Of a stretch of DNA of 64,000 nucleotides, positions 1-64,000 are shown piece by piece (position 1 is the stretch's first letter; each line of letters starts with the position of its first letter). The DNA is taken from positions 2,557,001 to 2,621,000 of the forward strand of contig NZ_CP091716.1 of NCBI RefSeq assembly GCF_022009635.1, written 5' to 3'. Source of the stretch: Variovorax paradoxus. Its GTDB lineage: Bacteria; Pseudomonadota; Gammaproteobacteria; Burkholderiales; Burkholderiaceae_C. The notes under the pieces are model-generated. The model ran no database searches and was not told where the DNA came from. It saw nothing but the letters and a program-made list of their open reading frames with translations. The position numbers and the translations under genes were made by a program.

Positions 1-400
1 GCAGCGGATGGAAGTGCACGCCCGCGCGGTCCCAGCGCGAGGTGGAATAGATCGACGCCGCGAAGGCCACCACGCCGGTGAGCGCCACCATCATGGTCGA
101 GAGCCGGTCGGCCACCAGCACGATGCCGAAGGGCGCGCGCCAGTTGCCCGGCAGGTACACGCCAATGGAGCCGGGTCCGCCGCCGGTTTCGGGCGCGTTC
201 ACCCAGCGCAGCAGCGCCAGCGCCGCCAGCAGGCCGACGAGGCCCGAGACCACGCTCAGGAAAGACTTGGTGCGCCGGCGGTTCTCGCCCAGCAGCAGCA
301 TGAGCGCGGCCGTGAGCATTGGCACGAGGATCGGCACCGCCACCAGGTGCGGCATGCTGAACTCGAGCAGCTGGTCGAGAAGGTGGAAGATTTCTGTCAT
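1..400 (-). CDS. mrpD: Mrp Na+/H+ antiporter subunit D (partial)
   Basis: N-terminal 133 residues of an integral membrane subunit of the multisubunit Mrp/Pha/Mnh cation/proton antiporter, related to NuoM/NuoN of complex I. It begins MTEIFHLLDQ and shows hydrophobic helices around residues 18-37 and 47-63, then a further membrane stretch after the NWRAPFGI segment typical of MrpD. The rest lies beyond the left edge. It follows mrpC on the same strand after an 82-bp spacer, unusual for these tightly packed operons. An earlier ATG overlapping the mrpC stop opens only a 28-codon frame that ends in a stop overlapping this ATG, so the start at 400 is preferred. The role is inferred from similarity and from the neighbouring mrpA and mrpC. 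Confidence 0.85.
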   Translation of the reverse strand, partial: MTEIFHLLDQLLEFSMPHLVAVPILVPMLTAALMLLLGENRRRTKSFLSVVSGLVGLLAALALLRWVNAPETGGGPGSIGVYLPGNWRAPFGIVLVADRLSTMMVALTGVVAFAASIYSTSRWDRAGVHFHPL

Positions 401-440
401 TGGCTAGCCCCCAGGCTTGCCACTGCGTGTGCTGCGCCAA

Positions 441-475
441 CCCCCTCACGGGGGCCCGCGCCTTCGGGCGGCCGT
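441..475. other. hairpin-rich spacer between mrpC and mrpD
   Basis: The 82-bp gap contains CCCCC-TCAC-GGGGG (441-454), followed by a second GC-rich stem with a TTCG loop. No T-run follows, so these are not clear terminators. They may slow transcription or protect mRNA ends between mrpC and mrpD. Confidence 0.3.
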
Positions 476-482
476 GCGGCGC

Positions 483-833
483 TCATTCCGCCTCCTGCCG
501 TTCTTCACCGTCCACGTGGTCGGTGCCGGTGAGGCCGCGCGAGGTGAGCATCACGACCAGGAAGAGCGCCGTCATCGCGAAGCCGATCACGATGGCGGTG
601 AGCACCAGCGCCTGCGGCATCGGGTCGGCCGTGTTGGCCAGCGTGGCCTGGAAGCCCTTGATGAGCACCGGCTCGCTGTCGACCTTGAGCCGGCCCATGC
701 TGAAGATGAACAGGTTGACCGCGTACGAGATCAGCGTCAGGCCCATGATGACCTGGAAGGTGCGCGGGCGCAGCAGCATGTAGACGCCCGAGCCGGTGAG
801 CACGCCGATGGCGAGTGCGAGCACGATTTCCAT
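483..833 (-). CDS. mrpC: Mrp Na+/H+ antiporter subunit C
   Basis: A 116-residue membrane protein of the NuoK/MrpC/MnhC family, the small subunit of the Mrp antiporter. Three hydrophobic helices are visible (about residues 3-22, 28-48 and 68-95), and the length matches the family (110-125). The start codon overlaps the mrpA stop by one base (TGATG), which implies translational coupling. The C-terminus after the third helix is charged (DHVDGEERQEAE). The complex exports Na+ (and often K+ or Li+) in exchange for protons and supports pH and salt tolerance; the actual cation cannot be read from sequence. Confidence 0.9.
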   Translation of the reverse strand: MEIVLALAIGVLTGSGVYMLLRPRTFQVIMGLTLISYAVNLFIFSMGRLKVDSEPVLIKGFQATLANTADPMPQALVLTAIVIGFAMTALFLVVMLTSRGLTGTDHVDGEERQEAE

Positions 834-3781
834 CAGCCGGCTCCTCCCTCGGCCGCGGCGACGGCGGACGCCTCGGATTCTTTTTCTTTTTGCTCGTCGG
901 CCCAGCGGTGGCTACGGATCGACTGGTGGGCCAGCGCGGTCAGGATCAGCATGGTGGCGCCGAGCACCAGCGCGAACACGCCGATGTCGAAGAAGAGGGC
1001 GCTGGGCACGTGCACTTCGCCCAGCACCGGCAGGTGCAGGTGCGCGGTGTGCGTGGTCAGGAAGGGGTAGCCGAAGAACACCGCGCCGCCGCCGGTGGCC
1101 AGCGCCAGCAGCAGGCCGATGGCGATCCAGCGGCGCGGGTAGATGCGCAGGTGCTCTTCCACCCATTCGGTGCCCGACACGATGAACTGCAGCACCAGCG
1201 CGACCGACATCACCAGCCCGGCGACGAAGCCGCCACCCGGCGCGTTGTGGCCGCGCATGAAGAAGTAGACCGACACCAGCACCGAGATGGGCAGCAGCAG
1301 TCGCACCAGCACGGCCGGCACCATCAGGTAGCCGACGGCGGTGTCCTTGGCGCGGCGCGGGTTCAGCAGGTCGCTGCTGCCGTCGTCGGCCTGCAGCCGC
1401 TGCTGGATCGGCAGCGCCATCGACTCGATGGCGGGGCGGAAGCGCCGCAGCAGCGCATACACCGTGAGCGCCACGATGCCCAGCACGGTGATCTCGCCGA
1501 AGGTGTCGAAGCCGCGGAAGTCGACCAGCATCACGTTGACCACGTTCGTGCCACCGCCCTCGGTGAGCGCGCGTTCGAGGAAGAAGGGCGAAATGCTCTG
1601 CGGGAATTCGCGCGTCATCATGGCCCAGGCCAGCGCGGCCATGCCGCTGCCCGCGATGGCGGCGATCAGCAAGTCGCGGCCGCGGCGGCCCCAGGGCCTG
1701 AGCCGCGCCCGCGCGGGCTGCACGACGTCCTTGCTGCGCATCGGCAGCCAGCGCAGGCCCAGCAGGATCAGCACCGTGGTGACGGCCTCGACCACCAGCT
1801 GGGTCAGCGCGAGGTCGGGGGCCGAGAACCAGATGTAGGTAACGCACGAGACCAGGCCCGCTCCTGCTGCCAGCATCAGTGCCGCCAGCCGGTGGAACTT
1901 GGCCTGCCACGCGGCGGCCACCGCGCAGGTGCCGCCGATGAGCCAGGTCATGGCGAACATCGGCGAGAAGGGCAGCAGCTCGCGCGTGCCGGGCGCGGCG
2001 GGCGTGAGCGAGAGCGCGGCGGTCGCGCCCGCGACGGCCACCACCACCAGCAGCAGCAACTGCCACTGCATGCGCTTCGTGCCGAACAGGCGGCGGCTGC
2101 GCCGGCCGGCTTCGCTCAGCAGCGCGATCAGGTGCTCGAAGATGACCTGGCCGTCGAAGCGGTGCAGCAGCGGCGTGTTCTCGAGGCCGCCTCTCGCGCG
2201 CCGGCGGCGCTGCAGCAGGTAGAGCGCGGCGCCGCCCGCCAGCGCCACGAAGCTCATCAGCAGCGGCAGGTTGAAGCCGTGCCAGACGGCCAGGCTGTAT
2301 TCGGGCAGCGTGCCGCCGACCACGGGCGTGGCGGCGGCGGCGAGCATCGGCCCGACGGACCATGCCGGCGCCACGCCCACCACCAGGCACAGCAGCACCA
2401 GCAACTCGACCGGCACGCGCATCCAGTGCGGCGGCTCGTGCGGATGCTTGGGCACCTCGTCGCCGCAGGGCGGCCCGAAGAACACGTCGAACACGAAGCG
2501 CGCCGAATACGCCACGCTGAAGATGCCGGCGATGGTCGCGATGACCGGCAGGCTGAAGTCGACCCACGGCGTGGCCTGGATGAACACCGTCTCGGCGAAG
2601 AACATTTCCTTCGAGAGGAAGCCGTTGAGCAGCGGCACGCCGGCCATCGAGGCGCTGGCGATGATGGCCAGCGTGCCCGTGATGGGCATGAGCCGCATCA
2701 GGCCGCTGAGCTTGCGGATGTCGCGCGTGCCGGTCTCGTGGTCGATGATGCCGGCCGCCATGAACAGCGACGCCTTGAAGGTCGCGTGGTTCATCACGTG
2801 GAAGACGGCGGCCACGGCGGCGAGCGGGCTGTTCAGGCCCAGCAGCAGCGTGATGAGCCCGAGGTGCGAGATGGTCGAGTAGGCGAGCAGCGCTTTCAGG
2901 TCGCGCTGGAACATGGCGATGAAGCCGCCCAGCAGCAGCGTGATGGCGCCCGCGCCGCCCACCAGCCAGAACCATTGCTCGGTGCCCGAGAGCACCGGCC
3001 ACAGCCGCGCCATGAGGAACACGCCCAGCTTCACCATGGTGGCCGAGTGCAGGTAGGCCGACACCGGCGTGGGCGCGGCCATCGCGCGCGGCAGCCAGAA
3101 GTGGAACGGGAACTGCGCGCTCTTGGTGAAGGCGCCGAGCAATATCAGCACCAGCGCGACCGGGTAGAGCGCATGCGCGCGGATCAAATCGCCCGAGGCC
3201 AGCACCACGTCGAGTTCGTAGCTGCCGACGATGCGGCCCAGCACCAGCACGCCCGCCAGCAGGCACAGCCCGCCCGCGCCGGTGACGGTGAGCGCCATGC
3301 GCGCGCCGCGCCGCGCGTCACGGCGGTGGTGCCAGTAGCCGATCAGCAGGAAGGAGAAAAGGCTGGTGAGCTCCCAGAAGAGCACCATCTGGATGAGATT
3401 GCCCGAGAGCACCACACCCATCATCGCGCCCATGAACGCGAGGAAGAACGAGAAGAAGCGCGGCACCGGGTCGGAGGCCGACATGTAGTAGCGCGCATAC
3501 AGCACCACCAGCGCGCCGATGCCCAGCACCAGCATGCAGAACAGCCATGCGAAGCCGTCCATGCGGAACACCAGGTTCAGGCCGAGGGCCGGCAGCCACT
3601 GGATTTCTTGCCGCAGCACGTTGCCGTGCGCGATCTGCGGAAAGAGCCACGCGGTCTGGATGGCGCAGCCCAGCGCCACGAGCCCCGCGAGCGTCGACTC
3701 CCTGTTGCGCGCGTTGGAAGGCATCAACGCGGCCAGCACGCTGGCAATGAATGGGAGGGCGACGAGAAAGACCAGGGGCAT
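833..3781 (-). CDS. mrpA: Mrp Na+/H+ antiporter subunit A/B fusion
   Basis: A 982-residue polytopic membrane protein. The N-terminal two thirds is NuoL-like, with MVLFWELTSLFSFLLIGYW carrying the conserved membrane glutamate of this superfamily and the segment HSATMVKLGVFLMARLWP of the proton-channel core. The C-terminal part (about residues 800-950) matches MrpB, including RGHNAPGGGFVAGL. This length is typical of proteins in which MrpA and MrpB are fused, as in proteobacterial PhaAB systems. It is the first gene of the operon and is followed by mrpC with a one-base overlap. The 76 bp upstream separate it from crcB and hold a CCTTAT/ATAAGG inverted repeat (3816-3842). Confidence 0.92.
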   Translation of the reverse strand: MPLVFLVALPFIASVLAALMPSNARNRESTLAGLVALGCAIQTAWLFPQIAHGNVLRQEIQWLPALGLNLVFRMDGFAWLFCMLVLGIGALVVLYARYYMSASDPVPRFFSFFLAFMGAMMGVVLSGNLIQMVLFWELTSLFSFLLIGYWHHRRDARRGARMALTVTGAGGLCLLAGVLVLGRIVGSYELDVVLASGDLIRAHALYPVALVLILLGAFTKSAQFPFHFWLPRAMAAPTPVSAYLHSATMVKLGVFLMARLWPVLSGTEQWFWLVGGAGAITLLLGGFIAMFQRDLKALLAYSTISHLGLITLLLGLNSPLAAVAAVFHVMNHATFKASLFMAAGIIDHETGTRDIRKLSGLMRLMPITGTLAIIASASMAGVPLLNGFLSKEMFFAETVFIQATPWVDFSLPVIATIAGIFSVAYSARFVFDVFFGPPCGDEVPKHPHEPPHWMRVPVELLVLLCLVVGVAPAWSVGPMLAAAATPVVGGTLPEYSLAVWHGFNLPLLMSFVALAGGAALYLLQRRRRARGGLENTPLLHRFDGQVIFEHLIALLSEAGRRSRRLFGTKRMQWQLLLLVVVAVAGATAALSLTPAAPGTRELLPFSPMFAMTWLIGGTCAVAAAWQAKFHRLAALMLAAGAGLVSCVTYIWFSAPDLALTQLVVEAVTTVLILLGLRWLPMRSKDVVQPARARLRPWGRRGRDLLIAAIAGSGMAALAWAMMTREFPQSISPFFLERALTEGGGTNVVNVMLVDFRGFDTFGEITVLGIVALTVYALLRRFRPAIESMALPIQQRLQADDGSSDLLNPRRAKDTAVGYLMVPAVLVRLLLPISVLVSVYFFMRGHNAPGGGFVAGLVMSVALVLQFIVSGTEWVEEHLRIYPRRWIAIGLLLALATGGGAVFFGYPFLTTHTAHLHLPVLGEVHVPSALFFDIGVFALVLGATMLILTALAHQSIRSHRWADEQKEKESEASAVAAAEGGAG

Positions 3782-3857
3782 TGTGGTTGATTCTATCGGC
3801 GGCCCCTATCAAAGGCCTTATCTATAACCGCAAGACATAAGGCAGTTTTCGGGACAT

Positions 3858-4235
3858 TCAGGCCGAGAAAGCCTGCACGGTTCGAAAGCCGAGCCAGGTG
3901 AGGCACAACGAGCCGCCCAGGTGCAGCATGAGCGTGGCCAGCGCGAGGCCGAGCCGGCCATTCATCAGCATGCCGACGATCTCTGCCGAGAAACTGGAGA
4001 AGGTGGTGAGCGTGCCGAGGAAGCCTGTGATGACCATCAGGCGCCAGGCCGGGTCGATGTCCGGCAGGCCGTTGAACACGCCGATGGCGATGCCGATGAG
4101 ATAGCCGCCGATCAGGTTGACCGCCAGCGTGCCCCAGGGAAGCACGCCTCCGGGGTTGAGCCAGGTGGCAAAGCCCCAGCGCATGAGGGCGCCGACGCAG
4201 GCGGCAAGACAGATGACAAGGGCGTTCAGCAGCAT
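3858..4235 (-). CDS. crcB: CrcB/Fluc fluoride channel
   Basis: A 125-residue four-helix membrane protein of the CrcB (Fluc) family, which lets fluoride leave the cell. Family landmarks are the N-terminal GALMRW, the glycine-rich TLAVNLIGGYLIG (with the conserved Asn) and TGFLGTLTTFSSFSAE, the phenylalanine-rich pore signature. The ATG at 4235 is preferred over one six codons upstream because it matches the usual family N-terminus. A fluoride riboswitch is commonly found before crcB, but I could not recognise one here. No second crcB copy is visible, so it probably works as a homodimer. Confidence 0.9.
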   Translation of the reverse strand: MLLNALVICLAACVGALMRWGFATWLNPGGVLPWGTLAVNLIGGYLIGIAIGVFNGLPDIDPAWRLMVITGFLGTLTTFSSFSAEIVGMLMNGRLGLALATLMLHLGGSLCLTWLGFRTVQAFSA

Positions 4236-4276
4236 GCGGGGGATTATCCGCAAGCCGCCGCCGATGAGTCGGCAAT

Positions 4277-4300
4277 GAAAAAGCCGCCCGGAGGCGGCTT
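4277..4300 (-). terminator. intrinsic terminator after the HhH protein gene
   Basis: On the minus strand GCCGCC and GGCGGC form a stem with a short loop, followed by TTTTTC. It lies 20 bp after the stop codon of the helix-hairpin-helix gene and before crcB. Confidence 0.8.
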
Positions 4301-4319
4301 CGTGGTGTGCCGGAGAGGC

Positions 4320-4637
4320 TCAGGACTTGGAGGCCTTGGCCGCCTTGCCTTCCTTGGGCGCGGCGGCCCCTTCGGAGAAGGCCTGGCCGTTGACCGTGAG
4401 GCCCTCGGCCGACAGCTTGGCGGCCTTCTTTTCCTTCACGCCCTTCACGCGCTGCATGAAGTCGGGCCAGTCCTTGAATTCCTTTTCCTTGCGCGCGTCG
4501 ATGATGCGCTTGGACATGGCGGGCCCGACACCCTTGAGGCCGTCGAGTTCGGCAGCCGTGCCCTTGTTGGCGTCGACGGCGGCGAACGAGGCGACGGCGA
4601 ACAGCATGGCCGTGGTGGCCAACAGCTTCTTGAACAT
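4320..4637 (-). CDS. secreted ComEA-like helix-hairpin-helix protein
   Basis: A 105-residue protein with a cleavable signal peptide (MFKKLLATTAMLFAVASFA) followed by one helix-hairpin-helix DNA-binding unit: VDANKGTAAELDGLKGVGPA then MSKRIIDARKEKEFKDW. This is the layout of ComEA, the periplasmic DNA receptor of natural transformation, and of short exported HhH proteins common in Burkholderiales. The C-terminal tail is rich in Ala, Lys and Glu. The start at 4637 is supported by GGGAG just upstream and by the signal peptide; a longer frame to 4742 would destroy that signal. Binding of double-stranded DNA in the periplasm is an inference. Confidence 0.8.
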   Translation of the reverse strand: MFKKLLATTAMLFAVASFAAVDANKGTAAELDGLKGVGPAMSKRIIDARKEKEFKDWPDFMQRVKGVKEKKAAKLSAEGLTVNGQAFSEGAAAPKEGKAAKASKS

Positions 4638-4775
4638 ATTGAAAACTCCCTGTGATTTGTTGATGTGACTGACAGCCGACAAGAACGTCGGCCCGGGCAC
4701 AACGGGATCAGGGAGCGGGGCGTTGACGCCCTCGGGCCGCAACAGCCTCCGGGTGACTATTGTTCTGAATTGTGG

Positions 4776-5945
4776 TCAGAGTTCTTCCACGCGGCGGGGC
4801 GGATAGCTGTCCCAAGCCTGGCAGCCGGGGCAGTGCCAGAAGTACTGGTGCGCCTCGAAACCGCAGGCCGCGCAGCGATAGCGCATCAGCGGCCGCGTGG
4901 CCTGGTCGAGCGCGCGCTGCACCTGCGGATGGAACTGCTCGTGCTCGAAGCGCTCGCCCGCGAGCCAGCGCGACGCGGCCACCAGCGATGGCTGCTGCGC
5001 GAGGTGGGCGATGTAGCCGTCGCGCGGCGTGGGTTGCGGCTCTTCCGCGGTGGCGCTGGGCGTGCCGCCGAGGGCGATGAGTGCCTCGAGCACGTCGATC
5101 GACGGCGACTCCACATAGCGCCGCTGCAGCAGCGCCAGCGCTTCGCCTTCGCGATGCGCGCCGACGGCCGCCTGCTGCAGCGTGGCGGCATAGAGCGGCA
5201 GCGCGAGCGGTGCGGTTTCGCTGAGTGCCACGAGGGTGTCGAAGGCGGCGGCCGGCTCGCTCTTGCGCAGCTGGAGGTTGGCGGTATCGATGGCCGGGCG
5301 CGGCGCCTGCGGAGCCAGCTCGACCGCCTGCGCCAGCAGCTTGGTGGCGCCGGGCAGGTCGCTGGCGGCCACGCGTTCGGTGGCCTGCTCGCACAGGTGA
5401 TGCGCGCGGCGCGTGGCGTAGCTCGCCTGGTCGGACTCGTCGAGCTTCTGGGCCACATCGGCGGCCTGGGCCCATTCGCGCGAGCGTTCGTAGATGGCCA
5501 GCAGCGAGAGCCGCGCCTCGTTCTCGTAGCGCGTGCCTTCGAGCTTCTGCAGCGCGGCTTCGGCGCGGTCGAGCAGGCCGGCGCGCAGGAAGTCCTGCGC
5601 CAGGGCGTGCTGGGCGCGTTCACGGTCGGTGCGACTCAGGTCGCCGCGACCCAGCAGGTGCTCGTGCACGCGCACGGCGCGCTGGTATTCGCCGCGGCGG
5701 CGAAACAGGTTGCCGAGGGCGAAATGCAGCTCCTGCGTGTCGGGGTCGTTCTGCACGGCCTCGATGAAGGCGTCGATGGCCTGGTCCTGCTGCTCGTTGA
5801 GCAGGAAGTTCAGGCCGCGGAAGTAGGCCTTGGGGGCTTGCCTGTTCTCGAGCTTGAGCTGGCGGATGTCGAAGCGCGATGCGAGCCAGCCCAGCACGAA
5901 GGCGATGGGCAGGCCGATCAGCAGCCAGCTGGGATCAAAGTCCAT
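4776..5945 (-). CDS. lapB: lipopolysaccharide assembly protein LapB
   Basis: A 389-residue protein, the same length as E. coli LapB (YciM). It has an N-terminal membrane anchor (WLLIGLPIAFVLGWLASR), a series of TPR helices (about residues 35-330; for example YFRGLNFLLNEQQDQAIDAF) and a C-terminal rubredoxin-like zinc or iron site with two CxxC pairs (YRCAACGF and HCPGCQAW). In enterobacteria LapB guides FtsH-mediated degradation of LpxC and so balances LPS synthesis. The start overlaps the lapA stop by 11 bp, the usual lapAB coupling. The start at 5945 is chosen over an upstream Pro/Arg-rich extension because MDFDPSWLL is the family N-terminus. Confidence 0.93.
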   Translation of the reverse strand: MDFDPSWLLIGLPIAFVLGWLASRFDIRQLKLENRQAPKAYFRGLNFLLNEQQDQAIDAFIEAVQNDPDTQELHFALGNLFRRRGEYQRAVRVHEHLLGRGDLSRTDRERAQHALAQDFLRAGLLDRAEAALQKLEGTRYENEARLSLLAIYERSREWAQAADVAQKLDESDQASYATRRAHHLCEQATERVAASDLPGATKLLAQAVELAPQAPRPAIDTANLQLRKSEPAAAFDTLVALSETAPLALPLYAATLQQAAVGAHREGEALALLQRRYVESPSIDVLEALIALGGTPSATAEEPQPTPRDGYIAHLAQQPSLVAASRWLAGERFEHEQFHPQVQRALDQATRPLMRYRCAACGFEAHQYFWHCPGCQAWDSYPPRRVEEL

Positions 5946-6273
5946 GTTGACGTACGGCGGGAAGGTCGGTGGCGGAAATGGGCGGGGCCGCGACGGGGGC
6001 GGCCGTGGCCGCCGGTGCCACGGGGAGGGGGGCTTCGGAAGGAACTGCTGGCAACTGCGCCGCCGCGGTACGGTGTTTCCACCAGCCCGGCAGCATGCCG
6101 AGCGCACCCACCACGAGCCCGCCGGCGAAGGCCGCGAGCACGACGAGCACCAGCGGTGCGCGCCAGTAGGTGCCGAAGAAGAAATAGACGGTCGCGTCGT
6201 GCTGGTTGTTCAGCGCGAAGGCGAAGAGCGTAAAAAAAATGGCTGCCTTGAGCAGCCACAGGAGGTATTTCAT
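5935..6273 (-). CDS. lapA: LapA-family inner membrane protein (DUF1049)
   Basis: A 112-residue membrane protein with two helices (about residues 4-22 and 40-62) separated by NNQHDATVYFFFGTYWRAPL, the DUF1049/LapA signature. The C-terminal 45 residues form an Ala/Pro-rich cytoplasmic tail. It overlaps lapB, with which it works in LPS assembly control in enterobacteria. It follows ihfB on the same strand, the conserved rpsA-ihfB-lapA-lapB order. Confidence 0.88.
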   Translation of the reverse strand: MKYLLWLLKAAIFFTLFAFALNNQHDATVYFFFGTYWRAPLVLVVLAAFAGGLVVGALGMLPGWWKHRTAAAQLPAVPSEAPLPVAPAATAAPVAAPPISATDLPAVRQHGL

Positions 6274-6330
6274 GCACGTTCCCGTTGGCGGGACGATTCT
6301 ACGTTTGCAGCCATCGGGGCCGCCTGTCCG

Positions 6331-6657
6331 TCAGGCCTTGCGGGCCTTGGCTTCCTTGCCGGCGTCGAGCTCTGCCGTCTTGGCATCCACCGCTTCGCGC
6401 AGCGCCTTGCCGGGCTTGAAGTGCGGCACCCGTTTTTCGGGGATCTGCACGCTCTCGCCCGAACGCGGGTTGCGGCCGATGCGCGGCGGACGGCGGTTGA
6501 CCGAGAAGCTGCCGAAGCCACGGATCTCGATGCGGTGTCCGCGCACCAGCGCGTCGCTCATCGCGTCGAGGATGGTCTTGACTGCGTATTCGGCGTCGCG
6601 GTGCGTCAGTTGCGCAAAGCGGGCTGCGAGTTCTTCGACGAGGTCTGAGCGGGTCAT
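6331..6657 (-). CDS. ihfB: integration host factor subunit beta
   Basis: A 108-residue HU/IHF-family DNA-bending protein. It has the N-terminal [20 protein letters not shown] helix pair, the beta-arm sequence [25 protein letters not shown] with the intercalating proline context, and [16 protein letters not shown]. With IhfA it forms the heterodimer that bends DNA at specific sites and helps sigma-54 promoters, recombination and replication. It lies directly behind rpsA, a placement conserved across Proteobacteria, although a strong terminator sits in between (6680-6717). The tail beyond the family core is short and Lys/Ala-rich. Confidence 0.95.
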
Positions 6658-6679
6658 AGGCCAAACAAAAACGTGGACG

Positions 6680-6717
6680 AAAAAAAAGACAGAGCGGCCC
6701 CAGGGCCTGCTCTGTCT
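6680..6717 (-). terminator. strong intrinsic terminator after rpsA
   Basis: On the minus strand AGACAGAGC (6709-6717 arm) pairs with GCTCTGTCT (6687-6695 arm), with an inner GGCC/GGGC stem, followed by a run of eight T. It starts 12 bp after the rpsA stop and ends 23 bp before the ihfB start, so ihfB must depend on read-through or on a promoter inside rpsA. Confidence 0.88.
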
Positions 6718-6728
6718 CCGGACTCAGC

Positions 6729-8417
6729 TTACTTGTTGTCGCTGTTGTCGAGCTTGGCGCGCAGCAGTGCGCCCAGGCTGGTCGTGCCCGCGTTTTCGCG
6801 TGCCGACTGCTGGCTCAGGCTGGCCATGGCGCCTTGTTCGTCGACCATGTCCTTCTGCTTGATCGACAGCTGGATGTTGCGGGTCTTGCGATCCACGTTC
6901 ACGACGATGGCGGTGACTTCGTCGCCTTCCTTCAGCACGTTGCGGGCATCTTCGACGCGGTCGCGCGAGATTTCCGAAGCACGCAGGTAGCCGATGATGT
7001 CTTCGCCGAGGTCGATTTCAGCGCCGCGGGCGTCCACGGTCTTGACCTTGCCGGTCACGATCTGGCCCTTGTCGTTCACGGTGGTGAACGTGGTGAACGG
7101 GTCGCTGTCGAGCTGCTTGATGCCCAGCGAGATGCGCTCGCGGTCGACGTCGACTGCCAGCACGATCGCTTCGACTTCCTGGCCCTTCTTGTAGTTGCGA
7201 ACGGCGGTTTCGCCGGCTTCGTTCCACGAGAGGTCCGACAGGTGCACCAGGCCGTCGATGCCGGCAGCCAGGCCCACGAACACGCCGAAGTCGGTGATCG
7301 ACTTGATCGGGCCCTTGACGCGGTCGCCACGCTTCGTGTTCTGAGCGAACTCTTGCCACGGGTTGGCCTTGCACTGCTTCATGCCCAGGCTGATGCGGCG
7401 CTTGTCTTCGTCGATTTCCAGGACCATGACTTCGACTTCGTCGCCCAGCGAGACGATCTTGTTCGGAGCGATGTTCTTGTTGGTCCAGTCCATTTCGGAG
7501 ACGTGCACCAGGCCTTCGATGCCGGGTTCGAGTTCGACGAACGCGCCGTAGTCGGCAATGTTCGTGACCTTGCCGAACAGGCGGGTCGATTGCGGGTAGC
7601 GGCGCGAAACGCCCATCCACGGGTCATCACCCATTTGCTTGAGACCCAGCGAGACACGGTTCTTTTCGGTGTCGAACTTGAGGATCTTGGCGGTGATTTC
7701 CTGGCCGGCCTGAACGACTTCGCTCGGGTGGCGGACACGGCGCCATGCCATGTCGGTGATGTGCAGCAGGCCGTCGATGCCGCCGAGGTCCACGAACGCA
7801 CCGTATTCGGTGATGTTCTTGACCACGCCGCGCACGACTGCGCCTTCCTTCAGCGTTTCCATCAGCTTGGCGCGTTCTTCGCCCATGCTGGCTTCGACCA
7901 CGGCACGGCGCGACAGCACGACGTTGTTGCGCTTGCGGTCGAGCTTGATGACCTTGAATTCGAGGGTCTTGTTCTCGTACGGGGTCAGGTCCTTGATCGG
8001 ACGCGTGTCGATCAGCGAGCCCGGCAGGAATGCGCGGATGCCGTTGACCAGGACCGTGAGGCCGCCCTTGACCTTGCCGCTGGTGGTGCCGGTGACGAAG
8101 TCGCCCGATTCCAGCGCCTTCTCGAGCGCGAGCCACGAAGCCAGACGCTTGGCGGTGTCGCGCGAGAGGATGGTGTCGCCGTAGCCGTTTTCGACGCTGC
8201 CGATGGCAACGGAAACGAAGTCACCGGCCTGAACTTCGAGTTCGCCCTTGTCGTTCTTGAACTCTTCGATCGGCACATACGCTTCGGACTTCAGACCGGC
8301 GTTGACGACGACGTGGTTGTGTTCGACACGCACGACTTCGGCCGTGATGACCTCGCCGGTGCGCATTTCGGAACGCTTCAGGGACTCTTCGAATAGGTCG
8401 GCAAAAGATTCAGACAT
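6729..8417 (-). CDS. rpsA: 30S ribosomal protein S1
   Basis: A 562-residue protein with six S1 (OB-fold) RNA-binding repeats; typical repeat motifs are [41 protein letters not shown] and [21 protein letters not shown]. The length equals that of proteobacterial S1 (about 557-570). S1 brings mRNA to the 30S subunit during initiation. The gene starts 194 bp after aroA-cmk, and that gap holds a terminator-like hairpin, so rpsA probably has its own promoter and its own feedback control. A terminator follows it. Confidence 0.97.
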
Positions 8418-8529
8418 TTATGGTTCCTTCCGTCAGGCAGGGTTGGCAGGCGCTCTTGCGAAATTGCGTGCGGCTGCTGTGGGTCTGGAGACGGCGGTTT
8501 TGTGGGCTGGTGCCCGGTTGGTTAAACAA

Positions 8530-8570
8530 CCAGCAGGCCGGTGCGCTGTCGCGCGAAGAGAGCCTGCTGG
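8530..8570 (-). terminator. terminator-like hairpin between cmk and rpsA
   Basis: CCAGCAGGC (8530-8538) and GCCTGCTGG (8562-8570) form a 9-bp perfect stem with a 23-base loop. On the minus strand it is followed by TTGTTTAACC, a weak T-rich tract. It could end or thin out transcription from the aroA-cmk unit before rpsA. Confidence 0.4.
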
Positions 8571-8611
8571 AGCGGTATGCGCCTTCGGATATTCCGTCTG
8601 GCGCCAGCTTT

Positions 8612-10624
8612 TCAAGCGGACTTGAAAGGCTGTACTTGCTGCCACCAGTCCAACACCTGATCGATCGATTGCTCGATGGACAGCTGGGAGTTGTCGAGAT
8701 GGCGTGCGTCCTGCGCCGGCTTGAGAGGGGCGACGCTGCGGGATGAATCCCTGGCGTCGCGTGCTTCCAAGTCGGAGCGAAGACTGTCGAGTGTAGTCGA
8801 AATACCCTTTGAAATCAACTGCTTATGGCGCCGTTCGGCGCGCTCGGCGGCGCTGGCCGTGAGGAAGACCTTGAGCGTTGCGTCGGGGAAGATCACGGTG
8901 CCCATGTCGCGGCCGTCGGCCACCAGGCCGGGCAGCTGGCGGAAGCGCTGCTGCAGCGCCAGCAGCGCCTCGCGCACCGCGGGCAGCGTGGAGACGCGGG
9001 AGGCGTCCATGCCGGCGGCCTCGGTGCGGATCTCGTCGCTGACGTCTTCGCCGGCCAACAGCACCTTGCCCTCGGTGAATTGAAGAGGCAGGGCGGCGGC
9101 CAGGGCGGCGATCTGGGCTTCGTGCTGGGCGTCGGCGCTCAGGCCGGCGCGGCGCATGGCCAGGCCGGTCACCCGGTAGAGCGAGCCCGAATCGAGGTAG
9201 TGGTAGCCCAGCAGCCGCGCCACCTCGGCGGCCAGCGTGCCCTTGCCGGAGGCGGTCGGGCCGTCGATGCAGATCACCGGCACTTCGGTGGCTTCGGCCA
9301 CCGAGAACAGGGTCTCGAAGTAGTCGGGGAAGGTCTTGGCGACGCAGTGCGGATCGAGGATGCGCACCGGCACGCCGGCCGGGTTGAACGCCGCCAGCGA
9401 GAAGCACATGGCCACGCGGTGGTCGTCGTAGGTGTGGATGCTCGCCGGGCGCCAGCCGGCCTGCGCCAGCGGTTGCACGCGGATGAAGTCCGGCCCGGCC
9501 TCGACCGAGGCGCCGAGCTTCTTCAGCTCGTTGGCCATCGCGTCGATGCGGTCGGTTTCCTTCACGCGCCAGCTTGCGATATTGCGCAGCGTGGTCGGGC
9601 CGTCGGCATACAGCGCCATGACGGCCAGCGTCATCGCGGCGTCGGGGATGTGGTTGGCGTCCAGGTCGATGGCCTTGAGCGGCCAGGCGCCACGGCGCAC
9701 TTCGAGCCAGTTGGGGCCGCTGTCGACCTGTGCGCCCATCTGGCGGGCGGCGTCGATGAAGCGGATGTCGCCCTGGATCGAATCGGCGCCCACGCCCTCG
9801 ATGCGGATGCCGTCCTTGCCGGAAACGCCAGTGGCAATGGCACCCAGTGCTATGAAATAGCTAGCAGACGATGCGTCGGCCTCGACATGGATGTCGCCCG
9901 GCGAGCTGTATTGGCTGCCGGCCGGAATGGTGAAGCGTTCCCAGCCGTCGCGCCGCACCTGGATGCCGAAGCGCGCCAGCAGGTTCAGCGTGATCTCGAT
10001 GTAGGGCTTGGAGATCAGCTCGCCGACCACCTCGATCACGATGTCGCCGGCGGCCGCCAGCGGCAGCGCCAGCAGCAGCGCGGTCAGGAACTGGCTCGAT
10101 ACGTCGCCGCGCACGCGGATCGGGGTGTCGAGCGCCAGTTCGCCGTGCGGCACCGGATGGATGCGCAGCGGTGGATAGCCGGGGTTGCCGAGGTAGTCGA
10201 TGCGGCAGCCGAGCTGGGTCAGCGCGTCGACCAGGTCGCCGATGGGGCGCTCGTGCATGCGCGGCACGCCGCTCAGCTCGAATTCGCCGCCCAGCAGCGA
10301 CAGGGCGGCCGTGAGCGGGCGCATCGCGGTGCCGGCGTTGCCAAGGAACAGCGGCAGCAGCGTCTCGCTGGGCTTCAGCTTGCCGCCGAGGCCGGTGATG
10401 CGCAGCGTGTTGCCGTCCGGATCGATGCCGCAGCCGAGCGCGCGCAGCGCGGTGAGCATCACGCGGGTGTCGTCGGAATCGAGCAGGTCGTGGATGGTGG
10501 TGGTGCCGCTTGCGAGCGCCGCCAGCAGCAGCACGCGGTTGGAGATGCTCTTGGAGCCCGGCAGCCGGACCGTGCCGTCCGCGCCAGCAAGGGCCGGGAG
10601 GTCGAGGAAGGTCGTCGAGAACAT
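8612..10624 (-). CDS. aroA-cmk: bifunctional EPSP synthase / cytidylate kinase
   Basis: A 670-residue fusion. Residues 1-447 are 3-phosphoshikimate 1-carboxyvinyltransferase (Aro[45 protein letters not shown]), which makes EPSP from shikimate-3-phosphate and PEP. Residues 448-670 are cytidylate kinase (P-loop GPTASGKGT, then YLDSGSLYR and [13 protein letters not shown]), which phosphorylates CMP and dCMP. The join reads [15 protein letters not shown] with no stop or frameshift. Fusion of these adjacent genes is known in Comamonadaceae. The start at 10624 lies one base past the tyrA stop; the 25-codon upstream extension overlaps tyrA and is not family-like. Confidence 0.96.
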
Positions 10625-10625
10625 C

Positions 10626-11516
10626 TCAGTTGTCCTGCTGCAGCGACGAGGTGTCGGTCGCCGGCTTCCAGGCAGCGCGGGTCTTGCTGGCGGCGGCAAT
10701 GGCTTGCTCCAGCCCCTGCAGGTCGCCCGCGGTCATCAGCGTTTCGAGGTCTTCGAGCGCCTTGCGGAAGGCCTGCGACTGCTCCAGCACCTGTTGGCGG
10801 TTGGCCAGCAGCACGTCGCGCCACATGACCGGGTCGCTGGCCGCGATGCGGGAGAAATCGCGGAAACCCGGGCCCGCGAGGCTCAGGAAGCGGTCGCCCT
10901 GCGGCTGGCTGGCGATGGCGTTGGTGTACGCGAAGGCCAGCAGGTGCGGCAGGTGGCTCACGGCGGCGAAGGCGGCGTCGTGCTCTTCGTGCGTCATGGT
11001 GACCACGTGCGCGCCGATGCCGCTCCACACCTGCGAGGCCCGCTGCACGTTGGAGCGCAGCGTGGTCTTCACCGGCGTCAGCACGACCTGGCGGCCATTG
11101 AAGAGCGAGGCCTCGGCGTGCTCGATGCCCGACAGCTCCTTGCCTGCGATCGGATGCGCCGGCACGAAGTTGGCGAACTGGCGCTGCAGCCCGTTGCGGG
11201 CGGCCTCGATCACGTCGCCCTTGGTCGAGCCGACGTCCATCACCAGCGTTTCGCTCGCGATGCCGTGGCGGATGGCCTTGAAGGTGGCTTCCGATGCAGC
11301 CACCGGCACCGCCAGCAGCACGATGTCGGCGCCCGACACCGCCAGCAGCGCCGAGGGCGCCGCCACGTCGATCACGCCTAGCTGGCGTGCCCGCTCGGTG
11401 GTGGAGGGCGACTTGCTGTAGCCCACCACGCGTTTCACCAGCTTCGCGCGCTTGAGCGCGAGCGCGAAGGAGCCGCCCATCAGGCCGCAGCCGATCAGTC
11501 CCAGTTGTTCGAACAT
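10626..11516 (-). CDS. tyrA: prephenate dehydrogenase
   Basis: A 296-residue NAD(P)-dependent enzyme that turns prephenate into 4-hydroxyphenylpyruvate for tyrosine synthesis. The Rossmann fingerprint is [19 protein letters not shown] at residues 6-24. Family landmarks include [11 protein letters not shown], the active-site region [14 protein letters not shown], and [17 protein letters not shown], with the catalytic histidine in the usual place. There is no fused chorismate mutase and no ACT domain. It sits between pheA and aroA-cmk with almost no spacing. Confidence 0.95.
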
Positions 11517-11535
11517 CTGTGTGTCTGCCCGCCGC

Positions 11536-12660
11536 TCAGGACTTGACGGGATAGGCGCCCAGCACCTTGTAGAAGGCGCAGAGTCCGCGCAGTTCGGCCA
11601 GCGCCGCGGCCACGTTGGGCTGCGAGGGGTGGCCGTCGAGGTCGATGTAGAAGTAGTACTCCCACTGGCCGGTGCGCGCGGGGCGCGACTCGAAGCGGGT
11701 CATCGACACGTTGTTCGCCTTCAGCGGCACCAGCAGGTCATGCACCGCGCCGGGCCGGTTGGGCACCGAGACGATCAGGCTGGTGCAGTCGCGGCCCGAG
11801 GCCGGCGGCATGGCCAGCGTCTGCGGCAGGCAGATGACGGAGAAGCGGGTGCGGTTGTACGAGTCGTCCTGGATGGCGTGCGCTACGATGTGCAGGCCGA
11901 AGCGGGTGGCGGCGCGTTCGCCGGCCAGCGCGGCCCAGGCCGGGTTGGTGGAGGCGAGGCGGGCGCCTTCGGCGTTGCTCGACACGGCGCGCCGTTCGGC
12001 GTTCGGCAGGTGCTTGGACAGCCAGGTCTGGCACTGGGCCAGCGCCTGCGGATGGGCCAGCACGGCTTCCACGCCTTCGAGCGAGTTGCTGCTGCGCAGG
12101 AGGTGGTGGCGCACCAGCAGGCTGACTTCGCCTACGACATGGGTGGGCGAGTGCAGGAAAAGGTCGAGCGAACGCGTGACCACGCCTTCGGTCGAGTTCT
12201 CGACGCCGACCACCCCGTACTGGGCGCTGCCGGCGGCCGTGGCGTGGAACACCTCGTCGAAGCTGGCGCAGTAGATCAGGTCGGCGGCGCCGCCGAAGTA
12301 ATCGATGGCGGCCTGTTCGCAGAAAGTGCCTTCGGGGCCGAGAACGGCCACGCGCTGGGGCGATTCGAGCGCCAGGCAGGCCGACATGATCTCGCGCCAG
12401 ATGGCCGCCACATGGAGGTCCTTGAGCGGACCTCCGTTGCTCTTCTGCATCTTGTCGATGACCTGCGCCACGCGATCGGGGCGGAAGAACGGCGTGCCCT
12501 CGCGCTTCTTGACCTCGCCGACCAGCTCGGCCACATGGGCCCGCTCATTGAGCAGGCTGAGCAGTCGCTGGTCGAGCGAGTCGATCTGCACGCGCAGATC
12601 GGCCAGGCTTTCGGAGTTATCGGAAGGAGAGGAGGGTGGTGTGGGGGCGGAGGCGGTCAT
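11536..12660 (-). CDS. pheA: chorismate mutase / prephenate dehydratase
   Basis: A 374-residue P-protein from the ATG at 12660 (a TTG four codons upstream is also possible). The N-terminal 15-105 segment is an AroQ-type chorismate mutase (LRVQIDSLDQRLLSLLNERA, KVKKREGTPFFRPDR-like block). The middle is the dehydratase (VAVLGPEGTFCEQAA, VGVENSTEGVVTRSLDLF). The C-terminal ACT domain carries SLIVSVPNRPGAVHDLL and FESRPARTGQWEYYFYIDLDGH, the phenylalanine-binding ESRP motif, so feedback inhibition by phenylalanine is likely. It makes phenylpyruvate from chorismate. Confidence 0.95.
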   Translation of the reverse strand: MTASAPTPPSSPSDNSESLADLRVQIDSLDQRLLSLLNERAHVAELVGEVKKREGTPFFRPDRVAQVIDKMQKSNGGPLKDLHVAAIWREIMSACLALESPQRVAVLGPEGTFCEQAAIDYFGGAADLIYCASFDEVFHATAAGSAQYGVVGVENSTEGVVTRSLDLFLHSPTHVVGEVSLLVRHHLLRSSNSLEGVEAVLAHPQALAQCQTWLSKHLPNAERRAVSSNAEGARLASTNPAWAALAGERAATRFGLHIVAHAIQDDSYNRTRFSVICLPQTLAMPPASGRDCTSLIVSVPNRPGAVHDLLVPLKANNVSMTRFESRPARTGQWEYYFYIDLDGHPSQPNVAAALAELRGLCAFYKVLGAYPVKS

Positions 12661-12689
12661 CGGTGCGAGCAACTGAGCGGAGCATGCGC

Positions 12690-13820
12690 CTAGGCATGCG
12701 ATCGCTCGAATTCTCGCATGTAGCCCACGAGTGCCTGCACCCCTTCCAGCGGCATGGCGTTGTAAATGCTGGCGCGCATGCCGCCGACCGACTTATGGCC
12801 CTTGAGCTGCAGCAGCCCGGCTTCGCGCGCGCCGGCCAGGAAGGCCTCGTTGCGGCCTTCGTCAGCCAGGAAGAACGGCACGTTCATGCGTGAGCGGCAG
12901 CCGGGGTCGATGCGGTTGGCGTAGAAGTCGGAGCCGTCGATGAAGTCGTACAGCAGCTTCGCCTTCGCGATGTTGCGCTGCTCCATGGCCGCGACGCCGG
13001 TGAACTCGCCTTCCTTCTGTTGCAGCAGCCACTGGAACGTGAGCCCCGCCATGTAGATGCCCCAGGTCGGTGGGGTGTTGTACATGGAGTTGTTGTCGGC
13101 CACGGTCTTGTAGTTGAACGCGCTGGGGCAGATCTCGAGGGCGTGGCCGAGGAGGTCGTCACGCACGACGACGATCGTCAGGCCGGCCGGGCCGAGGTTC
13201 TTCTGCGCGCCGCCGAAGGCCAGGCCCACGCGGCTCCAGTCGACGCTGCGCGAGGCGACGTGCGACGAGAAATCGATGACCAGCGGGGCATTGCTGCCGA
13301 GCGCCGCCAGGTCGGGCAGCTGCTGGAATTCGATGCCGTTGATGGTCTCGTTGGAGCACACATGCACGTACGAGGCGTCCTTGGACAGCTGCCAGGTCGC
13401 GGGATCGGGCAATCGGGTGTGCTGGTCGTCGGCGTTGCTAGCAATCACGCGCGCGGTGCAGTAGCGCTGCGCTTCCTTGTGCGACTTGGCGCTCCAGCTG
13501 CCGGTGATGACGAAGTCGGCGGTCTTGCCGCGCGACAGGTTCAGCGGAACGATGGCGTTCTCGCCGAGGCCGCCGCCCTGCATGAACAGGACGTGGAAAT
13601 TGGAGGGCACGGCCAGCAGCGTGCGGATGTCGGCTTCGGCCTGCGTGCAGATCGAGCCGAATTCCTTGCCGCGATGGCTCATTTCCATCACGCTCATGCC
13701 GCTGCCGTGCCAGTCGAGCATTTCGGAGGCAGCGCGTTGCAGCACCGCCTCCGGCATGGCAGCCGGACCGGCCGAAAAGTTGTAGGGGCGCTTGCCGGCC
13801 GGCGTCTGCTGCTGGGTCAC
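12690..13820 (-). CDS. serC: phosphoserine aminotransferase
   Basis: A 376-residue class V aminotransferase that makes 3-phosphoserine from 3-phosphohydroxypyruvate and glutamate, and also serves pyridoxal phosphate synthesis in bacteria that use the DXP-dependent route. Landmarks are [32 protein letters not shown], the PLP lysine in [20 protein letters not shown], and [14 protein letters not shown]. It is followed closely by pheA, a gene pairing common in Proteobacteria, and starts 6 bp after the DUF2059 gene stop. Confidence 0.96.
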
Positions 13821-13826
13821 GTTGCT

Positions 13827-14402
13827 TTACTTCTTGGCTGGTGCCTTGGCCGGAGCCTTGGCGGCGGGAGCCTCGGTCGGAGCGCCGAGGGCCTTGGCGA
13901 CGTTTTCGTCGAGTGCGCGCATCTTGGGTTCGATGGTGGCGCGCGTGTCGGCCACCAGCTTTTCCGTGAGAGCGGTCTGCATCTTCGGGTTCAGGTCCTG
14001 GTACTTCTTGCTCAGGGGCGAGTTGATCCAGGCCAGCAGTTGCTTGAGCTCGTCTTCGCTGAAGTTCTGCTCGAGCAGGGGGGTCAGGGCGCCAGGAGCC
14101 AGTTGCACGGCCTTGTCGCGCACGATCGGGTAGGCGTCGTCGAAGTACTTCTTCAGCTCTGCGTCGGCGGCCTTGGCGGCTGCTTCACGCTTGGCTTCCG
14201 GCACCTGCGTCTGCAGGTACTGCGAACCCGCCTGTGCGATCGGAGCGCTCGATTGCTCGACCAGGCCGCGCGCCAGCGATTCGATGCCGGGGCGCTGGAT
14301 GTCGATGAACTGCTTGATGAGCGTGGCCTTGTCCTGGGCCATGACGGCCATCGAACTGCTAGCCAGGGCGACCGTCAGAAGTGCGAGTTTGATTTTTTTC
14401 AC
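13827..14402 (-). CDS. exported DUF2059 protein
   Basis: A 191-residue protein with a signal peptide (about residues 1-22, ending in SMAVMAQD). The following mainly helical domain, ending in [22 protein letters not shown], matches the DUF2059 family of unknown function. The C-terminal 20 residues are an Ala/Lys/Pro tail with repeated APAK. It starts with GTG, and the start overlaps the gyrA stop (GTGA). Its place between gyrA and serC is recurrent in Comamonadaceae; no function can be assigned. It is probably periplasmic. Confidence 0.8.
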
Positions 14403-17044
14403 TGAGGATTCTCCGTTGAAGATGAGGAAGTATCGTCCGCGTCAGGCTCGGTTTCGCCATTTGCGTCGTTTTCGACGATACGTTGCAGCCCGCTGAGTTT
14501 GGCGCCTTCGTCGAGCCCGATCAGCGTGACGCCTTGCGTCGCACGACCCAGTTCGCGAATTTCGGCAACCCGCGTGCGTACAAGCACGCCCTTGTCGGTA
14601 ATGAGCATGATCTCATCATCCGAATGCACGAGTGTGGCGGCAACGACCTTGCCGTTGCGCTCACTCTGTTGAATCGCGATCATGCCTTTGGTTCCACGGC
14701 CGTGGCGCGTGTATTCCGTAATGCTTGTGCGTTTTCCGTAACCGTTTTCGGTCGCGGTGAGCACGCTCTGCTGCTCGTCCTCGGCCACCAGCATGGCGAT
14801 CACGCCCTGGCCCGCCTCGAGCGACATGCCGCGCACGCCGCGGGCATTGCGGCCCAGCGGGCGGACGTCTTCCTCGTCGAAGCGCACGGCCTTGCCGCCG
14901 TCGCTGAAGAGCATCACGTCGTGCTTGCCGTCGGTGAGGGCGGCGCCGATCAGGTAGTCGCCTTCATCGAGGTTCACGGCAATGATGCCGCCCTTGCGCG
15001 GGTTGTTGAACTCGTCGAGCGCGGTCTTCTTGACGGTGCCCATCGAGGTCGCCATGAACACGTACTGGTCGGCCGGGAAGTTGCGCTTTTCACCGGTGAG
15101 GGCAAGCGCGACGTTGATCTTCTCGCCTTCCTGCAGCGGGAACATGTTGACGATGGGCCGGCCGCGCGAGCCGCGTGAACCTGCCGGCACTTCCCACACC
15201 TTGAGCCAGTACAGCCGGCCGCGGTTCGAGAAGCACAGGATGTAGTCGTGCGTGTTGGCGATGAAGAGCTGGTCGATCCAGTCGTCGTCCTTGGTGGCGG
15301 TGGCCTGCTTGCCGCGGCCGCCGCGCTTCTGGGCACGGTACTCTCCCAGCGGCTGGCTCTTGATGTAGCCGCTGTGCGAGAGCGTCACCACCATGTCGGT
15401 CGGGGTGATCAGGTCTTCGGTCGAGAGGTCGTAGGCGCTGTGCTCCACCAGGCTGCGGCGCGCGCCGATCTTCGACTGGCCGAACTCCTGCTTGATGGTG
15501 CCCAGCTCTTCGCCAATGATGGTCGAGACGCGCTCGGGCTTGGCCAGGATGTCGAGCAGGTCGTCGATCTCGGCCATGACGTCCTTGTACTCGGCCACGA
15601 TCTTGTCCTGCTCGAGGCCGGTCAGGCGCTGCAGGCGCATCTGCAGGATTTCCTGGGCTTGCGTGTCCGACAGGCGGTAGAGGCCGTCGCCCCCCATGCC
15701 GTACTCGCGCTCGAGGCCCTCGGGGCGGTAGTCGTCGGCGTTGATCACGCCGCCGTCGGCGCGCGAGCGCGTGAGCATTTCGCGCACCAGCTTGCTGTCC
15801 CAGCTGCGGGTCATGAGCTCGGCCTTGGCGACCGGCGGCGTGGGCGACTCGCGGATGATGCGGATGAACTCGTCGATGTTCGCCAGCGCCACCGCCAGGC
15901 CTTCGAGCACGTGGCCGCGTTCGCGTGCCTTGCGCAGGTTGAAGACGGTGCGGCGCGTGACCACTTCGCGGCGGTGCTGCAGGAAGACCTGGATCAGGTC
16001 CTTCAGGTTGCACAGCTTGGGCTGGCCGTCGACCAGCGCCACCATGTTGATGCCGAAGGTGTCCTGCAGCTGCGTCTGCTTGTAGAGGTTGTTGAGCACG
16101 ACTTCGGGCACTTCGCCGCGCTTGAGTTCGATCACCAGTCGCATGCCCGACTTGTCGGACTCGTCCTGGATGTGGCTGATGCCTTCGATCTTCTTTTCGT
16201 GCACCAGCTCTGCCATGCGCTCCTGCAGCGTCTTCTTGTTGACCTGGTAGGGGAGCTCGTCGACGATGATCGCCTGGCGCTGGCCGCGGTCGATGTCCTC
16301 GAAGTGGCACTTGGCGCGCATCACGACCTTGCCGCGGCCGGTGCGGTAGCCGTCCTTCACGCCGTTGATACCGTAGATGATGCCGGCGGTGGGGAAGTCG
16401 GGCGCCGGCACGATTTCCATCAATTCGTCGATGGAGGCCTCGGGGTTGCGAAGCAGGTACAGGCAGGCGTCGACGACCTCGTTCAGGTTGTGCGGCGGAA
16501 TATTGGTGGCCATGCCGACCGCAATACCGCCGGAGCCATTGACCAGCAAATTGGGCAACTGGCTCGGCAGCACTTTCGGCTCTTTTTCGGAGCCGTCGTA
16601 ATTGTCCTGAAAGTCGACAGTTTCCTTGTCGATATCGGCCAGCATTTCGTGCGCAATTTTGGCCAGCCGGATTTCCGTATAACGCATTGCGGCCGCGTTG
16701 TCTCCATCGACCGACCCGAAGTTGCCCTGGCCGTCGACCAGCATGTGGCGCATGGAGAAGTCCTGGGCCAGCCGCACGATGGTGTCGTAGACCGACTGGT
16801 CGCCGTGCGGGTGGTACTTACCGATCACGTCGCCGACGATACGGGCCGACTTCTTGTACGGCCGGTTCCAGTCGTTGTTGAGTTCGTGCATCGCGAAGAG
16901 CACGCGGCGGTGTACCGGCTTGAGGCCGTCACGGGCGTCGGGAAGCGCTCGGCCGACGATCACGCTCATGGCGTAATCGAGATAGCTGCTACGCATTTCC
17001 TCTTCAAGACTGATGGGCAGGGTTTCTTTTGCGAAGGAGGTCAT
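14399..17044 (-). CDS. gyrA: DNA gyrase subunit A
   Basis: An 881-residue type IIA topoisomerase subunit, which breaks and rejoins DNA to introduce negative supercoils with GyrB. The N-terminus is [16 protein letters not shown]; the winged-helix region has [17 protein letters not shown] and the catalytic tyrosine in [11 protein letters not shown]. The C-terminal beta-pinwheel contains the GyrA-box-like QKRGGRGKQ. In the quinolone-resistance region the motif reads GDQSVYD, so position 83 is Gln where E. coli has Ser and 87 is Asp. The acidic tail is rich in Asp/Ser. The start at 17044 fits the family; a 50-codon upstream extension does not. Confidence 0.97.
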
Positions 17045-17230
17045 GAGCGAGGTGCTGGCGGCAGGAAGGCGAAATTTTACGCTGTGAGGGGTGTCGCACC
17101 GCCGCAACACAAGGCGTCTATTCCGCCTCCGTCCTACGCTTCGGGGGCGTCCAGCGGCCTGTTTGCCAAAGACCCTATGGCACAATCGCCTCAACGTTTT
17201 GGGTGGTGGTCACTTAAAGCGTCCTTGATT

Positions 17231-17252
17231 CGCAGCGCGGCTGCGGCTTTTT
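17231..17252 (+). terminator. terminator-like hairpin in the ompA leader
   Basis: CGCAGC (17231-17236) and GCTGCG (17240-17245) form a 6-bp stem with a 3-base loop, followed by GCTTTTT. It ends a few bases before the AAGAGGAG ribosome binding site of the OmpA-family gene. It may be an attenuator or a 5'-end stabiliser. Confidence 0.45.
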
Positions 17253-17268
17253 CCCCAAGAGGAGAACC

Positions 17269-17919
17269 ATGAAGAAACTGAATAAAGTGGCGATGATGTT
17301 TGCAGTCGCTGCGCTCGCCACTGCCGCCGGCGCGCAGACCCGTGTCACCGCTGCGGACGGCGGTCCTACGATCGACAACTGGCAAAACGGCACCGGCGAA
17401 CTGGTTTGGAAGAACGGCACGAACGAACTGTGCTGGCGCGATGCCAACTGGACGCCCGCAACGGCTGCCGCTGGTTGCGACGGTGCTCTGGTTCCTGCCG
17501 CTCCGGTCGCTGTGGCTCCGACGCCTGTCGCTCCGGTTCCCCCGACGCCTCAGCAAGTCGCCGCTTCGAAGGTGACCTTCGCTGCTGACGCCTTCTTCGA
17601 CTTCGACAAGTCGGTTCTGAAGCCCGAAGGTCGCGCGAAGCTGACCGATCTGGTCGAGAAGATCCGTGGCGTCAACCTCGAAGTGATCATCGCTGTGGGC
17701 CACACCGACTCGATCGGTACGGTTCCCTACAACCAGCGTCTGTCGGTCCGTCGCGCCGAAGCTGTCAAGGCCTTCCTGGTCTCGAAGGGCATCGAACGCA
17801 ACCGCGTCTACACCGAAGGCAAGGGCAAGTCGCAGCCTGTGGCTGACAACAAGACCAAGGAAGGTCGCGCCAAGAACCGTCGCGTGGAAATCGAAGTGGT
17901 CGGCACCCGCGCCAACTAA
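17269..17919 (+). CDS. OmpA-family outer membrane protein
   Basis: A 216-residue protein with a signal peptide (residues 1-22, ending TAAGAQ). A short region with WQNGTGELVWKNGTNELCWRDANW follows, then a Pro/Val/Ala-rich linker (about residues 78-105) and a C-terminal OmpA peptidoglycan-binding domain: FAADAFFDFDKSVLKPEGRA, VGHTDSIGTVPYNQRLSVRR, and the terminal NRRVEIEVVGTR. It lacks the eight-strand OmpA barrel, so it probably tethers the outer membrane to peptidoglycan. The ribosome binding site AGAGGAGA is strong and codon use looks biased to C-ending codons, which suggests high expression. It is divergent from gyrA. Confidence 0.92.
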   Translation: MKKLNKVAMMFAVAALATAAGAQTRVTAADGGPTIDNWQNGTGELVWKNGTNELCWRDANWTPATAAAGCDGALVPAAPVAVAPTPVAPVPPTPQQVAASKVTFAADAFFDFDKSVLKPEGRAKLTDLVEKIRGVNLEVIIAVGHTDSIGTVPYNQRLSVRRAEAVKAFLVSKGIERNRVYTEGKGKSQPVADNKTKEGRAKNRRVEIEVVGTRAN

Positions 17920-17943
17920 TCAATCGATTTCATCGATCATGAA

Positions 17944-17968
17944 AACCCCGCTACGGCGGGGTTTTTTT
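17944..17968 (+). terminator. intrinsic terminator after the OmpA-family gene
   Basis: AACCCCGC (17944-17951), loop TACG, GCGGGGTT (17956-17963), then a T-run. An 8-bp stem with a very stable C(UACG)G tetraloop. Confidence 0.93.
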
Positions 17969-18048
17969 ATGCCTGTTGAATTAGTGCCTGCTCATTCGAC
18001 AAAGCCTGCCCGGTGTTTACCGGGCATTGCTCGTTTCATAATCGCTGT

Positions 18049-18768
18049 ATGACAGAAAACGTGAATGCCGATCCGGCCGAACTGGCCAAGTTTTCAGAAC
18101 TGGCCCATCGCTGGTGGGATTTGGAAAGCGAATTCCGCCCGCTGCACGAAATCAATCCATTGCGTCTGGAATGGATTGACGGTATTGCGCCTATATCGCA
18201 GCGCCGAGTGCTCGATATCGGCTGCGGCGGTGGCATCCTGGCCGATTCGATGGCTCGCAAGGGCGCGGAAGTGCTGGGTATCGACCTGGCCGGCAAGGCG
18301 CTCAAAGTGGCGCAGCTTCATGCACTCGAAGCAGGCACGCGCAGCGTGAAGTACCGCGAGATCAGTGCCGAGGCACTGGCCGCTCAACAGCCGGGCAGCT
18401 TCGATGTCGTCACCTGCATGGAAATGCTCGAGCATGTGCCACAACCGGCTTCGGTGATCCAGGCCTGCGCCGCGCTGGTCAAGCCGGGCGGCTGGGTGTT
18501 TTTCTCGACCATCAACCGTAACCTGAAGTCCTTCATGCTGGCTATCGTGGGCGCCGAATACGTGCTCGGCATGCTCCCACGCGGGACGCATGAATATGCG
18601 AAGCTGATCCGCCCCAGCGAACTGGCGGCCTATTGCCGCGCCGCCGGGCTCGACCTGCGGCACACCCGTGGCATGGAGCACAACCCGTTGACGCGCCGCT
18701 ACTGGCTCAGCGGCGACACCAGCGTCAACTACATGTTCGCCACCCAGAAGCCGGGTGCTCCAGCATGA
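18049..18768 (+). CDS. ubiG: ubiquinone biosynthesis O-methyltransferase
   Basis: A 239-residue SAM-dependent methyltransferase acting on both O-methylation steps of ubiquinone synthesis. Motif I is [15 protein letters not shown], followed by [18 protein letters not shown]; the UbiG block [26 protein letters not shown] is very clear, as are [11 protein letters not shown] and [24 protein letters not shown]. The ATG at 18049 is preferred over an upstream ATG because family members begin about ten residues before the [10 protein letters not shown] block. It overlaps gph by four bases (ATGA), so the two are translationally coupled. Confidence 0.96.
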
Positions 18769-19436
18769 GCGGCGTCTCGAAGACTCAGGCCGTGCTGTTC
18801 GACCTCGACGGCACGTTGATCGACAGCGCACCCGATCTGGGAGCCGCAGCCGACAAGATGCGCACCGATCGCGGCCTGGCGTCCTATCCGCTCGAAAGAT
18901 ACCGACCGATGGCGGGTGCCGGCGCACGGGGCATGCTCGGCGTGGCCTTCGGCATCACCCCTGAGTCGCCCGAGTTCGACGAACTGCGCGAAGAGTTCTT
19001 CGTGACTTATGAGCGTCGCATGCTGCTCAACACGCAGGTGTTCGACGGCGTCCAGGCGTTGATAGAGGCGCTGCGCGAGCAGGGCTTGCTGTGGGGCGTT
19101 GTCACCAACAAATCGATGCGATTCACCGATCCGCTGACGCGCGCCATCCCGCTCTTCGAGACCGCAGGCGCGGTGATCAGCGGCGACACCACGCCGTTCG
19201 CCAAGCCGCATCCCGAGCCGCTGCATGAGGCCGCACGCAGGCTCGGCGTGCCGTCAGAAGCCTGCATGTACGTGGGTGACGACGAGCGCGACATCATCGC
19301 GGGCCGCGCAGCGGGCATGCGTACGGTTGCCGCGACCTACGGCTACATGGGTTCGCAGGCAGATTCGGCCCTCTGGAAGGCCGACGCATCAATATCTTCG
19401 CCCATGGAGCTCTTGAAGTTACTCAATAGCGCCTAA
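18765..19436 (+). CDS. gph: phosphoglycolate phosphatase (HAD family)
   Basis: A 223-residue HAD hydrolase. Motif I is [16 protein letters not shown] with the nucleophilic Asp; motif II is VVTNKS; the lysine is in KPHPEPL; motif IV is [17 protein letters not shown]. This is the Gph pattern: removal of 2-phosphoglycolate formed during DNA repair or oxygenase side reactions. The gene is coupled to ubiG, a conserved pair in Burkholderiales. The stop codon TAA is part of the likely -10 element of the following ssrA gene. Confidence 0.92.
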
Positions 19437-19439
19437 AAT
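19412..19439 (+). promoter_or_regulatory. sigma-70 promoter of ssrA
   Basis: CTTGAA/TTGAAG (19412-19418) and TAAAAT (19434-19439) with a 15-16 bp spacer; the mature tmRNA 5' end lies 9 bases after the -10. It sits inside the 3' end of gph. Confidence 0.6.
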
Positions 19440-19448
19440 GGTTCTCTT

Positions 19449-19833
19449 GGGGCTGCACTGGTTTCGACGTGGGTTCGGAGTCGCAGCGGGGCATGTCGAG
19501 CTGAATGCGCTCGTAAAACAGATTCAAACAAACTAACTGCAAACGACGAACGTTTCGCACTCGCTGCTTAATTGCCAGTGAGCCTTGCAACAGTTGGCCG
19601 ATGGGCTGGGCAAGGGGGTCTGGAGCAATCCTGACCTCCCGGCTGCAAGGATAATTACATGGGCTGGCTTCGATCCGGGTACCTTGGGTCGAGGCGAGAA
19701 AATAGGGTGCTGGCGTCCGGTTTAGCGTGTGACTGCGCGGTTCCGGAAGCGAGACTTAAATCAGATCACTAAACATGTAGAACTGCGCGATGAAGGCTTG
19801 CGGACGGGGGTTCAAATCCCCCCAGCTCCACCA
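19449..19833 (+). ncRNA. ssrA: transfer-messenger RNA (tmRNA)
   Basis: A 385-base tmRNA. The 5' end GGGGCTG pairs with CAGCTCC before the 3' CCA, forming the alanine tRNA-like acceptor stem, and GGTTCAAATCCC-type sequence gives the T arm (GGGGGTTCAAATCCCCC). The tag reading frame at 19539-19571 encodes ANDERFALAA followed by TAA, typical of betaproteobacteria. It rescues stalled ribosomes with SmpB and marks the peptide for proteolysis. The CCA is encoded. Confidence 0.97.
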
Positions 19834-19847
19834 CATTCTTCACGCAA

Positions 19848-19876
19848 CCCAAGTCCGGCAAGATCACGGACTTGGG
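19848..19876. terminator. bidirectional terminator hairpin after ssrA
   Basis: CCCAAGTCCG (19848-19857) and CGGACTTGGG (19867-19876) form a perfect 10-bp stem with a 9-base loop. It lies between ssrA and the convergent dehydrogenase gene. There is no strong T-run on either side, so termination is likely but not certain. Confidence 0.6.
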
Positions 19877-19887
19877 CAATCTGGCAA

Positions 19888-20778
19888 TCAGCGCAACGCT
19901 TCGACCAGATCCAGCACCATCCGGTCCGGACCGAACTTCTCCACGCCTTGCGTCAGCAGCGCATCCACGGCCTGCGCGATGCCATGTCCGGCTGACGCCT
20001 GTTCCGCCATGTCGTTGTAGTAGCCCAGGTCCTTCTTGGCGTTGGCCATCGAGAACTTCAGCGAGTCGGTGCCGCCCGTCAGCAGCTTGGGCTTGACGCG
20101 TTCCAGCGCCACGCCGTTGCCGCCGCCCTTGGCCAGCACGTCGACGAACACATCGGGCTTCACACCAGCGCGCTCCGCGCAGGCCGCCGCTTCGCACAGC
20201 AGTGCCACGGTGCCCAGCGACACGAAGTTGTGCAGCAGCTTCATCGCATGACCGGCGCCGATGCCACCCACGTGCGTGATGTTCTCGGCAAAGCAGCGCA
20301 GCAGCGGCAGGCACGAGGCCAGCACCTCGGCATCGCCACCCACCAGCAGGTTCAGGCGGCCTTCGGCGGCTTCCTTGGCGGTGCGGGTCATGGGCGCGTC
20401 GATGAACTTGCCGCCCTTGGCACTCACAGCCTCGGCCACCTTGGCGGTGGAGGCGGGCACGGCCGTCGAACAGTCGATCACCACCGTGCCGGGCCGCAGG
20501 GCGGTGAGCGCGCCCTTGTCGCCGAGCATCACAGCTTCCACCTGCGGCGTGCCGGTGACGCACAGGATCAGCACGTCGACCTGTGCCGCGAGCGCGGCCA
20601 CGTCCTTCACCGACGTGGCGCCTGCCTTCAGCAGGCCGTCGATGGGCTGGTTGCCCGCATGTTCAAGCACCGTCAGCTGGTGGCCGTGCTTGACGATGTT
20701 GCTGGCGATGCCGTGGCCCATCAGGCCGACGCCGACGAGGCCGACCTTGCGCGGCGTTTGCTGTTCAGTGGTTGTCAT
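19888..20778 (-). CDS. beta-hydroxyacid dehydrogenase (3-hydroxyisobutyrate dehydrogenase family)
   Basis: A 296-residue NAD(P)-dependent oxidoreductase. The Rossmann motif is GLVGVGLMGHGIASNIVKHG (residues 14-33). The substrate-binding signature appears as FIDAPMTRTAKEA, and the catalytic lysine is in GGIGAGHAMKLLHNF. Relatives act on 3-hydroxyisobutyrate, tartronate semialdehyde or similar beta-hydroxyacids; the substrate here cannot be told. It is the last gene of the nine-gene amidase/importer operon and starts 9 bp after the aldehyde dehydrogenase gene, which suggests it handles a semialdehyde or hydroxyacid made in that pathway. Confidence 0.85.
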   Translation of the reverse strand: MTTTEQQTPRKVGLVGVGLMGHGIASNIVKHGHQLTVLEHAGNQPIDGLLKAGATSVKDVAALAAQVDVLILCVTGTPQVEAVMLGDKGALTALRPGTVVIDCSTAVPASTAKVAEAVSAKGGKFIDAPMTRTAKEAAEGRLNLLVGGDAEVLASCLPLLRCFAENITHVGGIGAGHAMKLLHNFVSLGTVALLCEAAACAERAGVKPDVFVDVLAKGGGNGVALERVKPKLLTGGTDSLKFSMANAKKDLGYYNDMAEQASAGHGIAQAVDALLTQGVEKFGPDRMVLDLVEALR

Positions 20779-20787
20779 GTGTTGTCT

Positions 20788-22236
20788 TCATCCGTGCTTG
20801 ATTGCGATGGTCTTGAGGGTCGTGAATCCGAGCAGGGCCTCGAAGCCCTTCTCGCGGCCGAAGCCGCTGGATTTCACGCCGCCGAAGGGCAGTTCTACAC
20901 CACCCGCCGCACCGTAATTGTTGACGAAGACCTGGCCGCAGTGCAGCTTGTGCGCCATGCGCAACTGGCGCGCGCCGTCGCGGGTCCATACGCCGGCCAC
21001 CAGGCCGAAGTCCGTGCCGTTGGCCAGGCGCACCGCCTCTGCTTCATCGGCAAAGGGCATCACGACCAGCACGGGGCCGAAGATCTCGCGCTGCGCGAGG
21101 TCGCTGTCGTGCGGCACGTCGCGGAACAGCACGGCTTCCTGGTAGTAGCCGGCGGAAGACGCATTGGGCGACACCGTACCGCGTGCCGCCACCTTCAGGC
21201 CCGCGGCCTCGGCCGTCGCGACCATGTCGCGCACCTGGCGGAACTGCTTTTCGTTGATGAGCGGGCCCATGTCCAGGTCCTCGGAGGGCGCCCCTGCGCG
21301 CACGGCCGCGAAACGCTTGGCCAGCCGCGCGACGACCTCTTCGTAGACCGACTGCTCCACCAGCACGCGGCTGCCCGCGGAGCAGGTCTGGCCCGCGTTC
21401 TGGATGATGGCGTTGAGCAGCACCGGCTCTGCCGCGTCGAGGTCGGCGTCGGCGAACACGATCTGCGGCGACTTGCCGCCCAGCTCCAGCGTCACCGGGC
21501 AGTGGCGCTCGGCGGCGGCCAGGCCCACGCTGCGGCCGGTCATGGTCGAGCCGGTGAACGAGATGTGATCGATGCCCGGGTGCGCGCACAGTGCCGCGCC
21601 GGCTTCCTTGCCGTAGCCCGTCACCACGTTGAGCGCGCCGGCCGGGAAGCCGACTTCGGTCGCGAGTTCGGCGAGCCGCAGCAGCGACAGGCTGGCATCC
21701 TCGGCCGGCTTCACCACGCAGGCGTTGCCCGCTGCGAGCGATGCGCCCACGCTGCGGCCCGCGATCTGCATCGGGTAGTTCCAGGGAATGATGTGGCCCG
21801 TCACGCCGTGCGGAATGCGCACTGTCAGCACTGTGTAGCCGCGCTCATAGGGCAGGGTGTCGCCGTGCAGCTTGTCGCATGCGCCGGCGTAGTACTCCAT
21901 GTAGCGGGCCAGCGCGGTGGCGTCGTTGCGTGCCACGCGCAGTGCCTTGCCGGTGTCGCGCGCCTCGAGCTGGGCCAGCTCTTCGTGGTGCTCCATCACG
22001 GCGGCGCCGAGCTTGGCGAGCAGCCGGCCGCGCTGCAGCGCGGTCATCTCGCCCCAGGGGCCGTCGAAGTTGTCGCCCATGGCCTGGCGCGCGGCGCGCA
22101 CGGCGGTGTCGATGTCGGCGGTGGTGCCGCGTGCGATCTCGCCGAATTTCTGGCCGTCGCTCGGATCGATCACGTCGATGGTGGCGTTGCCTTCGGACGC
22201 CACGCGGCGGCCGTCGATGAAGTGGGTGGCGGTCAT
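20788..22236 (-). CDS. NAD(P)-dependent aldehyde dehydrogenase
   Basis: A 482-residue enzyme of the ALDH superfamily that oxidises an aldehyde to its acid. Visible landmarks are the cofactor and membrane of the fold IPWNYPMQIAGRSVGASLAAGN, FTGSTMTGRSVGLAAAER, the general base in LELGGKSPQIVFAD and the catalytic cysteine in NAGQTCSAGSRVLV. The C-terminal FGGVKSSGFGREKGFEALL is typical. Closest in style to betaine-aldehyde or semialdehyde dehydrogenases, but no specific substrate is assigned. It lies between the amidase and the hydroxyacid dehydrogenase genes in one operon. Confidence 0.88.
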   Translation of the reverse strand: MTATHFIDGRRVASEGNATIDVIDPSDGQKFGEIARGTTADIDTAVRAARQAMGDNFDGPWGEMTALQRGRLLAKLGAAVMEHHEELAQLEARDTGKALRVARNDATALARYMEYYAGACDKLHGDTLPYERGYTVLTVRIPHGVTGHIIPWNYPMQIAGRSVGASLAAGNACVVKPAEDASLSLLRLAELATEVGFPAGALNVVTGYGKEAGAALCAHPGIDHISFTGSTMTGRSVGLAAAERHCPVTLELGGKSPQIVFADADLDAAEPVLLNAIIQNAGQTCSAGSRVLVEQSVYEEVVARLAKRFAAVRAGAPSEDLDMGPLINEKQFRQVRDMVATAEAAGLKVAARGTVSPNASSAGYYQEAVLFRDVPHDSDLAQREIFGPVLVVMPFADEAEAVRLANGTDFGLVAGVWTRDGARQLRMAHKLHCGQVFVNNYGAAGGVELPFGGVKSSGFGREKGFEALLGFTTLKTIAIKHG

Positions 22237-22260
22237 GGTGTCATGTCTCCTTGTGGCGGA

Positions 22261-23664
22261 TCACTTGGGTTCCGGCCAGGGTTTCTGTGCTTCGCGGATC
22301 TGCTCGAAGGCGCGGCTGAACTGCAGCACGCCCAGGTCGTCGAAACGGCGCCCCGCGATCTGCAGGCCGATGGGCAAGCCTTCGGCCGAGTAGCCGCAGT
22401 TGATCGAGGCGGCCGGCTGCTCCGACATGTTGTAGGGCACCGTGAAGCCGATGTGCTCCAGCGGCCGCATCGGGTCGTTGGTCGGCGAGGCGTGGTCGGC
22501 GGGCGCCGGCAGGTTAGGCGACACCGGCGAGATCACGAAATCGTAGGCCTTGGTGGCCGAGATGGTGGCCGCGCGCGTGGCGACGAACTGGCTGTAGGCG
22601 TCGAAGATGTGCGCGCCCGAAAAGCCGGCGGCGCTCTCGGCCCAGTCGCGGATGTACGGCAGGATCTTCGCGCGCTGCTCGGCCGTCATGGCCTGCATGT
22701 CGAGGCACGAGCGCATGCGCCAGAAGTGGTCCATGCCCTGCAGCATCTTCGGCGTCATGAACGCCGGGATTTCCTCGACGTGCGCGCCGGCGGCCTCGAT
22801 GCGTTTCGCCGCGCGGCGCACCGCTTCGGCGATCTGCGGATCCAGCGGCAGGCCACAGCCTGCGTCCATGTGCAGCGCCACGAGCTTGCCCTTGATGAAC
22901 GACGGGTCGACCTCGAAGGCGTTCCAGTCGATGACCGGCGGCGGCAGTTCCGAATAGTCGCGGTCGTCGGGCTGTGCCATCGACGCCATCATCAGCGCCG
23001 AATCGGCCACGGTGCGCGTCATCGGCCCGGCGCAGCGGCCCATGTAGGGCGAGCTCAGGGGGATGCGGCCGAAGCTGGGCTTGAGCGTGTAGATGCCGCA
23101 CCAGCTGGCGGGCAGGCGCAGCGAGCCGCCGATGTCGGTACCCACGTGCAGCGGGCCATAACCGGCGGCAGCCGCCGCGCCTGCGCCGGAGCTGGAACCG
23201 CCCGGCGTGCGCGAAAGATCCCACGGGTTGCGCGAAAGCTCATGAAAGCTCGACAGCCCCGACGACAGCATGCCCAGGTCGGGCATCGTGGTCTTGGCCA
23301 CCAGCACCGTGCCGTCTTCCTTCAGGCGGGCGGCGGGCGGCGAGTCGTAGCTCATCGGCACGAGCTCGTAGGCGGCGGTGCCCAGCGGCATCGGATCGCC
23401 CTCGGTCGCGAGGTTGTCCTTGATGGTCACTGGCACGCCATCGAGCGTGCCGCGCGGCTTGCCGGCCAGCCAGCGGGCCTCGGAGGCGCGCGCCTGCTCC
23501 AGCGCGAGTTCGGGCCGGAACAGCCAGGTCGCGCGAAGCTCGGGTTCGTACGCGGCGATGCGTTCGTTCACCGAGCGCGCCACTTCCACCGGCGACAGCT
23601 CCTTGGCGGCGTAAGCCGCGTGCAGCTCCTGCACGCTCAGCGAATAGAGGGGCTTCGTCGTCAT
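22261..23664 (-). CDS. amidase (amidase signature family)
   Basis: A 467-residue serine amidase. The Ser-cisSer-Lys machinery is visible: the lysine in VPVTIKDNLATEG, the Gly/Ser-rich GGSSSGAGAAAAAGYG, and the nucleophile region GTDIGGSLRLPASWCGIYTLKPSFGR. It hydrolyses a carboxamide to acid and ammonia (or amine). There is no signal peptide, so it acts in the cytoplasm on material brought in by the adjacent peptide-type importer. Start 23664 is 4 bp from the stop of the binding-protein gene. Confidence 0.9.
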   Translation of the reverse strand: MTTKPLYSLSVQELHAAYAAKELSPVEVARSVNERIAAYEPELRATWLFRPELALEQARASEARWLAGKPRGTLDGVPVTIKDNLATEGDPMPLGTAAYELVPMSYDSPPAARLKEDGTVLVAKTTMPDLGMLSSGLSSFHELSRNPWDLSRTPGGSSSGAGAAAAAGYGPLHVGTDIGGSLRLPASWCGIYTLKPSFGRIPLSSPYMGRCAGPMTRTVADSALMMASMAQPDDRDYSELPPPVIDWNAFEVDPSFIKGKLVALHMDAGCGLPLDPQIAEAVRRAAKRIEAAGAHVEEIPAFMTPKMLQGMDHFWRMRSCLDMQAMTAEQRAKILPYIRDWAESAAGFSGAHIFDAYSQFVATRAATISATKAYDFVISPVSPNLPAPADHASPTNDPMRPLEHIGFTVPYNMSEQPAASINCGYSAEGLPIGLQIAGRRFDDLGVLQFSRAFEQIREAQKPWPEPK

Positions 23665-23668
23665 CGCA

Positions 23669-25162
23669 TCAACCCCACGAGATCGCGGCCAGGTCGTTCA
23701 CCACGATCGGCATGTTTGGCCACAGGCCCTTGACCTCCTTGCGCGCGATGGTCGGGAACACCGCCTGGTAGAGGAAGCCGTTCACCGCGTCGGTGGCCAG
23801 CATGCGCTGCGCATCGGCCAGCAGGTCGGCGCGGCGCTTCTTGTTCTCTTCGTTCTGGATGGTGACGAACAGGTCGCGGAACTTCTTGGAGTCGTAGCCC
23901 CAGTAGTAGTCGGCCTCGGTGTACTTCACCAGGTCGAAGGGCTCCACGTGCGCCACCATCGTCAGGTCGAAGTCGTGCGCGCCGCCGAAAGTGCCGCTGA
24001 GCCACTGGGCCCACTCGACGTTCTGGATCTTCACGTTGATGCCGATCTGCGCCAGCTGCGCAGCGATCATCTCGCCGCCCTGACGTGCATACGAGGGCGG
24101 CGGCAGCTGCAGGCGCAGTTCCAGCGGCGTCTTCACGCCGGCTTCGGCCAGCAGCTTCTTCGCCTTCTCGATGTCGAAGGGGTTCATCGCCGTGGTGTCG
24201 ACGAAGCCCGGCGCGCCCATCGCGTAATGGCTGCCGATTGGCTTGCCGAAGCCGTCCGCCGCGCCCTGGATGATGGCGTTGCGGTCGATGGCCGCCAGGA
24301 TCGCGCGGCGCACGCGCACGTCGTCCAGCGGTTTCTTGCGGTTGTTGATGGTCAGGATCACCTTGCCGCGCGTGCCCACTTCGATCACCTGGAAGCGCGG
24401 GTTGCCCTTGAACTGCGCCACCGAGCGCGTGCCCGCGCGCGGGAAGATGTCGATGTCGTTTGCCATCAGCGCGGCGGTCTGCGCCGCGGTGTCCGACATG
24501 AAGCGGAACACGAACTTCGGAACCTTCGCCAGGTTCTGGTCGCGGTAGCTCGGCGACTTGACCAGCGTGCACGAGGCGCCGCGCTGCCATGCACTCAGCT
24601 TGTAGGGGCCGGTGCCTACCGGCGCGGTGGCGTTGGTGTCGGCGCTCTTGGGCTCGACGATGCAGGCGGTCGACTGCCCCAGCATGAAGGGCAGATCGGG
24701 GTTGGGCAGTGTGCTGTTGACGCCCACCGTGTACTCGTCGAGCACCACGGTGCCGATCTCGCTGAAGAAGCGCTTGTCCTTGTTGGTGCTCTTGGCGCCG
24801 CCCGCGCGGTCGAACGAGAACTTCACCGTGTGCGCGTTGAAGGGCTGGTCGTTCTCGAAGCGCACGCCCTTGCGTAGCTTGAAGACGAAGGTCTTCATGT
24901 CGGGCGACGACGACCAGCTTTCGGCCAGCATCGGCGTGACCGAGCCGTCGGCGTTCACCTTGGTGAGCGTCTCGAAGATGTTGTACTGCGTGATTTCCGC
25001 GATGGCCGATGCCGCGCCGGTGGTCGGGTCCAGGCCCGGCGGTTCGAGCGGCATGCCGATCGTCAGCGTGTTCTTGCCGGCCTGCGCGCGCGCCTGGGGC
25101 AGGAAGACACCCGGGATTGCCGCGGCCATGGCGGAAGTCATGAGTGTGCGTCGCTTCAACAT
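23669..25162 (-). CDS. ABC transporter solute-binding protein, peptide type
   Basis: A 497-residue family 5 extracellular binding protein (DppA/OppA type). The N-terminus MLKRRTLMTSAMAAAIPGVF has twin arginine-like Lys-Arg-Arg and a hydrophobic core ending in ARAQA, so it is exported. Landmarks are NTLTIGMPLEPPGLDPTT, MLAESWSSSPDMKTFVFKLR and the FENDQPFNAHTVKFSFDR family signature. It captures a peptide- or amide-like ligand in the periplasm for the DppBCDF-type importer encoded upstream. The start at 25162 restores the signal peptide; a longer frame to 25270 overlaps the ATPase gene. Confidence 0.92.
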   Translation of the reverse strand: MLKRRTLMTSAMAAAIPGVFLPQARAQAGKNTLTIGMPLEPPGLDPTTGAASAIAEITQYNIFETLTKVNADGSVTPMLAESWSSSPDMKTFVFKLRKGVRFENDQPFNAHTVKFSFDRAGGAKSTNKDKRFFSEIGTVVLDEYTVGVNSTLPNPDLPFMLGQSTACIVEPKSADTNATAPVGTGPYKLSAWQRGASCTLVKSPSYRDQNLAKVPKFVFRFMSDTAAQTAALMANDIDIFPRAGTRSVAQFKGNPRFQVIEVGTRGKVILTINNRKKPLDDVRVRRAILAAIDRNAIIQGAADGFGKPIGSHYAMGAPGFVDTTAMNPFDIEKAKKLLAEAGVKTPLELRLQLPPPSYARQGGEMIAAQLAQIGINVKIQNVEWAQWLSGTFGGAHDFDLTMVAHVEPFDLVKYTEADYYWGYDSKKFRDLFVTIQNEENKKRRADLLADAQRMLATDAVNGFLYQAVFPTIARKEVKGLWPNMPIVVNDLAAISWG

Positions 25163-25208
25163 TCGATAGTTCCTGGAGGTGAGGGAGAAATTGGGAGGTC
25201 CGGCCCGG

Positions 25209-26024
25209 CTAGCGAGACGGCGTGTGCAGCACCGCCGACAGCAGCGTGCGCGTGTACTCGTGCTGCGCATGCGCGAAGAGATCGGCCGGACGGCCTCGCT
25301 CCACGATGCGGCCCTTGAAGACCACGCACACTTCGTCGCACAGGTGGTTGACCACCGCGAGGTCGTGGCTGATGAGCAGGTAGCTGATGCCGAACTGCTG
25401 CTGCAGGTCCTGCATGAGGTTGAGCACCTGGGCCTGCACCGACACGTCGAGCGCGCTCACCGGCTCGTCGGCCACGATGAGCTTGGGACGCGTGATGAGC
25501 GCTCGCGCGATGGCGATGCGCTGGCGCTGTCCGCCCGAGAACTCGTGCGGGTACTTGTCCATGTCGGTGGTGCGCAGGCCGACGGCGGAGAGTGCTTCCG
25601 ATGCGCGCTCGCGCTGCTCGGCGCGGCTGGTTTCGGCCAGCGCCTCCAGCGGCTCGGCCACGATGCGCGCCACGGTCTGGCGCGGATCGAGCGAACCATA
25701 CGGGTCCTGGAACACCATCTGGAAGTCGCGCCGCGCCACGCGCAACGCTTCCTTCGACAGCGAATGCAGATCGCGGCCTTCGAGCGAGACGGTGCCAGAC
25801 GTGGGCGTGTCCAGCGCCATCACCAGGCGCGCGATGGTCGATTTGCCCGAGCCCGATTCGCCGACGATGCCCATGCTCTTGCCGGCCTGCACATCGAAGC
25901 TCACGCCGTTGAGCGCCTTCACCGTGGGCGGCGGCCCGAACAGCTTCTCGCGCGGCAGCGCGTAGTGGCGATAGAGGTTCTTCACGGCCAGCAAGGGCTG
26001 GCCGGCGGTGGTGGGCTGGCTCAT
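25209..26024 (-). CDS. ABC transporter ATP-binding protein, DppF-like
   Basis: A 271-residue nucleotide-binding subunit of a peptide-type importer. Walker A GESGSGKSTIARL, signature FSGGQRQRIAIARAL, Walker B LIVADEPVSALD and the H-loop SHDLAVV are all intact. It overlaps the preceding DppD-like gene by four bases (ATGA). It powers uptake together with the DppD-like subunit. Confidence 0.92.
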   Translation of the reverse strand: MSQPTTAGQPLLAVKNLYRHYALPREKLFGPPPTVKALNGVSFDVQAGKSMGIVGESGSGKSTIARLVMALDTPTSGTVSLEGRDLHSLSKEALRVARRDFQMVFQDPYGSLDPRQTVARIVAEPLEALAETSRAEQRERASEALSAVGLRTTDMDKYPHEFSGGQRQRIAIARALITRPKLIVADEPVSALDVSVQAQVLNLMQDLQQQFGISYLLISHDLAVVNHLCDEVCVVFKGRIVERGRPADLFAHAQHEYTRTLLSAVLHTPSR

Positions 26025-27028
26025 GCGAGGAGGGCGGAGGCGGCGGCCTTGGCGTTCAGCGCGGCGATCTCGCCGAGCCGCAGGCAGCGCACCGTGTGGT
26101 CGTTCGGCAGCAGCGTGGCCTGGGGCCGCGTGCTCTGGCACAGGTCGATGGTGTGGGCGCAGCGGCCCGCGAAGGCGCAGCCGCGCGGCATGTCGACCAG
26201 CTCGGGCACGCTGCCGCGGATGGTCGGCAGCCGGCCGGCACGCACCGCGCCGATGGCGGGGCGCGCCGCGAACAGGCCGCGCGTGTAGGGGTGCGCGCGG
26301 CCGGCGAAGACCGTGTCGGTCGGGCCGCTTTCCACCGCGCTGCCGCCGTACATCACCAGCATGCGCTTCACGCTGTTGGCAATCACGCCGAGGTCGTGCG
26401 AGATCAGGATCATCGCCATGCCCATTTCCTTGACCAGGCTCTGGATCAGGTCGAGCACCTGCTTCTGGATGGTCACGTCGAGTGCCGTCGTCGGCTCGTC
26501 GGCGATCAGCAGGTCGGGTCCACAGGCCAGCGCCATCGCGATGCCGATGCGCTGGCGTTGCCCGCCCGAGAACTGGTGCGGGTAGGCATCGAGGCGCGAA
26601 GCCGCGTCGGGAATGCCCACGCGGTCGAGCAGGCTCAGCGCCTCCTTGCGGGCCTGCGCCTTGGTCAGTCCGCGGTGCAGCTGCAGCGGCTCGCCGACCT
26701 GGCGCGCGATGGTGTGCACCGGGTTCAGCGCCGTCATCGGCTCCTGGAAGATCATGCCGATGCGGTTGCCGCGGATCTGGCACATCTGCTTTTCGGGCAG
26801 GCCGACGAGCTCCTGCCCGTCGAGCTTGATGCTGCCCGTGACCTGCGCGCTGGAGGGCAGGAGGCCCATGAGCGACATCACGGTGATCGACTTGCCGCAG
26901 CCCGATTCGCCGACGATGCCGAGCGTTTCGCCGCGCTCCAGCGAGAACGAGATGCCGCGCACGGCCTGCGCTGGACCGCGCTGGGTCTGCAGGCCGATCT
27001 GGAGGTTGTTGACTTCGAGGAGGGGCAT
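26021..27028 (-). CDS. ABC transporter ATP-binding protein, DppD-like
   Basis: A 335-residue nucleotide-binding subunit with Walker A GESGCGKSITVM, signature FSGGQRQRIGIAMAL, Walker B LLIADEPTTALD and switch SHDLGV. The C-terminal region (about residues 250-320) carries the Cys-containing oligopeptide extension (DMPRGCAFAGRCAHTIDLCQS), which in this family can hold an iron-sulfur cluster. Start 27028 is supported by GGAGG-like sequence upstream. It pairs with the DppF-like ATPase. Confidence 0.92.
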   Translation of the reverse strand: MPLLEVNNLQIGLQTQRGPAQAVRGISFSLERGETLGIVGESGCGKSITVMSLMGLLPSSAQVTGSIKLDGQELVGLPEKQMCQIRGNRIGMIFQEPMTALNPVHTIARQVGEPLQLHRGLTKAQARKEALSLLDRVGIPDAASRLDAYPHQFSGGQRQRIGIAMALACGPDLLIADEPTTALDVTIQKQVLDLIQSLVKEMGMAMILISHDLGVIANSVKRMLVMYGGSAVESGPTDTVFAGRAHPYTRGLFAARPAIGAVRAGRLPTIRGSVPELVDMPRGCAFAGRCAHTIDLCQSTRPQATLLPNDHTVRCLRLGEIAALNAKAAASALLA

Positions 27029-27035
27029 CGTGGTT

Positions 27036-27917
27036 TCAGCGTGCGCGGGCAAGGCGCGGATCGAGCAGGTCGCGCAGGCCGTCGCCCAGCAGGTTCAGGC
27101 CGAGCACCGCCAGCGCGATCGCCATGCCGGGGAAAACCGCCAGCAGTGGCTGCTGGAACATCAGGGTCTGCGCTTCGCTGAGCATGCGGCCCCATGAGGG
27201 CTGCGGCGGCTGCGTGCCCAGGCCGAGGTAGGAGAGCGCCGCCTCCGCGAGGATGGCGATGGCGAAGCGGATGGTGATCTGCACGATCAGCACGGCCGAA
27301 ATGTTCGGCAGCACGTGCTGCATGGTGATCGCGAACGAGCCCTTGCCGCAGGCGCGCGCGGCGGCCACGTACTCGCGCGACCAGATGGCATTGGCCGACG
27401 CGCGCGTGATGCGCGCGAAGGTCGGGATGTTGTAGATGCCGATGGCCACGATGGCATTCACGATGCCGGCGCCGAACACGGCGGTCATCATGATGGCCGA
27501 GAGAATCGCGGGAAAGGCCAGCGTGAAGTCCGACAGCCGCATGACCGCTTCCTCGACCCAGCCGCGCTTGGCGGCAGCGAGCAGGCCCAGCGCGGTGCCG
27601 ACCACCAGGCCGATGCCCACGGCAATGATGCCTACCAGGATGGACGCCCGCGCGCCCACCAGCAGCAGCGAGGCCACGTCGCGCCCGAAGGCATCGGTGC
27701 CCAGCCAGTGCGAGCCCGTGGGCGCCTGCATCTTGTTGGCCATGTCCATCGCATACGGCGACCACGGCGTCCAGACAAAAGACACGAGTGCCGCGATGAG
27801 CAGCAGCGCGGCCAGCACGCCGCCGATGACGAAGCTGCGGTGCTTCACCGCGCGTTGCCAGAAACCGGGGAGCTTGAGCGCCGCGGCGCTGGGGGCCGGG
27901 GCCGTGATGGCGTTCAT
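27036..27917 (-). CDS. ABC transporter permease, DppC-like
   Basis: A 293-residue inner membrane permease with an N-terminal cytoplasmic tail, a first helix at about residues 31-52 (FVIGGVLAALLLIAALVSFV), the family HWLGTDAFGRDVASLLLVGAR segment and the EAA loop EYVAAARACGKGSFAITMQHVLPN that contacts the ATPases. The start overlaps the DppB-like gene by four bases. It forms the channel with that partner. Confidence 0.92.
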   Translation of the reverse strand: MNAITAPAPSAAALKLPGFWQRAVKHRSFVIGGVLAALLLIAALVSFVWTPWSPYAMDMANKMQAPTGSHWLGTDAFGRDVASLLLVGARASILVGIIAVGIGLVVGTALGLLAAAKRGWVEEAVMRLSDFTLAFPAILSAIMMTAVFGAGIVNAIVAIGIYNIPTFARITRASANAIWSREYVAAARACGKGSFAITMQHVLPNISAVLIVQITIRFAIAILAEAALSYLGLGTQPPQPSWGRMLSEAQTLMFQQPLLAVFPGMAIALAVLGLNLLGDGLRDLLDPRLARAR

Positions 27918-28864
27918 ATGTCGCTGGCCTTGATGCGCGGGTCGATGACGGCGTAGAGCACGTCGACCACGAAATTCACGATGACGACCATGGCCGCCAG
28001 CAGCATCACGCAGTTGCGCACCACGATCAGGTCGCGGTTGCTGATGGCCTGGAAGATCAGCCGGCCGAGGCCGGGAAGATAGAACACGTTCTCCACCACG
28101 ATTGTGCCGGCCAGCAGCTCGGAGAACTGCATGCCCATGACGGTGATGACGGGGATCATGGCGTTGCGCAGCACATGGGTCCACAGCACCATGCGCTGCG
28201 ACACGCCCTTGGCGCGCGCGGTGCGCACGAAGTCTTCGCGCATCACTTCCAGCACGGCCGAGCGCGTGATGCGCGCGAGGATCGCGGCCTGTACCACCGC
28301 CAGTGAAAGCGCGGGCAGCAACAGCGACTTGACGCCCGAGAAGAAGCCGTCGCCCCAGCCCTCGAAGCCGCCGGCGGAGAACCACTGCAGCTTCACCGAG
28401 AACACGAGGATCAGAAGAATCGCGAACCAGAAATTGGGAATGGCGATGCCGACCTGGGCCATGCCCATCAGGCCGACGTCGCCCAGCTTGTTGTGGCGCG
28501 CGGCGGCGGTCACGCCCACCAGCAGCGCGATCACCGTGGTGAAGAACATCGCCAGCAGTGCGAGCGGCATGGTGAGTGCCAGGCGCTCCAGGATCAGGTC
28601 GAGCACCGGCGAGCTGTAGGCGTAGCTGTCGCCCAGGTTGCCGGTCAGCAGGCCGCCGATCCAGTGCCAGTAGCGCGTCCATGCCGGCAGGTCGAGGCCG
28701 AGCTTGGTCGCCAGCGCCGCGACTGCTTCAGGCGACGCATCCGGCCCCATCAGCATCTGTGCCGCGTTGCCCGGAAGAATCTCCAGCACCAGAAACACGA
28801 TGATCGACGCGCCGACCAGCGTGCCGATCAGCGTCAGCGTGCGCTTCAGCAGGAACAGGCCCAT
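27914..28864 (-). CDS. ABC transporter permease, DppB-like
   Basis: A 316-residue inner membrane permease. Six hydrophobic segments are visible, starting with the N-terminal helix RTLTLIGTLVGASIIVFLVL. The periplasmic loop has GPDASPEAVAALATKLGLDLP, and the EAA motif is MREDFVRTARAKGVSQRMVLWTHVLRNAMIPV. It is the first transporter gene after the dehydrogenase gene, from which it is separated by 39 bp. Confidence 0.92.
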   Translation of the reverse strand: MGLFLLKRTLTLIGTLVGASIIVFLVLEILPGNAAQMLMGPDASPEAVAALATKLGLDLPAWTRYWHWIGGLLTGNLGDSYAYSSPVLDLILERLALTMPLALLAMFFTTVIALLVGVTAAARHNKLGDVGLMGMAQVGIAIPNFWFAILLILVFSVKLQWFSAGGFEGWGDGFFSGVKSLLLPALSLAVVQAAILARITRSAVLEVMREDFVRTARAKGVSQRMVLWTHVLRNAMIPVITVMGMQFSELLAGTIVVENVFYLPGLGRLIFQAISNRDLIVVRNCVMLLAAMVVIVNFVVDVLYAVIDPRIKASDI

Positions 28865-28903
28865 CTCAGTCTCCCCGGCCGCAAAGGAATGAGGGGCTCG
28901 CCG

Positions 28904-29986
28904 TCATGCAGAGATGCAGTCGGCGATCGCGCGGCCCACGTCCACGGTGTTCGCCGTGCCGCCCATGTCGCGCGTGCGCGGGCCTTCGCTCAGCACCGTC
29001 TCGATGGCCGAGACCACGGCGGCCGAAGCCTGCGCGTACACCGGGTCGTCGTTGCCCAGGTGGTCGAGCATCAGCGCAGCCGACCAGATCTGACCGATCG
29101 GGTTGGCGATGCCCTTGCCCGCGATGTCGGGTGCCGAGCCGTGCACGGGCTCGAACAGCGACGGGAACTTGCGCTCCGGGTTGAGGTTGGCGCTGGGCGC
29201 GATGCCGATGGTGCCGGTGCAGGCCGGGCCCAGGTCGGACAGGATGTCGCCGAACAGGTTGGAGGCCACCACCACGTCGAACCAGTCGGGGTGCTGCACG
29301 AAGTGCGCGCACAGGATGTCGATGTGGAACTTGTTCGTCGCCACGTCGGGGTAGCGCTTGGCGATCTCGGCCAGGCGTTCGTCCCAGTAGGGCATGGTGA
29401 TCGAGATGCCGTTCGACTTGGTGGCCGCCGTCAGGCTCTTGCGCTTGCGGCGGTTGGCGAGCGTGAAGGCGTAGTCGATGATGCGGTCCACGCCGGTGCG
29501 GGTGAACACCGCTTCCTGGATCGCCATCTCGCGCGGCGTGCCTTCGAACAGGCGCCCGCCCACCGAGGTGTATTCGCCCTCGGTGTTCTCGCGCACCACC
29601 AGGAAGTCGATGTCGCCGGGCTTGCGGTGCGCCAGCGGGCCGGGCACGCCGGGCATCAGGCGCACGGGGCGCAGGTTCACGTACTGGTCGAAGTCGCGGC
29701 GGATCTTGATCAGCAGGCCCCACACGGCAATGTGGTCGGGCACCTTGTCGGGCGCGCCCACGGCGCCGAAGTAGATGGCGTCATGGCCCTGGATCTTGTC
29801 GGCCCAGTCGGCCGGCATCATCAGGCCGGTGCGCACGTAGTGGTCGGAGCCCCAGTCGAAGTGGTCGTAAGAGAAGTCGATGCCGAAACGGCGCCCGACC
29901 GCGTCGAGCACGCGCAAACCTTCGGGCATGACCTCGACGCCGATACCGTCTCCGGGAATGACGGCAATCCTGTGCTTTTTCTGCAT
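28904..29986 (-). CDS. tartrate/D-malate-type decarboxylating dehydrogenase
   Basis: A 360-residue member of the isocitrate/isopropylmalate dehydrogenase superfamily (TtuC/DmlA branch). Landmarks are IAVIPGDGIGVEVMPEGLRVL, the substrate-binding arginine block YVNLRPVRLMPG, FLVVRENTEGEYTSVGG, the catalytic Tyr/Lys/Asp positions in SNLFGDILSDLGPACTGTIG and the NAD loop FEPVHGSAPDIAGKGIANPIGQIWSAALML. It oxidises and decarboxylates a 2-hydroxyacid such as tartrate, D-malate or a beta-substituted malate. Start 29986 follows family length. It is the first gene of the importer-amidase operon; the link to the importer substrate is inferred from position. Confidence 0.86.
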   Translation of the reverse strand: MQKKHRIAVIPGDGIGVEVMPEGLRVLDAVGRRFGIDFSYDHFDWGSDHYVRTGLMMPADWADKIQGHDAIYFGAVGAPDKVPDHIAVWGLLIKIRRDFDQYVNLRPVRLMPGVPGPLAHRKPGDIDFLVVRENTEGEYTSVGGRLFEGTPREMAIQEAVFTRTGVDRIIDYAFTLANRRKRKSLTAATKSNGISITMPYWDERLAEIAKRYPDVATNKFHIDILCAHFVQHPDWFDVVVASNLFGDILSDLGPACTGTIGIAPSANLNPERKFPSLFEPVHGSAPDIAGKGIANPIGQIWSAALMLDHLGNDDPVYAQASAAVVSAIETVLSEGPRTRDMGGTANTVDVGRAIADCISA

Positions 29987-30336
29987 TGACTCAACCTGTT
30001 CCAAATTCGTTGCGAGGGGGCGCGCGCGCTCGTGACGCAAGGCCGCTGAAAAATTCTAGAAGCGGGGGCTGCCTGGAGGGTCGGGGTTGGCACCCACTCA
30101 GTGTTGACAAAATCAGAAGGCGAAGAGTCGCTGTTTATGGGGTGAAGTAAGGATTTCTATGTCATGAAAATGACTTTGACTTCGAAAAATTAGAAGGTTC
30201 GATGGGGCAAGCTCGGCCTTCCGGTTGCCCGCGAGCGGGTTCATGAAGGCTTGCTGAATTCCTCCGCGCAGGCCCGGCACATACTTCGGCCGCTCGCGGC
30301 GCCCTTGACCCCAGGGGGGCGGCCGCCAGGAGACCC
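29987..30336. other. 350-bp divergent intergenic region
   Basis: No gene is seen. It separates the minus-strand dehydrogenase operon from the plus-strand kinase-like gene, so it should hold both promoters. A TTGACA hexamer at 30104-30109 (plus) and TTGACT at 30176-30181 are visible, but neither has a good -10 at the right spacing. The last 80 bases are very GC-rich and end in CCAGGAGACCC, the ribosome binding site of the next gene. Confidence 0.5.
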
Positions 30337-31806
30337 ATGAATCCTTTGCCAGTCGAGAACAACGCCGGCCCCGGCGCGAGCCCCGGCACGCGCCTGGGAT
30401 GGGGAGGCGCGCTCAGGCGGCGGTGCCGGCGCTGGATGCAGCCTTCGCTCCTCAGGCGCCTGTTGCTGGTGCAGATCTCGGTGGTCGGGTTGCTGTGGAC
30501 CTGCACCCTCGGCCTCTTCCTGTACGACTCCAATCGCTTTCCCGAGCTCGTGCGCTACGACAAGATCTTTGCCTGCGTCATCAGCGCCGCGCAGAACCTC
30601 GCGGCGTCGCCCGACCGCCAGCAGGCCACGCTGCGTGCCTTCGACATGGCGCTGCTCGAGACCTCGGGCGACTTTTCTTCCGAGGTGGACAAGGCGCCCG
30701 TCATGCAGGTGTGGCAGCGCGGCAAGCTCATCTACAACTCCTCCGCGTCGGTGCCGCCGATCATCAACCAGACCATCGGCAAGGTCGAGAGCATCAGGCT
30801 CGGCGACCGGTCGCTGCGCGCGCGGACCATGATTTCGCCGGTGCTCGACACCCGCGTGATGCTGGCAGAGCCCAAGTTCCTGCGGCTGTATTTCAACGTC
30901 GACCACCGCAGCTACTACTTCCTGCCGCTGCTCATCAGCCTGCCGTTCCTGGTGTTTCCCGCGTGGCTGGCCGTGCTGCTCGCGCTGCGGCCGTGGCGGC
31001 AGGTGACACGAGAGACCGCCGAGCGCGGCCCGGCCGACCTCACCCCGCTGTCGTTCGAGCCGCCGCACAAGGAACTGCGGCCGATGGTGCGCAGCATCAA
31101 CGGCCTGCTGCGCAGCGTGCGCGACCGCGGCGCACGGGAGCGCGGGCTGATCGCCGACGCCGCCAACGAACTGCACACGCCGCTCGAGGCGATGCGCGTG
31201 AACGTCGAGGCGCTGAAGGCGCAGACCAACGACCGGGGCCAGCGTGAGCTCATGGCCAACCTGCTGCGCAGCAACGACCGCGCGACGCGGCTGGTGGGGC
31301 AGTTGCAGCAGCTGATGCGCAGCGACGAAATGCCGCAGGACGCGGTGCCCGAGCCGCTCGCGCTCGACGCGCTGGCACGCGAGCGCATCGCGCTGGTCGG
31401 GCCGCTGGCGCATGCACGCGGCGTGCGGTTCGACTTTGCCGTGGAAGACGGCCCGGTGCCGGTGTTCGGCGAGCGCGAGAGCCTGATCTCGATGCTGAGC
31501 AACCTGATCGAGAACGCCGTCAAGTACAGCCCCGACGGCGGCACGGTCAGGGTGCACGTCCGCCGCGAAGGCACGCGCGCGGTGCTGCGCGTGGCCGACG
31601 AGGGCCCGGGCATTCCGCCCGCGCTGCGCGAGCGGGTGTTCGACCGCTTCTTCCGCAATCCCGACCAGACGCAATCGGGCAGCGGCTTGGGGCTGGCCAT
31701 CGTGAAGTCGGTGCTGGACAAGCACCATGGCCGGGTCGTGCTGGGCGAGGGCGAAGACGGCCGCGGCCTGCTGGCGACCGTGTGGCTGCCGTTGCCGGCG
31801 GGCTGA
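30337..31806 (+). CDS. membrane histidine-kinase-like protein lacking the phospho-acceptor His
   Basis: A 489-residue two-helix sensor. Membrane helices lie near residues 43-67 and 194-218, enclosing a periplasmic domain of about 125 residues. The HATPase domain looks complete: N-box SNLIENAVKYSPDGG, G1 ADEGPGIP, F-box FDRFF and G2 GSGLGLAIVKSVLDKHHG. In the dimerisation domain the usual SHELRTPL reads ANELHTPL: residue 277 is Asn where the phosphorylated His is expected, and the next-but-two residue (280) is His. It may bind ATP and signal without autophosphorylation, or use another residue. No response regulator gene is adjacent. The following aldo/keto reductase gene is 31 bp away. Confidence 0.85.
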   Translation: MNPLPVENNAGPGASPGTRLGWGGALRRRCRRWMQPSLLRRLLLVQISVVGLLWTCTLGLFLYDSNRFPELVRYDKIFACVISAAQNLAASPDRQQATLRAFDMALLETSGDFSSEVDKAPVMQVWQRGKLIYNSSASVPPIINQTIGKVESIRLGDRSLRARTMISPVLDTRVMLAEPKFLRLYFNVDHRSYYFLPLLISLPFLVFPAWLAVLLALRPWRQVTRETAERGPADLTPLSFEPPHKELRPMVRSINGLLRSVRDRGARERGLIADAANELHTPLEAMRVNVEALKAQTNDRGQRELMANLLRSNDRATRLVGQLQQLMRSDEMPQDAVPEPLALDALARERIALVGPLAHARGVRFDFAVEDGPVPVFGERESLISMLSNLIENAVKYSPDGGTVRVHVRREGTRAVLRVADEGPGIPPALRERVFDRFFRNPDQTQSGSGLGLAIVKSVLDKHHGRVVLGEGEDGRGLLATVWLPLPAG

Positions 31807-31837
31807 CAGGGATATCGGCCGCGCCTACCATGTGCCG

Positions 31838-32695
31838 ATGCGAACACTTTCACTCCCCACCGGCGGCGAGATGCCGGTACTCGGCCTGGGCACTTGGCGC
31901 ATGGGCGAGGACGCGAGCCGCCGCGCGGCCGAAATCGCCGCCGTGCGCGAGGCCATCGTCCTGGGCTACCGGCTCATCGACACCGCCGAGATGTACGGCG
32001 AAGGCGGCGCGGAAACCGTCGTGGGCCAGGCCGTCGCCGAGGCGCTGCGCGCGGGGGACGTACGGCGCGAGGCGCTGTTCATCGTCAGCAAGGTCTATCC
32101 GCACAACGCGAGCCGGCGCGGAACGCGCGAGGCCTGCGAACGCAGCCTGAAGCGGCTCGGGCTCGACGCCATCGACCTCTACCTGCTGCACTGGCGCGGC
32201 AACCACCCGCTGCGCGACACCGTGGACGCGATGCAGTCGCTGGTGGCCGACGGGCGCATCGCCCACTGGGGAGTGAGCAACTTCGATACCGACGACATGG
32301 AAGAGCTGGAGCCGCTCGCCGGCAGCGGGCCGGTTTGCGCGGCCAATCAGGTGTATCTGTCGCTGGGCGAGCGCGGGCCCGAATTCAGCCTGCTGCCCTG
32401 GCAGCACGAGCGCGGCATGCCGCTGATGGCCTACAGCCCGATCGATCAGGGCGCGCTGGCGGGGGACAAGGCATTGGGGGAACTGGCTGTGCGGCTCGGC
32501 GTGACGGCCGCGCAACTGGCGCTGGCCGCGGTGATCGCGCGGCCCGGTGTGGCGGCGATCCCGAAGGCGGTGCGTGCCGCGCACCTGAAGGAGAACCTGG
32601 CCGCCGCGGAGTTGAAGCTCGACGCGGCGACGCTGGAAGAACTCGACCGGTTGCATCCGCCACCGCGGCGCAAGGCGCCGCTGGCGATGATCTGA
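31838..32695 (+). CDS. aldo/keto reductase
   Basis: A 285-residue NADPH-dependent reductase with a (beta/alpha)8 fold. The catalytic tetrad is visible: Asp and Tyr in LIDTAEMYGEGGAETVVG, Lys in FIVSKVYP and His in YLLHWRG. The phosphate-binding end AIPKAVRAAHLKENLAA is conserved. The substrate is unknown; relatives reduce methylglyoxal, 2,5-diketogluconate or assorted carbonyls. The start at 31838 matches the family N-terminus MRTLSLPTGGEMPVLGLGTW. It lies 31 bp after the kinase-like gene and may be co-transcribed. Confidence 0.88.
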   Translation: MRTLSLPTGGEMPVLGLGTWRMGEDASRRAAEIAAVREAIVLGYRLIDTAEMYGEGGAETVVGQAVAEALRAGDVRREALFIVSKVYPHNASRRGTREACERSLKRLGLDAIDLYLLHWRGNHPLRDTVDAMQSLVADGRIAHWGVSNFDTDDMEELEPLAGSGPVCAANQVYLSLGERGPEFSLLPWQHERGMPLMAYSPIDQGALAGDKALGELAVRLGVTAAQLALAAVIARPGVAAIPKAVRAAHLKENLAAAELKLDAATLEELDRLHPPPRRKAPLAMI

Positions 32696-32705
32696 AAAAA
32701 CCCGG

Positions 32706-34196
32706 TCAGTGCGCCTCGGCCTGCTTGGCCGCGGCAATCACGGCCTGCTCGTCGTGCTTCGCGCCGTTCAGGAACAGGTTCAGCAGCACGGCGGCAATCG
32801 ACGCCAGCAGGATGCCCGATTCGATCAGCGAATGAATCGCGTGCGGCATCCATTGCTTGAAGTTGGGCGCGATCAGCGGAATCATGCCGATGCCGATCGA
32901 CACCGCGACGATCATCGCGTTGTGGCGGTTGTTCTTGAAGTCCACGCCCGACAGGATGCGGATGCCGGTGGCGGCCACCATGCCGAACATCACGAGGCCC
33001 GCGCCGCCGAGCACCACGGTAGGCAGCGACTCCACCAGCGCGGCCATCTTCGGCAGCAGGCCCAGCACGATCAGGATCACGCCGCCCGCCACGCAAACGT
33101 AGCGGCTGCGGATGCCGGTGACGGCCACCAGGCCCACGTTCTGCGAGAAGCTGGTGTACGGGAAGGTGTTGAAGACGCCGCCGATCAGCGTGCCCAGGCC
33201 GTCGGTGCGCAGGCCGCGCGCCAGGTCTTTCTGGTCGATCTTGCGGCCGGTCATTTCGCCGAGCGCGAGGAACATGCCGGTCGACTCGATCATCACCACG
33301 ATCATGATGAGCGTCATGGTGAGGATCAGGATCGGGTCGAACTGCGGCATGCCGAAGTGAAAGGGCAGCACGATGTCGACCCATGCGGCCTTGCCCACCT
33401 TCTCGTAGGTCATGAGCCCGGTGATGGATGCCACGACGGCGCCGATCACGATGCCCAGCAGCACCGAGATGTTGGCGACGAAGCCCTTGGCGTACTTGAC
33501 GATCAGCAGGATCGACACCAGCACCAGCGTCGCCACGCCGAAGCCGGAGAGATCGGCGTACTTGGGGTTGGGCACCGTGGGCATGATTGCGAAGCCCTTG
33601 GGCACGGCCGGGATCGAGCTGCCGGGCGAAGTCACCTCGGCGAGCCACTTGGCGTACACCGGATCGACCAGCGCGGGCGCCGTCGGGCCCACGGGGTTGC
33701 CGAAGATCCAGTTGATGCCCACGCGCATCAGGCTGATGCCGATGACAGCGATGATCGTGCCCGTGACCACCGGCGGAAAGAAGCGCAGCATGCGGCTGAC
33801 CAGCGGCGCGATCAGTATCGACACCACGCCCGCGCCGATGATCGAGCCGAACAGCAACTGCGCCCCGTTCTGCCCGGGGTTGGCGTTGGCGATGGCCACC
33901 ATCGGCGCGACCGAGGCGAAGGTCACGCCCATCATCACCGGCAGCTTGATGCCGAACCATTGCGTGGCGCCGAGCGCCTGGATCAGGGTGGCGATGCCGC
34001 AGCAGAACAGGTCGGCCGAGATCAGCAGCGCGACCTCGTCGGGCGTGAGCTTGAGCGCGCGCCCGACGATCAGCGGCACCGCGACGGCCCCCGCATACAT
34101 CACCAGCACATGCTGCAATCCGAGGGCTGCGAGCTTGCCCGAAGGCAACCGCTGGTCCACGGGATGGACTTGGGAAAGTGTGGCGTCGGCCGTCAT
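32706..34196 (-). CDS. NCS2/NAT nucleobase permease (xanthine/uric acid type)
   Basis: A 496-residue polytopic permease with about 12-14 helices. The NAT family signature QNVGLVAVTG is present (family pattern Q/E/P-N-x-G-x4-T-R/K/G), followed by SRYVCVAGG. The N-terminal GLQHVLVMYAGAVAVPLIVG is the family start. Members with this pattern take up xanthine and/or uric acid by proton symport. It stands alone between convergent aldo/keto reductase and upstream epimerase genes. A palindromic TGTATACA lies 79 bp before its start, as upstream of the NCS1 permease gene, which suggests control by the local GntR protein. Confidence 0.88.
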   Translation of the reverse strand: MTADATLSQVHPVDQRLPSGKLAALGLQHVLVMYAGAVAVPLIVGRALKLTPDEVALLISADLFCCGIATLIQALGATQWFGIKLPVMMGVTFASVAPMVAIANANPGQNGAQLLFGSIIGAGVVSILIAPLVSRMLRFFPPVVTGTIIAVIGISLMRVGINWIFGNPVGPTAPALVDPVYAKWLAEVTSPGSSIPAVPKGFAIMPTVPNPKYADLSGFGVATLVLVSILLIVKYAKGFVANISVLLGIVIGAVVASITGLMTYEKVGKAAWVDIVLPFHFGMPQFDPILILTMTLIMIVVMIESTGMFLALGEMTGRKIDQKDLARGLRTDGLGTLIGGVFNTFPYTSFSQNVGLVAVTGIRSRYVCVAGGVILIVLGLLPKMAALVESLPTVVLGGAGLVMFGMVAATGIRILSGVDFKNNRHNAMIVAVSIGIGMIPLIAPNFKQWMPHAIHSLIESGILLASIAAVLLNLFLNGAKHDEQAVIAAAKQAEAH

Positions 34197-34274
34197 CGTT
34201 GTCTCCTGCTTCGCAAGGGAAGAGGCGCGGCGGCGTGGCTTGCCACGTCGCACGCCTCAATGTGTACGCGAAAC

Positions 34275-34282
34275 TGTATACA
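34275..34282. promoter_or_regulatory. TGTATACA palindrome before the NCS2 permease gene
   Basis: Perfect 8-bp palindrome 79 bp upstream of the start. On the minus strand it contains TATACA, a plausible -10 hexamer. The same palindrome occurs at 40991-40998. GntR/FCD regulators often bind such TGTATACA cores. Confidence 0.5.
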
Positions 34283-34306
34283 ACTTATGCGACAATTTTG
34301 ACCCGG

Positions 34307-34329
34307 AAAAACCCGAAGCGGGCCGGGTT
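34307..34329 (-). terminator. terminator after the epimerase gene
   Basis: On the minus strand AACCCG pairs with CGGGTT around an 8-base loop, followed by TTTCC. A weak but correctly placed terminator 18 bp after the epimerase stop. Confidence 0.45.
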
Positions 34330-34347
34330 CATTCCGCCGGGAGTCGC

Positions 34348-35331
34348 TCAGGCGACGGGGTACGGCCCTTCGCCGAAGACCTCGCCGTGGTAGCCCTTGC
34401 TGCCCACCTCGCGCGCCAGTTGGCTGCGGAAGTCGCGGCCTTCGCGCAGGCAACGCAGCACATGCGCGAAGTCATGCCGCGGCTGCCATCCGAGCTCGCG
34501 CCGCGCGAGCGCATTCACATAGACGCGATCGAGCTGCGCAGGCAGTTTCCATCCTTGCTTGGCATAGAGCGCTTCGCACTCGGGAAACAACCGCTGCAGC
34601 ACGCGCGGTGCGCTTTCACGCAGCATCGGCGGGTCGTCTTGCGTGAAGGGCGTGGTGGCCGAGACGATGTAGCGGCCGAAGCCGATGGCCGGCGCGCGCT
34701 GCGCCGCCAGCAGGTGCGCGTCGACCACGTCCTCGATGTCGACGCGTCGATGCAGCAGCTCGTTGGCCTGCGCGTTGTGCAGCGAATAGAGGCTGCGTGC
34801 GGTGGCGTCGTCGTCATCCTCGGGAAAGAAGCGCGACGTCTTCAGCACGATCACGGGCAGACGCTGCTTGCGGTGAAACAGCTCGCACAGGCTCTCGGCC
34901 GAGGTCTTGGTCACGCCGTAGATGTTCTTGGGGATCGGCGTCACGTCTTCGGTGATCCATGCGGCCGGCATGCCTTCGGCGGGCGTGAGCGCGGAGCCGA
35001 AGGTGCTGGTGGTGCTGGTGAACACGAAGGCTTCGACGCCGGCGGCCACCGCTTCTTCGAGGAGCACCAGCGTGCCGGTGATGTTGGTGTCGACGAAGTC
35101 CTGCAGGCTGTGCGTGCCCACATGCGGCTTGTGCAGCGTGGCCGCGTGGATGACGGTGCGCACGCCGCGCATGCAGTCGCGCACGAAGGCACGGTCGGCG
35201 ATGGAGCCTGTGCGGTCGGTGAAGGGGGAGGGCGCGATGTCGATGCCGCGTGCGTCTTGCGAAGTCGCGCGCAGCGTGCGCATCAGGGCCTCGCCGAGGT
35301 GGCCGGCGCTGCCGGTGATCAGGATGGTCAT
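34348..35331 (-). CDS. NAD-dependent epimerase/dehydratase (extended SDR)
   Basis: A 327-residue Rossmann-fold enzyme. The N-terminal dinucleotide site is MTILITGSAGHLGEALMRTL (GxxGxxG), and the active-site Tyr/Lys pair lies in NIYGVTKTSAE, with Ser/Thr in FTSTTSTFG. It resembles nucleotide-sugar epimerases, but the substrate is not clear. The gene lies between the EAL-CBS-GGDEF gene and the NCS2 permease gene, on the same strand. A near-perfect inverted repeat (35365-35385) is located 34 bp before its start. Confidence 0.82.
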   Translation of the reverse strand: MTILITGSAGHLGEALMRTLRATSQDARGIDIAPSPFTDRTGSIADRAFVRDCMRGVRTVIHAATLHKPHVGTHSLQDFVDTNITGTLVLLEEAVAAGVEAFVFTSTTSTFGSALTPAEGMPAAWITEDVTPIPKNIYGVTKTSAESLCELFHRKQRLPVIVLKTSRFFPEDDDDATARSLYSLHNAQANELLHRRVDIEDVVDAHLLAAQRAPAIGFGRYIVSATTPFTQDDPPMLRESAPRVLQRLFPECEALYAKQGWKLPAQLDRVYVNALARRELGWQPRHDFAHVLRCLREGRDFRSQLAREVGSKGYHGEVFGEGPYPVA

Positions 35332-35364
35332 GGCCGCAAGACTATCGCCCGGTGCACAAGGCGT

Positions 35365-35385
35365 CCACGCATAAGTTATGCGTGG
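35365..35385. promoter_or_regulatory. 10-bp inverted repeat before the epimerase gene
   Basis: Arms CCACGCATAA (35365-35374) and TTATGCGTGG (35376-35385) with a single central base. Such a dyad fits a dimeric regulator better than a terminator, since no T-run follows. The 10-mer CGCATAAGTT within it also occurs on the minus strand next to the TGTATACA site of the NCS2 permease (34282-34291). Confidence 0.45.
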
Positions 35386-35397
35386 ATCGGATACGGA

Positions 35398-37170
35398 TCA
35401 GGCCCGCGGCCGGGCCTCGCGCACCGTGAGCCCCGAGGCCGCGAGCTTGGCTTCGTGCTTCGCGATGGCCGCTTCGCTGGCCACGTCCTCGGCATGGCGG
35501 AACATGCCCGGCGGGATGCGCACCGCGCCAATGGAGAGCGTCGCAAACGGCGTGAACCGGATCACGCCATGCCGGTCCTCGCCGTGCACGCCGCCGGCCT
35601 GCCGCGCGGCCTCGTCGTAAAGGCCGCTCGCCTGGCGGTTGAATTCGTCGATCAGCCCGGTGCAGCGCTGGTGCCAGTCGGGGCTCTGGAACATCACCAG
35701 GAAGTCGTCGCCACCGATGTGGCCGACGAAGTCGCGGTGGGGGTTGGCGTGCTGCGTCGCAAGGCGCGCGAGCAGCAGGATCATCTCGTCGCCACGCCAG
35801 TAGCCGTAGTGGTCGTTGAACACCTTGAAGTTGTTCAGGTCGGCGTAGCAGGCCACGAAGTCGGCGCCGCTGCCGAGCAGCCGCGCGATATGGATGTTGA
35901 TGGGAATGTTGCCCGGCAGGAAGGTCAGCGGGTTGGCGTGCCGCGCGGCTTCTATGCGCGCCTCGGTGACGGCGCGCACCAGCTGGTCGCCCGTGCCCAG
36001 CCCGATGTAGCGCTTCTTCTCGGTCACGATGAAGCCTTCGCTCAGGTAGCGCTGGTCTTCCGACATCAGGATGGCGAGCAGGCTCTCGACGTTGTCCTCT
36101 CGCTCCACGATGCGCGGGGCGACGCTGCCGTACGACAGGCAGGGCCGGCGGCCATGCACCTCGCGAAAATACATGCGCGCATAGTCGTTCATGAGCGACC
36201 GGCGGTTGATGAGGGCCACCGGCCATCCCTGGTCGACCACGGCCAGCGCATGCAGCTCGGGGTGCTTCTGGAAGATGGCCGACACCTCGTCGATGGGGGT
36301 CTGCGGGTTCAGCGCCGGTGCCTGGATGACCGACAGGTTGCGCAGCACGTTGGGCTGCAGGGGCTGCGATGCATGCGGCATCACGGCGATGCGGGTGTCT
36401 CGGATGGCCGCTGCCGCCGCCTCCGGCAGCAAGGGCTGCAGCGCCGGCGCGGGGTGCCCGAACAGGTAGCCCTGGCCGTGCGCGATGCCCAGGTCGCGCA
36501 GCACGCGCAGGTCCTTGGCGTCTTCCACGCCTTCGGCGACCAGCTCGGTGCCCAGTGCATGGCCGAGGCCGACGATGGTTCGCACCAGCTCCACAGTCTG
36601 CGGGCAACTCGCGATGCCCTGGGTCAGCAGCTTGTCGATCTTCACGAAGTCGGGCTGCAGGTCTTTCCAGCGCCGCAGGTTCGAATGGCCTTCGCCGAAG
36701 TCGTCGAGCGCAACGCGCGCGCCCAGCGCGTGAAGCGCCTTGACCGCATGCTGCAGCGCCTCGGGGTTGCCCGCGGCCCGCTGCTCGGTGAGTTCCACCG
36801 TCACGTTGCGCGCCGAGACGTCGTGGTGCGCGAGCATGCGTTCGAGCCAGCAGGCCGCGCCCACGCCGCCCATGGCCGCGACCAGCGCGTCGGCGCTCAT
36901 GTTCACGAAGAGCCGGCCGGGCTCATTCAGCTGGCCCCAGTGGGCGAGGATGACTTCCACGCAGTGCAGTTCGAACTCGGTGAGCCGGGACTCCCTGGCC
37001 GCCAGCGCAAGCAGCTCCAGGGGGCTGTGGAGCGGGGTGCCGACGGGACCGCGGATCAGGGCTTCATGGCCGAAGATCGTGCCTTGGCGCAGATCCGCGA
37101 TGGGCTGGAAGAACGGGGAAACCGGGGGATGCGAGGAAGAGGTGTCGCTGGGCCGAATGTGCCGGGGCAT
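35398..37170 (-). CDS. c-di-GMP protein with EAL, CBS and GGDEF domains
   Basis: A 590-residue cytoplasmic protein with no membrane helix. An N-terminal EAL phosphodiesterase (about 15-265) has HEALIRGP, LDDFGEGHSNLRRWKDLQPD, FVKID and ELVAEGVEDAKDLRVLRDLG. A CBS pair (about 280-405) follows, and a C-terminal diguanylate cyclase (about 420-575) has the signature GGDDF at residue 486 rather than GGDEF. The EAL residues needed for hydrolysis look intact; the E-to-D change makes cyclase activity uncertain. CBS domains often bind adenine nucleotides, which suits its place beside purine transport genes. The start at 37170 follows a shorter N-terminus; upstream Mets at 37200 and 37242 are possible. 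Confidence 0.85.
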   Translation of the reverse strand: MPRHIRPSDTSSSHPPVSPFFQPIADLRQGTIFGHEALIRGPVGTPLHSPLELLALAARESRLTEFELHCVEVILAHWGQLNEPGRLFVNMSADALVAAMGGVGAACWLERMLAHHDVSARNVTVELTEQRAAGNPEALQHAVKALHALGARVALDDFGEGHSNLRRWKDLQPDFVKIDKLLTQGIASCPQTVELVRTIVGLGHALGTELVAEGVEDAKDLRVLRDLGIAHGQGYLFGHPAPALQPLLPEAAAAAIRDTRIAVMPHASQPLQPNVLRNLSVIQAPALNPQTPIDEVSAIFQKHPELHALAVVDQGWPVALINRRSLMNDYARMYFREVHGRRPCLSYGSVAPRIVEREDNVESLLAILMSEDQRYLSEGFIVTEKKRYIGLGTGDQLVRAVTEARIEAARHANPLTFLPGNIPINIHIARLLGSGADFVACYADLNNFKVFNDHYGYWRGDEMILLLARLATQHANPHRDFVGHIGGDDFLVMFQSPDWHQRCTGLIDEFNRQASGLYDEAARQAGGVHGEDRHGVIRFTPFATLSIGAVRIPPGMFRHAEDVASEAAIAKHEAKLAASGLTVREARPRA

Positions 37171-37296
37171 GCTGTAGGGAGTGGTTCGTCGGCGGCGCAT
37201 CCGAGGCAAAGAAGAATGCGGAGCCCGTCCGGGGAGCAGCATGACGCTGTTGTGTGACAGTCGCGCCGGCGGCGCCGGCCTTGTGAATCGTGCCGG

Positions 37297-37857
37297 TCAG
37301 GCGATGGTGGTGACGATGCGGCCCGCACGCCCGTCGGCCAGGGCGATGCGCTCCCACAGCACGCGGCCCGACACGATGGGAATGACCGAATTTGCATTGG
37401 CCCCGGTCGCGATCTCCAGCGACGACAGTTCGCCTGCGTGCCAGCCCAGTCCGTCGAGCGTAGCCTCGGCCGCGAGGATTTCTTCCGAGGCGTAGCCGAT
37501 CAGCGAACGCCCCATGAATTCGGCGGCATCGGCGCGCCACTCGGCCTGGCGCGACGGCGACGCGGCCAGCAGGCGGTGCGTTCGGTCGCAGATCAGGTGC
37601 ACCTTGCGCGTGGACGATTCGACCAGCCGCTTCAGGGCCGCGTCCTGCGTCGTGTCTTGTGCGGCAGCGAGCAGCCGGTGCGCCGTGGCCTGCTGTGCGG
37701 TGGACAACGCGAGCTGCCCGCGTTCCCAGCGCGACACCGTCGCCTGGTTCACGCCCATCAGCTGTGCGAAATGCGTCTGCTTGATGCCGCGCAGCAGGCG
37801 CATCTGTCGCAGGGCAGTGCCCAGGTTCATCAGGTTCGCGGGGCTTTTTTGCCGCAT
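37297..37857 (-). CDS. XRE-family regulator
   Basis: A 186-residue protein with an N-terminal helix-turn-helix (about residues 12-66: LGTALRQMRLLRGIKQTHFA, then LMGVNQATVSRWERGQLALS). The rest (75-186) is not a recognised domain with certainty; ICDRTHRLLAASPSRQAEWR resembles a small PAS-like sensor. It starts 9 bp after the GntR gene and probably belongs to the NCS1-racemase-GntR-XRE operon. A role in purine or hydantoin control is an inference from position. Confidence 0.75.
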   Translation of the reverse strand: MRQKSPANLMNLGTALRQMRLLRGIKQTHFAQLMGVNQATVSRWERGQLALSTAQQATAHRLLAAAQDTTQDAALKRLVESSTRKVHLICDRTHRLLAASPSRQAEWRADAAEFMGRSLIGYASEEILAAEATLDGLGWHAGELSSLEIATGANANSVIPIVSGRVLWERIALADGRAGRIVTTIA

Positions 37858-37866
37858 GGCGTTGCT

Positions 37867-38631
37867 TCAGGCCAGCAGCGCCTTGACCAGGTCGAGCTGG
37901 CGGTCGGGCTTGTCGGTGTCCAGCGAAAGGCTGGCCTCGATACGTTCGAGGTGCTCGATCATGCTGGTCACCGCGGCCTCGGGGTCGCCCTTGCGGCACA
38001 GGCGCAGGAACTCGGCGTGCTCGTCGGACGAGCAGTGCGGGTCGTTCGAGGAGTGGTAGAGCATCGCGATCAGCGAGCTGCGCGCCACCAGCTCGCGCAC
38101 CAGCTCGGCCAGCGTGCGGTTGCCCGTGGCCTCGGCCAGCGCCACGTGGAAGTCGCCCAGCAGCTTTTCGCGCACGGTGCCCGTGGTGGTGGTCTGGCGC
38201 AGCGCGGTGCGCTCGAACTTGATGTGCTGCTCAAGCACCTGGTAGTCGCGCGGCCGCGCATTGGCGATGAAAAGGCGCACCACCTCGCTCTCGAGGATGC
38301 GGCGCACCGCGAACACCTCGCGTGCCTCTTCCACGGTGGGCTGGCACACGAAGGCGCCCTTGTCGGGAATCATCTCGATGAGCTTGTCCTTCGACAGCAT
38401 CAGCAGCGCGGCGCGCACCTTGGTGCGGCTCACCGAATAGACGCGGCCCAGCGCTTCTTCGCGCAGCCAGGTGCCGGGCGGCAGCCGCTTCTCGACGATC
38501 GCGGTGGCGATGTCGTTGGCGATGCTTTCGATGGAACTTTGCTTGTCCGCCGGCGCGGCGCCGTCATCGGGCGCCGCAGCTGCGGCGGGGGAGGTGTCGG
38601 AAACGGGAGGTTTGGAACTGGCGCGGGGCAT
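37867..38631 (-). CDS. GntR-family regulator (FCD type)
   Basis: A 254-residue transcription factor. An Ala/Pro-rich disordered N-terminus (1-35) precedes the winged helix (about 36-100: IATAIVEKRLPPGTWLREEALG, YSVSRTKVRAALLMLSKDKL). The C-terminal FCD ligand domain (about 105-235) has VRRILESEVVRLFIANARP, DFHVALAEATGNRTLAELV and LYHSSN. The ATG at 38631 gives the family start. It follows the racemase gene by 14 bp. The TGTATACA palindromes upstream of the two nearby permease genes are candidate operators for it. Confidence 0.88.
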   Translation of the reverse strand: MPRASSKPPVSDTSPAAAAAPDDGAAPADKQSSIESIANDIATAIVEKRLPPGTWLREEALGRVYSVSRTKVRAALLMLSKDKLIEMIPDKGAFVCQPTVEEAREVFAVRRILESEVVRLFIANARPRDYQVLEQHIKFERTALRQTTTTGTVREKLLGDFHVALAEATGNRTLAELVRELVARSSLIAMLYHSSNDPHCSSDEHAEFLRLCRKGDPEAAVTSMIEHLERIEASLSLDTDKPDRQLDLVKALLA

Positions 38632-38645
38632 GCGCGAATTGTGGC

Positions 38646-39383
38646 CTAGCGCGGCAGGGTGAAGCCTTCGAGCGCGCCAATGATGGGCTTCGGCAGGGGC
38701 TTTGCCAGCTCGCCGCGCTTGCTGGTGCGCAGTTTGAGTGTCACGAGCGACTCGATGAGCTTGGTGCCCGCGGCCACGCCGTCGATCACCGGCACGCCCA
38801 GCAACTGCTCGATGTGCGCGCACAGGTCGGTCATGCCGGCGCAGCCGAGCACGATGCAGTCGGAGCTGTCTTCTTCCAGCGCGCGCCGGCATTCGTCGAC
38901 GATGCGCTCGCGAGCCCGCGAGCCGGGCTCCTCGAGTTCGAGCACCGGCAGTTCGCAGGCGCGCACGTTGGCGCAGAAGCGTTCCATGCCGTAGATCTCG
39001 GCCAGGTGCCAGGCCTGGCCCATGGTGCGGCCCAGCGTCGTGACCACGCTGAAGCGGCTGCCGACCATGCTGGCCAGGTGCATCGCCGCCTCGGCGATGC
39101 CGACCACGGGGCCGCGCGCCAGCTCGCGCGCGGCCTTCAGGCCCGGGTCGCCGAAGCAGGCGATCACGTAGCCGTCGATGCCGTCGCGTTCGCCTGCCGC
39201 AATCTCCTGCAGCAACCCCGGCACGGCCAGCGCTTCGTCGTAGTGGCTCTCGATGGAAACCGGGCCCATGGCCGGGCTCACCGCCACGATCTCGGTGCCG
39301 CTGTGCGCCACCGCGCGGGCGCATGCGCCGATCTTCTCGGTCATGCTCCAGGTGGTGTTGGGGTTGATGATCTTGATGCGCAC
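38646..39383 (-). CDS. allantoin/hydantoin racemase (Asp/Glu racemase superfamily)
   Basis: A 245-residue cofactor-free racemase. The two catalytic cysteines are Cys76 in YVIACFGDPG and Cys181 in IVLGCAGMTDL. The start IKIINPNTTWSMTEKI is the hallmark of hydantoin and allantoin racemases. It interconverts enantiomers so that stereospecific hydantoinases or allantoinases can use them. It is encoded 31 bp after the NCS1 permease gene and before GntR, so uptake and racemisation of the same cyclic ureide are likely. Confidence 0.85.
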   Translation of the reverse strand: MRIKIINPNTTWSMTEKIGACARAVAHSGTEIVAVSPAMGPVSIESHYDEALAVPGLLQEIAAGERDGIDGYVIACFGDPGLKAARELARGPVVGIAEAAMHLASMVGSRFSVVTTLGRTMGQAWHLAEIYGMERFCANVRACELPVLELEEPGSRARERIVDECRRALEEDSSDCIVLGCAGMTDLCAHIEQLLGVPVIDGVAAGTKLIESLVTLKLRTSKRGELAKPLPKPIIGALEGFTLPR

Positions 39384-39414
39384 GGCGCGGTCCCTTTCTT
39401 TCTCTTTCAGTGTT

Positions 39415-40908
39415 TCAGGTCTTGCTGCTGCGGTTCAGCAGCGCGTACAGGATGAAGCCCAGGCCCATGCCGATGAACCATGCGTAGTTGGCGGCGCCGC
39501 GCAGCGTCGGCACCATCACGCAAAGAATGGGCACGATGGCCGACGGCACCAGTGCCTGGATCGCCTTCGGGTTGTAGCCGCCGCTGTACCAGTACTCGCC
39601 CTTGGGACTCATGGTGTAGAGCGCGTCCACGTCGATGCGCTGCTTGCGCACGATGTAGTAGTCGGCAATCAGGATACCGAACAGCGGCCCGATGAACGAA
39701 CCCAGCACGTCGAGCGTGTAGTGGATGACCTCGGGGCTGTTGTAGAGGTTCCACGGCGTGAGAAACACCGAACCCACCGCGGCGATCATGCCGCCCGTGC
39801 GCCAGCTGATGTGCTGCGGCGCAACGTTCGAGAAGTCGAACGCCGGCGACACGAAGTTGGCCACGATGTTGATGCCGATGGTGGCGATCATGAAGGTCAG
39901 CGCGCCCAGCACCACGGCGGTGGTGCTGTCGATCTTGCCCACGGTGTGCACCGGGTCGGTGATGAGTTCCCCGAAAACGGGCAGCGTGGCGGCCGTGGTG
40001 ATGACGGTCAGCAGCGAGAAGAACACGAAGTTCACCGGCAGGCCCCAGAAGTTGCCCTTCTTCACCGCGTCGAAGCTCTTGCCGTAGCGCGAGAAGTCGC
40101 CGAAGTTGAGCATCGGGCCGCTGAAATAGCTCACCACCAGCGCGATGGCCGAGAGCATCACCGGCAGCGCGTCCCAGCCCTGGAACTTGATGCCGCCCAG
40201 GTTCAGGTCGATCTTGCTCCAGCCGGCCTTCCACACCAGCCAGCCGCACAGCACCGCCATCACCACGTAGACGGCCGGACCGGCCCAGTCGATGAACTTG
40301 CGGATGGCTTCCATGCCGTGCCAGAACACGAAGGCCTGCAGCACCCACATGACCATGAACGCGACCCAGCCCAGGGCCGACAGGCCGACGAAGCCGTGCT
40401 GCGCCACGTCCGCGTAAGGCGCCAGGCTCGGCGCCATGTGCAGCGCCAGCACCATGAACGCGGCCGACGCCAGGTAGGTCTGCACGCCGTACCAGGCCAC
40501 CGCGATCAGTCCGCGGATGATGGCCGGGATGTTGGCGCCCAGCACGCCGAAAGGCGCGCGGCAGACCACGGGGTAGGGCACGCCCGTCACCTGGCTGGGC
40601 TTGGCCACCAGGTTGCAGAAGAACTGCACGATCACGATGCCCACCAGCAGCGACACCAGCACCTGCCAGCTCGACAGCCCCAACGCGAACAGGCTGCCGG
40701 CCGTGATGTAGCCGCCCACGCTGTGCACGTCGGACATCCAGAAGGCAAAGATGTTGTATTGACCCCAGGTCTGCTTTTTCAGCGGCGCGAGGTCTTCGTT
40801 GGTCAGCCGCGGGTGGTAGCCGGGCTTGATGACTGCGTTCGACTCGGCGTGCGGCGCAATGCCGGCTTCGCTTGCCCCCGCGGGGGCCTGGCTGACGACT
40901 GTGCTCAT
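39415..40908 (-). CDS. NCS1 permease (allantoin/hydantoin/cytosine type)
   Basis: A 497-residue permease of the nucleobase:cation symporter-1 family, related to Mhp1 and PucI. The N-terminal NEDLAPLKKQTWGQYNIFAFW is the family hallmark. About 12 helices can be seen, and the stretch FGDFSRYGKSFDAVKKGNFWGL matches NCS1 transporters of hydantoins or allantoin. The start at 40908 follows GGAAAGAAGACC. It is the first gene of an operon with the racemase, GntR and XRE genes. The palindrome TTTGTATACAAA lies 81 bp upstream. Confidence 0.88.
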   Translation of the reverse strand: MSTVVSQAPAGASEAGIAPHAESNAVIKPGYHPRLTNEDLAPLKKQTWGQYNIFAFWMSDVHSVGGYITAGSLFALGLSSWQVLVSLLVGIVIVQFFCNLVAKPSQVTGVPYPVVCRAPFGVLGANIPAIIRGLIAVAWYGVQTYLASAAFMVLALHMAPSLAPYADVAQHGFVGLSALGWVAFMVMWVLQAFVFWHGMEAIRKFIDWAGPAVYVVMAVLCGWLVWKAGWSKIDLNLGGIKFQGWDALPVMLSAIALVVSYFSGPMLNFGDFSRYGKSFDAVKKGNFWGLPVNFVFFSLLTVITTAATLPVFGELITDPVHTVGKIDSTTAVVLGALTFMIATIGINIVANFVSPAFDFSNVAPQHISWRTGGMIAAVGSVFLTPWNLYNSPEVIHYTLDVLGSFIGPLFGILIADYYIVRKQRIDVDALYTMSPKGEYWYSGGYNPKAIQALVPSAIVPILCVMVPTLRGAANYAWFIGMGLGFILYALLNRSSKT

Positions 40909-40988
40909 GGTCTTCTTTCCTCGTGCGGATGAGTTGGGATTGGGAGCCGTTTTTGACGCAAATTTCGCGCCGCCTTTCGGATGCGTTA

Positions 40989-41000
40989 TTTGTATACAAA
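40989..41000. promoter_or_regulatory. TTTGTATACAAA operator candidate before the NCS1 operon
   Basis: A perfect 12-bp palindrome, core TGTATACA at 40991-40998, 83 bp before the NCS1 start. On the minus strand TATACA could serve as a -10. It matches the site upstream of the NCS2 permease at a similar distance. Confidence 0.6.
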
Positions 41001-41100
41001 AACTGCACGCAATCAAGACCATTCAAGGAATCATATATCCGTAGATTCCCTGAGTTCCAGGCCGGGTGTTCCGTGGAAGCAGATGCCTCCGGCGCGTGCG

Positions 41101-41844
41101 TCAGTGCTGCACGGCGCGATTCAGGAATGCCTTGATGCGCGGGTTGCCGTGGTCGTTGCCGAAGAACTGTGCGGGTGGCGCGTCGAACGCGATCTGACCT
41201 TGGTCGAAGAACATCACGCGGTCCGCCACATCGCGGGCAAAGCCCATTTCATGGGTCACCACGATCATCGTCATGCCCGAAGCGGCGAGCTGGCGCATGA
41301 CGTCGAGGACTTCCTTGACCATCTCGGGGTCAAGAGCGGAAGTAGGCTCGTCGAACAGCATCACGCGCGGCTGCATCGCCAGTGCGCGCGCGATCGCCAC
41401 CCGCTGCTGTTGTCCGCCGGAAAGCGCGAAGGGATGCTTGCGAGCATGCGCCTCCAGCCCGACCCGGCGTAGCAGCTCCATCGCCCGCTCCTCCGCGTCC
41501 TTGCGCGGGATCCTGCGCATGCGCCGCGGGGCCAGCGTGATGTTGTCGAGCACCGTCAGGTGCGCGAACAGGTTGAACTGCTGAAACACCATGCCCACTT
41601 CCCGTCGCAGCGCATCGAGGCTCTTGTGGTCGTCGTTGACCTCGATGCCGTCCACGGTGATCCGCCCCTCGTCATGGGGCTCGAGCCGGTTGAGGGTGCG
41701 AAGCAGCGTGCTCTTGCCCGAGCCGGAGGCGCCGACGATCACCGTCACCTGGCCGGTCCTGAATTCGGTACTCACATCGCGCAGCACGTGATGCGCGCCG
41801 AAGCGCTTGTGGACCTTCTCGACCTTGATCAGAACTTCACTCAT
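41101..41844 (-). CDS. amino-acid ABC transporter ATP-binding protein
   Basis: A 247-residue polar-amino-acid importer ATPase (GltL/HisP type). Walker [14 protein letters not shown], signature [15 protein letters not shown], Walker [13 protein letters not shown] and the H-loop [14 protein letters not shown] are complete. The start overlaps the permease stop by four bases (ATGA). It is the last gene of the importer operon next to the ornithine cyclodeaminase genes, so ornithine, arginine or citrulline is the likely cargo. Confidence 0.92.
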
Positions 41845-42629
41845 GAGCGACGTCCTTCCACATCCAGCCGGTTCTCGACGGCATTCGAAATCTGGGTCAA
41901 GGCGGTGGTGAGGAGCAGGTAGATCACGGCGATGGTTGCCAGCGCCGGCAACGGCTGGAACGTCGCCGCCTGCATGCGGTTGCCTACATTGGTCAACTCC
42001 ACCACGCCGATGGCGTAGGCCAGAGAGGAATCTTTCAGCAGGGAAATGAAGTTGTTGACCAGCGGCGGCAGCGAAACCTTGAAGGCCTGGGGAAGCACGA
42101 CGTCGAAGAAGGTGTACCCGCGTGAAAGGCCGAGCGAGCGCGAGGCTTCGGTTTGACCGCGCGGCACGGCAAGAAGCCCTGCGCGAATCGACTCCGCGTT
42201 GTAAGCGCCCGCATTGAATGCAAGCGCCACGCATGCGGAGGTGAAGTCATCGAGCTGCAGCGCCGGAATCAGCACCGGGAGCGCCAGGAAAACGAACAGG
42301 ATCTGAACCAGCAGCGGCGTGCCGCGAATGACCCAGATATAGAACGAAGCGAGCCAGCGTGCCGGCTTGAATGCCGAGAGTTTGCCCAGCGCGGCCAGAA
42401 CACCGAAAAGGATGCCGGCGAGGCCGGACACCAAGGTCAGTCTGACCGTGGTGCGCGTGCCGTCAGCGAACATCTCGGCATTGGAGGCGACAGGTTCCGG
42501 CGCATGAGCCAGTGGAATGGCGATCAGCCACATCAGCAGCATCAGCACGATGACGCCGGCAATGATGGCGAGCGTGCTCCGCTGCTCGCGCGACCAGCCG
42601 GCGGGCCAGTTTGCAAAAAGGAAAGTCAT
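41841..42629 (-). CDS. amino-acid ABC transporter permease
   Basis: A 262-residue membrane permease of the HisM/GlnP type. About five to six helices are visible, the first at residues 20-42. The EAA-like loop [20 protein letters not shown] is conserved, and the segment [19 protein letters not shown] is the family signature. It overlaps the ATPase gene. A single permease gene suggests a homodimeric channel. Confidence 0.92.
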
Positions 42630-42654
42630 GATCCGGGCGAGTGGGCGATGTGGC

Positions 42655-43419
42655 TCACTTGCAGCTAACGTCTTCGCCAAAGTACCTGTTCGAGACGGCG
42701 GCATAGCTGCCGTCCGCCAGCGCTTCGGCCAAGGCCTTGTCGTACGCGGCGGCCAAAGCCGTGTTGCCCTTGCCGACGGCGGCGGCGATGCGTTCGACGA
42801 AGAGCGGATCGCCCAGTTTCAGGTTCGCCTGGGGATTGGATTTGACCGCCGCCAGGGCCACGAATTTGTCCGTGACCCAGGCATCTACCCGGCCGGTGGC
42901 CAATGCCGTGCGCACATCGCGATCCTGCGGGAAGTTCTTGATTTCCTTGGGCTTCGTCAGCTTGCGAACGTTCTCCAGGTAGGTTGATCCGGTCTGAACG
43001 CCAACGACCTTGCCGGTCAGATCCGCGGCCCCGCGGATTGCCGGATCACGCGAAACGATGGAACTGCCGGAGCAGTAGTGCGGGGAGGCGAAGTCGACGG
43101 CCTTGGCTCGCTCCGGCGTGATGCCGTGCGACGAGACGACGATGTCCCAGCGATCCTGTTGCAGGCCGGCAAGCAGGGAGTCGAAACCGATGGTCTTCCA
43201 TTCGATGGCAAGCCCCATTTTCTTCACCACGATCTCGGCGATCTCGATCTCGAAGCCGGTCAGCTTCTTGCCTTCGAAGTAATTGAACGGAGGAAACTCG
43301 CCGCCGGTTGCCACGACCAGCTTGCCGCTCGCCTGAATGTCGGGAAAAGGCCGGGCGCTGGCGGTGAATATGACTTGGGTCAGGAGGAGGGAAGCAAGGA
43401 GAAGGCGAGCCAGTTTCAT
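42655..43419 (-). CDS. amino-acid ABC transporter solute-binding protein
   Basis: A 254-residue family 3 binding protein. The signal peptide covers about residues 1-22 (ending in TASA). Landmarks are KLVVATGGEFPPFNYFEGKK, LTGFEIEIAEIVVKKMGLAI, WDIVVSSHGITPERAKAVDF and the hinge VVGVQTGSTYLENV. It captures polar amino acids in the periplasm. The 169-bp gap before it contains the long inverted repeat behind the Lrp gene and other TTGAATGC-like motifs. Confidence 0.92.
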   Translation of the reverse strand: MKLARLLLASLLLTQVIFTASARPFPDIQASGKLVVATGGEFPPFNYFEGKKLTGFEIEIAEIVVKKMGLAIEWKTIGFDSLLAGLQQDRWDIVVSSHGITPERAKAVDFASPHYCSGSSIVSRDPAIRGAADLTGKVVGVQTGSTYLENVRKLTKPKEIKNFPQDRDVRTALATGRVDAWVTDKFVALAAVKSNPQANLKLGDPLFVERIAAAVGKGNTALAAAYDKALAEALADGSYAAVSNRYFGEDVSCK

Positions 43420-43531
43420 GATGCATGTCTCTTGGTGGGTTTTGTTCGGGTTCGAGCGTGCGAATTGCAGTGCTCGAACCGGTCCAAAGTTTGCCGCCGG
43501 AGGGCGCCAACAAAAAGAATGCAAACTGGCA

Positions 43532-43580
43532 CAATTTGAATGCTGCCGAGTCAGTTCGCTTCTCGGCTGCATTCAAATTG
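43532..43580. repeat. 19-bp inverted repeat between the Lrp and binding-protein genes
   Basis: Left arm 43532-43550 starts CAATTTGAATGC; right arm 43562-43580 ends GCATTCAAATTG; 18 of 19 positions pair, with an 11-base loop. It could be a hairpin in the transcript or a double operator for the Lrp-type regulator. No T-run follows on the minus strand. A further GAATGC lies just outside (43518-43523). Confidence 0.6.
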
Positions 43581-43588
43581 TTCGATTT

Positions 43589-44011
43589 CTAAAGCTTGTG
43601 CGTGGAGAGCAGGATGCTGGTCTCCGTATTGGCAATGCCTTGAATCTTGCGGATGGCGTTCAGCACCCGGTCGAACGACTCGAGGTTGTCCGCCCTCAAT
43701 TCGGCGATCAGGTCCCAACGCCCATTGGTGGTGTGCAGTGCGACCACATTCGGGTTGCCACGTAGCACCCGACCGACCTCGTCGCCGTGATGACCATCGA
43801 CCTCGATGGTCATGAACGCGCGTATCCGATGCAGTTCGGCCTCGGGTTTGAGTCGCAACGTGTAGCCGACGATCATGCCGTCGGACTCCAGCCTGGAGAT
43901 GCGATTCTGTACCGTGGCCCTGGCCAGTCTCAGTTTCTTGGCCAGCGTGACGACAGGCGTGCGGGCATCAGCGCGCAGCAGAGAGATGAGTTCGCGGTCG
44001 GTGTCGTCCAT
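43589..44011 (-). CDS. Lrp/AsnC-family regulator
   Basis: A 140-residue regulator. The N-terminal winged helix has LISLLRADARTPVVTLAKKL and LARATVQNRISRLESDGMI; the C-terminal RAM ligand domain has VDGHHGDEVGRVLRGNPNVVALHTTNGRWDLIAEL. It is divergent from the ornithine cyclodeaminase gene and upstream of the ABC importer genes, so it probably senses an amino acid such as ornithine or arginine and controls both flanks. Candidate operator motifs are noted at 43532-43580 and 44071-44083. Confidence 0.9.
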   Translation of the reverse strand: MDDTDRELISLLRADARTPVVTLAKKLRLARATVQNRISRLESDGMIVGYTLRLKPEAELHRIRAFMTIEVDGHHGDEVGRVLRGNPNVVALHTTNGRWDLIAELRADNLESFDRVLNAIRKIQGIANTETSILLSTHKL

Positions 44012-44070
44012 TTTTACGATATGCCATATTCAATGAGCAAAATGTAGTTAATGGCGGATAACTTGACAAG

Positions 44071-44083
44071 TTGAATGCTTCAA
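44071..44083. promoter_or_regulatory. TTGAA-TGC-TTCAA operator candidate
   Basis: A perfect 5-bp palindrome around TGC, 69 bp before the ornithine cyclodeaminase start. The half TTGAATGC also occurs in the inverted repeat behind the Lrp gene, which suggests a shared Lrp-type site. Confidence 0.5.
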
Positions 44084-44151
44084 ATTGGCACCACCAGCGC
44101 CAACAATTTCCCCATCGCGGAAAGCCGCAAGCATTCATTTCAGGAGACTCC

Positions 44152-45201
44152 ATGACCCGCTTCGTAGACGTTCCGACCATGTCCCGCCTCGTGCAGGACA
44201 TTGGCGTGACCCAGTTCATCGGCGAACTCGCCGACACCATTCAGGAAGACTTCGTTCGCTGGCACGACTTCGACAAATCCGCGCGCGTTGCAAATCACTC
44301 GGAAATCGGCGTGATCGAGCTCATGCCGGTGTCCGACGCCAAGACCTATGCATTCAAGTACGTCAACGGCCACCCCAGCAACACGCAGCGCGGCCTCTAT
44401 ACCGTGATGGCCTTCGGTGTTCTGGCCGAGGTCGAGACCGGCTACCCGGTGCTGCTGTCGGAACTCACTGTGGCAACCGCATTGCGCACCTGCGCCACTT
44501 CCCTGATGGCCGCGCGCGCCCTCGCACGACCCGACGCACGTCGCATGGCACTCATCGGCAACGGCGCGCAGGGCGAGTTCCAGGCCCTGGCATTTCACAG
44601 CCACCTCGGCATCGAAGAGATTGCGGTCTTCGATGTCGATCCGTGCGCTACCGACAAGCTCGTTCGCAACCTGTCGGTCTACAACTCGCTGAAGATCATT
44701 CGCGCAAGCTCGACGGCGGAGGCGGTGCGCGGTGCGGACATCGTCACCACGGTGACCGCCGACAAGGCCTACGCCACCATCCTCACGCCCGAGATGATCG
44801 AGCCGGGCATGCACATCAACGCCGTGGGTGGCGACTGCCCCGGCAAGACCGAACTGCACGCCGACGTGCTGCGCGGCGCGCGAGTGTTCGTGGAGTACGA
44901 GCCGCAAACCCGCATTGAAGGCGACATCCAGCAGTTGCCCAGGGACTTCCCGGTCGTGGACCTGTGGCGTGTATTGGCGGGCAAGGAACCCGGTCGCCAG
45001 AGTCCCGGGCAGGTCACGGTTTTCGACTCGGTGGGTTTTGCGATGGAGGACTACTCCACGCTGCGCTATGTGAACAAGCAGGCCGAGCAACGCAACCTCG
45101 GCGAAAACGTGGAACTGGTGCCATGGGCCGATGACCCGAAGGACCTGTTCCGCTACACGCGCTCGGGTGCATCGCGCGCTGTCATTCGCCGCGTGGCCTG
45201 A
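44152..45201 (+). CDS. ornithine cyclodeaminase
   Basis: A 349-residue mu-crystallin/ornithine cyclodeaminase family enzyme that turns L-ornithine into L-proline and ammonia, using NAD. The NAD-binding block is MALIGNGAQGEFQALAF; ELMPVSDAKTYAFKYVNGHPSN and TALRTCATSLMAARAL are substrate and family signatures. The 44152 start has CAGGAGA upstream and is preferred over an earlier in-frame ATG. It is followed by the CtlX-type gene 26 bp later. Together they would degrade citrulline or arginine-derived ornithine to proline. Confidence 0.9.
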   Translation: MTRFVDVPTMSRLVQDIGVTQFIGELADTIQEDFVRWHDFDKSARVANHSEIGVIELMPVSDAKTYAFKYVNGHPSNTQRGLYTVMAFGVLAEVETGYPVLLSELTVATALRTCATSLMAARALARPDARRMALIGNGAQGEFQALAFHSHLGIEEIAVFDVDPCATDKLVRNLSVYNSLKIIRASSTAEAVRGADIVTTVTADKAYATILTPEMIEPGMHINAVGGDCPGKTELHADVLRGARVFVEYEPQTRIEGDIQQLPRDFPVVDLWRVLAGKEPGRQSPGQVTVFDSVGFAMEDYSTLRYVNKQAEQRNLGENVELVPWADDPKDLFRYTRSGASRAVIRRVA

Positions 45202-45227
45202 ATCGCCGACCCAGGAGAGCTGCCGCA

Positions 45228-46187
45228 ATGTCCAACTTCCGCTCGATCCAGGCGCCGGCTTCGGTCGTCATGGTCCGTCCTCATCAATTCACGCCGAACC
45301 CGGAAACCGCGGCGGACAACTCATTTCAAAGCGCCGCGGCCAGGCATGAGGCGCGCGCCGTCGCGGAAGCCGCGCACCATGAAGTGACAGCCGCCGTCGA
45401 GCGTTTGCGTGCCGCGGGCGTGCAGGTCCACCTCTTCGAGGACCAAGGCGAACGCAACACGCCCGATTCGGTGTTTCCCAACAACTGGTTCTCCACCCAT
45501 CCCGGCGGCCACGTGGCGATCTATTCCATGTATTCGCCCAGCCGCCGCCGCGAGCGCCGGCAAGACGTGATCGAGATGCTCAAGGCCAGGTACCGCGTGC
45601 AGGACGTGATCGACTACTCGGGCCTTGAGCAGGACGAGCTGTTTCTGGAGGGCACGGGTGCCATGGTGTTCGACCATCTGGCGCGGGTTGCGTATACGGC
45701 ACGTTCCAATCGCGCGGATCCCGTGTTGCTGGAGCGTTTCAGCACGCACTTCAACTTCGAACCCATCGTGTTCGACACGGCCGATGCGTGCGGGCGGCCG
45801 ATCTATCACACCAATGTGCTGCTTTGCGTTGCGACCGAATTCGCGTTGCTCGGCACGAGTTCGCTCACCGATCCGCGCCGCGCCGCCGAGGTGGTGGCGC
45901 GCCTGCGGGAATCGGGACGCGAAGTCATCGACCTGAGCGCGACGCAGATCGCGGAGTTCGCGGCCAATGCGATAGAACTTTCTGGAAGGGATGGTCGCAT
46001 CCTCGCGCTGTCGCAACGGGCCTGCGAGAGCCTCACGGCGCAGCAGAAGCGGCGCATCGAACGCAGCGCCCGCCTGCTGCCGCTGGCGGTGCCGACCATC
46101 GAGATGGCGGGTGGCTCCGTGCGCTGCATGATTGCCGGCATTCATCTCTCGCCACGTGAAGCGGCGGTTGACTGCTCCCCGACTTGA
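45228..46187 (+). CDS. ctlX: CtlX-type amidinotransferase-fold hydrolase
   Basis: A 319-residue member of the guanidine-group-modifying superfamily (arginine deiminase/amidinotransferase fold). It has the N-terminal APASVVMVRPHQFTPNPETA, NVLLCVATEFALLGTSSL with the histidine in IYHTN, and the probable catalytic Cys300 in GGSVRCMIAGIHLSP. Members named CtlX are linked to citrulline use. The gene follows ornithine cyclodeaminase, which suggests citrulline is converted to ornithine and on to proline. Activity on dimethylarginine or arginine is a possible alternative. Confidence 0.82.
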   Translation: MSNFRSIQAPASVVMVRPHQFTPNPETAADNSFQSAAARHEARAVAEAAHHEVTAAVERLRAAGVQVHLFEDQGERNTPDSVFPNNWFSTHPGGHVAIYSMYSPSRRRERRQDVIEMLKARYRVQDVIDYSGLEQDELFLEGTGAMVFDHLARVAYTARSNRADPVLLERFSTHFNFEPIVFDTADACGRPIYHTNVLLCVATEFALLGTSSLTDPRRAAEVVARLRESGREVIDLSATQIAEFAANAIELSGRDGRILALSQRACESLTAQQKRRIERSARLLPLAVPTIEMAGGSVRCMIAGIHLSPREAAVDCSPT

Positions 46188-46243
46188 TTGCTGGCGGGGG
46201 CGCCGCTGACCTGGCGGAATCAGCAGCCTCGAGCGGCCCTCAC

Positions 46244-46975
46244 TCAGGCCCGAAACCGATAGCCCGTGCCTCTGACAGTGTGCAGCGGCAGTGAAATGCC
46301 CGCCGCGAGCGCCTTGCGCCGAAGCCGGCTGATCACCACGTCCACGCGCTGGAGGTCGAAATGCTCGAGGTCGCCGCCAAGCGCGACCGCGAGCTCCACA
46401 CGGTCGACAGGCTTGTCCCGCCGCTTGAACAGGCACCCCACGATGGCTCGCTCGGACATGGTCAGGCGCAGCATCCGGTCGCCCGGATCGCAGAGGATCC
46501 AGTCGTCCTCCTTGAGCTCCCAGCGTCCCGTGCCCCTGGGCGCTTCAGACTGCGGCTGTGCAGGATGGGCACCGCGCTCGGAGGCCTTGATGCGCCGATG
46601 GATGGCCTGCAGCGACGCGGCAAGCTCTTCGGCGTGTACCGGCTTCACGAAGTAGGCATCCGCGCCGTCACGCAGGCCGCGCACCCGATCGCTGAGTTCG
46701 TGGCGTGCGGTTGCGAACACGATTCCCACGTTGCTGGCCGAGCGCAGGTGCTGGGCAATTGAAAAACCGTTCTCGTCCGGCAGCCCGATGTCGATGACCA
46801 CGATGTCGCAGCGGCGGACCGCATAGGCCCGGTAAAACGCCGACGCCGTCGAAAACCCGTGGGCTTCGACGCCCATCTGGTTGAGGTTGTATACGAGCGC
46901 TTCCTGAAGGTCTTCTTCGTCTTCGATCAGGTAGACGACTATTTTTTCACTGCTGTCGGTTTTCGTAATGTTCAT
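46244..46975 (-). CDS. OmpR-family response regulator
   Basis: A 243-residue regulator. The receiver (about 11-122) has the acidic pair in IEDEEDLQEA, the phospho-acceptor Asp62 in VVIDIGLPDENG, Thr89 and Lys111, so it looks active. The winged helix (about 150-243) ends in LHTVRGTGYRFRA, and the recognition part is RVDVVISRLRRKALAAG. It is encoded divergently from the sensor kinase gene, with 59 bp between them, which suggests a cognate pair and a shared promoter region. Its likely targets are the adhesin genes downstream. Confidence 0.9.
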   Translation of the reverse strand: MNITKTDSSEKIVVYLIEDEEDLQEALVYNLNQMGVEAHGFSTASAFYRAYAVRRCDIVVIDIGLPDENGFSIAQHLRSASNVGIVFATARHELSDRVRGLRDGADAYFVKPVHAEELAASLQAIHRRIKASERGAHPAQPQSEAPRGTGRWELKEDDWILCDPGDRMLRLTMSERAIVGCLFKRRDKPVDRVELAVALGGDLEHFDLQRVDVVISRLRRKALAAGISLPLHTVRGTGYRFRA

Positions 46976-47034
46976 GGTGCATATTCCTGCGGCCTCGGCG
47001 CAAGCCTGGACGACGAGCCGGAAGAATCATTGGA

Positions 47035-48966
47035 ATGAAAAAGAATCGCTGCCTGTATTTGATATTTGGACTGATCCTCTGGCTTTCATGCCAGGCCGCG
47101 GGAGCGATGGTTCTCAAGAAGGGGCAGGGGGATGACGGTCCGATTTCGTTGGCAAAGGAGGTGGAGGTGTTCCGGGATCCTTCCGGAAAGGTCACCATGA
47201 ACGATATCGTCTCCAATCCGGATAAATACAGCTTCGTGCGTGAAGATATTCGTTCGTTCGAGAGATATTCCGACGATACCTTGTGGATCCGGGTTTCGCT
47301 GCAGCAGGAAATCGGCACGCCGATCGACTGGGTCATGCAGATATTTCCAGGCTGGATCGACGAAGTCGAAATGTACTGCGTCTATCCGGATGGAAAAATA
47401 TCGACCAACAAGATGGGCGATCAGCATTCGTTTTCCGAGAGGGATATTCAATCCAGCATCATGGCATTTCCATTGATCGTGGATTCGGCATCGAGAATCC
47501 ATTATTTTAGGGTGAAAACACACGGATTGACGATTCTCGATCTAAATCTTTGGCAAAAATCGAGATTCGAAAAAGTGGAGCTGAAGAGAAGCCTTTTCTT
47601 TTCCGCGTTTACAGGGGCAATCGCCGTCATGGTGCTTATGAACCTGATTTTCTGGAAATGGACCAAGGATGGGGATTTTTTCATATATTCCCTGTTTCTG
47701 GTGATCATGCTGGGCGCCGTATTCGCGGTGCAGGGATATTCCAGTTCCTTGTTCTTTCCGGATAACCCGGTGTATGCGGATCGCTTCGTGGACGCGACCA
47801 CCTGTGCACTCATGTCAATTGCCGCGATATTCGTGTGCCGATTTTTCAATTACAGGGACTATTCGGCATGGGCCGCCAGATTCATGTATCTGGCAGCGGC
47901 AGTTTTTTTCCTGGCAGTTATTCTTTCCATGCTCGGTGTGATCGAAAATTCGATCAAATGGCTGCTTTATCTGGAAATTTTTGTAGGCATCTTCAATACC
48001 GTATTTGTTGGCTGGGTGATTTTCCGCAGGAAGGCCTTTTATCAGCTGCTTGCTGCTTTCATTTTTTTCGTGGTGAATTCCTCATGGCTTTTCTATTCCA
48101 TGGTCCTGCTGGGCGTCGTGAGGCTGGAGCAGTCTTTTGTTACGGAGTCGCTGATACAGTTCACTCAATTGGCAAATTTGACAATACTCAATATTGCCGT
48201 GGTCAGCCGTTCCAGGCAGTCTGAATTGAGAGTGAGGGCCGAGAGAAAACGGGCATTCAATTCGATGAAAGTCGCGAAGATCGCATTGGAAGAGCGGGTC
48301 CGTCAGCGTGAATTTGTCGCAATACTTTCACACGAATTTCGCACCCCCCTCGCCATCATCGATGCCGTGGCGCAAGCACTCGGGTTATCGCCCTCGGGAC
48401 ATGACGAGCGTGTGAAACGCAGTGTCGAAAAAATCCGCAAAGCGACCCGCCGGCTGACCACCCTGGTCGAGAACATCCTGCTGGATGATGCGCTGGAGGC
48501 AGGTGCGCGTTCAACCTCCCGCAGCTTCGACCTGTGGTGCGCGATTGAAAACGTTCGCAACGTCGGGCTGCCCGACGAACATGCACGCTTGAATGTCAGC
48601 GCACCGCAGCGCCCGGTCATTTTCGAAGGCGATCAGGAGAAGATCGAAATGGCAATTCGAAATCTGCTTCTGAACGCCATCAAATATTCACCAACCGATT
48701 CGATGGTGGATGTTCAGTGTGAAGTCAGCTCGAATTTTTTCAATGTGACGGTTTCGAATAAAGGAAACCCAATTCCGGAATCCGAAAGAGGCGAGTTGTT
48801 CGAGCGTTATTTCAGAGGAGGCAACTCTTCGCTGGTGCCAGGTTCCGGACTCGGCCTTCACATTTCGCGAACGATCATGCGTCGGCACGGAGGCGACGTC
48901 GTACTGGTTTCCAGCAATGGAACCGGTACGGTGTTTCGCCTCACACTCCCGCTGCTGTCACAGTAG
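47035..48966 (+). CDS. 7TMR-DISM sensor histidine kinase
   Basis: A 643-residue kinase. The signal peptide (1-23) is followed by an extracytoplasmic 7TMR-DISMED2-like domain (about 30-180), seven helices (about 195-400), a HisKA domain with SHEFRTPL (His433) and a HATPase domain with NLLLNAIKYSP and GSGLGLHISRTIMRRHGG. The G1 box is weak: SNKGNPIPES replaces the usual DxGxG. The first 1,250 bases are clearly poorer in GC than the surroundings, while the kinase core is GC-rich. Such sensors often detect carbohydrates or small metabolites. It is divergent from an OmpR-type regulator. Confidence 0.88.
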   Translation: MKKNRCLYLIFGLILWLSCQAAGAMVLKKGQGDDGPISLAKEVEVFRDPSGKVTMNDIVSNPDKYSFVREDIRSFERYSDDTLWIRVSLQQEIGTPIDWVMQIFPGWIDEVEMYCVYPDGKISTNKMGDQHSFSERDIQSSIMAFPLIVDSASRIHYFRVKTHGLTILDLNLWQKSRFEKVELKRSLFFSAFTGAIAVMVLMNLIFWKWTKDGDFFIYSLFLVIMLGAVFAVQGYSSSLFFPDNPVYADRFVDATTCALMSIAAIFVCRFFNYRDYSAWAARFMYLAAAVFFLAVILSMLGVIENSIKWLLYLEIFVGIFNTVFVGWVIFRRKAFYQLLAAFIFFVVNSSWLFYSMVLLGVVRLEQSFVTESLIQFTQLANLTILNIAVVSRSRQSELRVRAERKRAFNSMKVAKIALEERVRQREFVAILSHEFRTPLAIIDAVAQALGLSPSGHDERVKRSVEKIRKATRRLTTLVENILLDDALEAGARSTSRSFDLWCAIENVRNVGLPDEHARLNVSAPQRPVIFEGDQEKIEMAIRNLLLNAIKYSPTDSMVDVQCEVSSNFFNVTVSNKGNPIPESERGELFERYFRGGNSSLVPGSGLGLHISRTIMRRHGGDVVLVSSNGTGTVFRLTLPLLSQ

Positions 48967-48975
48967 TGCGCACGT

Positions 48976-49225
48976 TAATGGTGCATTCCTTCGCGTGGCG
49001 TGCTTGCGTAAAACTATAGTGTGAAATACTTCACGAAAAATGTGAGATTTCGCGCTGCCATTCTCTGACATTAATCCCGGATCATTACTGTCAAGTGAAA
49101 TTTGCTCGGGAGGGGCCTGCACAATAATGGTGCACTCCTTGCGCCGAGATTGTTATTCTCTCTCCGGCCTTCTTGTAAATAAGAATTGTGCCGAGATGAC
49201 CCGGACATTTCTTAATGACATTAAT
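48976..49225. repeat. two spaced copies of a TAATGGTGCA ... TGACATTAAT motif pair
   Basis: TAATGGTGCA occurs at 48976-48985 and 49125-49134, each followed by YTCCTT; TGACATTAAT occurs at 49066-49075 and 49216-49225. The two motifs are 90 and 91 bases apart in the two copies, although the sequence between them is not similar. This suggests two binding units of the same regulator. Confidence 0.45.
49020..49035. promoter_or_regulatory. CRP/FNR-like palindrome
   Basis: TGTGA (49020-49024), six bases, then TCACG (49031-49035): 9 of 10 bases of the CRP consensus TGTGA-N6-TCACA. A possible site for a CRP/Vfr-type regulator; no such gene is in the window. Confidence 0.4.
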
Positions 49226-49244
49226 TGCAATGGCATGTCATTAA
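49212..49244. repeat. perfect 10-bp inverted repeat
   Basis: TTAATGACAT (49212-49221) and ATGTCATTAA (49235-49244), spacer 13 bases. The arms contain the TGACATTAAT motif that is also found 150 bp upstream. A candidate dimer operator 100 bp before the next gene. Confidence 0.5.
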
Positions 49245-49307
49245 TCGCTGCCGTCGCAAACAGATACATTCCGCTGCCCGAACGGTCATAGTGGAGTGCA
49301 GCGACAG

Positions 49308-49341
49308 CCTCTCTTGACGTTCATCTTTGAACTTTGAGAGG
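49308..49341 (+). promoter_or_regulatory. leader hairpin covering the ribosome binding site
   Basis: CCTCTC (49308-49313) can pair with GAGAGG (49336-49341), which is the ribosome binding site 5 bp before the ATG at 49347. An inner stem GTTCA/TGAAC (49319-49323 and 49328-49332) with loop TCTT stabilises it. Translation could be blocked until the hairpin opens. Confidence 0.5.
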
Positions 49342-49346
49342 TTGGA

Positions 49347-50339
49347 ATGATTTCCCCAGAGTCGTGTAGCCGCTCCTTGCGCCTGGAAGCACGGAGCGAC
49401 GTCCGTGACATCGTGCAGGCGCCAAGAGTGAAAGAGGGAGGCGGACGCCTCGTCGAGACCGGGGCACACCCTGCTTTGTTTCCCCCGTCCAGCGCAATCC
49501 ATTCCGGTCATGCGCAACTGCCAGATACCGCAGAGATGCCCTCTTCTGGTGCGGTTGGTGGAGCGAGCACCGCTCCGAGGGGCGTGCCTGGCGCAGCGGG
49601 CCTGTTCTCGGGCGAGCTGCAATTGCCTCTCGTCGCCCTCGACGATTCGAGCGTCAGTTGCCCTGCCTTGCGAAAGAGCGTCGATCGGCTGGGTTGTGCG
49701 TCTGTCGCATTTGAAACGCTCAGCGATCTCATGAATGCACTCCAGGCGGGTGACCGCTTCGGGCTGTTGCTTCTTAATCTCCCCGCGGACGTGAATATCA
49801 ATTGGGTGAAAGCCATTCGCGGCTTGACCAGTGCACCGGTATTGTTTGCGGTCAATGAAAGCAAGGCTGCCTGGCAATTGAGGGCTGGTGGGAAGCTTCA
49901 CGGCGAAAGCAATTTCGACTTTGTTTTTCCTCCTTTTGACAGTGCCGAAATAAGACTGAGAGTGCGAAATCTGATGAGTCGAAGCGCCTCGATCAGATGC
50001 GCAGCTACCGGCAATGGAGTTCTGGCTTTCAAGAGCTACCGATTTCAGCTCGACGAGCGAAAGGTCTTTTACGAAGACCGGGAAGTGAGCTTGCAGCGGC
50101 GCGAATACGATCTGGCGTTGAATTTTTTCAAAAACATAGATTTCCCTTTGGCCAGGGGAAATCTGAATTTTCTTCTCCGGCGCGAATTTTCGGATTCACG
50201 TTCTCGCGTGCTGGACGTGTATGTCGCAAAAATCAGAAAAAAACTGCGAATCGAACCATCGAATGGCCTGATTCTGAAGGCGGTGTTTGGATACGGATAC
50301 GAATTGCGTACCGCCTTTTCGAAAGAAATTATTGGCTGA
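49347..50339 (+). CDS. regulator with degenerate receiver and OmpR-type winged helix
   Basis: A 330-residue protein. The first 90 residues are of low complexity with no recognised domain. Residues 92-210 resemble a receiver: the acidic pair is kept (VALDDSS, 99-100), but the expected phospho-Asp is Asn144 in LLLLNLPAD, and the usual Lys of the KPF block is Pro195 (FVFPPFD). The C-terminus (225-325) is an OmpR-type DNA-binding domain (SLQRREYDLALNFFKN, RVLDVYVAKIRKKLRI, GYGYEL). It is probably a phosphorylation-independent regulator of the adhesin gene, which starts 55 bp downstream. The low GC content sets it apart from the rest of the window. Confidence 0.8.
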   Translation: MISPESCSRSLRLEARSDVRDIVQAPRVKEGGGRLVETGAHPALFPPSSAIHSGHAQLPDTAEMPSSGAVGGASTAPRGVPGAAGLFSGELQLPLVALDDSSVSCPALRKSVDRLGCASVAFETLSDLMNALQAGDRFGLLLLNLPADVNINWVKAIRGLTSAPVLFAVNESKAAWQLRAGGKLHGESNFDFVFPPFDSAEIRLRVRNLMSRSASIRCAATGNGVLAFKSYRFQLDERKVFYEDREVSLQRREYDLALNFFKNIDFPLARGNLNFLLRREFSDSRSRVLDVYVAKIRKKLRIEPSNGLILKAVFGYGYELRTAFSKEIIG

Positions 50340-50394
50340 AGGAAATTTCCATCTGCGCGCGGTTGGGCATTGATTGATCTTGGTATTTGGGGGA

Positions 50395-53300
50395 ATGATT
50401 TTGTTGCACGTTGTAGTCAAGCGCAGTGGAGAGGGCACTCGAGTCTCTGCAAATGAGGTATCGCTGAAAGAAGCCTCGATCGTTCGGGTCGACTTGCCGA
50501 AACAACAGGTCAAGGGCATGCGCCGTGTCGGCACCGACCTGGTCATCACTGCCGTTTCCGGCGAGATCGTCACTGTCCGCGGCTTCTTCTCGCCATTCGA
50601 TGGGAACAAGAGCGATCTGGTGCTGGATGAGGGGCAAGGCGGTTCGTGGTTCGCCGGGCTCAGCCAGGAGCATGGCGAATTGGCCGTCAGCTACTCGGAA
50701 ATCGATTCCATCGAACCTCTGATGATGCCCAAGGCATCCGATTTCGGTGTGTGGCCCTGGCTGCTTGGCGGCGGCCTGCTTGCTGGTGCGGGCGGTGGTG
50801 GCGGCGGGGGAGGGGGCGGGGGCGGAGGATCGCCGCTGCCATTTCTTGCACCACCACAGGCCTCGCCGACGCCTATCGACCGGACGCAGCCGGCCAAGCC
50901 CTCCATCAATCCGACCAACGGTGGATTGATCTCCGGTATGGCGGAGCCCGGTACCTTGGTCACCGTTATCAGCGGCACCGGCACACCGATCGGCAGCGCG
51001 ACCGCTGCACCCAGCGGCACCTACGCCATCCGCCCGACCACGCCAGTGCCAGACAGTACGGTGCTTCGTGTCGTTTCGACGAATCCAGCCGGCGGCACCA
51101 GTTCCGAGGCCGTGACCACCGTGGACAACAAGGCGCCCCTGGCGCCGAGCGTCGACCCGACCAATGGCAGCCCGATCGCCGGCACGGCGGAAGCCGGTGC
51201 ACTTATCACGATCAGGGACGGCGCGGGCAATGTCATCGGCAGTGCCACCGCCGCAACCAACGGCACTTACAGCGTCACGCCGGTGAGCATTCCTGCGGAT
51301 GGCACGGTGCTCCGTGTTGTCGCCACCGATGCGGCGGGCAATGTCAGCCAGGCCGCGACGACCACGGTCGACAGCAAGCCGCCTGTCGCGCCGATCGTCA
51401 ATCCGACCAGTGGCAGTGCGATCTCGGGTATGGCGGAGGCCGGCGCGCTGGTCACGATCAAGGACAGCAATGGCAACATCATCGGCAGCACCACTGCTGC
51501 GAGCAATGGCTCCTATGGTGTCGTCCTGGCGACCGTTCCCGCCGACGGCCGCGAGTTGCGTGTCGTTGCCATCGACCGTGCCGGCAACGCCAGCCCCGAA
51601 ACCAGAATCACGGTCGACAGCAAGCCGCCTCTTGCGCCGACGGTCGATCCGACCAACGGCAGTTCGATCACCGGCACGGCGGAAGCCGATGCGGTCGTCA
51701 CGATCAAGGATGGCGCGGGCAACGTCATCGGCAGTGCCACCGCCGGGAGCAATGGCGCGTACCGCATCACTCCCGCTACCAAGCTCGTGGACGGCGCCGA
51801 TCTGCGCATCGCCGCCACCGACCGCGCCGGCAATGCCAGCCCGGAGGGCAGGGTAACGGTCGACAGCAAACCGCCCATCGCACCAACGGTCGAGCCGACC
51901 AACGGCAGTTCGATCACGGGCACGGCGGAAGGCGGTGCCCTGGTCCTGGTGAAAGACAGTTCAGGCAGCGTCATCGGCAGCGCCACCGCCTTGGCGGACG
52001 GCAAGTACAGCGTCCTTCCGGCAACCCCGCCGGAAGACGGCTCCGATCTGCGCGTTTCTGCCACCGACCGTGCCGGCAACACCGGCCCGGAGGCCAAGAT
52101 AAGGGTCGACAGCAAGGCGCCGACTGCACCAACGGTCCATCTGACCAACGGCAGTTCGATCACGGGGGCGGCCGAAGCCGGCACCACGGTCATGGTCAAG
52201 GACGGTTCGAACAACATCATCGGCAGCACGACCGCCACGGCCGATGGCTTGTACAGCATGAGCCCTGCCACCGTTCCGGCGGACGGCACCGAACTGCGTG
52301 TCACGGCCATCGACCGTGCCGGCAACGTCAGTCCTGAAACCAGGGGCAGGGTGGATGGGCACTTGCTCGATACGCCCACCGTCAAACCGACCAACGGCAG
52401 TTCGATCACCGGCACGGCCGGAGCGGGGGCCCTGGTCACGATCAAGGACAACGCAGGAGCCGTCATCGGCAGCGCGACCGTCGCGCCCGACGGCACGTAC
52501 AGCGTCACGCCGGTGATCAGCCCGGCGCATGACACCGAACTGAGCGTCGTCGCCTCCGACCCCGCGGGCAAGACCAGCCCCGAAGCCCGAGTCAAGGTCG
52601 ACAGCAAACCGCCTGTCGCACCCACGATCGTCCCGACCAACGGCAGTTCGATCACAGGCATCGCAGAGGGCGGCACCCTGGTCGCCATCAAGGATGGGCT
52701 GGGCAAGCTCATCGGCAGTACGACCGCCGCGGCGGACGGTTCCTACACCGTCACCCCGTCGACCGTTATGGCCGACGGAACGGTGCTGCATGCGGTCGCG
52801 ACCGACCAGGCCGGCAACGTCGGCCTCGAGGCCACGGCAACAGTCGACAGCAAGCCACCCGCGGCGCCGACGATCAACCCGACCAACGGTCGCTCGATCG
52901 CGGGCACTGCGGAAGCCGACGCACTGGTCGTGATCAAAGACGGCTCGGGCAAGGTGGTCGGCAGCACGACGGTCGCATCCGACGGCACATACGGCATGAC
53001 TCCTGCGACTGCTCTGGCAGACGGCATGGTGCTGCATGCCGTTGCGACCGATCGGGCTGGCAACGCCGGCTCTGAAGCGACTGCAATCGTAGACAGCCAA
53101 AAGCCCTTCGCGCCCACCGTCAACCCGACCAACGGAAATTCGTTCACGGGTACCGCCGAGGTCGGCTCGCTCATCACGATCAAGGATGGTGCGGGCACGA
53201 TCATCGGCAGCGCGACCACTGCAGCCGATGGCTGGTACAACGTCACCCCGGTGACTCCGCCCGCGGATGGCGTCGAGTTGAGCGTCGTCGCCACCGATCG

Positions 53301-56300
53301 CGCCGGCAATGCCAGCCCCGAAATCAGGACCACCGTCGACAGCAAGGCGCCCGTCGCACCAACAGCCAACCCGACCAACGGAAGCTTGATCACCGGGACG
53401 GCTGAAGTAGGCACCCGGGTCACGATCAAAGATGGCACGGGCGCCGTCATCGGGAGCGAGACCGTTGCAGACGATGGCAAGTACAGCATCACGCCGGCGA
53501 CAAGGCCGGCGGATGGCACAGAGCTGCGCGTGGTCGCCACCGACCGTGCCGGCAACGCCAGCCTCGAAGCCAGGGTGACGGTCGACAGCAAGTCGCCGAA
53601 CGAGCCGACGGTCCATCCGACGAACGGAAAGCTGATCACCGGTACAGCCGAAGCCGGCGCCTTGGTCACGATCAAGGACGGCCCGGGCAATGTCATCGGC
53701 AGCGCGACCGCCGCGAACGACGGCGCGTACAGCATCGCTCCCGCCGCCACGCTGGCAGATGGCTTCGAACTGCGCGTGGTTGCAACCGACCGTGCGGGCA
53801 ACGCCAGCCTTGAAATCAAGGCCATCGTCGATGGCAATGCGCCCTTTGCACCGTCGGTCGATCCGACCGACGGCAGTCTGATCACAGGCACGGCCGAAGC
53901 CAACGTGCTCGTCACGATCAAGGACGGCACCGGCGCTGTCATCGGCAGTGCTACCGCTGGAACCGATGGAGCCTACGGCATCACGCCAACTACCAAGCCG
54001 GCAGATGGAGCGCAGCTGCGCGTCGTTGCCTCCGACCCTGCTGGCAATGCAAGCCTCGAGACCAGGGTCACGGTCGACGGCATGGCGCCCGCCGCACCAA
54101 CCGCCGACCCGACCAACGGAAGCTTGATCACCGGGACGGCTGAAGTGGGCACCCGGGTCACGATCAAAGATGGCACGGGCGCCGTCATCGGCAGCGCGAC
54201 CGTGGCAGACGATGGCAAGTACAGCATCACGCCGGCGACAAGGCCGGCGGACGGCACCGAACTGCGCGTGGTCGCCACCGACCGCGCCGGCAACGCCAGC
54301 CTCGAAGTCAGGGTGAAGGTCGACAGCAAGTCGCCGAACGAGCCGACGGTCAATCCGACGAACGGCAAGCTGATCACAGGTACGGCGGAAGCCGGCACCC
54401 AGGTCGTGATCAAGGATGCCGCGGGCAACATTGTCGGCAGCGCCACGGTCAAGCCCGACGGCTCCTACAGCGTTGTCCCCGCCACGACGCCCGCGGACGG
54501 CACCGAGCTGCGTGTCGTCGTCACCGACCCCGCGGGCAATGTCAGCCTCGAGGCGAGGACCATCGTGGACGGCAAGGTCCTCGACATGCCCAAGGTCGAC
54601 CCCACGAACGGTCGTGCGATCACGGGGACGACCGAAGCCGGCGCCCTTGTCACGATCAAGGACAGCACCGGCGCCGTCATCGGCAGCGCCACCGCTGCAG
54701 CCGATGGCACCTACAGCATCAAGCCAGTCACCACGCCGGCAGACGGCACGCAGCTGAGCGTCGTCGCAACCGACGCAGCCGGCAATGCCAGTCCCGAGGC
54801 CAGGATCACGGTCGACGGCACCCCGCCTTCCGCGCCGACGGTCAACCCGACCAATGGCCATTCGATCACAGGCACGGCTGAGTTCGGCGCTCTGGTCACC
54901 ATCAGGGATGGCGCAAATGCCGTCATCGGCAGCGCCACTGCTGCGGCCGATGGCTCGTACAGCGTGACGCCGGCGATCAGGCCTGCAAACGGCGCCGAAC
55001 TGCGCATCGTGGCGACCGACCGCGCGGGCAATGCCAGCCTCGAGGCGAGAGTCACGGTCGACAGCGACCCGCCCTCGGCACCAAAGGTCAACCCGACCAA
55101 CGGCAATTCGATCGCAGGCACTGCCGAGGCCCACTCGGTCGTGACGATCAAGAACGGCGCCGGCGAAGTCGTCGGCAGCGCCACCGCGGCAGCCGATGGT
55201 TCGTACAGCATCACCCTGGTGACGGCTCCGACGAACGGCACCGAGCTGTATGTCGTTGCCACCGACCGTGTGGGTAACCCCAGCACCGAGACCCGGATCA
55301 CGGTCGACGGCACCCCGCCTTCCGCGCCGACCGTCAACCCGACGAATGGCTCCTCGATCACAGGCACGGCTGAGTTCGGCGCGCTGGTCACGGTCAAGGA
55401 CGGCGCGGGTGCTGTCATCGGCAGCGCCACGGCGGCGACCGATGGCACGTACAGCATCACGCCGACGACCCCGCCGGCCAACGGCACCGAACTGCTGGTT
55501 GTCGCTACCGACAGTGCCGGTAACGCCAGCACTGAAGCCAAGTTCAAGGTGGACGACAAGTCGCCCGTTGCACCGACGGTCAACCCGACGAACGGCAGCG
55601 CAATCACGGGCTTCGCCGAAGACGGCGCTCTGGTCACGATCAAGGACGGCGCAGGCGCCACTATCGGCAGCGCTACTGCTGCGCTGGATGGCACGTACAG
55701 CATCACCCCGGCGACCGCGCCGGCGGACGGCGCCGAACTGCGCGTGGTTGCAACCGACCGCGCCGGCAATGCCAGCCCCGAGGTCAAGGTCACGGTCGAC
55801 AGCAAGCCGCCGGCGGCACCAGTGGTCAACCCGACCAACGGCAGCGTGATCAACGGTACGGCGGAAGTCGGTGCCCTGGTCACGATCAAGGACGGTTCCG
55901 GTGCCACCATCGGCAGCGCGATTACCGCAGCCGATGGCACTTACCGTGTCGTACCCGCGACTGCGCCCGCAGACGGCGCCCAGCTTCGCGTCATTGCCAC
56001 CGACCACGCCGGCAACACCAGCCTGGAAGCCGCGGCAACCGTGGACAGCAATCCGCCCCCTACACCCACGGTCAATCTGACCAGGGGCCACTCGATCACG
56101 GGCACGGCCGAAGCCGGCACCTTGGTCACGATCAAAGACGGCCTGGGCAACGCCGTCGGCAGTGCGACCGTCGGGGTCGACGGGGCGTACACCATCACCC
56201 CGGCAGCCACGCTGACGGACGGCACGGTACTGCATGTCGTCGCCGTCGATCGCGCCGGCAACACCAGCCTCGAAGCCCGCACCACGGTCGATGGCACGCC

Positions 56301-59300
56301 GCCTCCTGCGCCGATGCTCGATCCGAGCAACGGCCGCTCGATCACGGGCACGGCCGAAGCCGGTGCGCTTGTCACGATCAACGATGGCGCAGGCAACGTG
56401 ATTGGCAGTGCGACCGCCGCGGGCGATGGCAAGTACAGCATCACCCCCGCGGCCACGCTGGCGGACGGCACTGTGCTGCACGCCGTCGCGACCGATCGCT
56501 CCGGCAACATCGGCTCCGAAGCGACTGCAACCGTAGACGGCAAGGAGCCCCTCGCACCCACGGTCAACCCGACCAACGGCAGTCCGATCACGGGCACAGC
56601 GGAACTGGATTCCATCGTCACGATCAAGGATGGTTCAGGCGCGGTCATCGGCAGCGCGAGCGTCGCGGCCGATGGCTCGTACCGTGTCATGCCGACGACC
56701 CCGCCCGCGGACGGCGCCGAGCTGAGCATCGTCGCGACCGACCGTGCCGGCAATGCCAGTGTTGAAGTCAAAGCCATCGTCGACGGCAAGGCGCCCGTTG
56801 CACCGACGGTCAACCCGACGAACGGCAGCGCGATCACGGGCTCCGCCGAAGACGGCGCTCTGGTCACGATCAAGGACGACGCAGGCAATGTGATCGGCAG
56901 CGCCACCGCCGCAGCCGACGGCAAGTACAGCATCACTCCGGCCACAGCTCCGGCAGACGGCACGGTGCTGCACGCAGTCGCCACCGACCGTGTCGGCAAT
57001 GCCAGTTCGGCCGCAACGGTCACCGTCGACCGCAAGCCGCCCGTCATCGGCATCGCCATCGTCAACGACGCCAACAACGACGGCTTCATCAACGCGAGCG
57101 AGAAGGGCGCCAAGGTGACCGTGAAGGTCACGCTCGTATCCGGTGCCGCCGAGGGCGATGTCATCAGCCTCAGCAATGGCGCCGGCACCTCCAGCATCAC
57201 GCTGACCGCGACGGATGTCGCCAACGGCTTCGTCGATGCCTCGTTCGACAACCCTGCCGAAGGCGAAACCTTCAGCGTCAGCGCAACCAGCCGCGACCTC
57301 CCCGGCAATGTCTCGGCACCGGCCGCGACCGACAGCGCGGTGCTCGACACCACGCTGGCCGCACCAGGCATCGGCGTTGCAAGCATCACGTCGGACAACG
57401 TCGTCAACATGGTCGAAGCCGCAGCGACTGTGGTCGTCTCCGGCACCACCACCGGCACGCAGTCGGGCGATGTCGTCACGCTCCTGGTCAACGGCGTCAC
57501 CTACAGCGGCACCGTCGACGCAAGCGGCAACTGGCGCATCGACGTGGCGGGCAGCGACCTGGCGGCCGACGCCGACCGCACCGTCGCGGCCAACGTCGTC
57601 AACCACGACACGGCCGGGAACGCCTCTAGCGCCACCAGCAATCATGGATACGGCGTGAGCAGCACGGCACCGCTCGTCACCATCGACAAGCCGGTGGCGG
57701 GCGATGACCTGGTCAATGCCAGGGAAGACGACGCAGTGGTCGTCAAGGGGGCAACCGCGAATGTCGAGAACGGGCAGACCGTCACCGTCACCTTCAGCGA
57801 CGGTACGAACAGCGTGACTGCAACGGCGACTGTTTCCGGCAACAGCTGGACCGCCGACCCGGCCGACATCAGCGGCCTGGCCAACGGCACCATCACCATC
57901 ACGGCCGTCGTGCAAGACCTCGCACGGAATCCGGCGACCAGTACCCATGCGGTCACGCTCGACAACGTCGTGCCGGTGCAGACGGCGGAGATAACGAGCT
58001 ACACCGACGACGTCGGCGGCAGCCAGGGCAGTTTCGGCGGCGGCACCCGGACGGATGACCCCAACCCGGTGCTCAATGGCAAGCTGAGCGCCGCCATCGG
58101 AACCAACGAAGCGGTGCGCGTCTACGAAGGCGCGAAGCTGCTGGGAACGGCGACGGTCAATGGCACCGACTGGACTTACGACCTGGGCTTTCTCGCGGAT
58201 GGCTCGAGCCATACCTATCGGGCTGTGGTGGCCGGCGCGGGCGGTACCGAAGGCCCCATGTCGACCGACTTCATCCTGACTGCCGACTACGCCCTCACGG
58301 TCAACAGCCAGAACACCGTCGACACCACGCCGCTCGTGACCGGCACGATGCCTTTCAAGCTGACCGATGGCCAGTACATCGAAGTCACCATCGACGGCAA
58401 GACCTACAGCTCGGCCAACGGCGTGGTGCACATCGATGCGCGGCACGCGATCTGGTACGTGCAGGTGCCGGCGGCAATGGCGAGTGGCACCTACGACGTC
58501 AAGGCCGTGGTCAAGAGCGCTTCCGGCGCGCAGGTCACGACCGACGACACGACGGGCGAGTTGATCGTTTCCCCTGAACCGAAAGTGACTGTCGGAGCCA
58601 CGGCCACCAGCCCGCACGAGAAGGGCACCGCCTACACGGTCGGCGAGAACGGCATGTGGCGCATCCACAGCAACCAGAAGATGATGGATGCCGATGGCAC
58701 CAACAACGCCACGCTTGGCAGCTTCAGGCTGACCGCGTTGAAGAGCAACTCCAACGAAAACGGTTCCTCTAGTGACGAATACAACCCGACATATATGGGG
58801 CATAACTATGTCCAGAACGCCACGTTCATGGATTTCAACCGTGACGGGCACATGGACCTGTTCACGGAAGACAGCACTCCCAGGGACGGCCAGCAGGCAT
58901 TCATCTTCAATGGCAGCAGCTATACCGCACTGCAGGTTGGCGGGCAGGACTACAACTACAAAGACAAAACTACTGCCCCTGAAGTCGCCAATTCGAACGT
59001 AGACAGCTCGTTCAGCGGCGTGGTGGCCTTCGACAAGACAGGCACCGGCTTCGTCAGCGTGGCCTATGGCAACCAGGCGCGTGAAAACAGCAGTGTCGTC
59101 ACAGGAAACAGCGACTCGCAGATCGTGCTGAACAGGGACGGCAACATCCGCCACATGGTCAAGGACGCCAGTTACACGAATGCCGTGAAACCGGATTCCA
59201 GAACCGAGCAATCGAACGTCGGCAACGCCCCTTTCGACACGGAACTGTCGGGCGTCGACTTGAACAACGACGGCACGATCGATCTCGTTTATCACGCGAC

Positions 59301-61080
59301 GGCGTACACCACGAAGATCGGCGGCCCTTCCGCAGATCCAACTTCGGCATCCACGAAAAAATCCAAAGAGCCGCACCGTCTCGTCGTTGCAAGCAACAAG
59401 GGCGACGGAACCTGGGAGAACACGCAGATCATCGAGAGCGTGTTCCAGAACATCGCCAACAAGTATGCTTTTTATGGCAATGGCATTTCCATGACATGGG
59501 CCGACTTCAATGGTGACGGCTACATGGATCTGTTCATGGGGCGCGGCTACGGGAACACGCCCGATGCGGAACATCGGAGCCGGATCCTCTTCAACGACGG
59601 CCACGGCAAGCTGGAGATGAGCGACCCGGACGACGACAAGATCGGCGGCATGCCATCGAGCATGTATACGTTTGGCAAGACCGATGGTTCTCGCGCGCTT
59701 CAGGGCGGCCCTTCGCTCGCAGTCGACTGGAACGGCGACGGCAAGATGGATGCCATCGAACTACCGGGCTTTGGCGACCTCGACGGAGTCACGCAGGAGG
59801 GCAACACGGGCCCGATCAATCTCTATACGAACAAGAGTTCGGGAAAGACGATCAATTTCGAAAGAGCTAATCTGCTCGGCGGGTCGAACACGATCGGCCT
59901 CTGGACTCGTTCTCCGGAGACCAACGATGCCGTGACCGGTGCCATCGCCGCCGACACCGACTGGGACGGCGACCGCGACCTGCTGGCGTTCACCCAGAAA
60001 GGCAACACCCGCTTCATCACCAATACCACCACGGTGGCAGACGGCACGTCGCTGCACTTCCGCATCCTCGATGCGGAAGGCATCAACGCGCTGTATGGCA
60101 ACACCGTGCAACTGTTCGACTCGTCGGGCAAGCTGGTGTCCACCCAGATCATCAATCCGCAGTCCGGCAACCAGACCAACGACAGTTCCGCGATCGTCGA
60201 CTTCTACGGGCTCGATCCGAGAGAGACTTACACGCTGGCAATCCTGCGCATTGCCAACGGACAGGCAGCCGATGTGGGTGGTCTGGCCAAGCTCGGCGGC
60301 AACGCCATCGAACAGGTCAATGCCGCATGGACCGGCCTGAAGGCCGGCGAGGCGAACCACGCCTTTGTGCTGACCACCGAATCCGGGACCAACGTCGCCA
60401 ATGCCAACATCGCCAACGGCATCGTCGGCACCGGCTACAACGACACCTTCTTCGCCACCCAAGGCAATGACAAGTACGAAGGTGGCGGCGGCACAGTGAT
60501 GGTGTCCGGCGTCAAGGCCTGGAGCAATACCGGCGGCCTGGACATCGTCGACTACAAGCTCGCAGGCGACACGCCGCTCACTATCGACTTGAGCAAAACC
60601 GGTGCGCAGAACACCGGTTTCGGCACGGCGACCTTCAGGAACATCGAGGGCCTGGCAGGTGGCCACAGCGCCGACATCTTTGTCGACAACGCGGCGGACA
60701 ACCAGTTCGAAGGGCGTGGCGGCAACGACAACTTGATCCTCACAGGCGGGGGAAGGGACACGCTGCTCTACAAGCTGCTGGCAGCCAGTGACGCCACCGG
60801 CGGCAACGGTTCGGACGACGTCTACGCGTTCGAGGTCGGCGCATTCGCGGCCTGGCCCAACGCGGACCGTATCGACGTGCGCGAACTGCTGGTCGGCTTC
60901 ACGCCGGCCAACGAAGCCAGCTACCTGAAGGTCTCGGTGGTCAACGGGCGCGACACGGTGATCTCCGTCGATCGCGATGGTGCTGACGGCGGCTTCGACT
61001 TCGCCCCGTTGCTGACCTTGCGCGGCGTGCAGACGGACCTGGCCACATTGCTCGCCAACCAGCAACTGGTGATGGTCTGA
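50395..61080 (+). CDS. giant BapA-like adhesin secreted by type I machinery
   Basis: A 3,561-residue surface protein without a signal peptide. Residues 1-110 form a BapA/LapF-type prefix domain, followed by a hydrophobic WPWLLGGGLL and a run of glycines. Twenty-five Ig-like repeats of 82 residues (about 164-2213) start with PTNGSxITGTAEAGALVTIK and end with ATDRAGNAS. Several other Ig-like units (to about 2720), five calcium-loop motifs like DFNRDGHMD (FG-GAP/VCBS-like, about 2812-3195) and RTX-like GNDKYEGGGG and GRGGNDNL near the end follow. The last 100 residues resemble a type I secretion signal. The start at 50395 (ATG) is preferred over a TTG seven codons earlier. Role: cell adhesion and biofilm. 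Confidence 0.88.
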   Translation: MILLHVVVKRSGEGTRVSANEVSLKEASIVRVDLPKQQVKGMRRVGTDLVITAVSGEIVTVRGFFSPFDGNKSDLVLDEGQGGSWFAGLSQEHGELAVSYSEIDSIEPLMMPKASDFGVWPWLLGGGLLAGAGGGGGGGGGGGGGSPLPFLAPPQASPTPIDRTQPAKPSINPTNGGLISGMAEPGTLVTVISGTGTPIGSATAAPSGTYAIRPTTPVPDSTVLRVVSTNPAGGTSSEAVTTVDNKAPLAPSVDPTNGSPIAGTAEAGALITIRDGAGNVIGSATAATNGTYSVTPVSIPADGTVLRVVATDAAGNVSQAATTTVDSKPPVAPIVNPTSGSAISGMAEAGALVTIKDSNGNIIGSTTAASNGSYGVVLATVPADGRELRVVAIDRAGNASPETRITVDSKPPLAPTVDPTNGSSITGTAEADAVVTIKDGAGNVIGSATAGSNGAYRITPATKLVDGADLRIAATDRAGNASPEGRVTVDSKPPIAPTVEPTNGSSITGTAEGGALVLVKDSSGSVIGSATALADGKYSVLPATPPEDGSDLRVSATDRAGNTGPEAKIRVDSKAPTAPTVHLTNGSSITGAAEAGTTVMVKDGSNNIIGSTTATADGLYSMSPATVPADGTELRVTAIDRAGNVSPETRGRVDGHLLDTPTVKPTNGSSITGTAGAGALVTIKDNAGAVIGSATVAPDGTYSVTPVISPAHDTELSVVASDPAGKTSPEARVKVDSKPPVAPTIVPTNGSSITGIAEGGTLVAIKDGLGKLIGSTTAAADGSYTVTPSTVMADGTVLHAVATDQAGNVGLEATATVDSKPPAAPTINPTNGRSIAGTAEADALVVIKDGSGKVVGSTTVASDGTYGMTPATALADGMVLHAVATDRAGNAGSEATAIVDSQKPFAPTVNPTNGNSFTGTAEVGSLITIKDGAGTIIGSATTAADGWYNVTPVTPPADGVELSVVATDRAGNASPEIRTTVDSKAPVAPTANPTNGSLITGTAEVGTRVTIKDGTGAVIGSETVADDGKYSITPATRPADGTELRVVATDRAGNASLEARVTVDSKSPNEPTVHPTNGKLITGTAEAGALVTIKDGPGNVIGSATAANDGAYSIAPAATLADGFELRVVATDRAGNASLEIKAIVDGNAPFAPSVDPTDGSLITGTAEANVLVTIKDGTGAVIGSATAGTDGAYGITPTTKPADGAQLRVVASDPAGNASLETRVTVDGMAPAAPTADPTNGSLITGTAEVGTRVTIKDGTGAVIGSATVADDGKYSITPATRPADGTELRVVATDRAGNASLEVRVKVDSKSPNEPTVNPTNGKLITGTAEAGTQVVIKDAAGNIVGSATVKPDGSYSVVPATTPADGTELRVVVTDPAGNVSLEARTIVDGKVLDMPKVDPTNGRAITGTTEAGALVTIKDSTGAVIGSATAAADGTYSIKPVTTPADGTQLSVVATDAAGNASPEARITVDGTPPSAPTVNPTNGHSITGTAEFGALVTIRDGANAVIGSATAAADGSYSVTPAIRPANGAELRIVATDRAGNASLEARVTVDSDPPSAPKVNPTNGNSIAGTAEAHSVVTIKNGAGEVVGSATAAADGSYSITLVTAPTNGTELYVVATDRVGNPSTETRITVDGTPPSAPTVNPTNGSSITGTAEFGALVTVKDGAGAVIGSATAATDGTYSITPTTPPANGTELLVVATDSAGNASTEAKFKVDDKSPVAPTVNPTNGSAITGFAEDGALVTIKDGAGATIGSATAALDGTYSITPATAPADGAELRVVATDRAGNASPEVKVTVDSKPPAAPVVNPTNGSVINGTAEVGALVTIKDGSGATIGSAITAADGTYRVVPATAPADGAQLRVIATDHAGNTSLEAAATVDSNPPPTPTVNLTRGHSITGTAEAGTLVTIKDGLGNAVGSATVGVDGAYTITPAATLTDGTVLHVVAVDRAGNTSLEARTTVDGTPPPAPMLDPSNGRSITGTAEAGALVTINDGAGNVIGSATAAGDGKYSITPAATLADGTVLHAVATDRSGNIGSEATATVDGKEPLAPTVNPTNGSPITGTAELDSIVTIKDGSGAVIGSASVAADGSYRVMPTTPPADGAELSIVATDRAGNASVEVKAIVDGKAPVAPTVNPTNGSAITGSAEDGALVTIKDDAGNVIGSATAAADGKYSITPATAPADGTVLHAVATDRVGNASSAATVTVDRKPPVIGIAIVNDANNDGFINASEKGAKVTVKVTLVSGAAEGDVISLSNGAGTSSITLTATDVANGFVDASFDNPAEGETFSVSATSRDLPGNVSAPAATDSAVLDTTLAAPGIGVASITSDNVVNMVEAAATVVVSGTTTGTQSGDVVTLLVNGVTYSGTVDASGNWRIDVAGSDLAADADRTVAANVVNHDTAGNASSATSNHGYGVSSTAPLVTIDKPVAGDDLVNAREDDAVVVKGATANVENGQTVTVTFSDGTNSVTATATVSGNSWTADPADISGLANGTITITAVVQDLARNPATSTHAVTLDNVVPVQTAEITSYTDDVGGSQGSFGGGTRTDDPNPVLNGKLSAAIGTNEAVRVYEGAKLLGTATVNGTDWTYDLGFLADGSSHTYRAVVAGAGGTEGPMSTDFILTADYALTVNSQNTVDTTPLVTGTMPFKLTDGQYIEVTIDGKTYSSANGVVHIDARHAIWYVQVPAAMASGTYDVKAVVKSASGAQVTTDDTTGELIVSPEPKVTVGATATSPHEKGTAYTVGENGMWRIHSNQKMMDADGTNNATLGSFRLTALKSNSNENGSSSDEYNPTYMGHNYVQNATFMDFNRDGHMDLFTEDSTPRDGQQAFIFNGSSYTALQVGGQDYNYKDKTTAPEVANSNVDSSFSGVVAFDKTGTGFVSVAYGNQARENSSVVTGNSDSQIVLNRDGNIRHMVKDASYTNAVKPDSRTEQSNVGNAPFDTELSGVDLNNDGTIDLVYHATAYTTKIGGPSADPTSASTKKSKEPHRLVVASNKGDGTWENTQIIESVFQNIANKYAFYGNGISMTWADFNGDGYMDLFMGRGYGNTPDAEHRSRILFNDGHGKLEMSDPDDDKIGGMPSSMYTFGKTDGSRALQGGPSLAVDWNGDGKMDAIELPGFGDLDGVTQEGNTGPINLYTNKSSGKTINFERANLLGGSNTIGLWTRSPETNDAVTGAIAADTDWDGDRDLLAFTQKGNTRFITNTTTVADGTSLHFRILDAEGINALYGNTVQLFDSSGKLVSTQIINPQSGNQTNDSSAIVDFYGLDPRETYTLAILRIANGQAADVGGLAKLGGNAIEQVNAAWTGLKAGEANHAFVLTTESGTNVANANIANGIVGTGYNDTFFATQGNDKYEGGGGTVMVSGVKAWSNTGGLDIVDYKLAGDTPLTIDLSKTGAQNTGFGTATFRNIEGLAGGHSADIFVDNAADNQFEGRGGNDNLILTGGGRDTLLYKLLAASDATGGNGSDDVYAFEVGAFAAWPNADRIDVRELLVGFTPANEASYLKVSVVNGRDTVISVDRDGADGGFDFAPLLTLRGVQTDLATLLANQQLVMV
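50886..57035 (+). repeat. 25 tandem 246-bp Ig-like repeats
   Basis: The motif ccgacc within PTNG recurs at 51157, 51403, 51649 and 51895, an exact 246-bp period (82 codons), and goes on 25 times. Some units lack the consensus (for example LTNG, PTSG, PSNG), but no unit is interrupted by a frameshift. All frames remain open on the opposite strand, which produces long false antisense frames. Confidence 0.92.
53360..54398 (+). repeat. recent duplication of a three-repeat block
   Basis: About 300 bases from 53360 and from 54098 are nearly identical, 738 bp (three repeats) apart: both read PTNGSLITGTAEVGTRVTIK and continue through DSKSPNEPTV. Other repeats differ much more, so this reflects recent recombination or gene conversion. 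Confidence 0.75.
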
Positions 61081-61090
61081 CGCAACCCCT

Positions 61091-61137
61091 GGCGGGCAAG
61101 AACGACGTTGGCTTCGGCTGTGTCGATCTTGTCCGCC
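61091..61137 (+). other. hairpin between adhesin and tolC-like gene
   Basis: GGCGGGCAAG (61091-61100) and CTTGTCCGCC (61128-61137) pair over 10 positions with one G-U pair around a 27-base loop. No T-run follows. It may lower expression of the exporter genes relative to the adhesin. Confidence 0.35.
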
Positions 61138-61150
61138 GGGAAACAAAAAC

Positions 61151-62578
61151 ATGAACAAGAAACTCAATCATCGACGGCTGGCGGCCGCTTGCCTGCTCGC
61201 GGCCTGCGTTCCGGCGTTTGCGCAAAGCAGCTATGGCGACCTGAAGCTGTCACGGCGGCTCGCCCCGAGCGCACTGGCCAAGGAGCTGGGCATTCAGCCC
61301 GGTCTCGCACTGCCCGAGGCAGCCGAGACCACGACACCACTGGAACTGACCGACGCCGTGCGCCAGGCGGTGGCGCGTCATCCGTCCATCTCCGATGCCA
61401 TCGCCATGCTCGCGCAGCAGTCGGGCGGCGTGGATGTGGCGCGCGCCGGCTACTACCCGCTGGTGCGCGTGGGCATGGGCGCCGGCGTCAATGGCGGCGC
61501 CTCCGCCACCCAGGGGGGCGGAAAGCGCGGCGTCGCCACGGCATCCGTGTCGCAGATGCTGTACGACTTCGGCAAGGTCTCCGGTGCGGTCGGCCAGTCG
61601 GAAGCGCAGGTGCAGCGCCAGCAGGCCACGGTCCTCAAGCAGATCGATGCCATCGCCCAGCAGGCGGCCGAAGCCGTCGTCATGACGCACCGCTACCAGT
61701 CGCTCGTCGCCATCGCACAGGAGCAAGTGCAGGCGGTCGAGAAAGTGCTGGAGACCGCGAGGCTGCGCGCCGATGCCGGTCTCAGCACCAAGGCCGACCC
61801 GATCCAGGCCGAGTCGCGCGTGGACAGTGCGCGCGCCAACCTGCTGCAGGTGAAGTCGCAGCTGGCGCAGTGGCGCGAACGCCTGGGCACGCTGCTGGGT
61901 CGCTCCGTGCCCCCGCGCATGGCGCCGCTGCCGGAGCACCTGGCGAGCGAACTGCGCATCGACCTGCAGCCCGACACCAGCCTCATGCCCGAGGTGCTGG
62001 CCGCAGAGGCCGAGCGCCGCGCGGCCACCGCCCAGCTCGAAGTCGCCAAGGCCCAGCGCTACCCCACCATCAGCCTCGATGCTTCCGTCAACCGGCCCAT
62101 GGGCGGCATGAATTCCGGCGTTCCGGAGCGCAGCGGCGGCTCCCACTCGGTCATGCTGAATCTCTCCAGCGTGCTCTATCAGGGCGGTGCGCTCGAAGCC
62201 CAGGTCAATACCGCCATCGCCGCCGAGCAGGCCGCGCGCATGCGCATCGAAACCGCTCGCCTCAATGCCGGCGACCAGGTACGCAACTTCCGCGAGCAGG
62301 TCATCGGCGCGCAGGCGCGCCTGGGCGTGCTGGCCGACCGGCGCCGCAGCATCGTCGAGGCGCGCGACCTTTATCGCGAGCAGTACACGCTCGGCACCCG
62401 CTCCATCCTCGATCTGCTCAATGCCGAGCAGGAGATCCACCAGGCCGCGGCCGACGAAGAGGCCGTGCTGCACGACCTCTGGGCCAGCCGCATCGGCTAC
62501 ATCGGCGCCACCGGCCAGGCCCGCACGTATTACGGCCTGAACAACACCACCGTCCAAGGGATCGAGTTGCTTCCATGA
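61151..62578 (+). CDS. TolC-family outer membrane secretion protein
   Basis: A 475-residue outer-membrane channel protein. The signal peptide covers about residues 1-25 (ending FAQS). Two OEP repeats are visible: LTDAVRQAVARHPSISDAIA with the first long helices, and VAKAQRYPTISLDASVNRPM in the second half, ending in LDLLNAEQEIHQA. It forms the tunnel through the periplasm and outer membrane for the adhesin, with the ATPase encoded next. The stop overlaps the ATPase start (ATGA), so the two are translated together. Confidence 0.92.
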   Translation: MNKKLNHRRLAAACLLAACVPAFAQSSYGDLKLSRRLAPSALAKELGIQPGLALPEAAETTTPLELTDAVRQAVARHPSISDAIAMLAQQSGGVDVARAGYYPLVRVGMGAGVNGGASATQGGGKRGVATASVSQMLYDFGKVSGAVGQSEAQVQRQQATVLKQIDAIAQQAAEAVVMTHRYQSLVAIAQEQVQAVEKVLETARLRADAGLSTKADPIQAESRVDSARANLLQVKSQLAQWRERLGTLLGRSVPPRMAPLPEHLASELRIDLQPDTSLMPEVLAAEAERRAATAQLEVAKAQRYPTISLDASVNRPMGGMNSGVPERSGGSHSVMLNLSSVLYQGGALEAQVNTAIAAEQAARMRIETARLNAGDQVRNFREQVIGAQARLGVLADRRRSIVEARDLYREQYTLGTRSILDLLNAEQEIHQAAADEEAVLHDLWASRIGYIGATGQARTYYGLNNTTVQGIELLP

Positions 62579-64000
62579 AGTTGTCTTCGCAGTACACGAG
62601 CTGGCTCGACGCCATGCTCTTCGTCGCCCGCCACTACGGCATCGGCGCCTCCGAGGAGAGCGTGCGCGTCTCGCTGGCCTGGGAGCGTGGCGCGCCGCTG
62701 GACACGCTGCTCGACCATATGGCGCGGCAGCTCGGCCTGACGGTGCGGCTGGGCGAGTTCTCCGATGCGATGCTCGACCCGTGGCGCCTGCCGCTGGTGG
62801 TGGAGTTCGACAACGGCGAGGTCGGCGTCGTGCGCGCCTCCGACGGCCATGGCCAACTGGGCGTGCTGCTCGGCGGCGACCACGGGCTCGAGACGGCGCT
62901 GCCGCTCGCCGAACTGCGCCTCCATGCGAAGCGCGTGGCCGTGCTGAGGCCCAACACGGCCGTGCCCGATGCGCGCGTGGACGACTACATCAAGCCCTAC
63001 AAGGCCAACTGGTTCTGGGCCATCGCGCTGCGCGACTGGCGGCGCTACGGCGACATCGTGCTGGCCTCCATGTTCGCAAACGTGCTGGCGCTCGCGTCGA
63101 TGATCTTCTCGATGCAGATCTACGACCGCGTGGTGCCGGCGCAGTCCGAGCCCACGCTGTGGGTGCTGTTCGGCGGCGTGATGCTGGCGGTGGTCTTCGA
63201 GTTCATGCTGCGCGTGTCTCGCACGCATATCTCCGACGTGATCGGCAAGCGCGCCGACCTCAAGGTGTCGGATGTCGTGTTCGGCCATGCGCTGCGCCTG
63301 CGCACCGACGCGCGCTCTAAATCCACGGGCTCCTTCATCGCCCAGGTGCGCGAGGTGGAGCAGGTGCGGGAGCTGCTCACTTCCACCACCATTTCCGCGG
63401 TAGCCGACTTGCCGTTCTTCCTGTTGTTCCTGGTCGTGCTCTGGCTGGTGGCCGGACCGCTCGCATTGGTGGCGCTGGCGGCGGTGCCATTGCTGGTCAT
63501 TCCGGGCCTGCTCATCCAGAAGCCGCTGGCGCGGCTGGCGAGCGAAGGCATGCGCGAATCGGCATTGCGCAATGCCTTGCTGGTCGAAGCCGTCGAAGGC
63601 ATCGAGGACATCAAGCTCATGCGCGCAGAACCGCGTTTCCAGAACCAGTGGAACCACGTCAACGACGTATCCGCCGGCGTGAGCATGCGGCAGCGCTTTC
63701 TCACGAGCCTGCTCATGACATGGACGCAGGAGGTGCAGACCATCGTGTATGCCGTGGTGCTGCTCGCGGGCTGCTTCCTCGTGATGCGGGGCGACATGAC
63801 GACGGGTGCGCTGGTGGGCTCTTCGATCCTGGCCTCGCGCATGATCTCGCCGCTGGCGCAGTTGTCGGGCGTGTTCGCGCGTTGGCAGCAGGCCAAGGTG
63901 GCGCGCGCGGGGCTCGACCAGCTCATGCAGCGCCCGGTCGACCAGGCCGACGGCGCGCGGCTGGTGCATGCCCCCGCGCTGCATGGAAACTACGCGCTGG
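62575..64000 (+). CDS. type I secretion ATPase/permease (partial)
   Basis: N-terminal 475 residues of an RTX-type ABC exporter. The first 140 residues are a C39-peptidase-like domain with no catalytic cysteine at the expected place (WLDAMLFVARHYGIGAS), which in adhesin exporters serves to hold the substrate. The six-helix transmembrane region (about 150-430) includes SMFANVLALASMIFSMQIYDRVVP and DLPFFLLFLVVLWLVAG. The ATP-binding domain is beyond the right edge. It follows the tolC-like gene with a four-base overlap and should export the giant adhesin. Confidence 0.9.
   Translation, partial: MKLSSQYTSWLDAMLFVARHYGIGASEESVRVSLAWERGAPLDTLLDHMARQLGLTVRLGEFSDAMLDPWRLPLVVEFDNGEVGVVRASDGHGQLGVLLGGDHGLETALPLAELRLHAKRVAVLRPNTAVPDARVDDYIKPYKANWFWAIALRDWRRYGDIVLASMFANVLALASMIFSMQIYDRVVPAQSEPTLWVLFGGVMLAVVFEFMLRVSRTHISDVIGKRADLKVSDVVFGHALRLRTDARSKSTGSFIAQVREVEQVRELLTSTTISAVADLPFFLLFLVVLWLVAGPLALVALAAVPLLVIPGLLIQKPLARLASEGMRESALRNALLVEAVEGIEDIKLMRAEPRFQNQWNHVNDVSAGVSMRQRFLTSLLMTWTQEVQTIVYAVVLLAGCFLVMRGDMTTGALVGSSILASRMISPLAQLSGVFARWQQAKVARAGLDQLMQRPVDQADGARLVHAPALHGNYAL

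What the first reader, a model, noticed from the sequence alone, without database searches (positions are those of the whole stretch)
46244..64000. Self-contained adhesin locus with its own secretion genes and three layered regulators
In one stretch lie a divergent OmpR/7TMR-DISM pair, a degenerate-receiver regulator, a 3,561-residue BapA-like adhesin and the first two genes of a type I exporter. Adhesin plus exporter is known (BapA, LapA, LapF families). The direct coupling to a regulator that seems unable to be phosphorylated, preceded by a heavily structured leader, is not something I recognise as described. It may be a local on/off switch for attachment.
Basis: partly seen in the sequence, partly recalled or inferred. 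Interest (0 to 1): 0.75.

Follow-up and report, generated by a model that had tools for sequence, protein, structure and literature searches.

The report
Adhesin control cassette with shared leader
A soil bacterium carries a giant sticky surface protein next to its own sensor, switch protein and an odd second switch protein, and the same unusual piece of control DNA also sits in front of another stickiness gene in related strains, which suggests a small dedicated attachment-control circuit.

Summary
A divergent OmpR-type regulator (RR) and 7TMR-DISM kinase (HK), a winged-helix regulator with a defunct receiver (DEG), a 3,561-aa BapA-prefix adhesin and a type I exporter lie in order. The coupling is conserved: 9 of 101 genus genomes have a DEG homolog at E<=1e-30. 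All nine have RR-HK-DEG, followed directly by a surface adhesin: BapA type in 8, trimeric-autotransporter-like in 1. The acceptor Asp is N, A, P or T in the homologs aligned. The structured leader is real: 13 copies covary (score 0/500 shuffles). Unexpectedly, this leader (10-bp boxes, 18 nt, TACATT, two hairpins) recurs once more in 7 of these genomes, before a trimeric autotransporter adhesin (TAA; 6) or, weakly, a second BapA adhesin (own genome). Five TAA copies end in an eight-codon ORF, MIS(L/P)E(S/P)C(S/G), matching the start of DEG. So this looks like a small adhesin regulon, not one local switch. Binding, transcription start and RNA function are untested. The closest known case is PprAB control of bapABCD. 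Eight paper searches found no description.

The parts
46244..46975 (-). OmpR-type response regulator, intact receiver (D62, K111)
   Evidence: Pfam; residue positions
47035..48966 (+). 7TMR-DISM sensor histidine kinase
   Evidence: Pfam
49217..49246 (+). three adjacent 10-bp stretches (GACATTAATT GCAATGGCAT GTCATTAATC), putative boxes for an OmpR-family protein; the middle one is degenerate here
   Evidence: register; GTCATT enrichment
49265..49270 (+). TACATT, -10-like, 18 nt after box 3 in all 14 DEG/TAA copies aligned
   Evidence: function inferred
49267..49298 (+). hairpin 1 / inverted repeat with a CC-loop-GG tip
   Evidence: covariation; column shuffles 0/500
49307..49342 (+). hairpin 2, hides the Shine-Dalgarno-like GAGAGG
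49347..50339 (+). DEG: winged-helix regulator with degenerate receiver (N144 at the acceptor, P195 at the Lys position)
49347..49370 (+). codons of the N-terminal peptide MISPESCS, shared with the eight-codon ORF of the TAA leaders
50395..61080 (+). BapA-prefix, Ig-repeat giant adhesin, 3,561 aa
61151..62578 (+). TolC-family outer membrane protein of a type I exporter
62575..64000 (+). ABC transporter of the exporter (continues beyond the window; HlyD follows)
   Evidence: exact start inferred from the 4-base overlap seen in L052

Best explanation
This is a dedicated adhesin-control cassette. The 7TMR-DISM kinase senses an envelope or extracellular signal and phosphorylates the divergent OmpR-type RR (inferred). 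RR-P binds the 10-bp boxes just upstream of a -10-like TACATT and switches on the DEG-adhesin(-exporter) transcript (inferred from architecture). The same promoter-leader in front of a trimeric autotransporter or second BapA gene makes a small adhesin regulon (copies shown as sequence; co-regulation inferred). Translation of the first ORF of each transcript, DEG or the eight-codon leader ORF, is held down by a hairpin over its Shine-Dalgarno (structure predicted and partly covarying, effect inferred). DEG, which cannot be a conventional phospho-receiver, is made together with the adhesin and probably works at the same boxes as a phosphorylation-independent partner or competitor of RR, setting threshold or duration (inferred, least certain).
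For: Gene order RR-HK-DEG-BapA adhesin in 8 of 9 genomes with a DEG homolog at E<=1e-30; in the ninth (G208) a TAA-like gene follows DEG (the G197 RR, missed by my gene caller, is 77% identical over 247 residues). At one site behind a 464-aa regulator gene the adhesin occurs with the module (G197, G228, G151; G247 shares the genes before it) and without it (G184, G227). In 14 of 14 DEG/TAA copies, aligned without gaps on TACATT, box 1 reads GNCATT and box 3 NNCATT in the same register, with an 18-nt spacer. A strict three-box pattern has 9 matches in 6 of 9 module genomes, all at DEG or TAA leaders, 0 reversed-control matches. GTCATT in nine HK-DEG gaps: 19 seen vs 1.9 expected (maximum 4 in 200 shuffles). 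Leader covariation score 0.194 vs 0.126, 0/500 shuffles. Second leader copies stand before YadA-type adhesins. The N-terminal half of that TAA was matched only in module genomes (G151, G247, G169, G228 besides the query's G235) among 101. No leader hit at module-free adhesins L103-L105.
Against: No binding or expression data. Which of RR and DEG binds the boxes is unknown. If TACATT is the -10, the left arm of hairpin 1 would be largely untranscribed, so hairpin 1 may not act as RNA. Hairpin 2 is weak in some copies (z -0.6 in L057 and L058, -1.0 in L055). The middle box is degenerate in several copies, and the strict pattern fits only 9 of the 14 and none in the own genome. The own genome's second copy (adhesin 2) is weak (E 6e-4; not recovered by model R2), and its boxes are poor. 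In G169, G247, G228 and G151 terminator-like stems stand between DEG and adhesin (by eye; one scored, 1 vs 0.3 expected), against simple co-transcription there. The number of pairs changed on both sides does not exceed shuffles (285/500). Copies are few and related.
Confidence: 0.55

Rival explanations
1. DEG is a negative autoregulator. It binds the inverted repeat around TACATT (the 'hairpin 1' DNA) or competes with RR at the boxes, so the conserved element is a DNA operator, not an RNA.
For: The inverted repeat overlaps the -10-like hexamer in the copies aligned, and in diverged G208 a different, long inverted repeat overlaps TAAATT at the corresponding place. DEG keeps an intact winged helix.
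Against: The span from arm to arm varies (27, 28 or 29 nt in seven copies measured); G-U pairs are tolerated; the tip pair covaries (CG/UA). In G228 and G169 the DEG copy has arms CCCC/GGGG and the TAA copy CCGC/GCGG; in G151 and G247 the TAA copy has CCGC/ACGG: odd for a site read by one protein.
Confidence: 0.25
2. Leader-peptide or RNA-binding-protein control. Translation of the short MISxE(S/P)C ORF, or binding of CsrA or another RNA-binding protein at the GGA-rich start region, decides whether transcription or translation reaches the adhesin.
For: Five of six TAA leaders contain the eight-codon ORF with the same start region as DEG; over 13 copies, codon position 3 shows 8 extra states against 4 and 2 at positions 1 and 2. 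A terminator-like stem follows the ORF in G228 and is visible in G151, and one stands before the adhesin in G228's DEG locus.
Against: The terminator scans barely exceed shuffles (1 vs 0.4; 2 short ones vs 0.2 in G197). The sixth TAA leader (G235) lacks hairpin 2 and the ORF. No conserved CsrA-type ANGGA in every copy (by eye).
Confidence: 0.25
3. Ordinary neighbourhood: an unrelated two-component system beside an adhesin, the leader copies being inert remnants of gene duplication.
For: Leader copies were found only in this genus: 1 of 399 genomes of a family sample, the own one (strict filters).
Against: Covarying structure, box register kept while spacers diverge, adhesin adjacency in 9 of 9, and module presence/absence at a fixed site.
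Confidence: 0.08

Closest known systems
PprAB two-component control of bapABCD in Pseudomonas aeruginosa (PMC3510237, passages read)
   Same: A two-component system directly activates a BapA adhesin plus its adjacent outer-membrane/ABC/fusion exporter genes, together with other adhesive structures.
   Different: pprA and pprB lie at the flp-rcp-tad locus, not beside bap; the passages read mention no second, receiver-dead regulator and no shared structured leader.
CsgD control of bapA in Salmonella (mentioned in a passage of PMC3510237; CsgD's unusual receiver is recalled, not checked)
   Same: A non-canonical receiver regulator drives a BapA adhesin along with other matrix genes.
   Different: CsgD is of the LuxR/FixJ type and not encoded at bapA (recalled); not paired with a 7TMR-DISM kinase (recalled).
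LapA/LapG/LapD adhesins of pseudomonads
   Same: Giant type I-secreted adhesin.
   Different: LapA is controlled by c-di-GMP and proteolysis (recalled); no LapG peptidase (PF06035) match in this genome; the N-terminus here is a BapA prefix.
Atypical OmpR-family regulators such as HP1043 and RitR
   Same: OmpR fold without the usual phosphorylation; entries 2hqr and 5u8k/5u8m are among the fold matches (whole-chain TM-scores low, as for all two-domain matches there).
   Different: Not known to me as adhesin-linked. Here five of eight syntenic homologs (G197, G169, G247, G228, G151), and apparently G235's frame-broken one, also lack the first strand and helix of the receiver.
7TMR-DISM hybrid kinases RetS/LadS (recalled)
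   Same: DISMED2 plus 7TM sensor linked to biofilm control.
   Different: Here a plain kinase beside its own OmpR-type regulator.

Membership tests
BapA-prefix type I-secreted adhesins | BapA_N prefix domain | tested here: met
   PF22783 E 3.9e-24; NF033677 47.0 bits vs cut-off 35
BapA-prefix type I-secreted adhesins | Adjacent TolC/ABC/HlyD exporter genes | tested here: met
BapA-prefix type I-secreted adhesins | Secreted, surface located, adhesive | not testable with these tools
   needs experiment
LapA/LapG-type adhesins | LapG periplasmic peptidase (Peptidase_C93) | tested here: not met
   0 matches in the own genome; 1 of 14 control genomes (Caulobacter) rings
Canonical OmpR/PhoB response regulators (DEG) | Winged-helix Trans_reg_C | tested here: met
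   fold matches
Canonical OmpR/PhoB response regulators (DEG) | Receiver with acceptor Asp and conserved Lys | tested here: not met
   N144/P195 in P0003; N, A, P or T at the acceptor in the homologs aligned; no Pfam receiver hit at E up to 1
Atypical (phosphorylation-independent) response regulators | Acts without phosphorylation | not testable with these tools
   inferred from residues only
PprAB-type control | Two-component system binds the adhesin promoter | not testable with these tools
   conserved boxes are suggestive
Any Rfam RNA family | Match of the leader at gathering score | tested here: not met
   only tmRNA in the window; 3 hits on 48900-49450 with E 2.2-7.7, far below gathering scores

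The most novel reading that the evidence does not exclude
A genus-specific adhesin regulon is built on a portable promoter-leader cassette: operator boxes, covarying hairpin, Shine-Dalgarno-hiding hairpin and a conserved mini-ORF. The regulator DEG arose, or is controlled, by having its own coding sequence fused to the mini-ORF of that cassette, so that the regulator and the non-adjacent adhesins (of type I and type V secretion) share one transcriptional and translational valve.
Probability: 0.3. Interest if true: 0.8.

Novelty: new variant of a known kind. Interest (0 to 1): 0.6.

Why it matters
Giant adhesins decide whether a bacterium attaches, and how adhesins of different secretion types are coordinated is, to my knowledge, poorly known. 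Here the candidate circuit, its targets and its cis-element can be read from sequence, so each step has a direct, cheap test. A shared leader whose mini-ORF is also the N-terminus of a regulator would be a new way to tie a regulator's synthesis to that of its targets.

Tried and rejected
DEG hits at 22-35% identity in the family (143 of 150 genomes at E<=1e-5) are taken as other OmpR-type regulators. Eleven of those loci (L060-L070) were opened and none had a BapA-prefix match; the rest were not opened. A genome-contig scan gave two irrelevant hits. A two-repeat pattern GTCATT-N5-GTCATT with one mismatch gave 11 hits in the own genome, none in this locus (not opened). The G221 leader hit (E 0.07) was judged chance. 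CsrA control was considered: no GGA context common to all copies (by eye). Rfam: nothing. LapG: no match. MAFFT alignments A2/A3 misplace hairpin 1, so pairs were counted on the model-based A7, which leans towards the model's structure; A5 (9 rows) gave a similar picture (covariation 1/500, pairs changed on both sides 49/500). The structure was drawn by hand from folds of these sequences.

Results against my reading: 'pairs with a change on both sides' 285/500 and 'further pair types' 467/500 do not exceed shuffles. BapA hits whose upstream was not opened: G157, G171, G208 (C169) and G246, 4 of the 29 genomes. The two weak second copies (G235 TAA, own adhesin 2) were left out of A7. G208 was left out of all leader alignments because its leader differs.

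Passages of PMC3510237 and PMC7730722 were read; other papers were seen only as search listings.
Full report
WHAT IS THERE. The window is 64 kb of a 7.9-Mb contig. The named DEG homologs are from Variovorax, so the genus is probably Variovorax. The RR keeps the receiver residues (D62, K111), whereas DEG has N144 at the acceptor and P195 at the Lys position (matched by alignment). DEG gets no Pfam receiver hit at E up to 1 and models as a receiver-like alpha/beta domain plus winged helix (10-residue mean pLDDT 55-94 over residues 91-320; residues 1-90 below 50). The adhesin is BapA-prefixed. TolC is followed by ABC, HlyD and a 426-aa gene; then, on the other strand, come a tryptophan-halogenase-like gene and a second BapA-prefix adhesin in an open frame of 7,144 aa. 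A third BapA-prefix adhesin (6,613-aa frame) lies at 1.25 Mb, with a second exporter copy (ABC 86%, HlyD 84% identical).

THE MODULE IS CONSERVED. Among 101 genus genomes, 9 have a DEG homolog at E<=1e-30. In 8 of them RR-HK-DEG stands directly before a BapA-prefix adhesin; the G197 RR was missed by my gene caller and confirmed separately (77% over 247 residues), and in G235 and G169 the RR is cut by the end of the stretch I fetched. In G235 DEG's first codons and its receiver are in different frames. In the ninth, G208, DEG (38% identical) is followed by MNKFYRVVWSK..., an extended-signal-peptide-like start (recalled), and YadA-stalk-like repeats in another frame of this draft contig. BapA prefixes occur in 29 of 101 genomes at E<=0.001 (28 over the cut-off). 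Twenty other upstream regions (17 further genomes, plus adhesins 2 and 3 of the own genome and adhesin 2 of G196) were opened; none showed DEG among its labels. Behind a 464-aa regulator gene (93-97% identical), G197, G228 and G151 carry module plus adhesin, and G247 shares the genes before it, while G184 and G227 have the adhesin about 310 nt behind that gene with no module. The module thus behaves as a plug-in.

DEAD RECEIVER. Aligned homologs have N, A, P or T at the acceptor. The short forms (236-241 aa; G197, G169, G247, G228, G151) begin after the first strand and helix, so the acidic pocket is gone. Two searches of 5.8 billion proteins gave 12 and 10 members at E<1e-50 and only ordinary or remote regulators below (one search scored only 7,997 candidates).

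LEADER AND OPERATOR. The 380-nt HK-DEG gap folds better than all 100 shuffles (z -3.7). Over nine loci the last 82+12 nt have mean z -3.1, from -4.5 to -1.2. In eight, hairpin 1 with a short closed tip and a second hairpin over the GGAGAG/GAGAGG ribosome site can be drawn, the second weak by energy in three. GTCATT occurs 19 times in the nine gaps against 1.9 expected. Aligned on TACATT without gaps, box 1 (GNCATT), box 3 (NNCATT) and an 18-nt variable spacer stand in one register in all 14 DEG and TAA copies; the middle box is looser; a distal TCATYAA-type box near -175 is seen in 11 of 14. A strict three-box pattern matches 9 places in 6 of 9 module genomes, all DEG or TAA leaders, with no reversed-control match. 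This is the geometry of an OmpR/PhoB-family activator overlapping the -35 (recalled for that family).

THE SECOND COPIES. A covariance model built from four leaders (R1) was run on 101 genomes. It found all eight BapA-linked DEG leaders and, in seven of those genomes, exactly one more copy; the only other hit was in G221 (E 0.07), judged chance. Six extra copies precede a trimeric autotransporter (YadA stalk, head and anchor in the G235 protein; the same C-terminus in G228, G197, G151 and G169; G247 by homology). The seventh, weak (E 6e-4), lies a few hundred bases before the own genome's second BapA adhesin; G196 has a similar stretch there that the model did not report. Five of the six TAA leaders run into an eight-codon ORF, MIS(L/P)E(S/P)C(S/G)-stop, closely similar to the start of DEG; G235's has lost that part. 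The N-terminal half of this TAA was found only in module genomes at E<=1e-60; its C-terminal half is common (37 of 101 genomes). Model R2 (13 copies) found nothing in the other 398 genomes of a family sample, nor did it report the own weak second copy there (strict filters).

STRUCTURE TEST. On the 13-copy alignment 85.0% of cells pair (shuffles 80.4%, 0/500), covariation is 0.194 vs 0.126 (0/500), cells changed on both sides 12 vs 4.9 (0/500), and slid registers reach at most 0.080. Pair 9-28 is GC, CG or GU, and pair 15-20 CG or UA. Against this, the numbers of pairs changed on both sides (285/500) and of further pair types (467/500) do not exceed shuffles. The sequences are related and the structure was drawn from them, so this is good but not final evidence.

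MECHANISM. Shown: gene order, residue losses, repeated promoter-leader, covariation. Inferred: RR-P activates through the boxes; hairpin 2 restrains translation; DEG modulates at the same boxes. Unresolved: TACATT as -10 and hairpin 1 as RNA cannot both be fully right unless transcription also starts further upstream.

KNOWN OR NEW. BapA plus exporter under a two-component system is known (PprAB, PMC3510237, passages read). A receiver-dead partner encoded between the kinase and the adhesin, with a leader shared by adhesins of two secretion types, was not found in the eight searches.

Noticed in passing
L010:7529-9031 and 9061-14949 (just beyond the window, - strand): A tryptophan-halogenase-like gene (PF04820 E 2.8e-112) and a second giant BapA-prefix adhesin converge on the exporter operon; the two adhesins share a nearly identical C-terminal stretch.
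   Followed up: partly
L010:5988-7268 and L011:16922-18190: A 426/422-aa protein without a Pfam hit over cut-off follows HlyD in both exporter copies of this genome (71% identical): a companion of unknown role.
   Followed up: no
L055-L058, DEG-adhesin gap: Terminator-like stems with T-runs stand between DEG and the adhesin in G169, G247, G228 and G151 (by eye; one scored); none was scored in that gap in the own genome.
   Followed up: partly
window 46250-61000: GC is about 46-55% over HK and 49-61% over DEG, against 62-69% over RR and mostly 56-70% over the adhesin, suggesting a different history for the HK-DEG stretch.
   Followed up: no
L054 about 2999-3830 (reverse orientation), G235: The DEG start peptide (a 53-codon ORF) and the DEG receiver/winged-helix part lie in different frames, so the first ORF resembles the free short ORF of the TAA leaders.
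   Followed up: no
window 19449-19833: tmRNA gene (RF00023).
   Followed up: no
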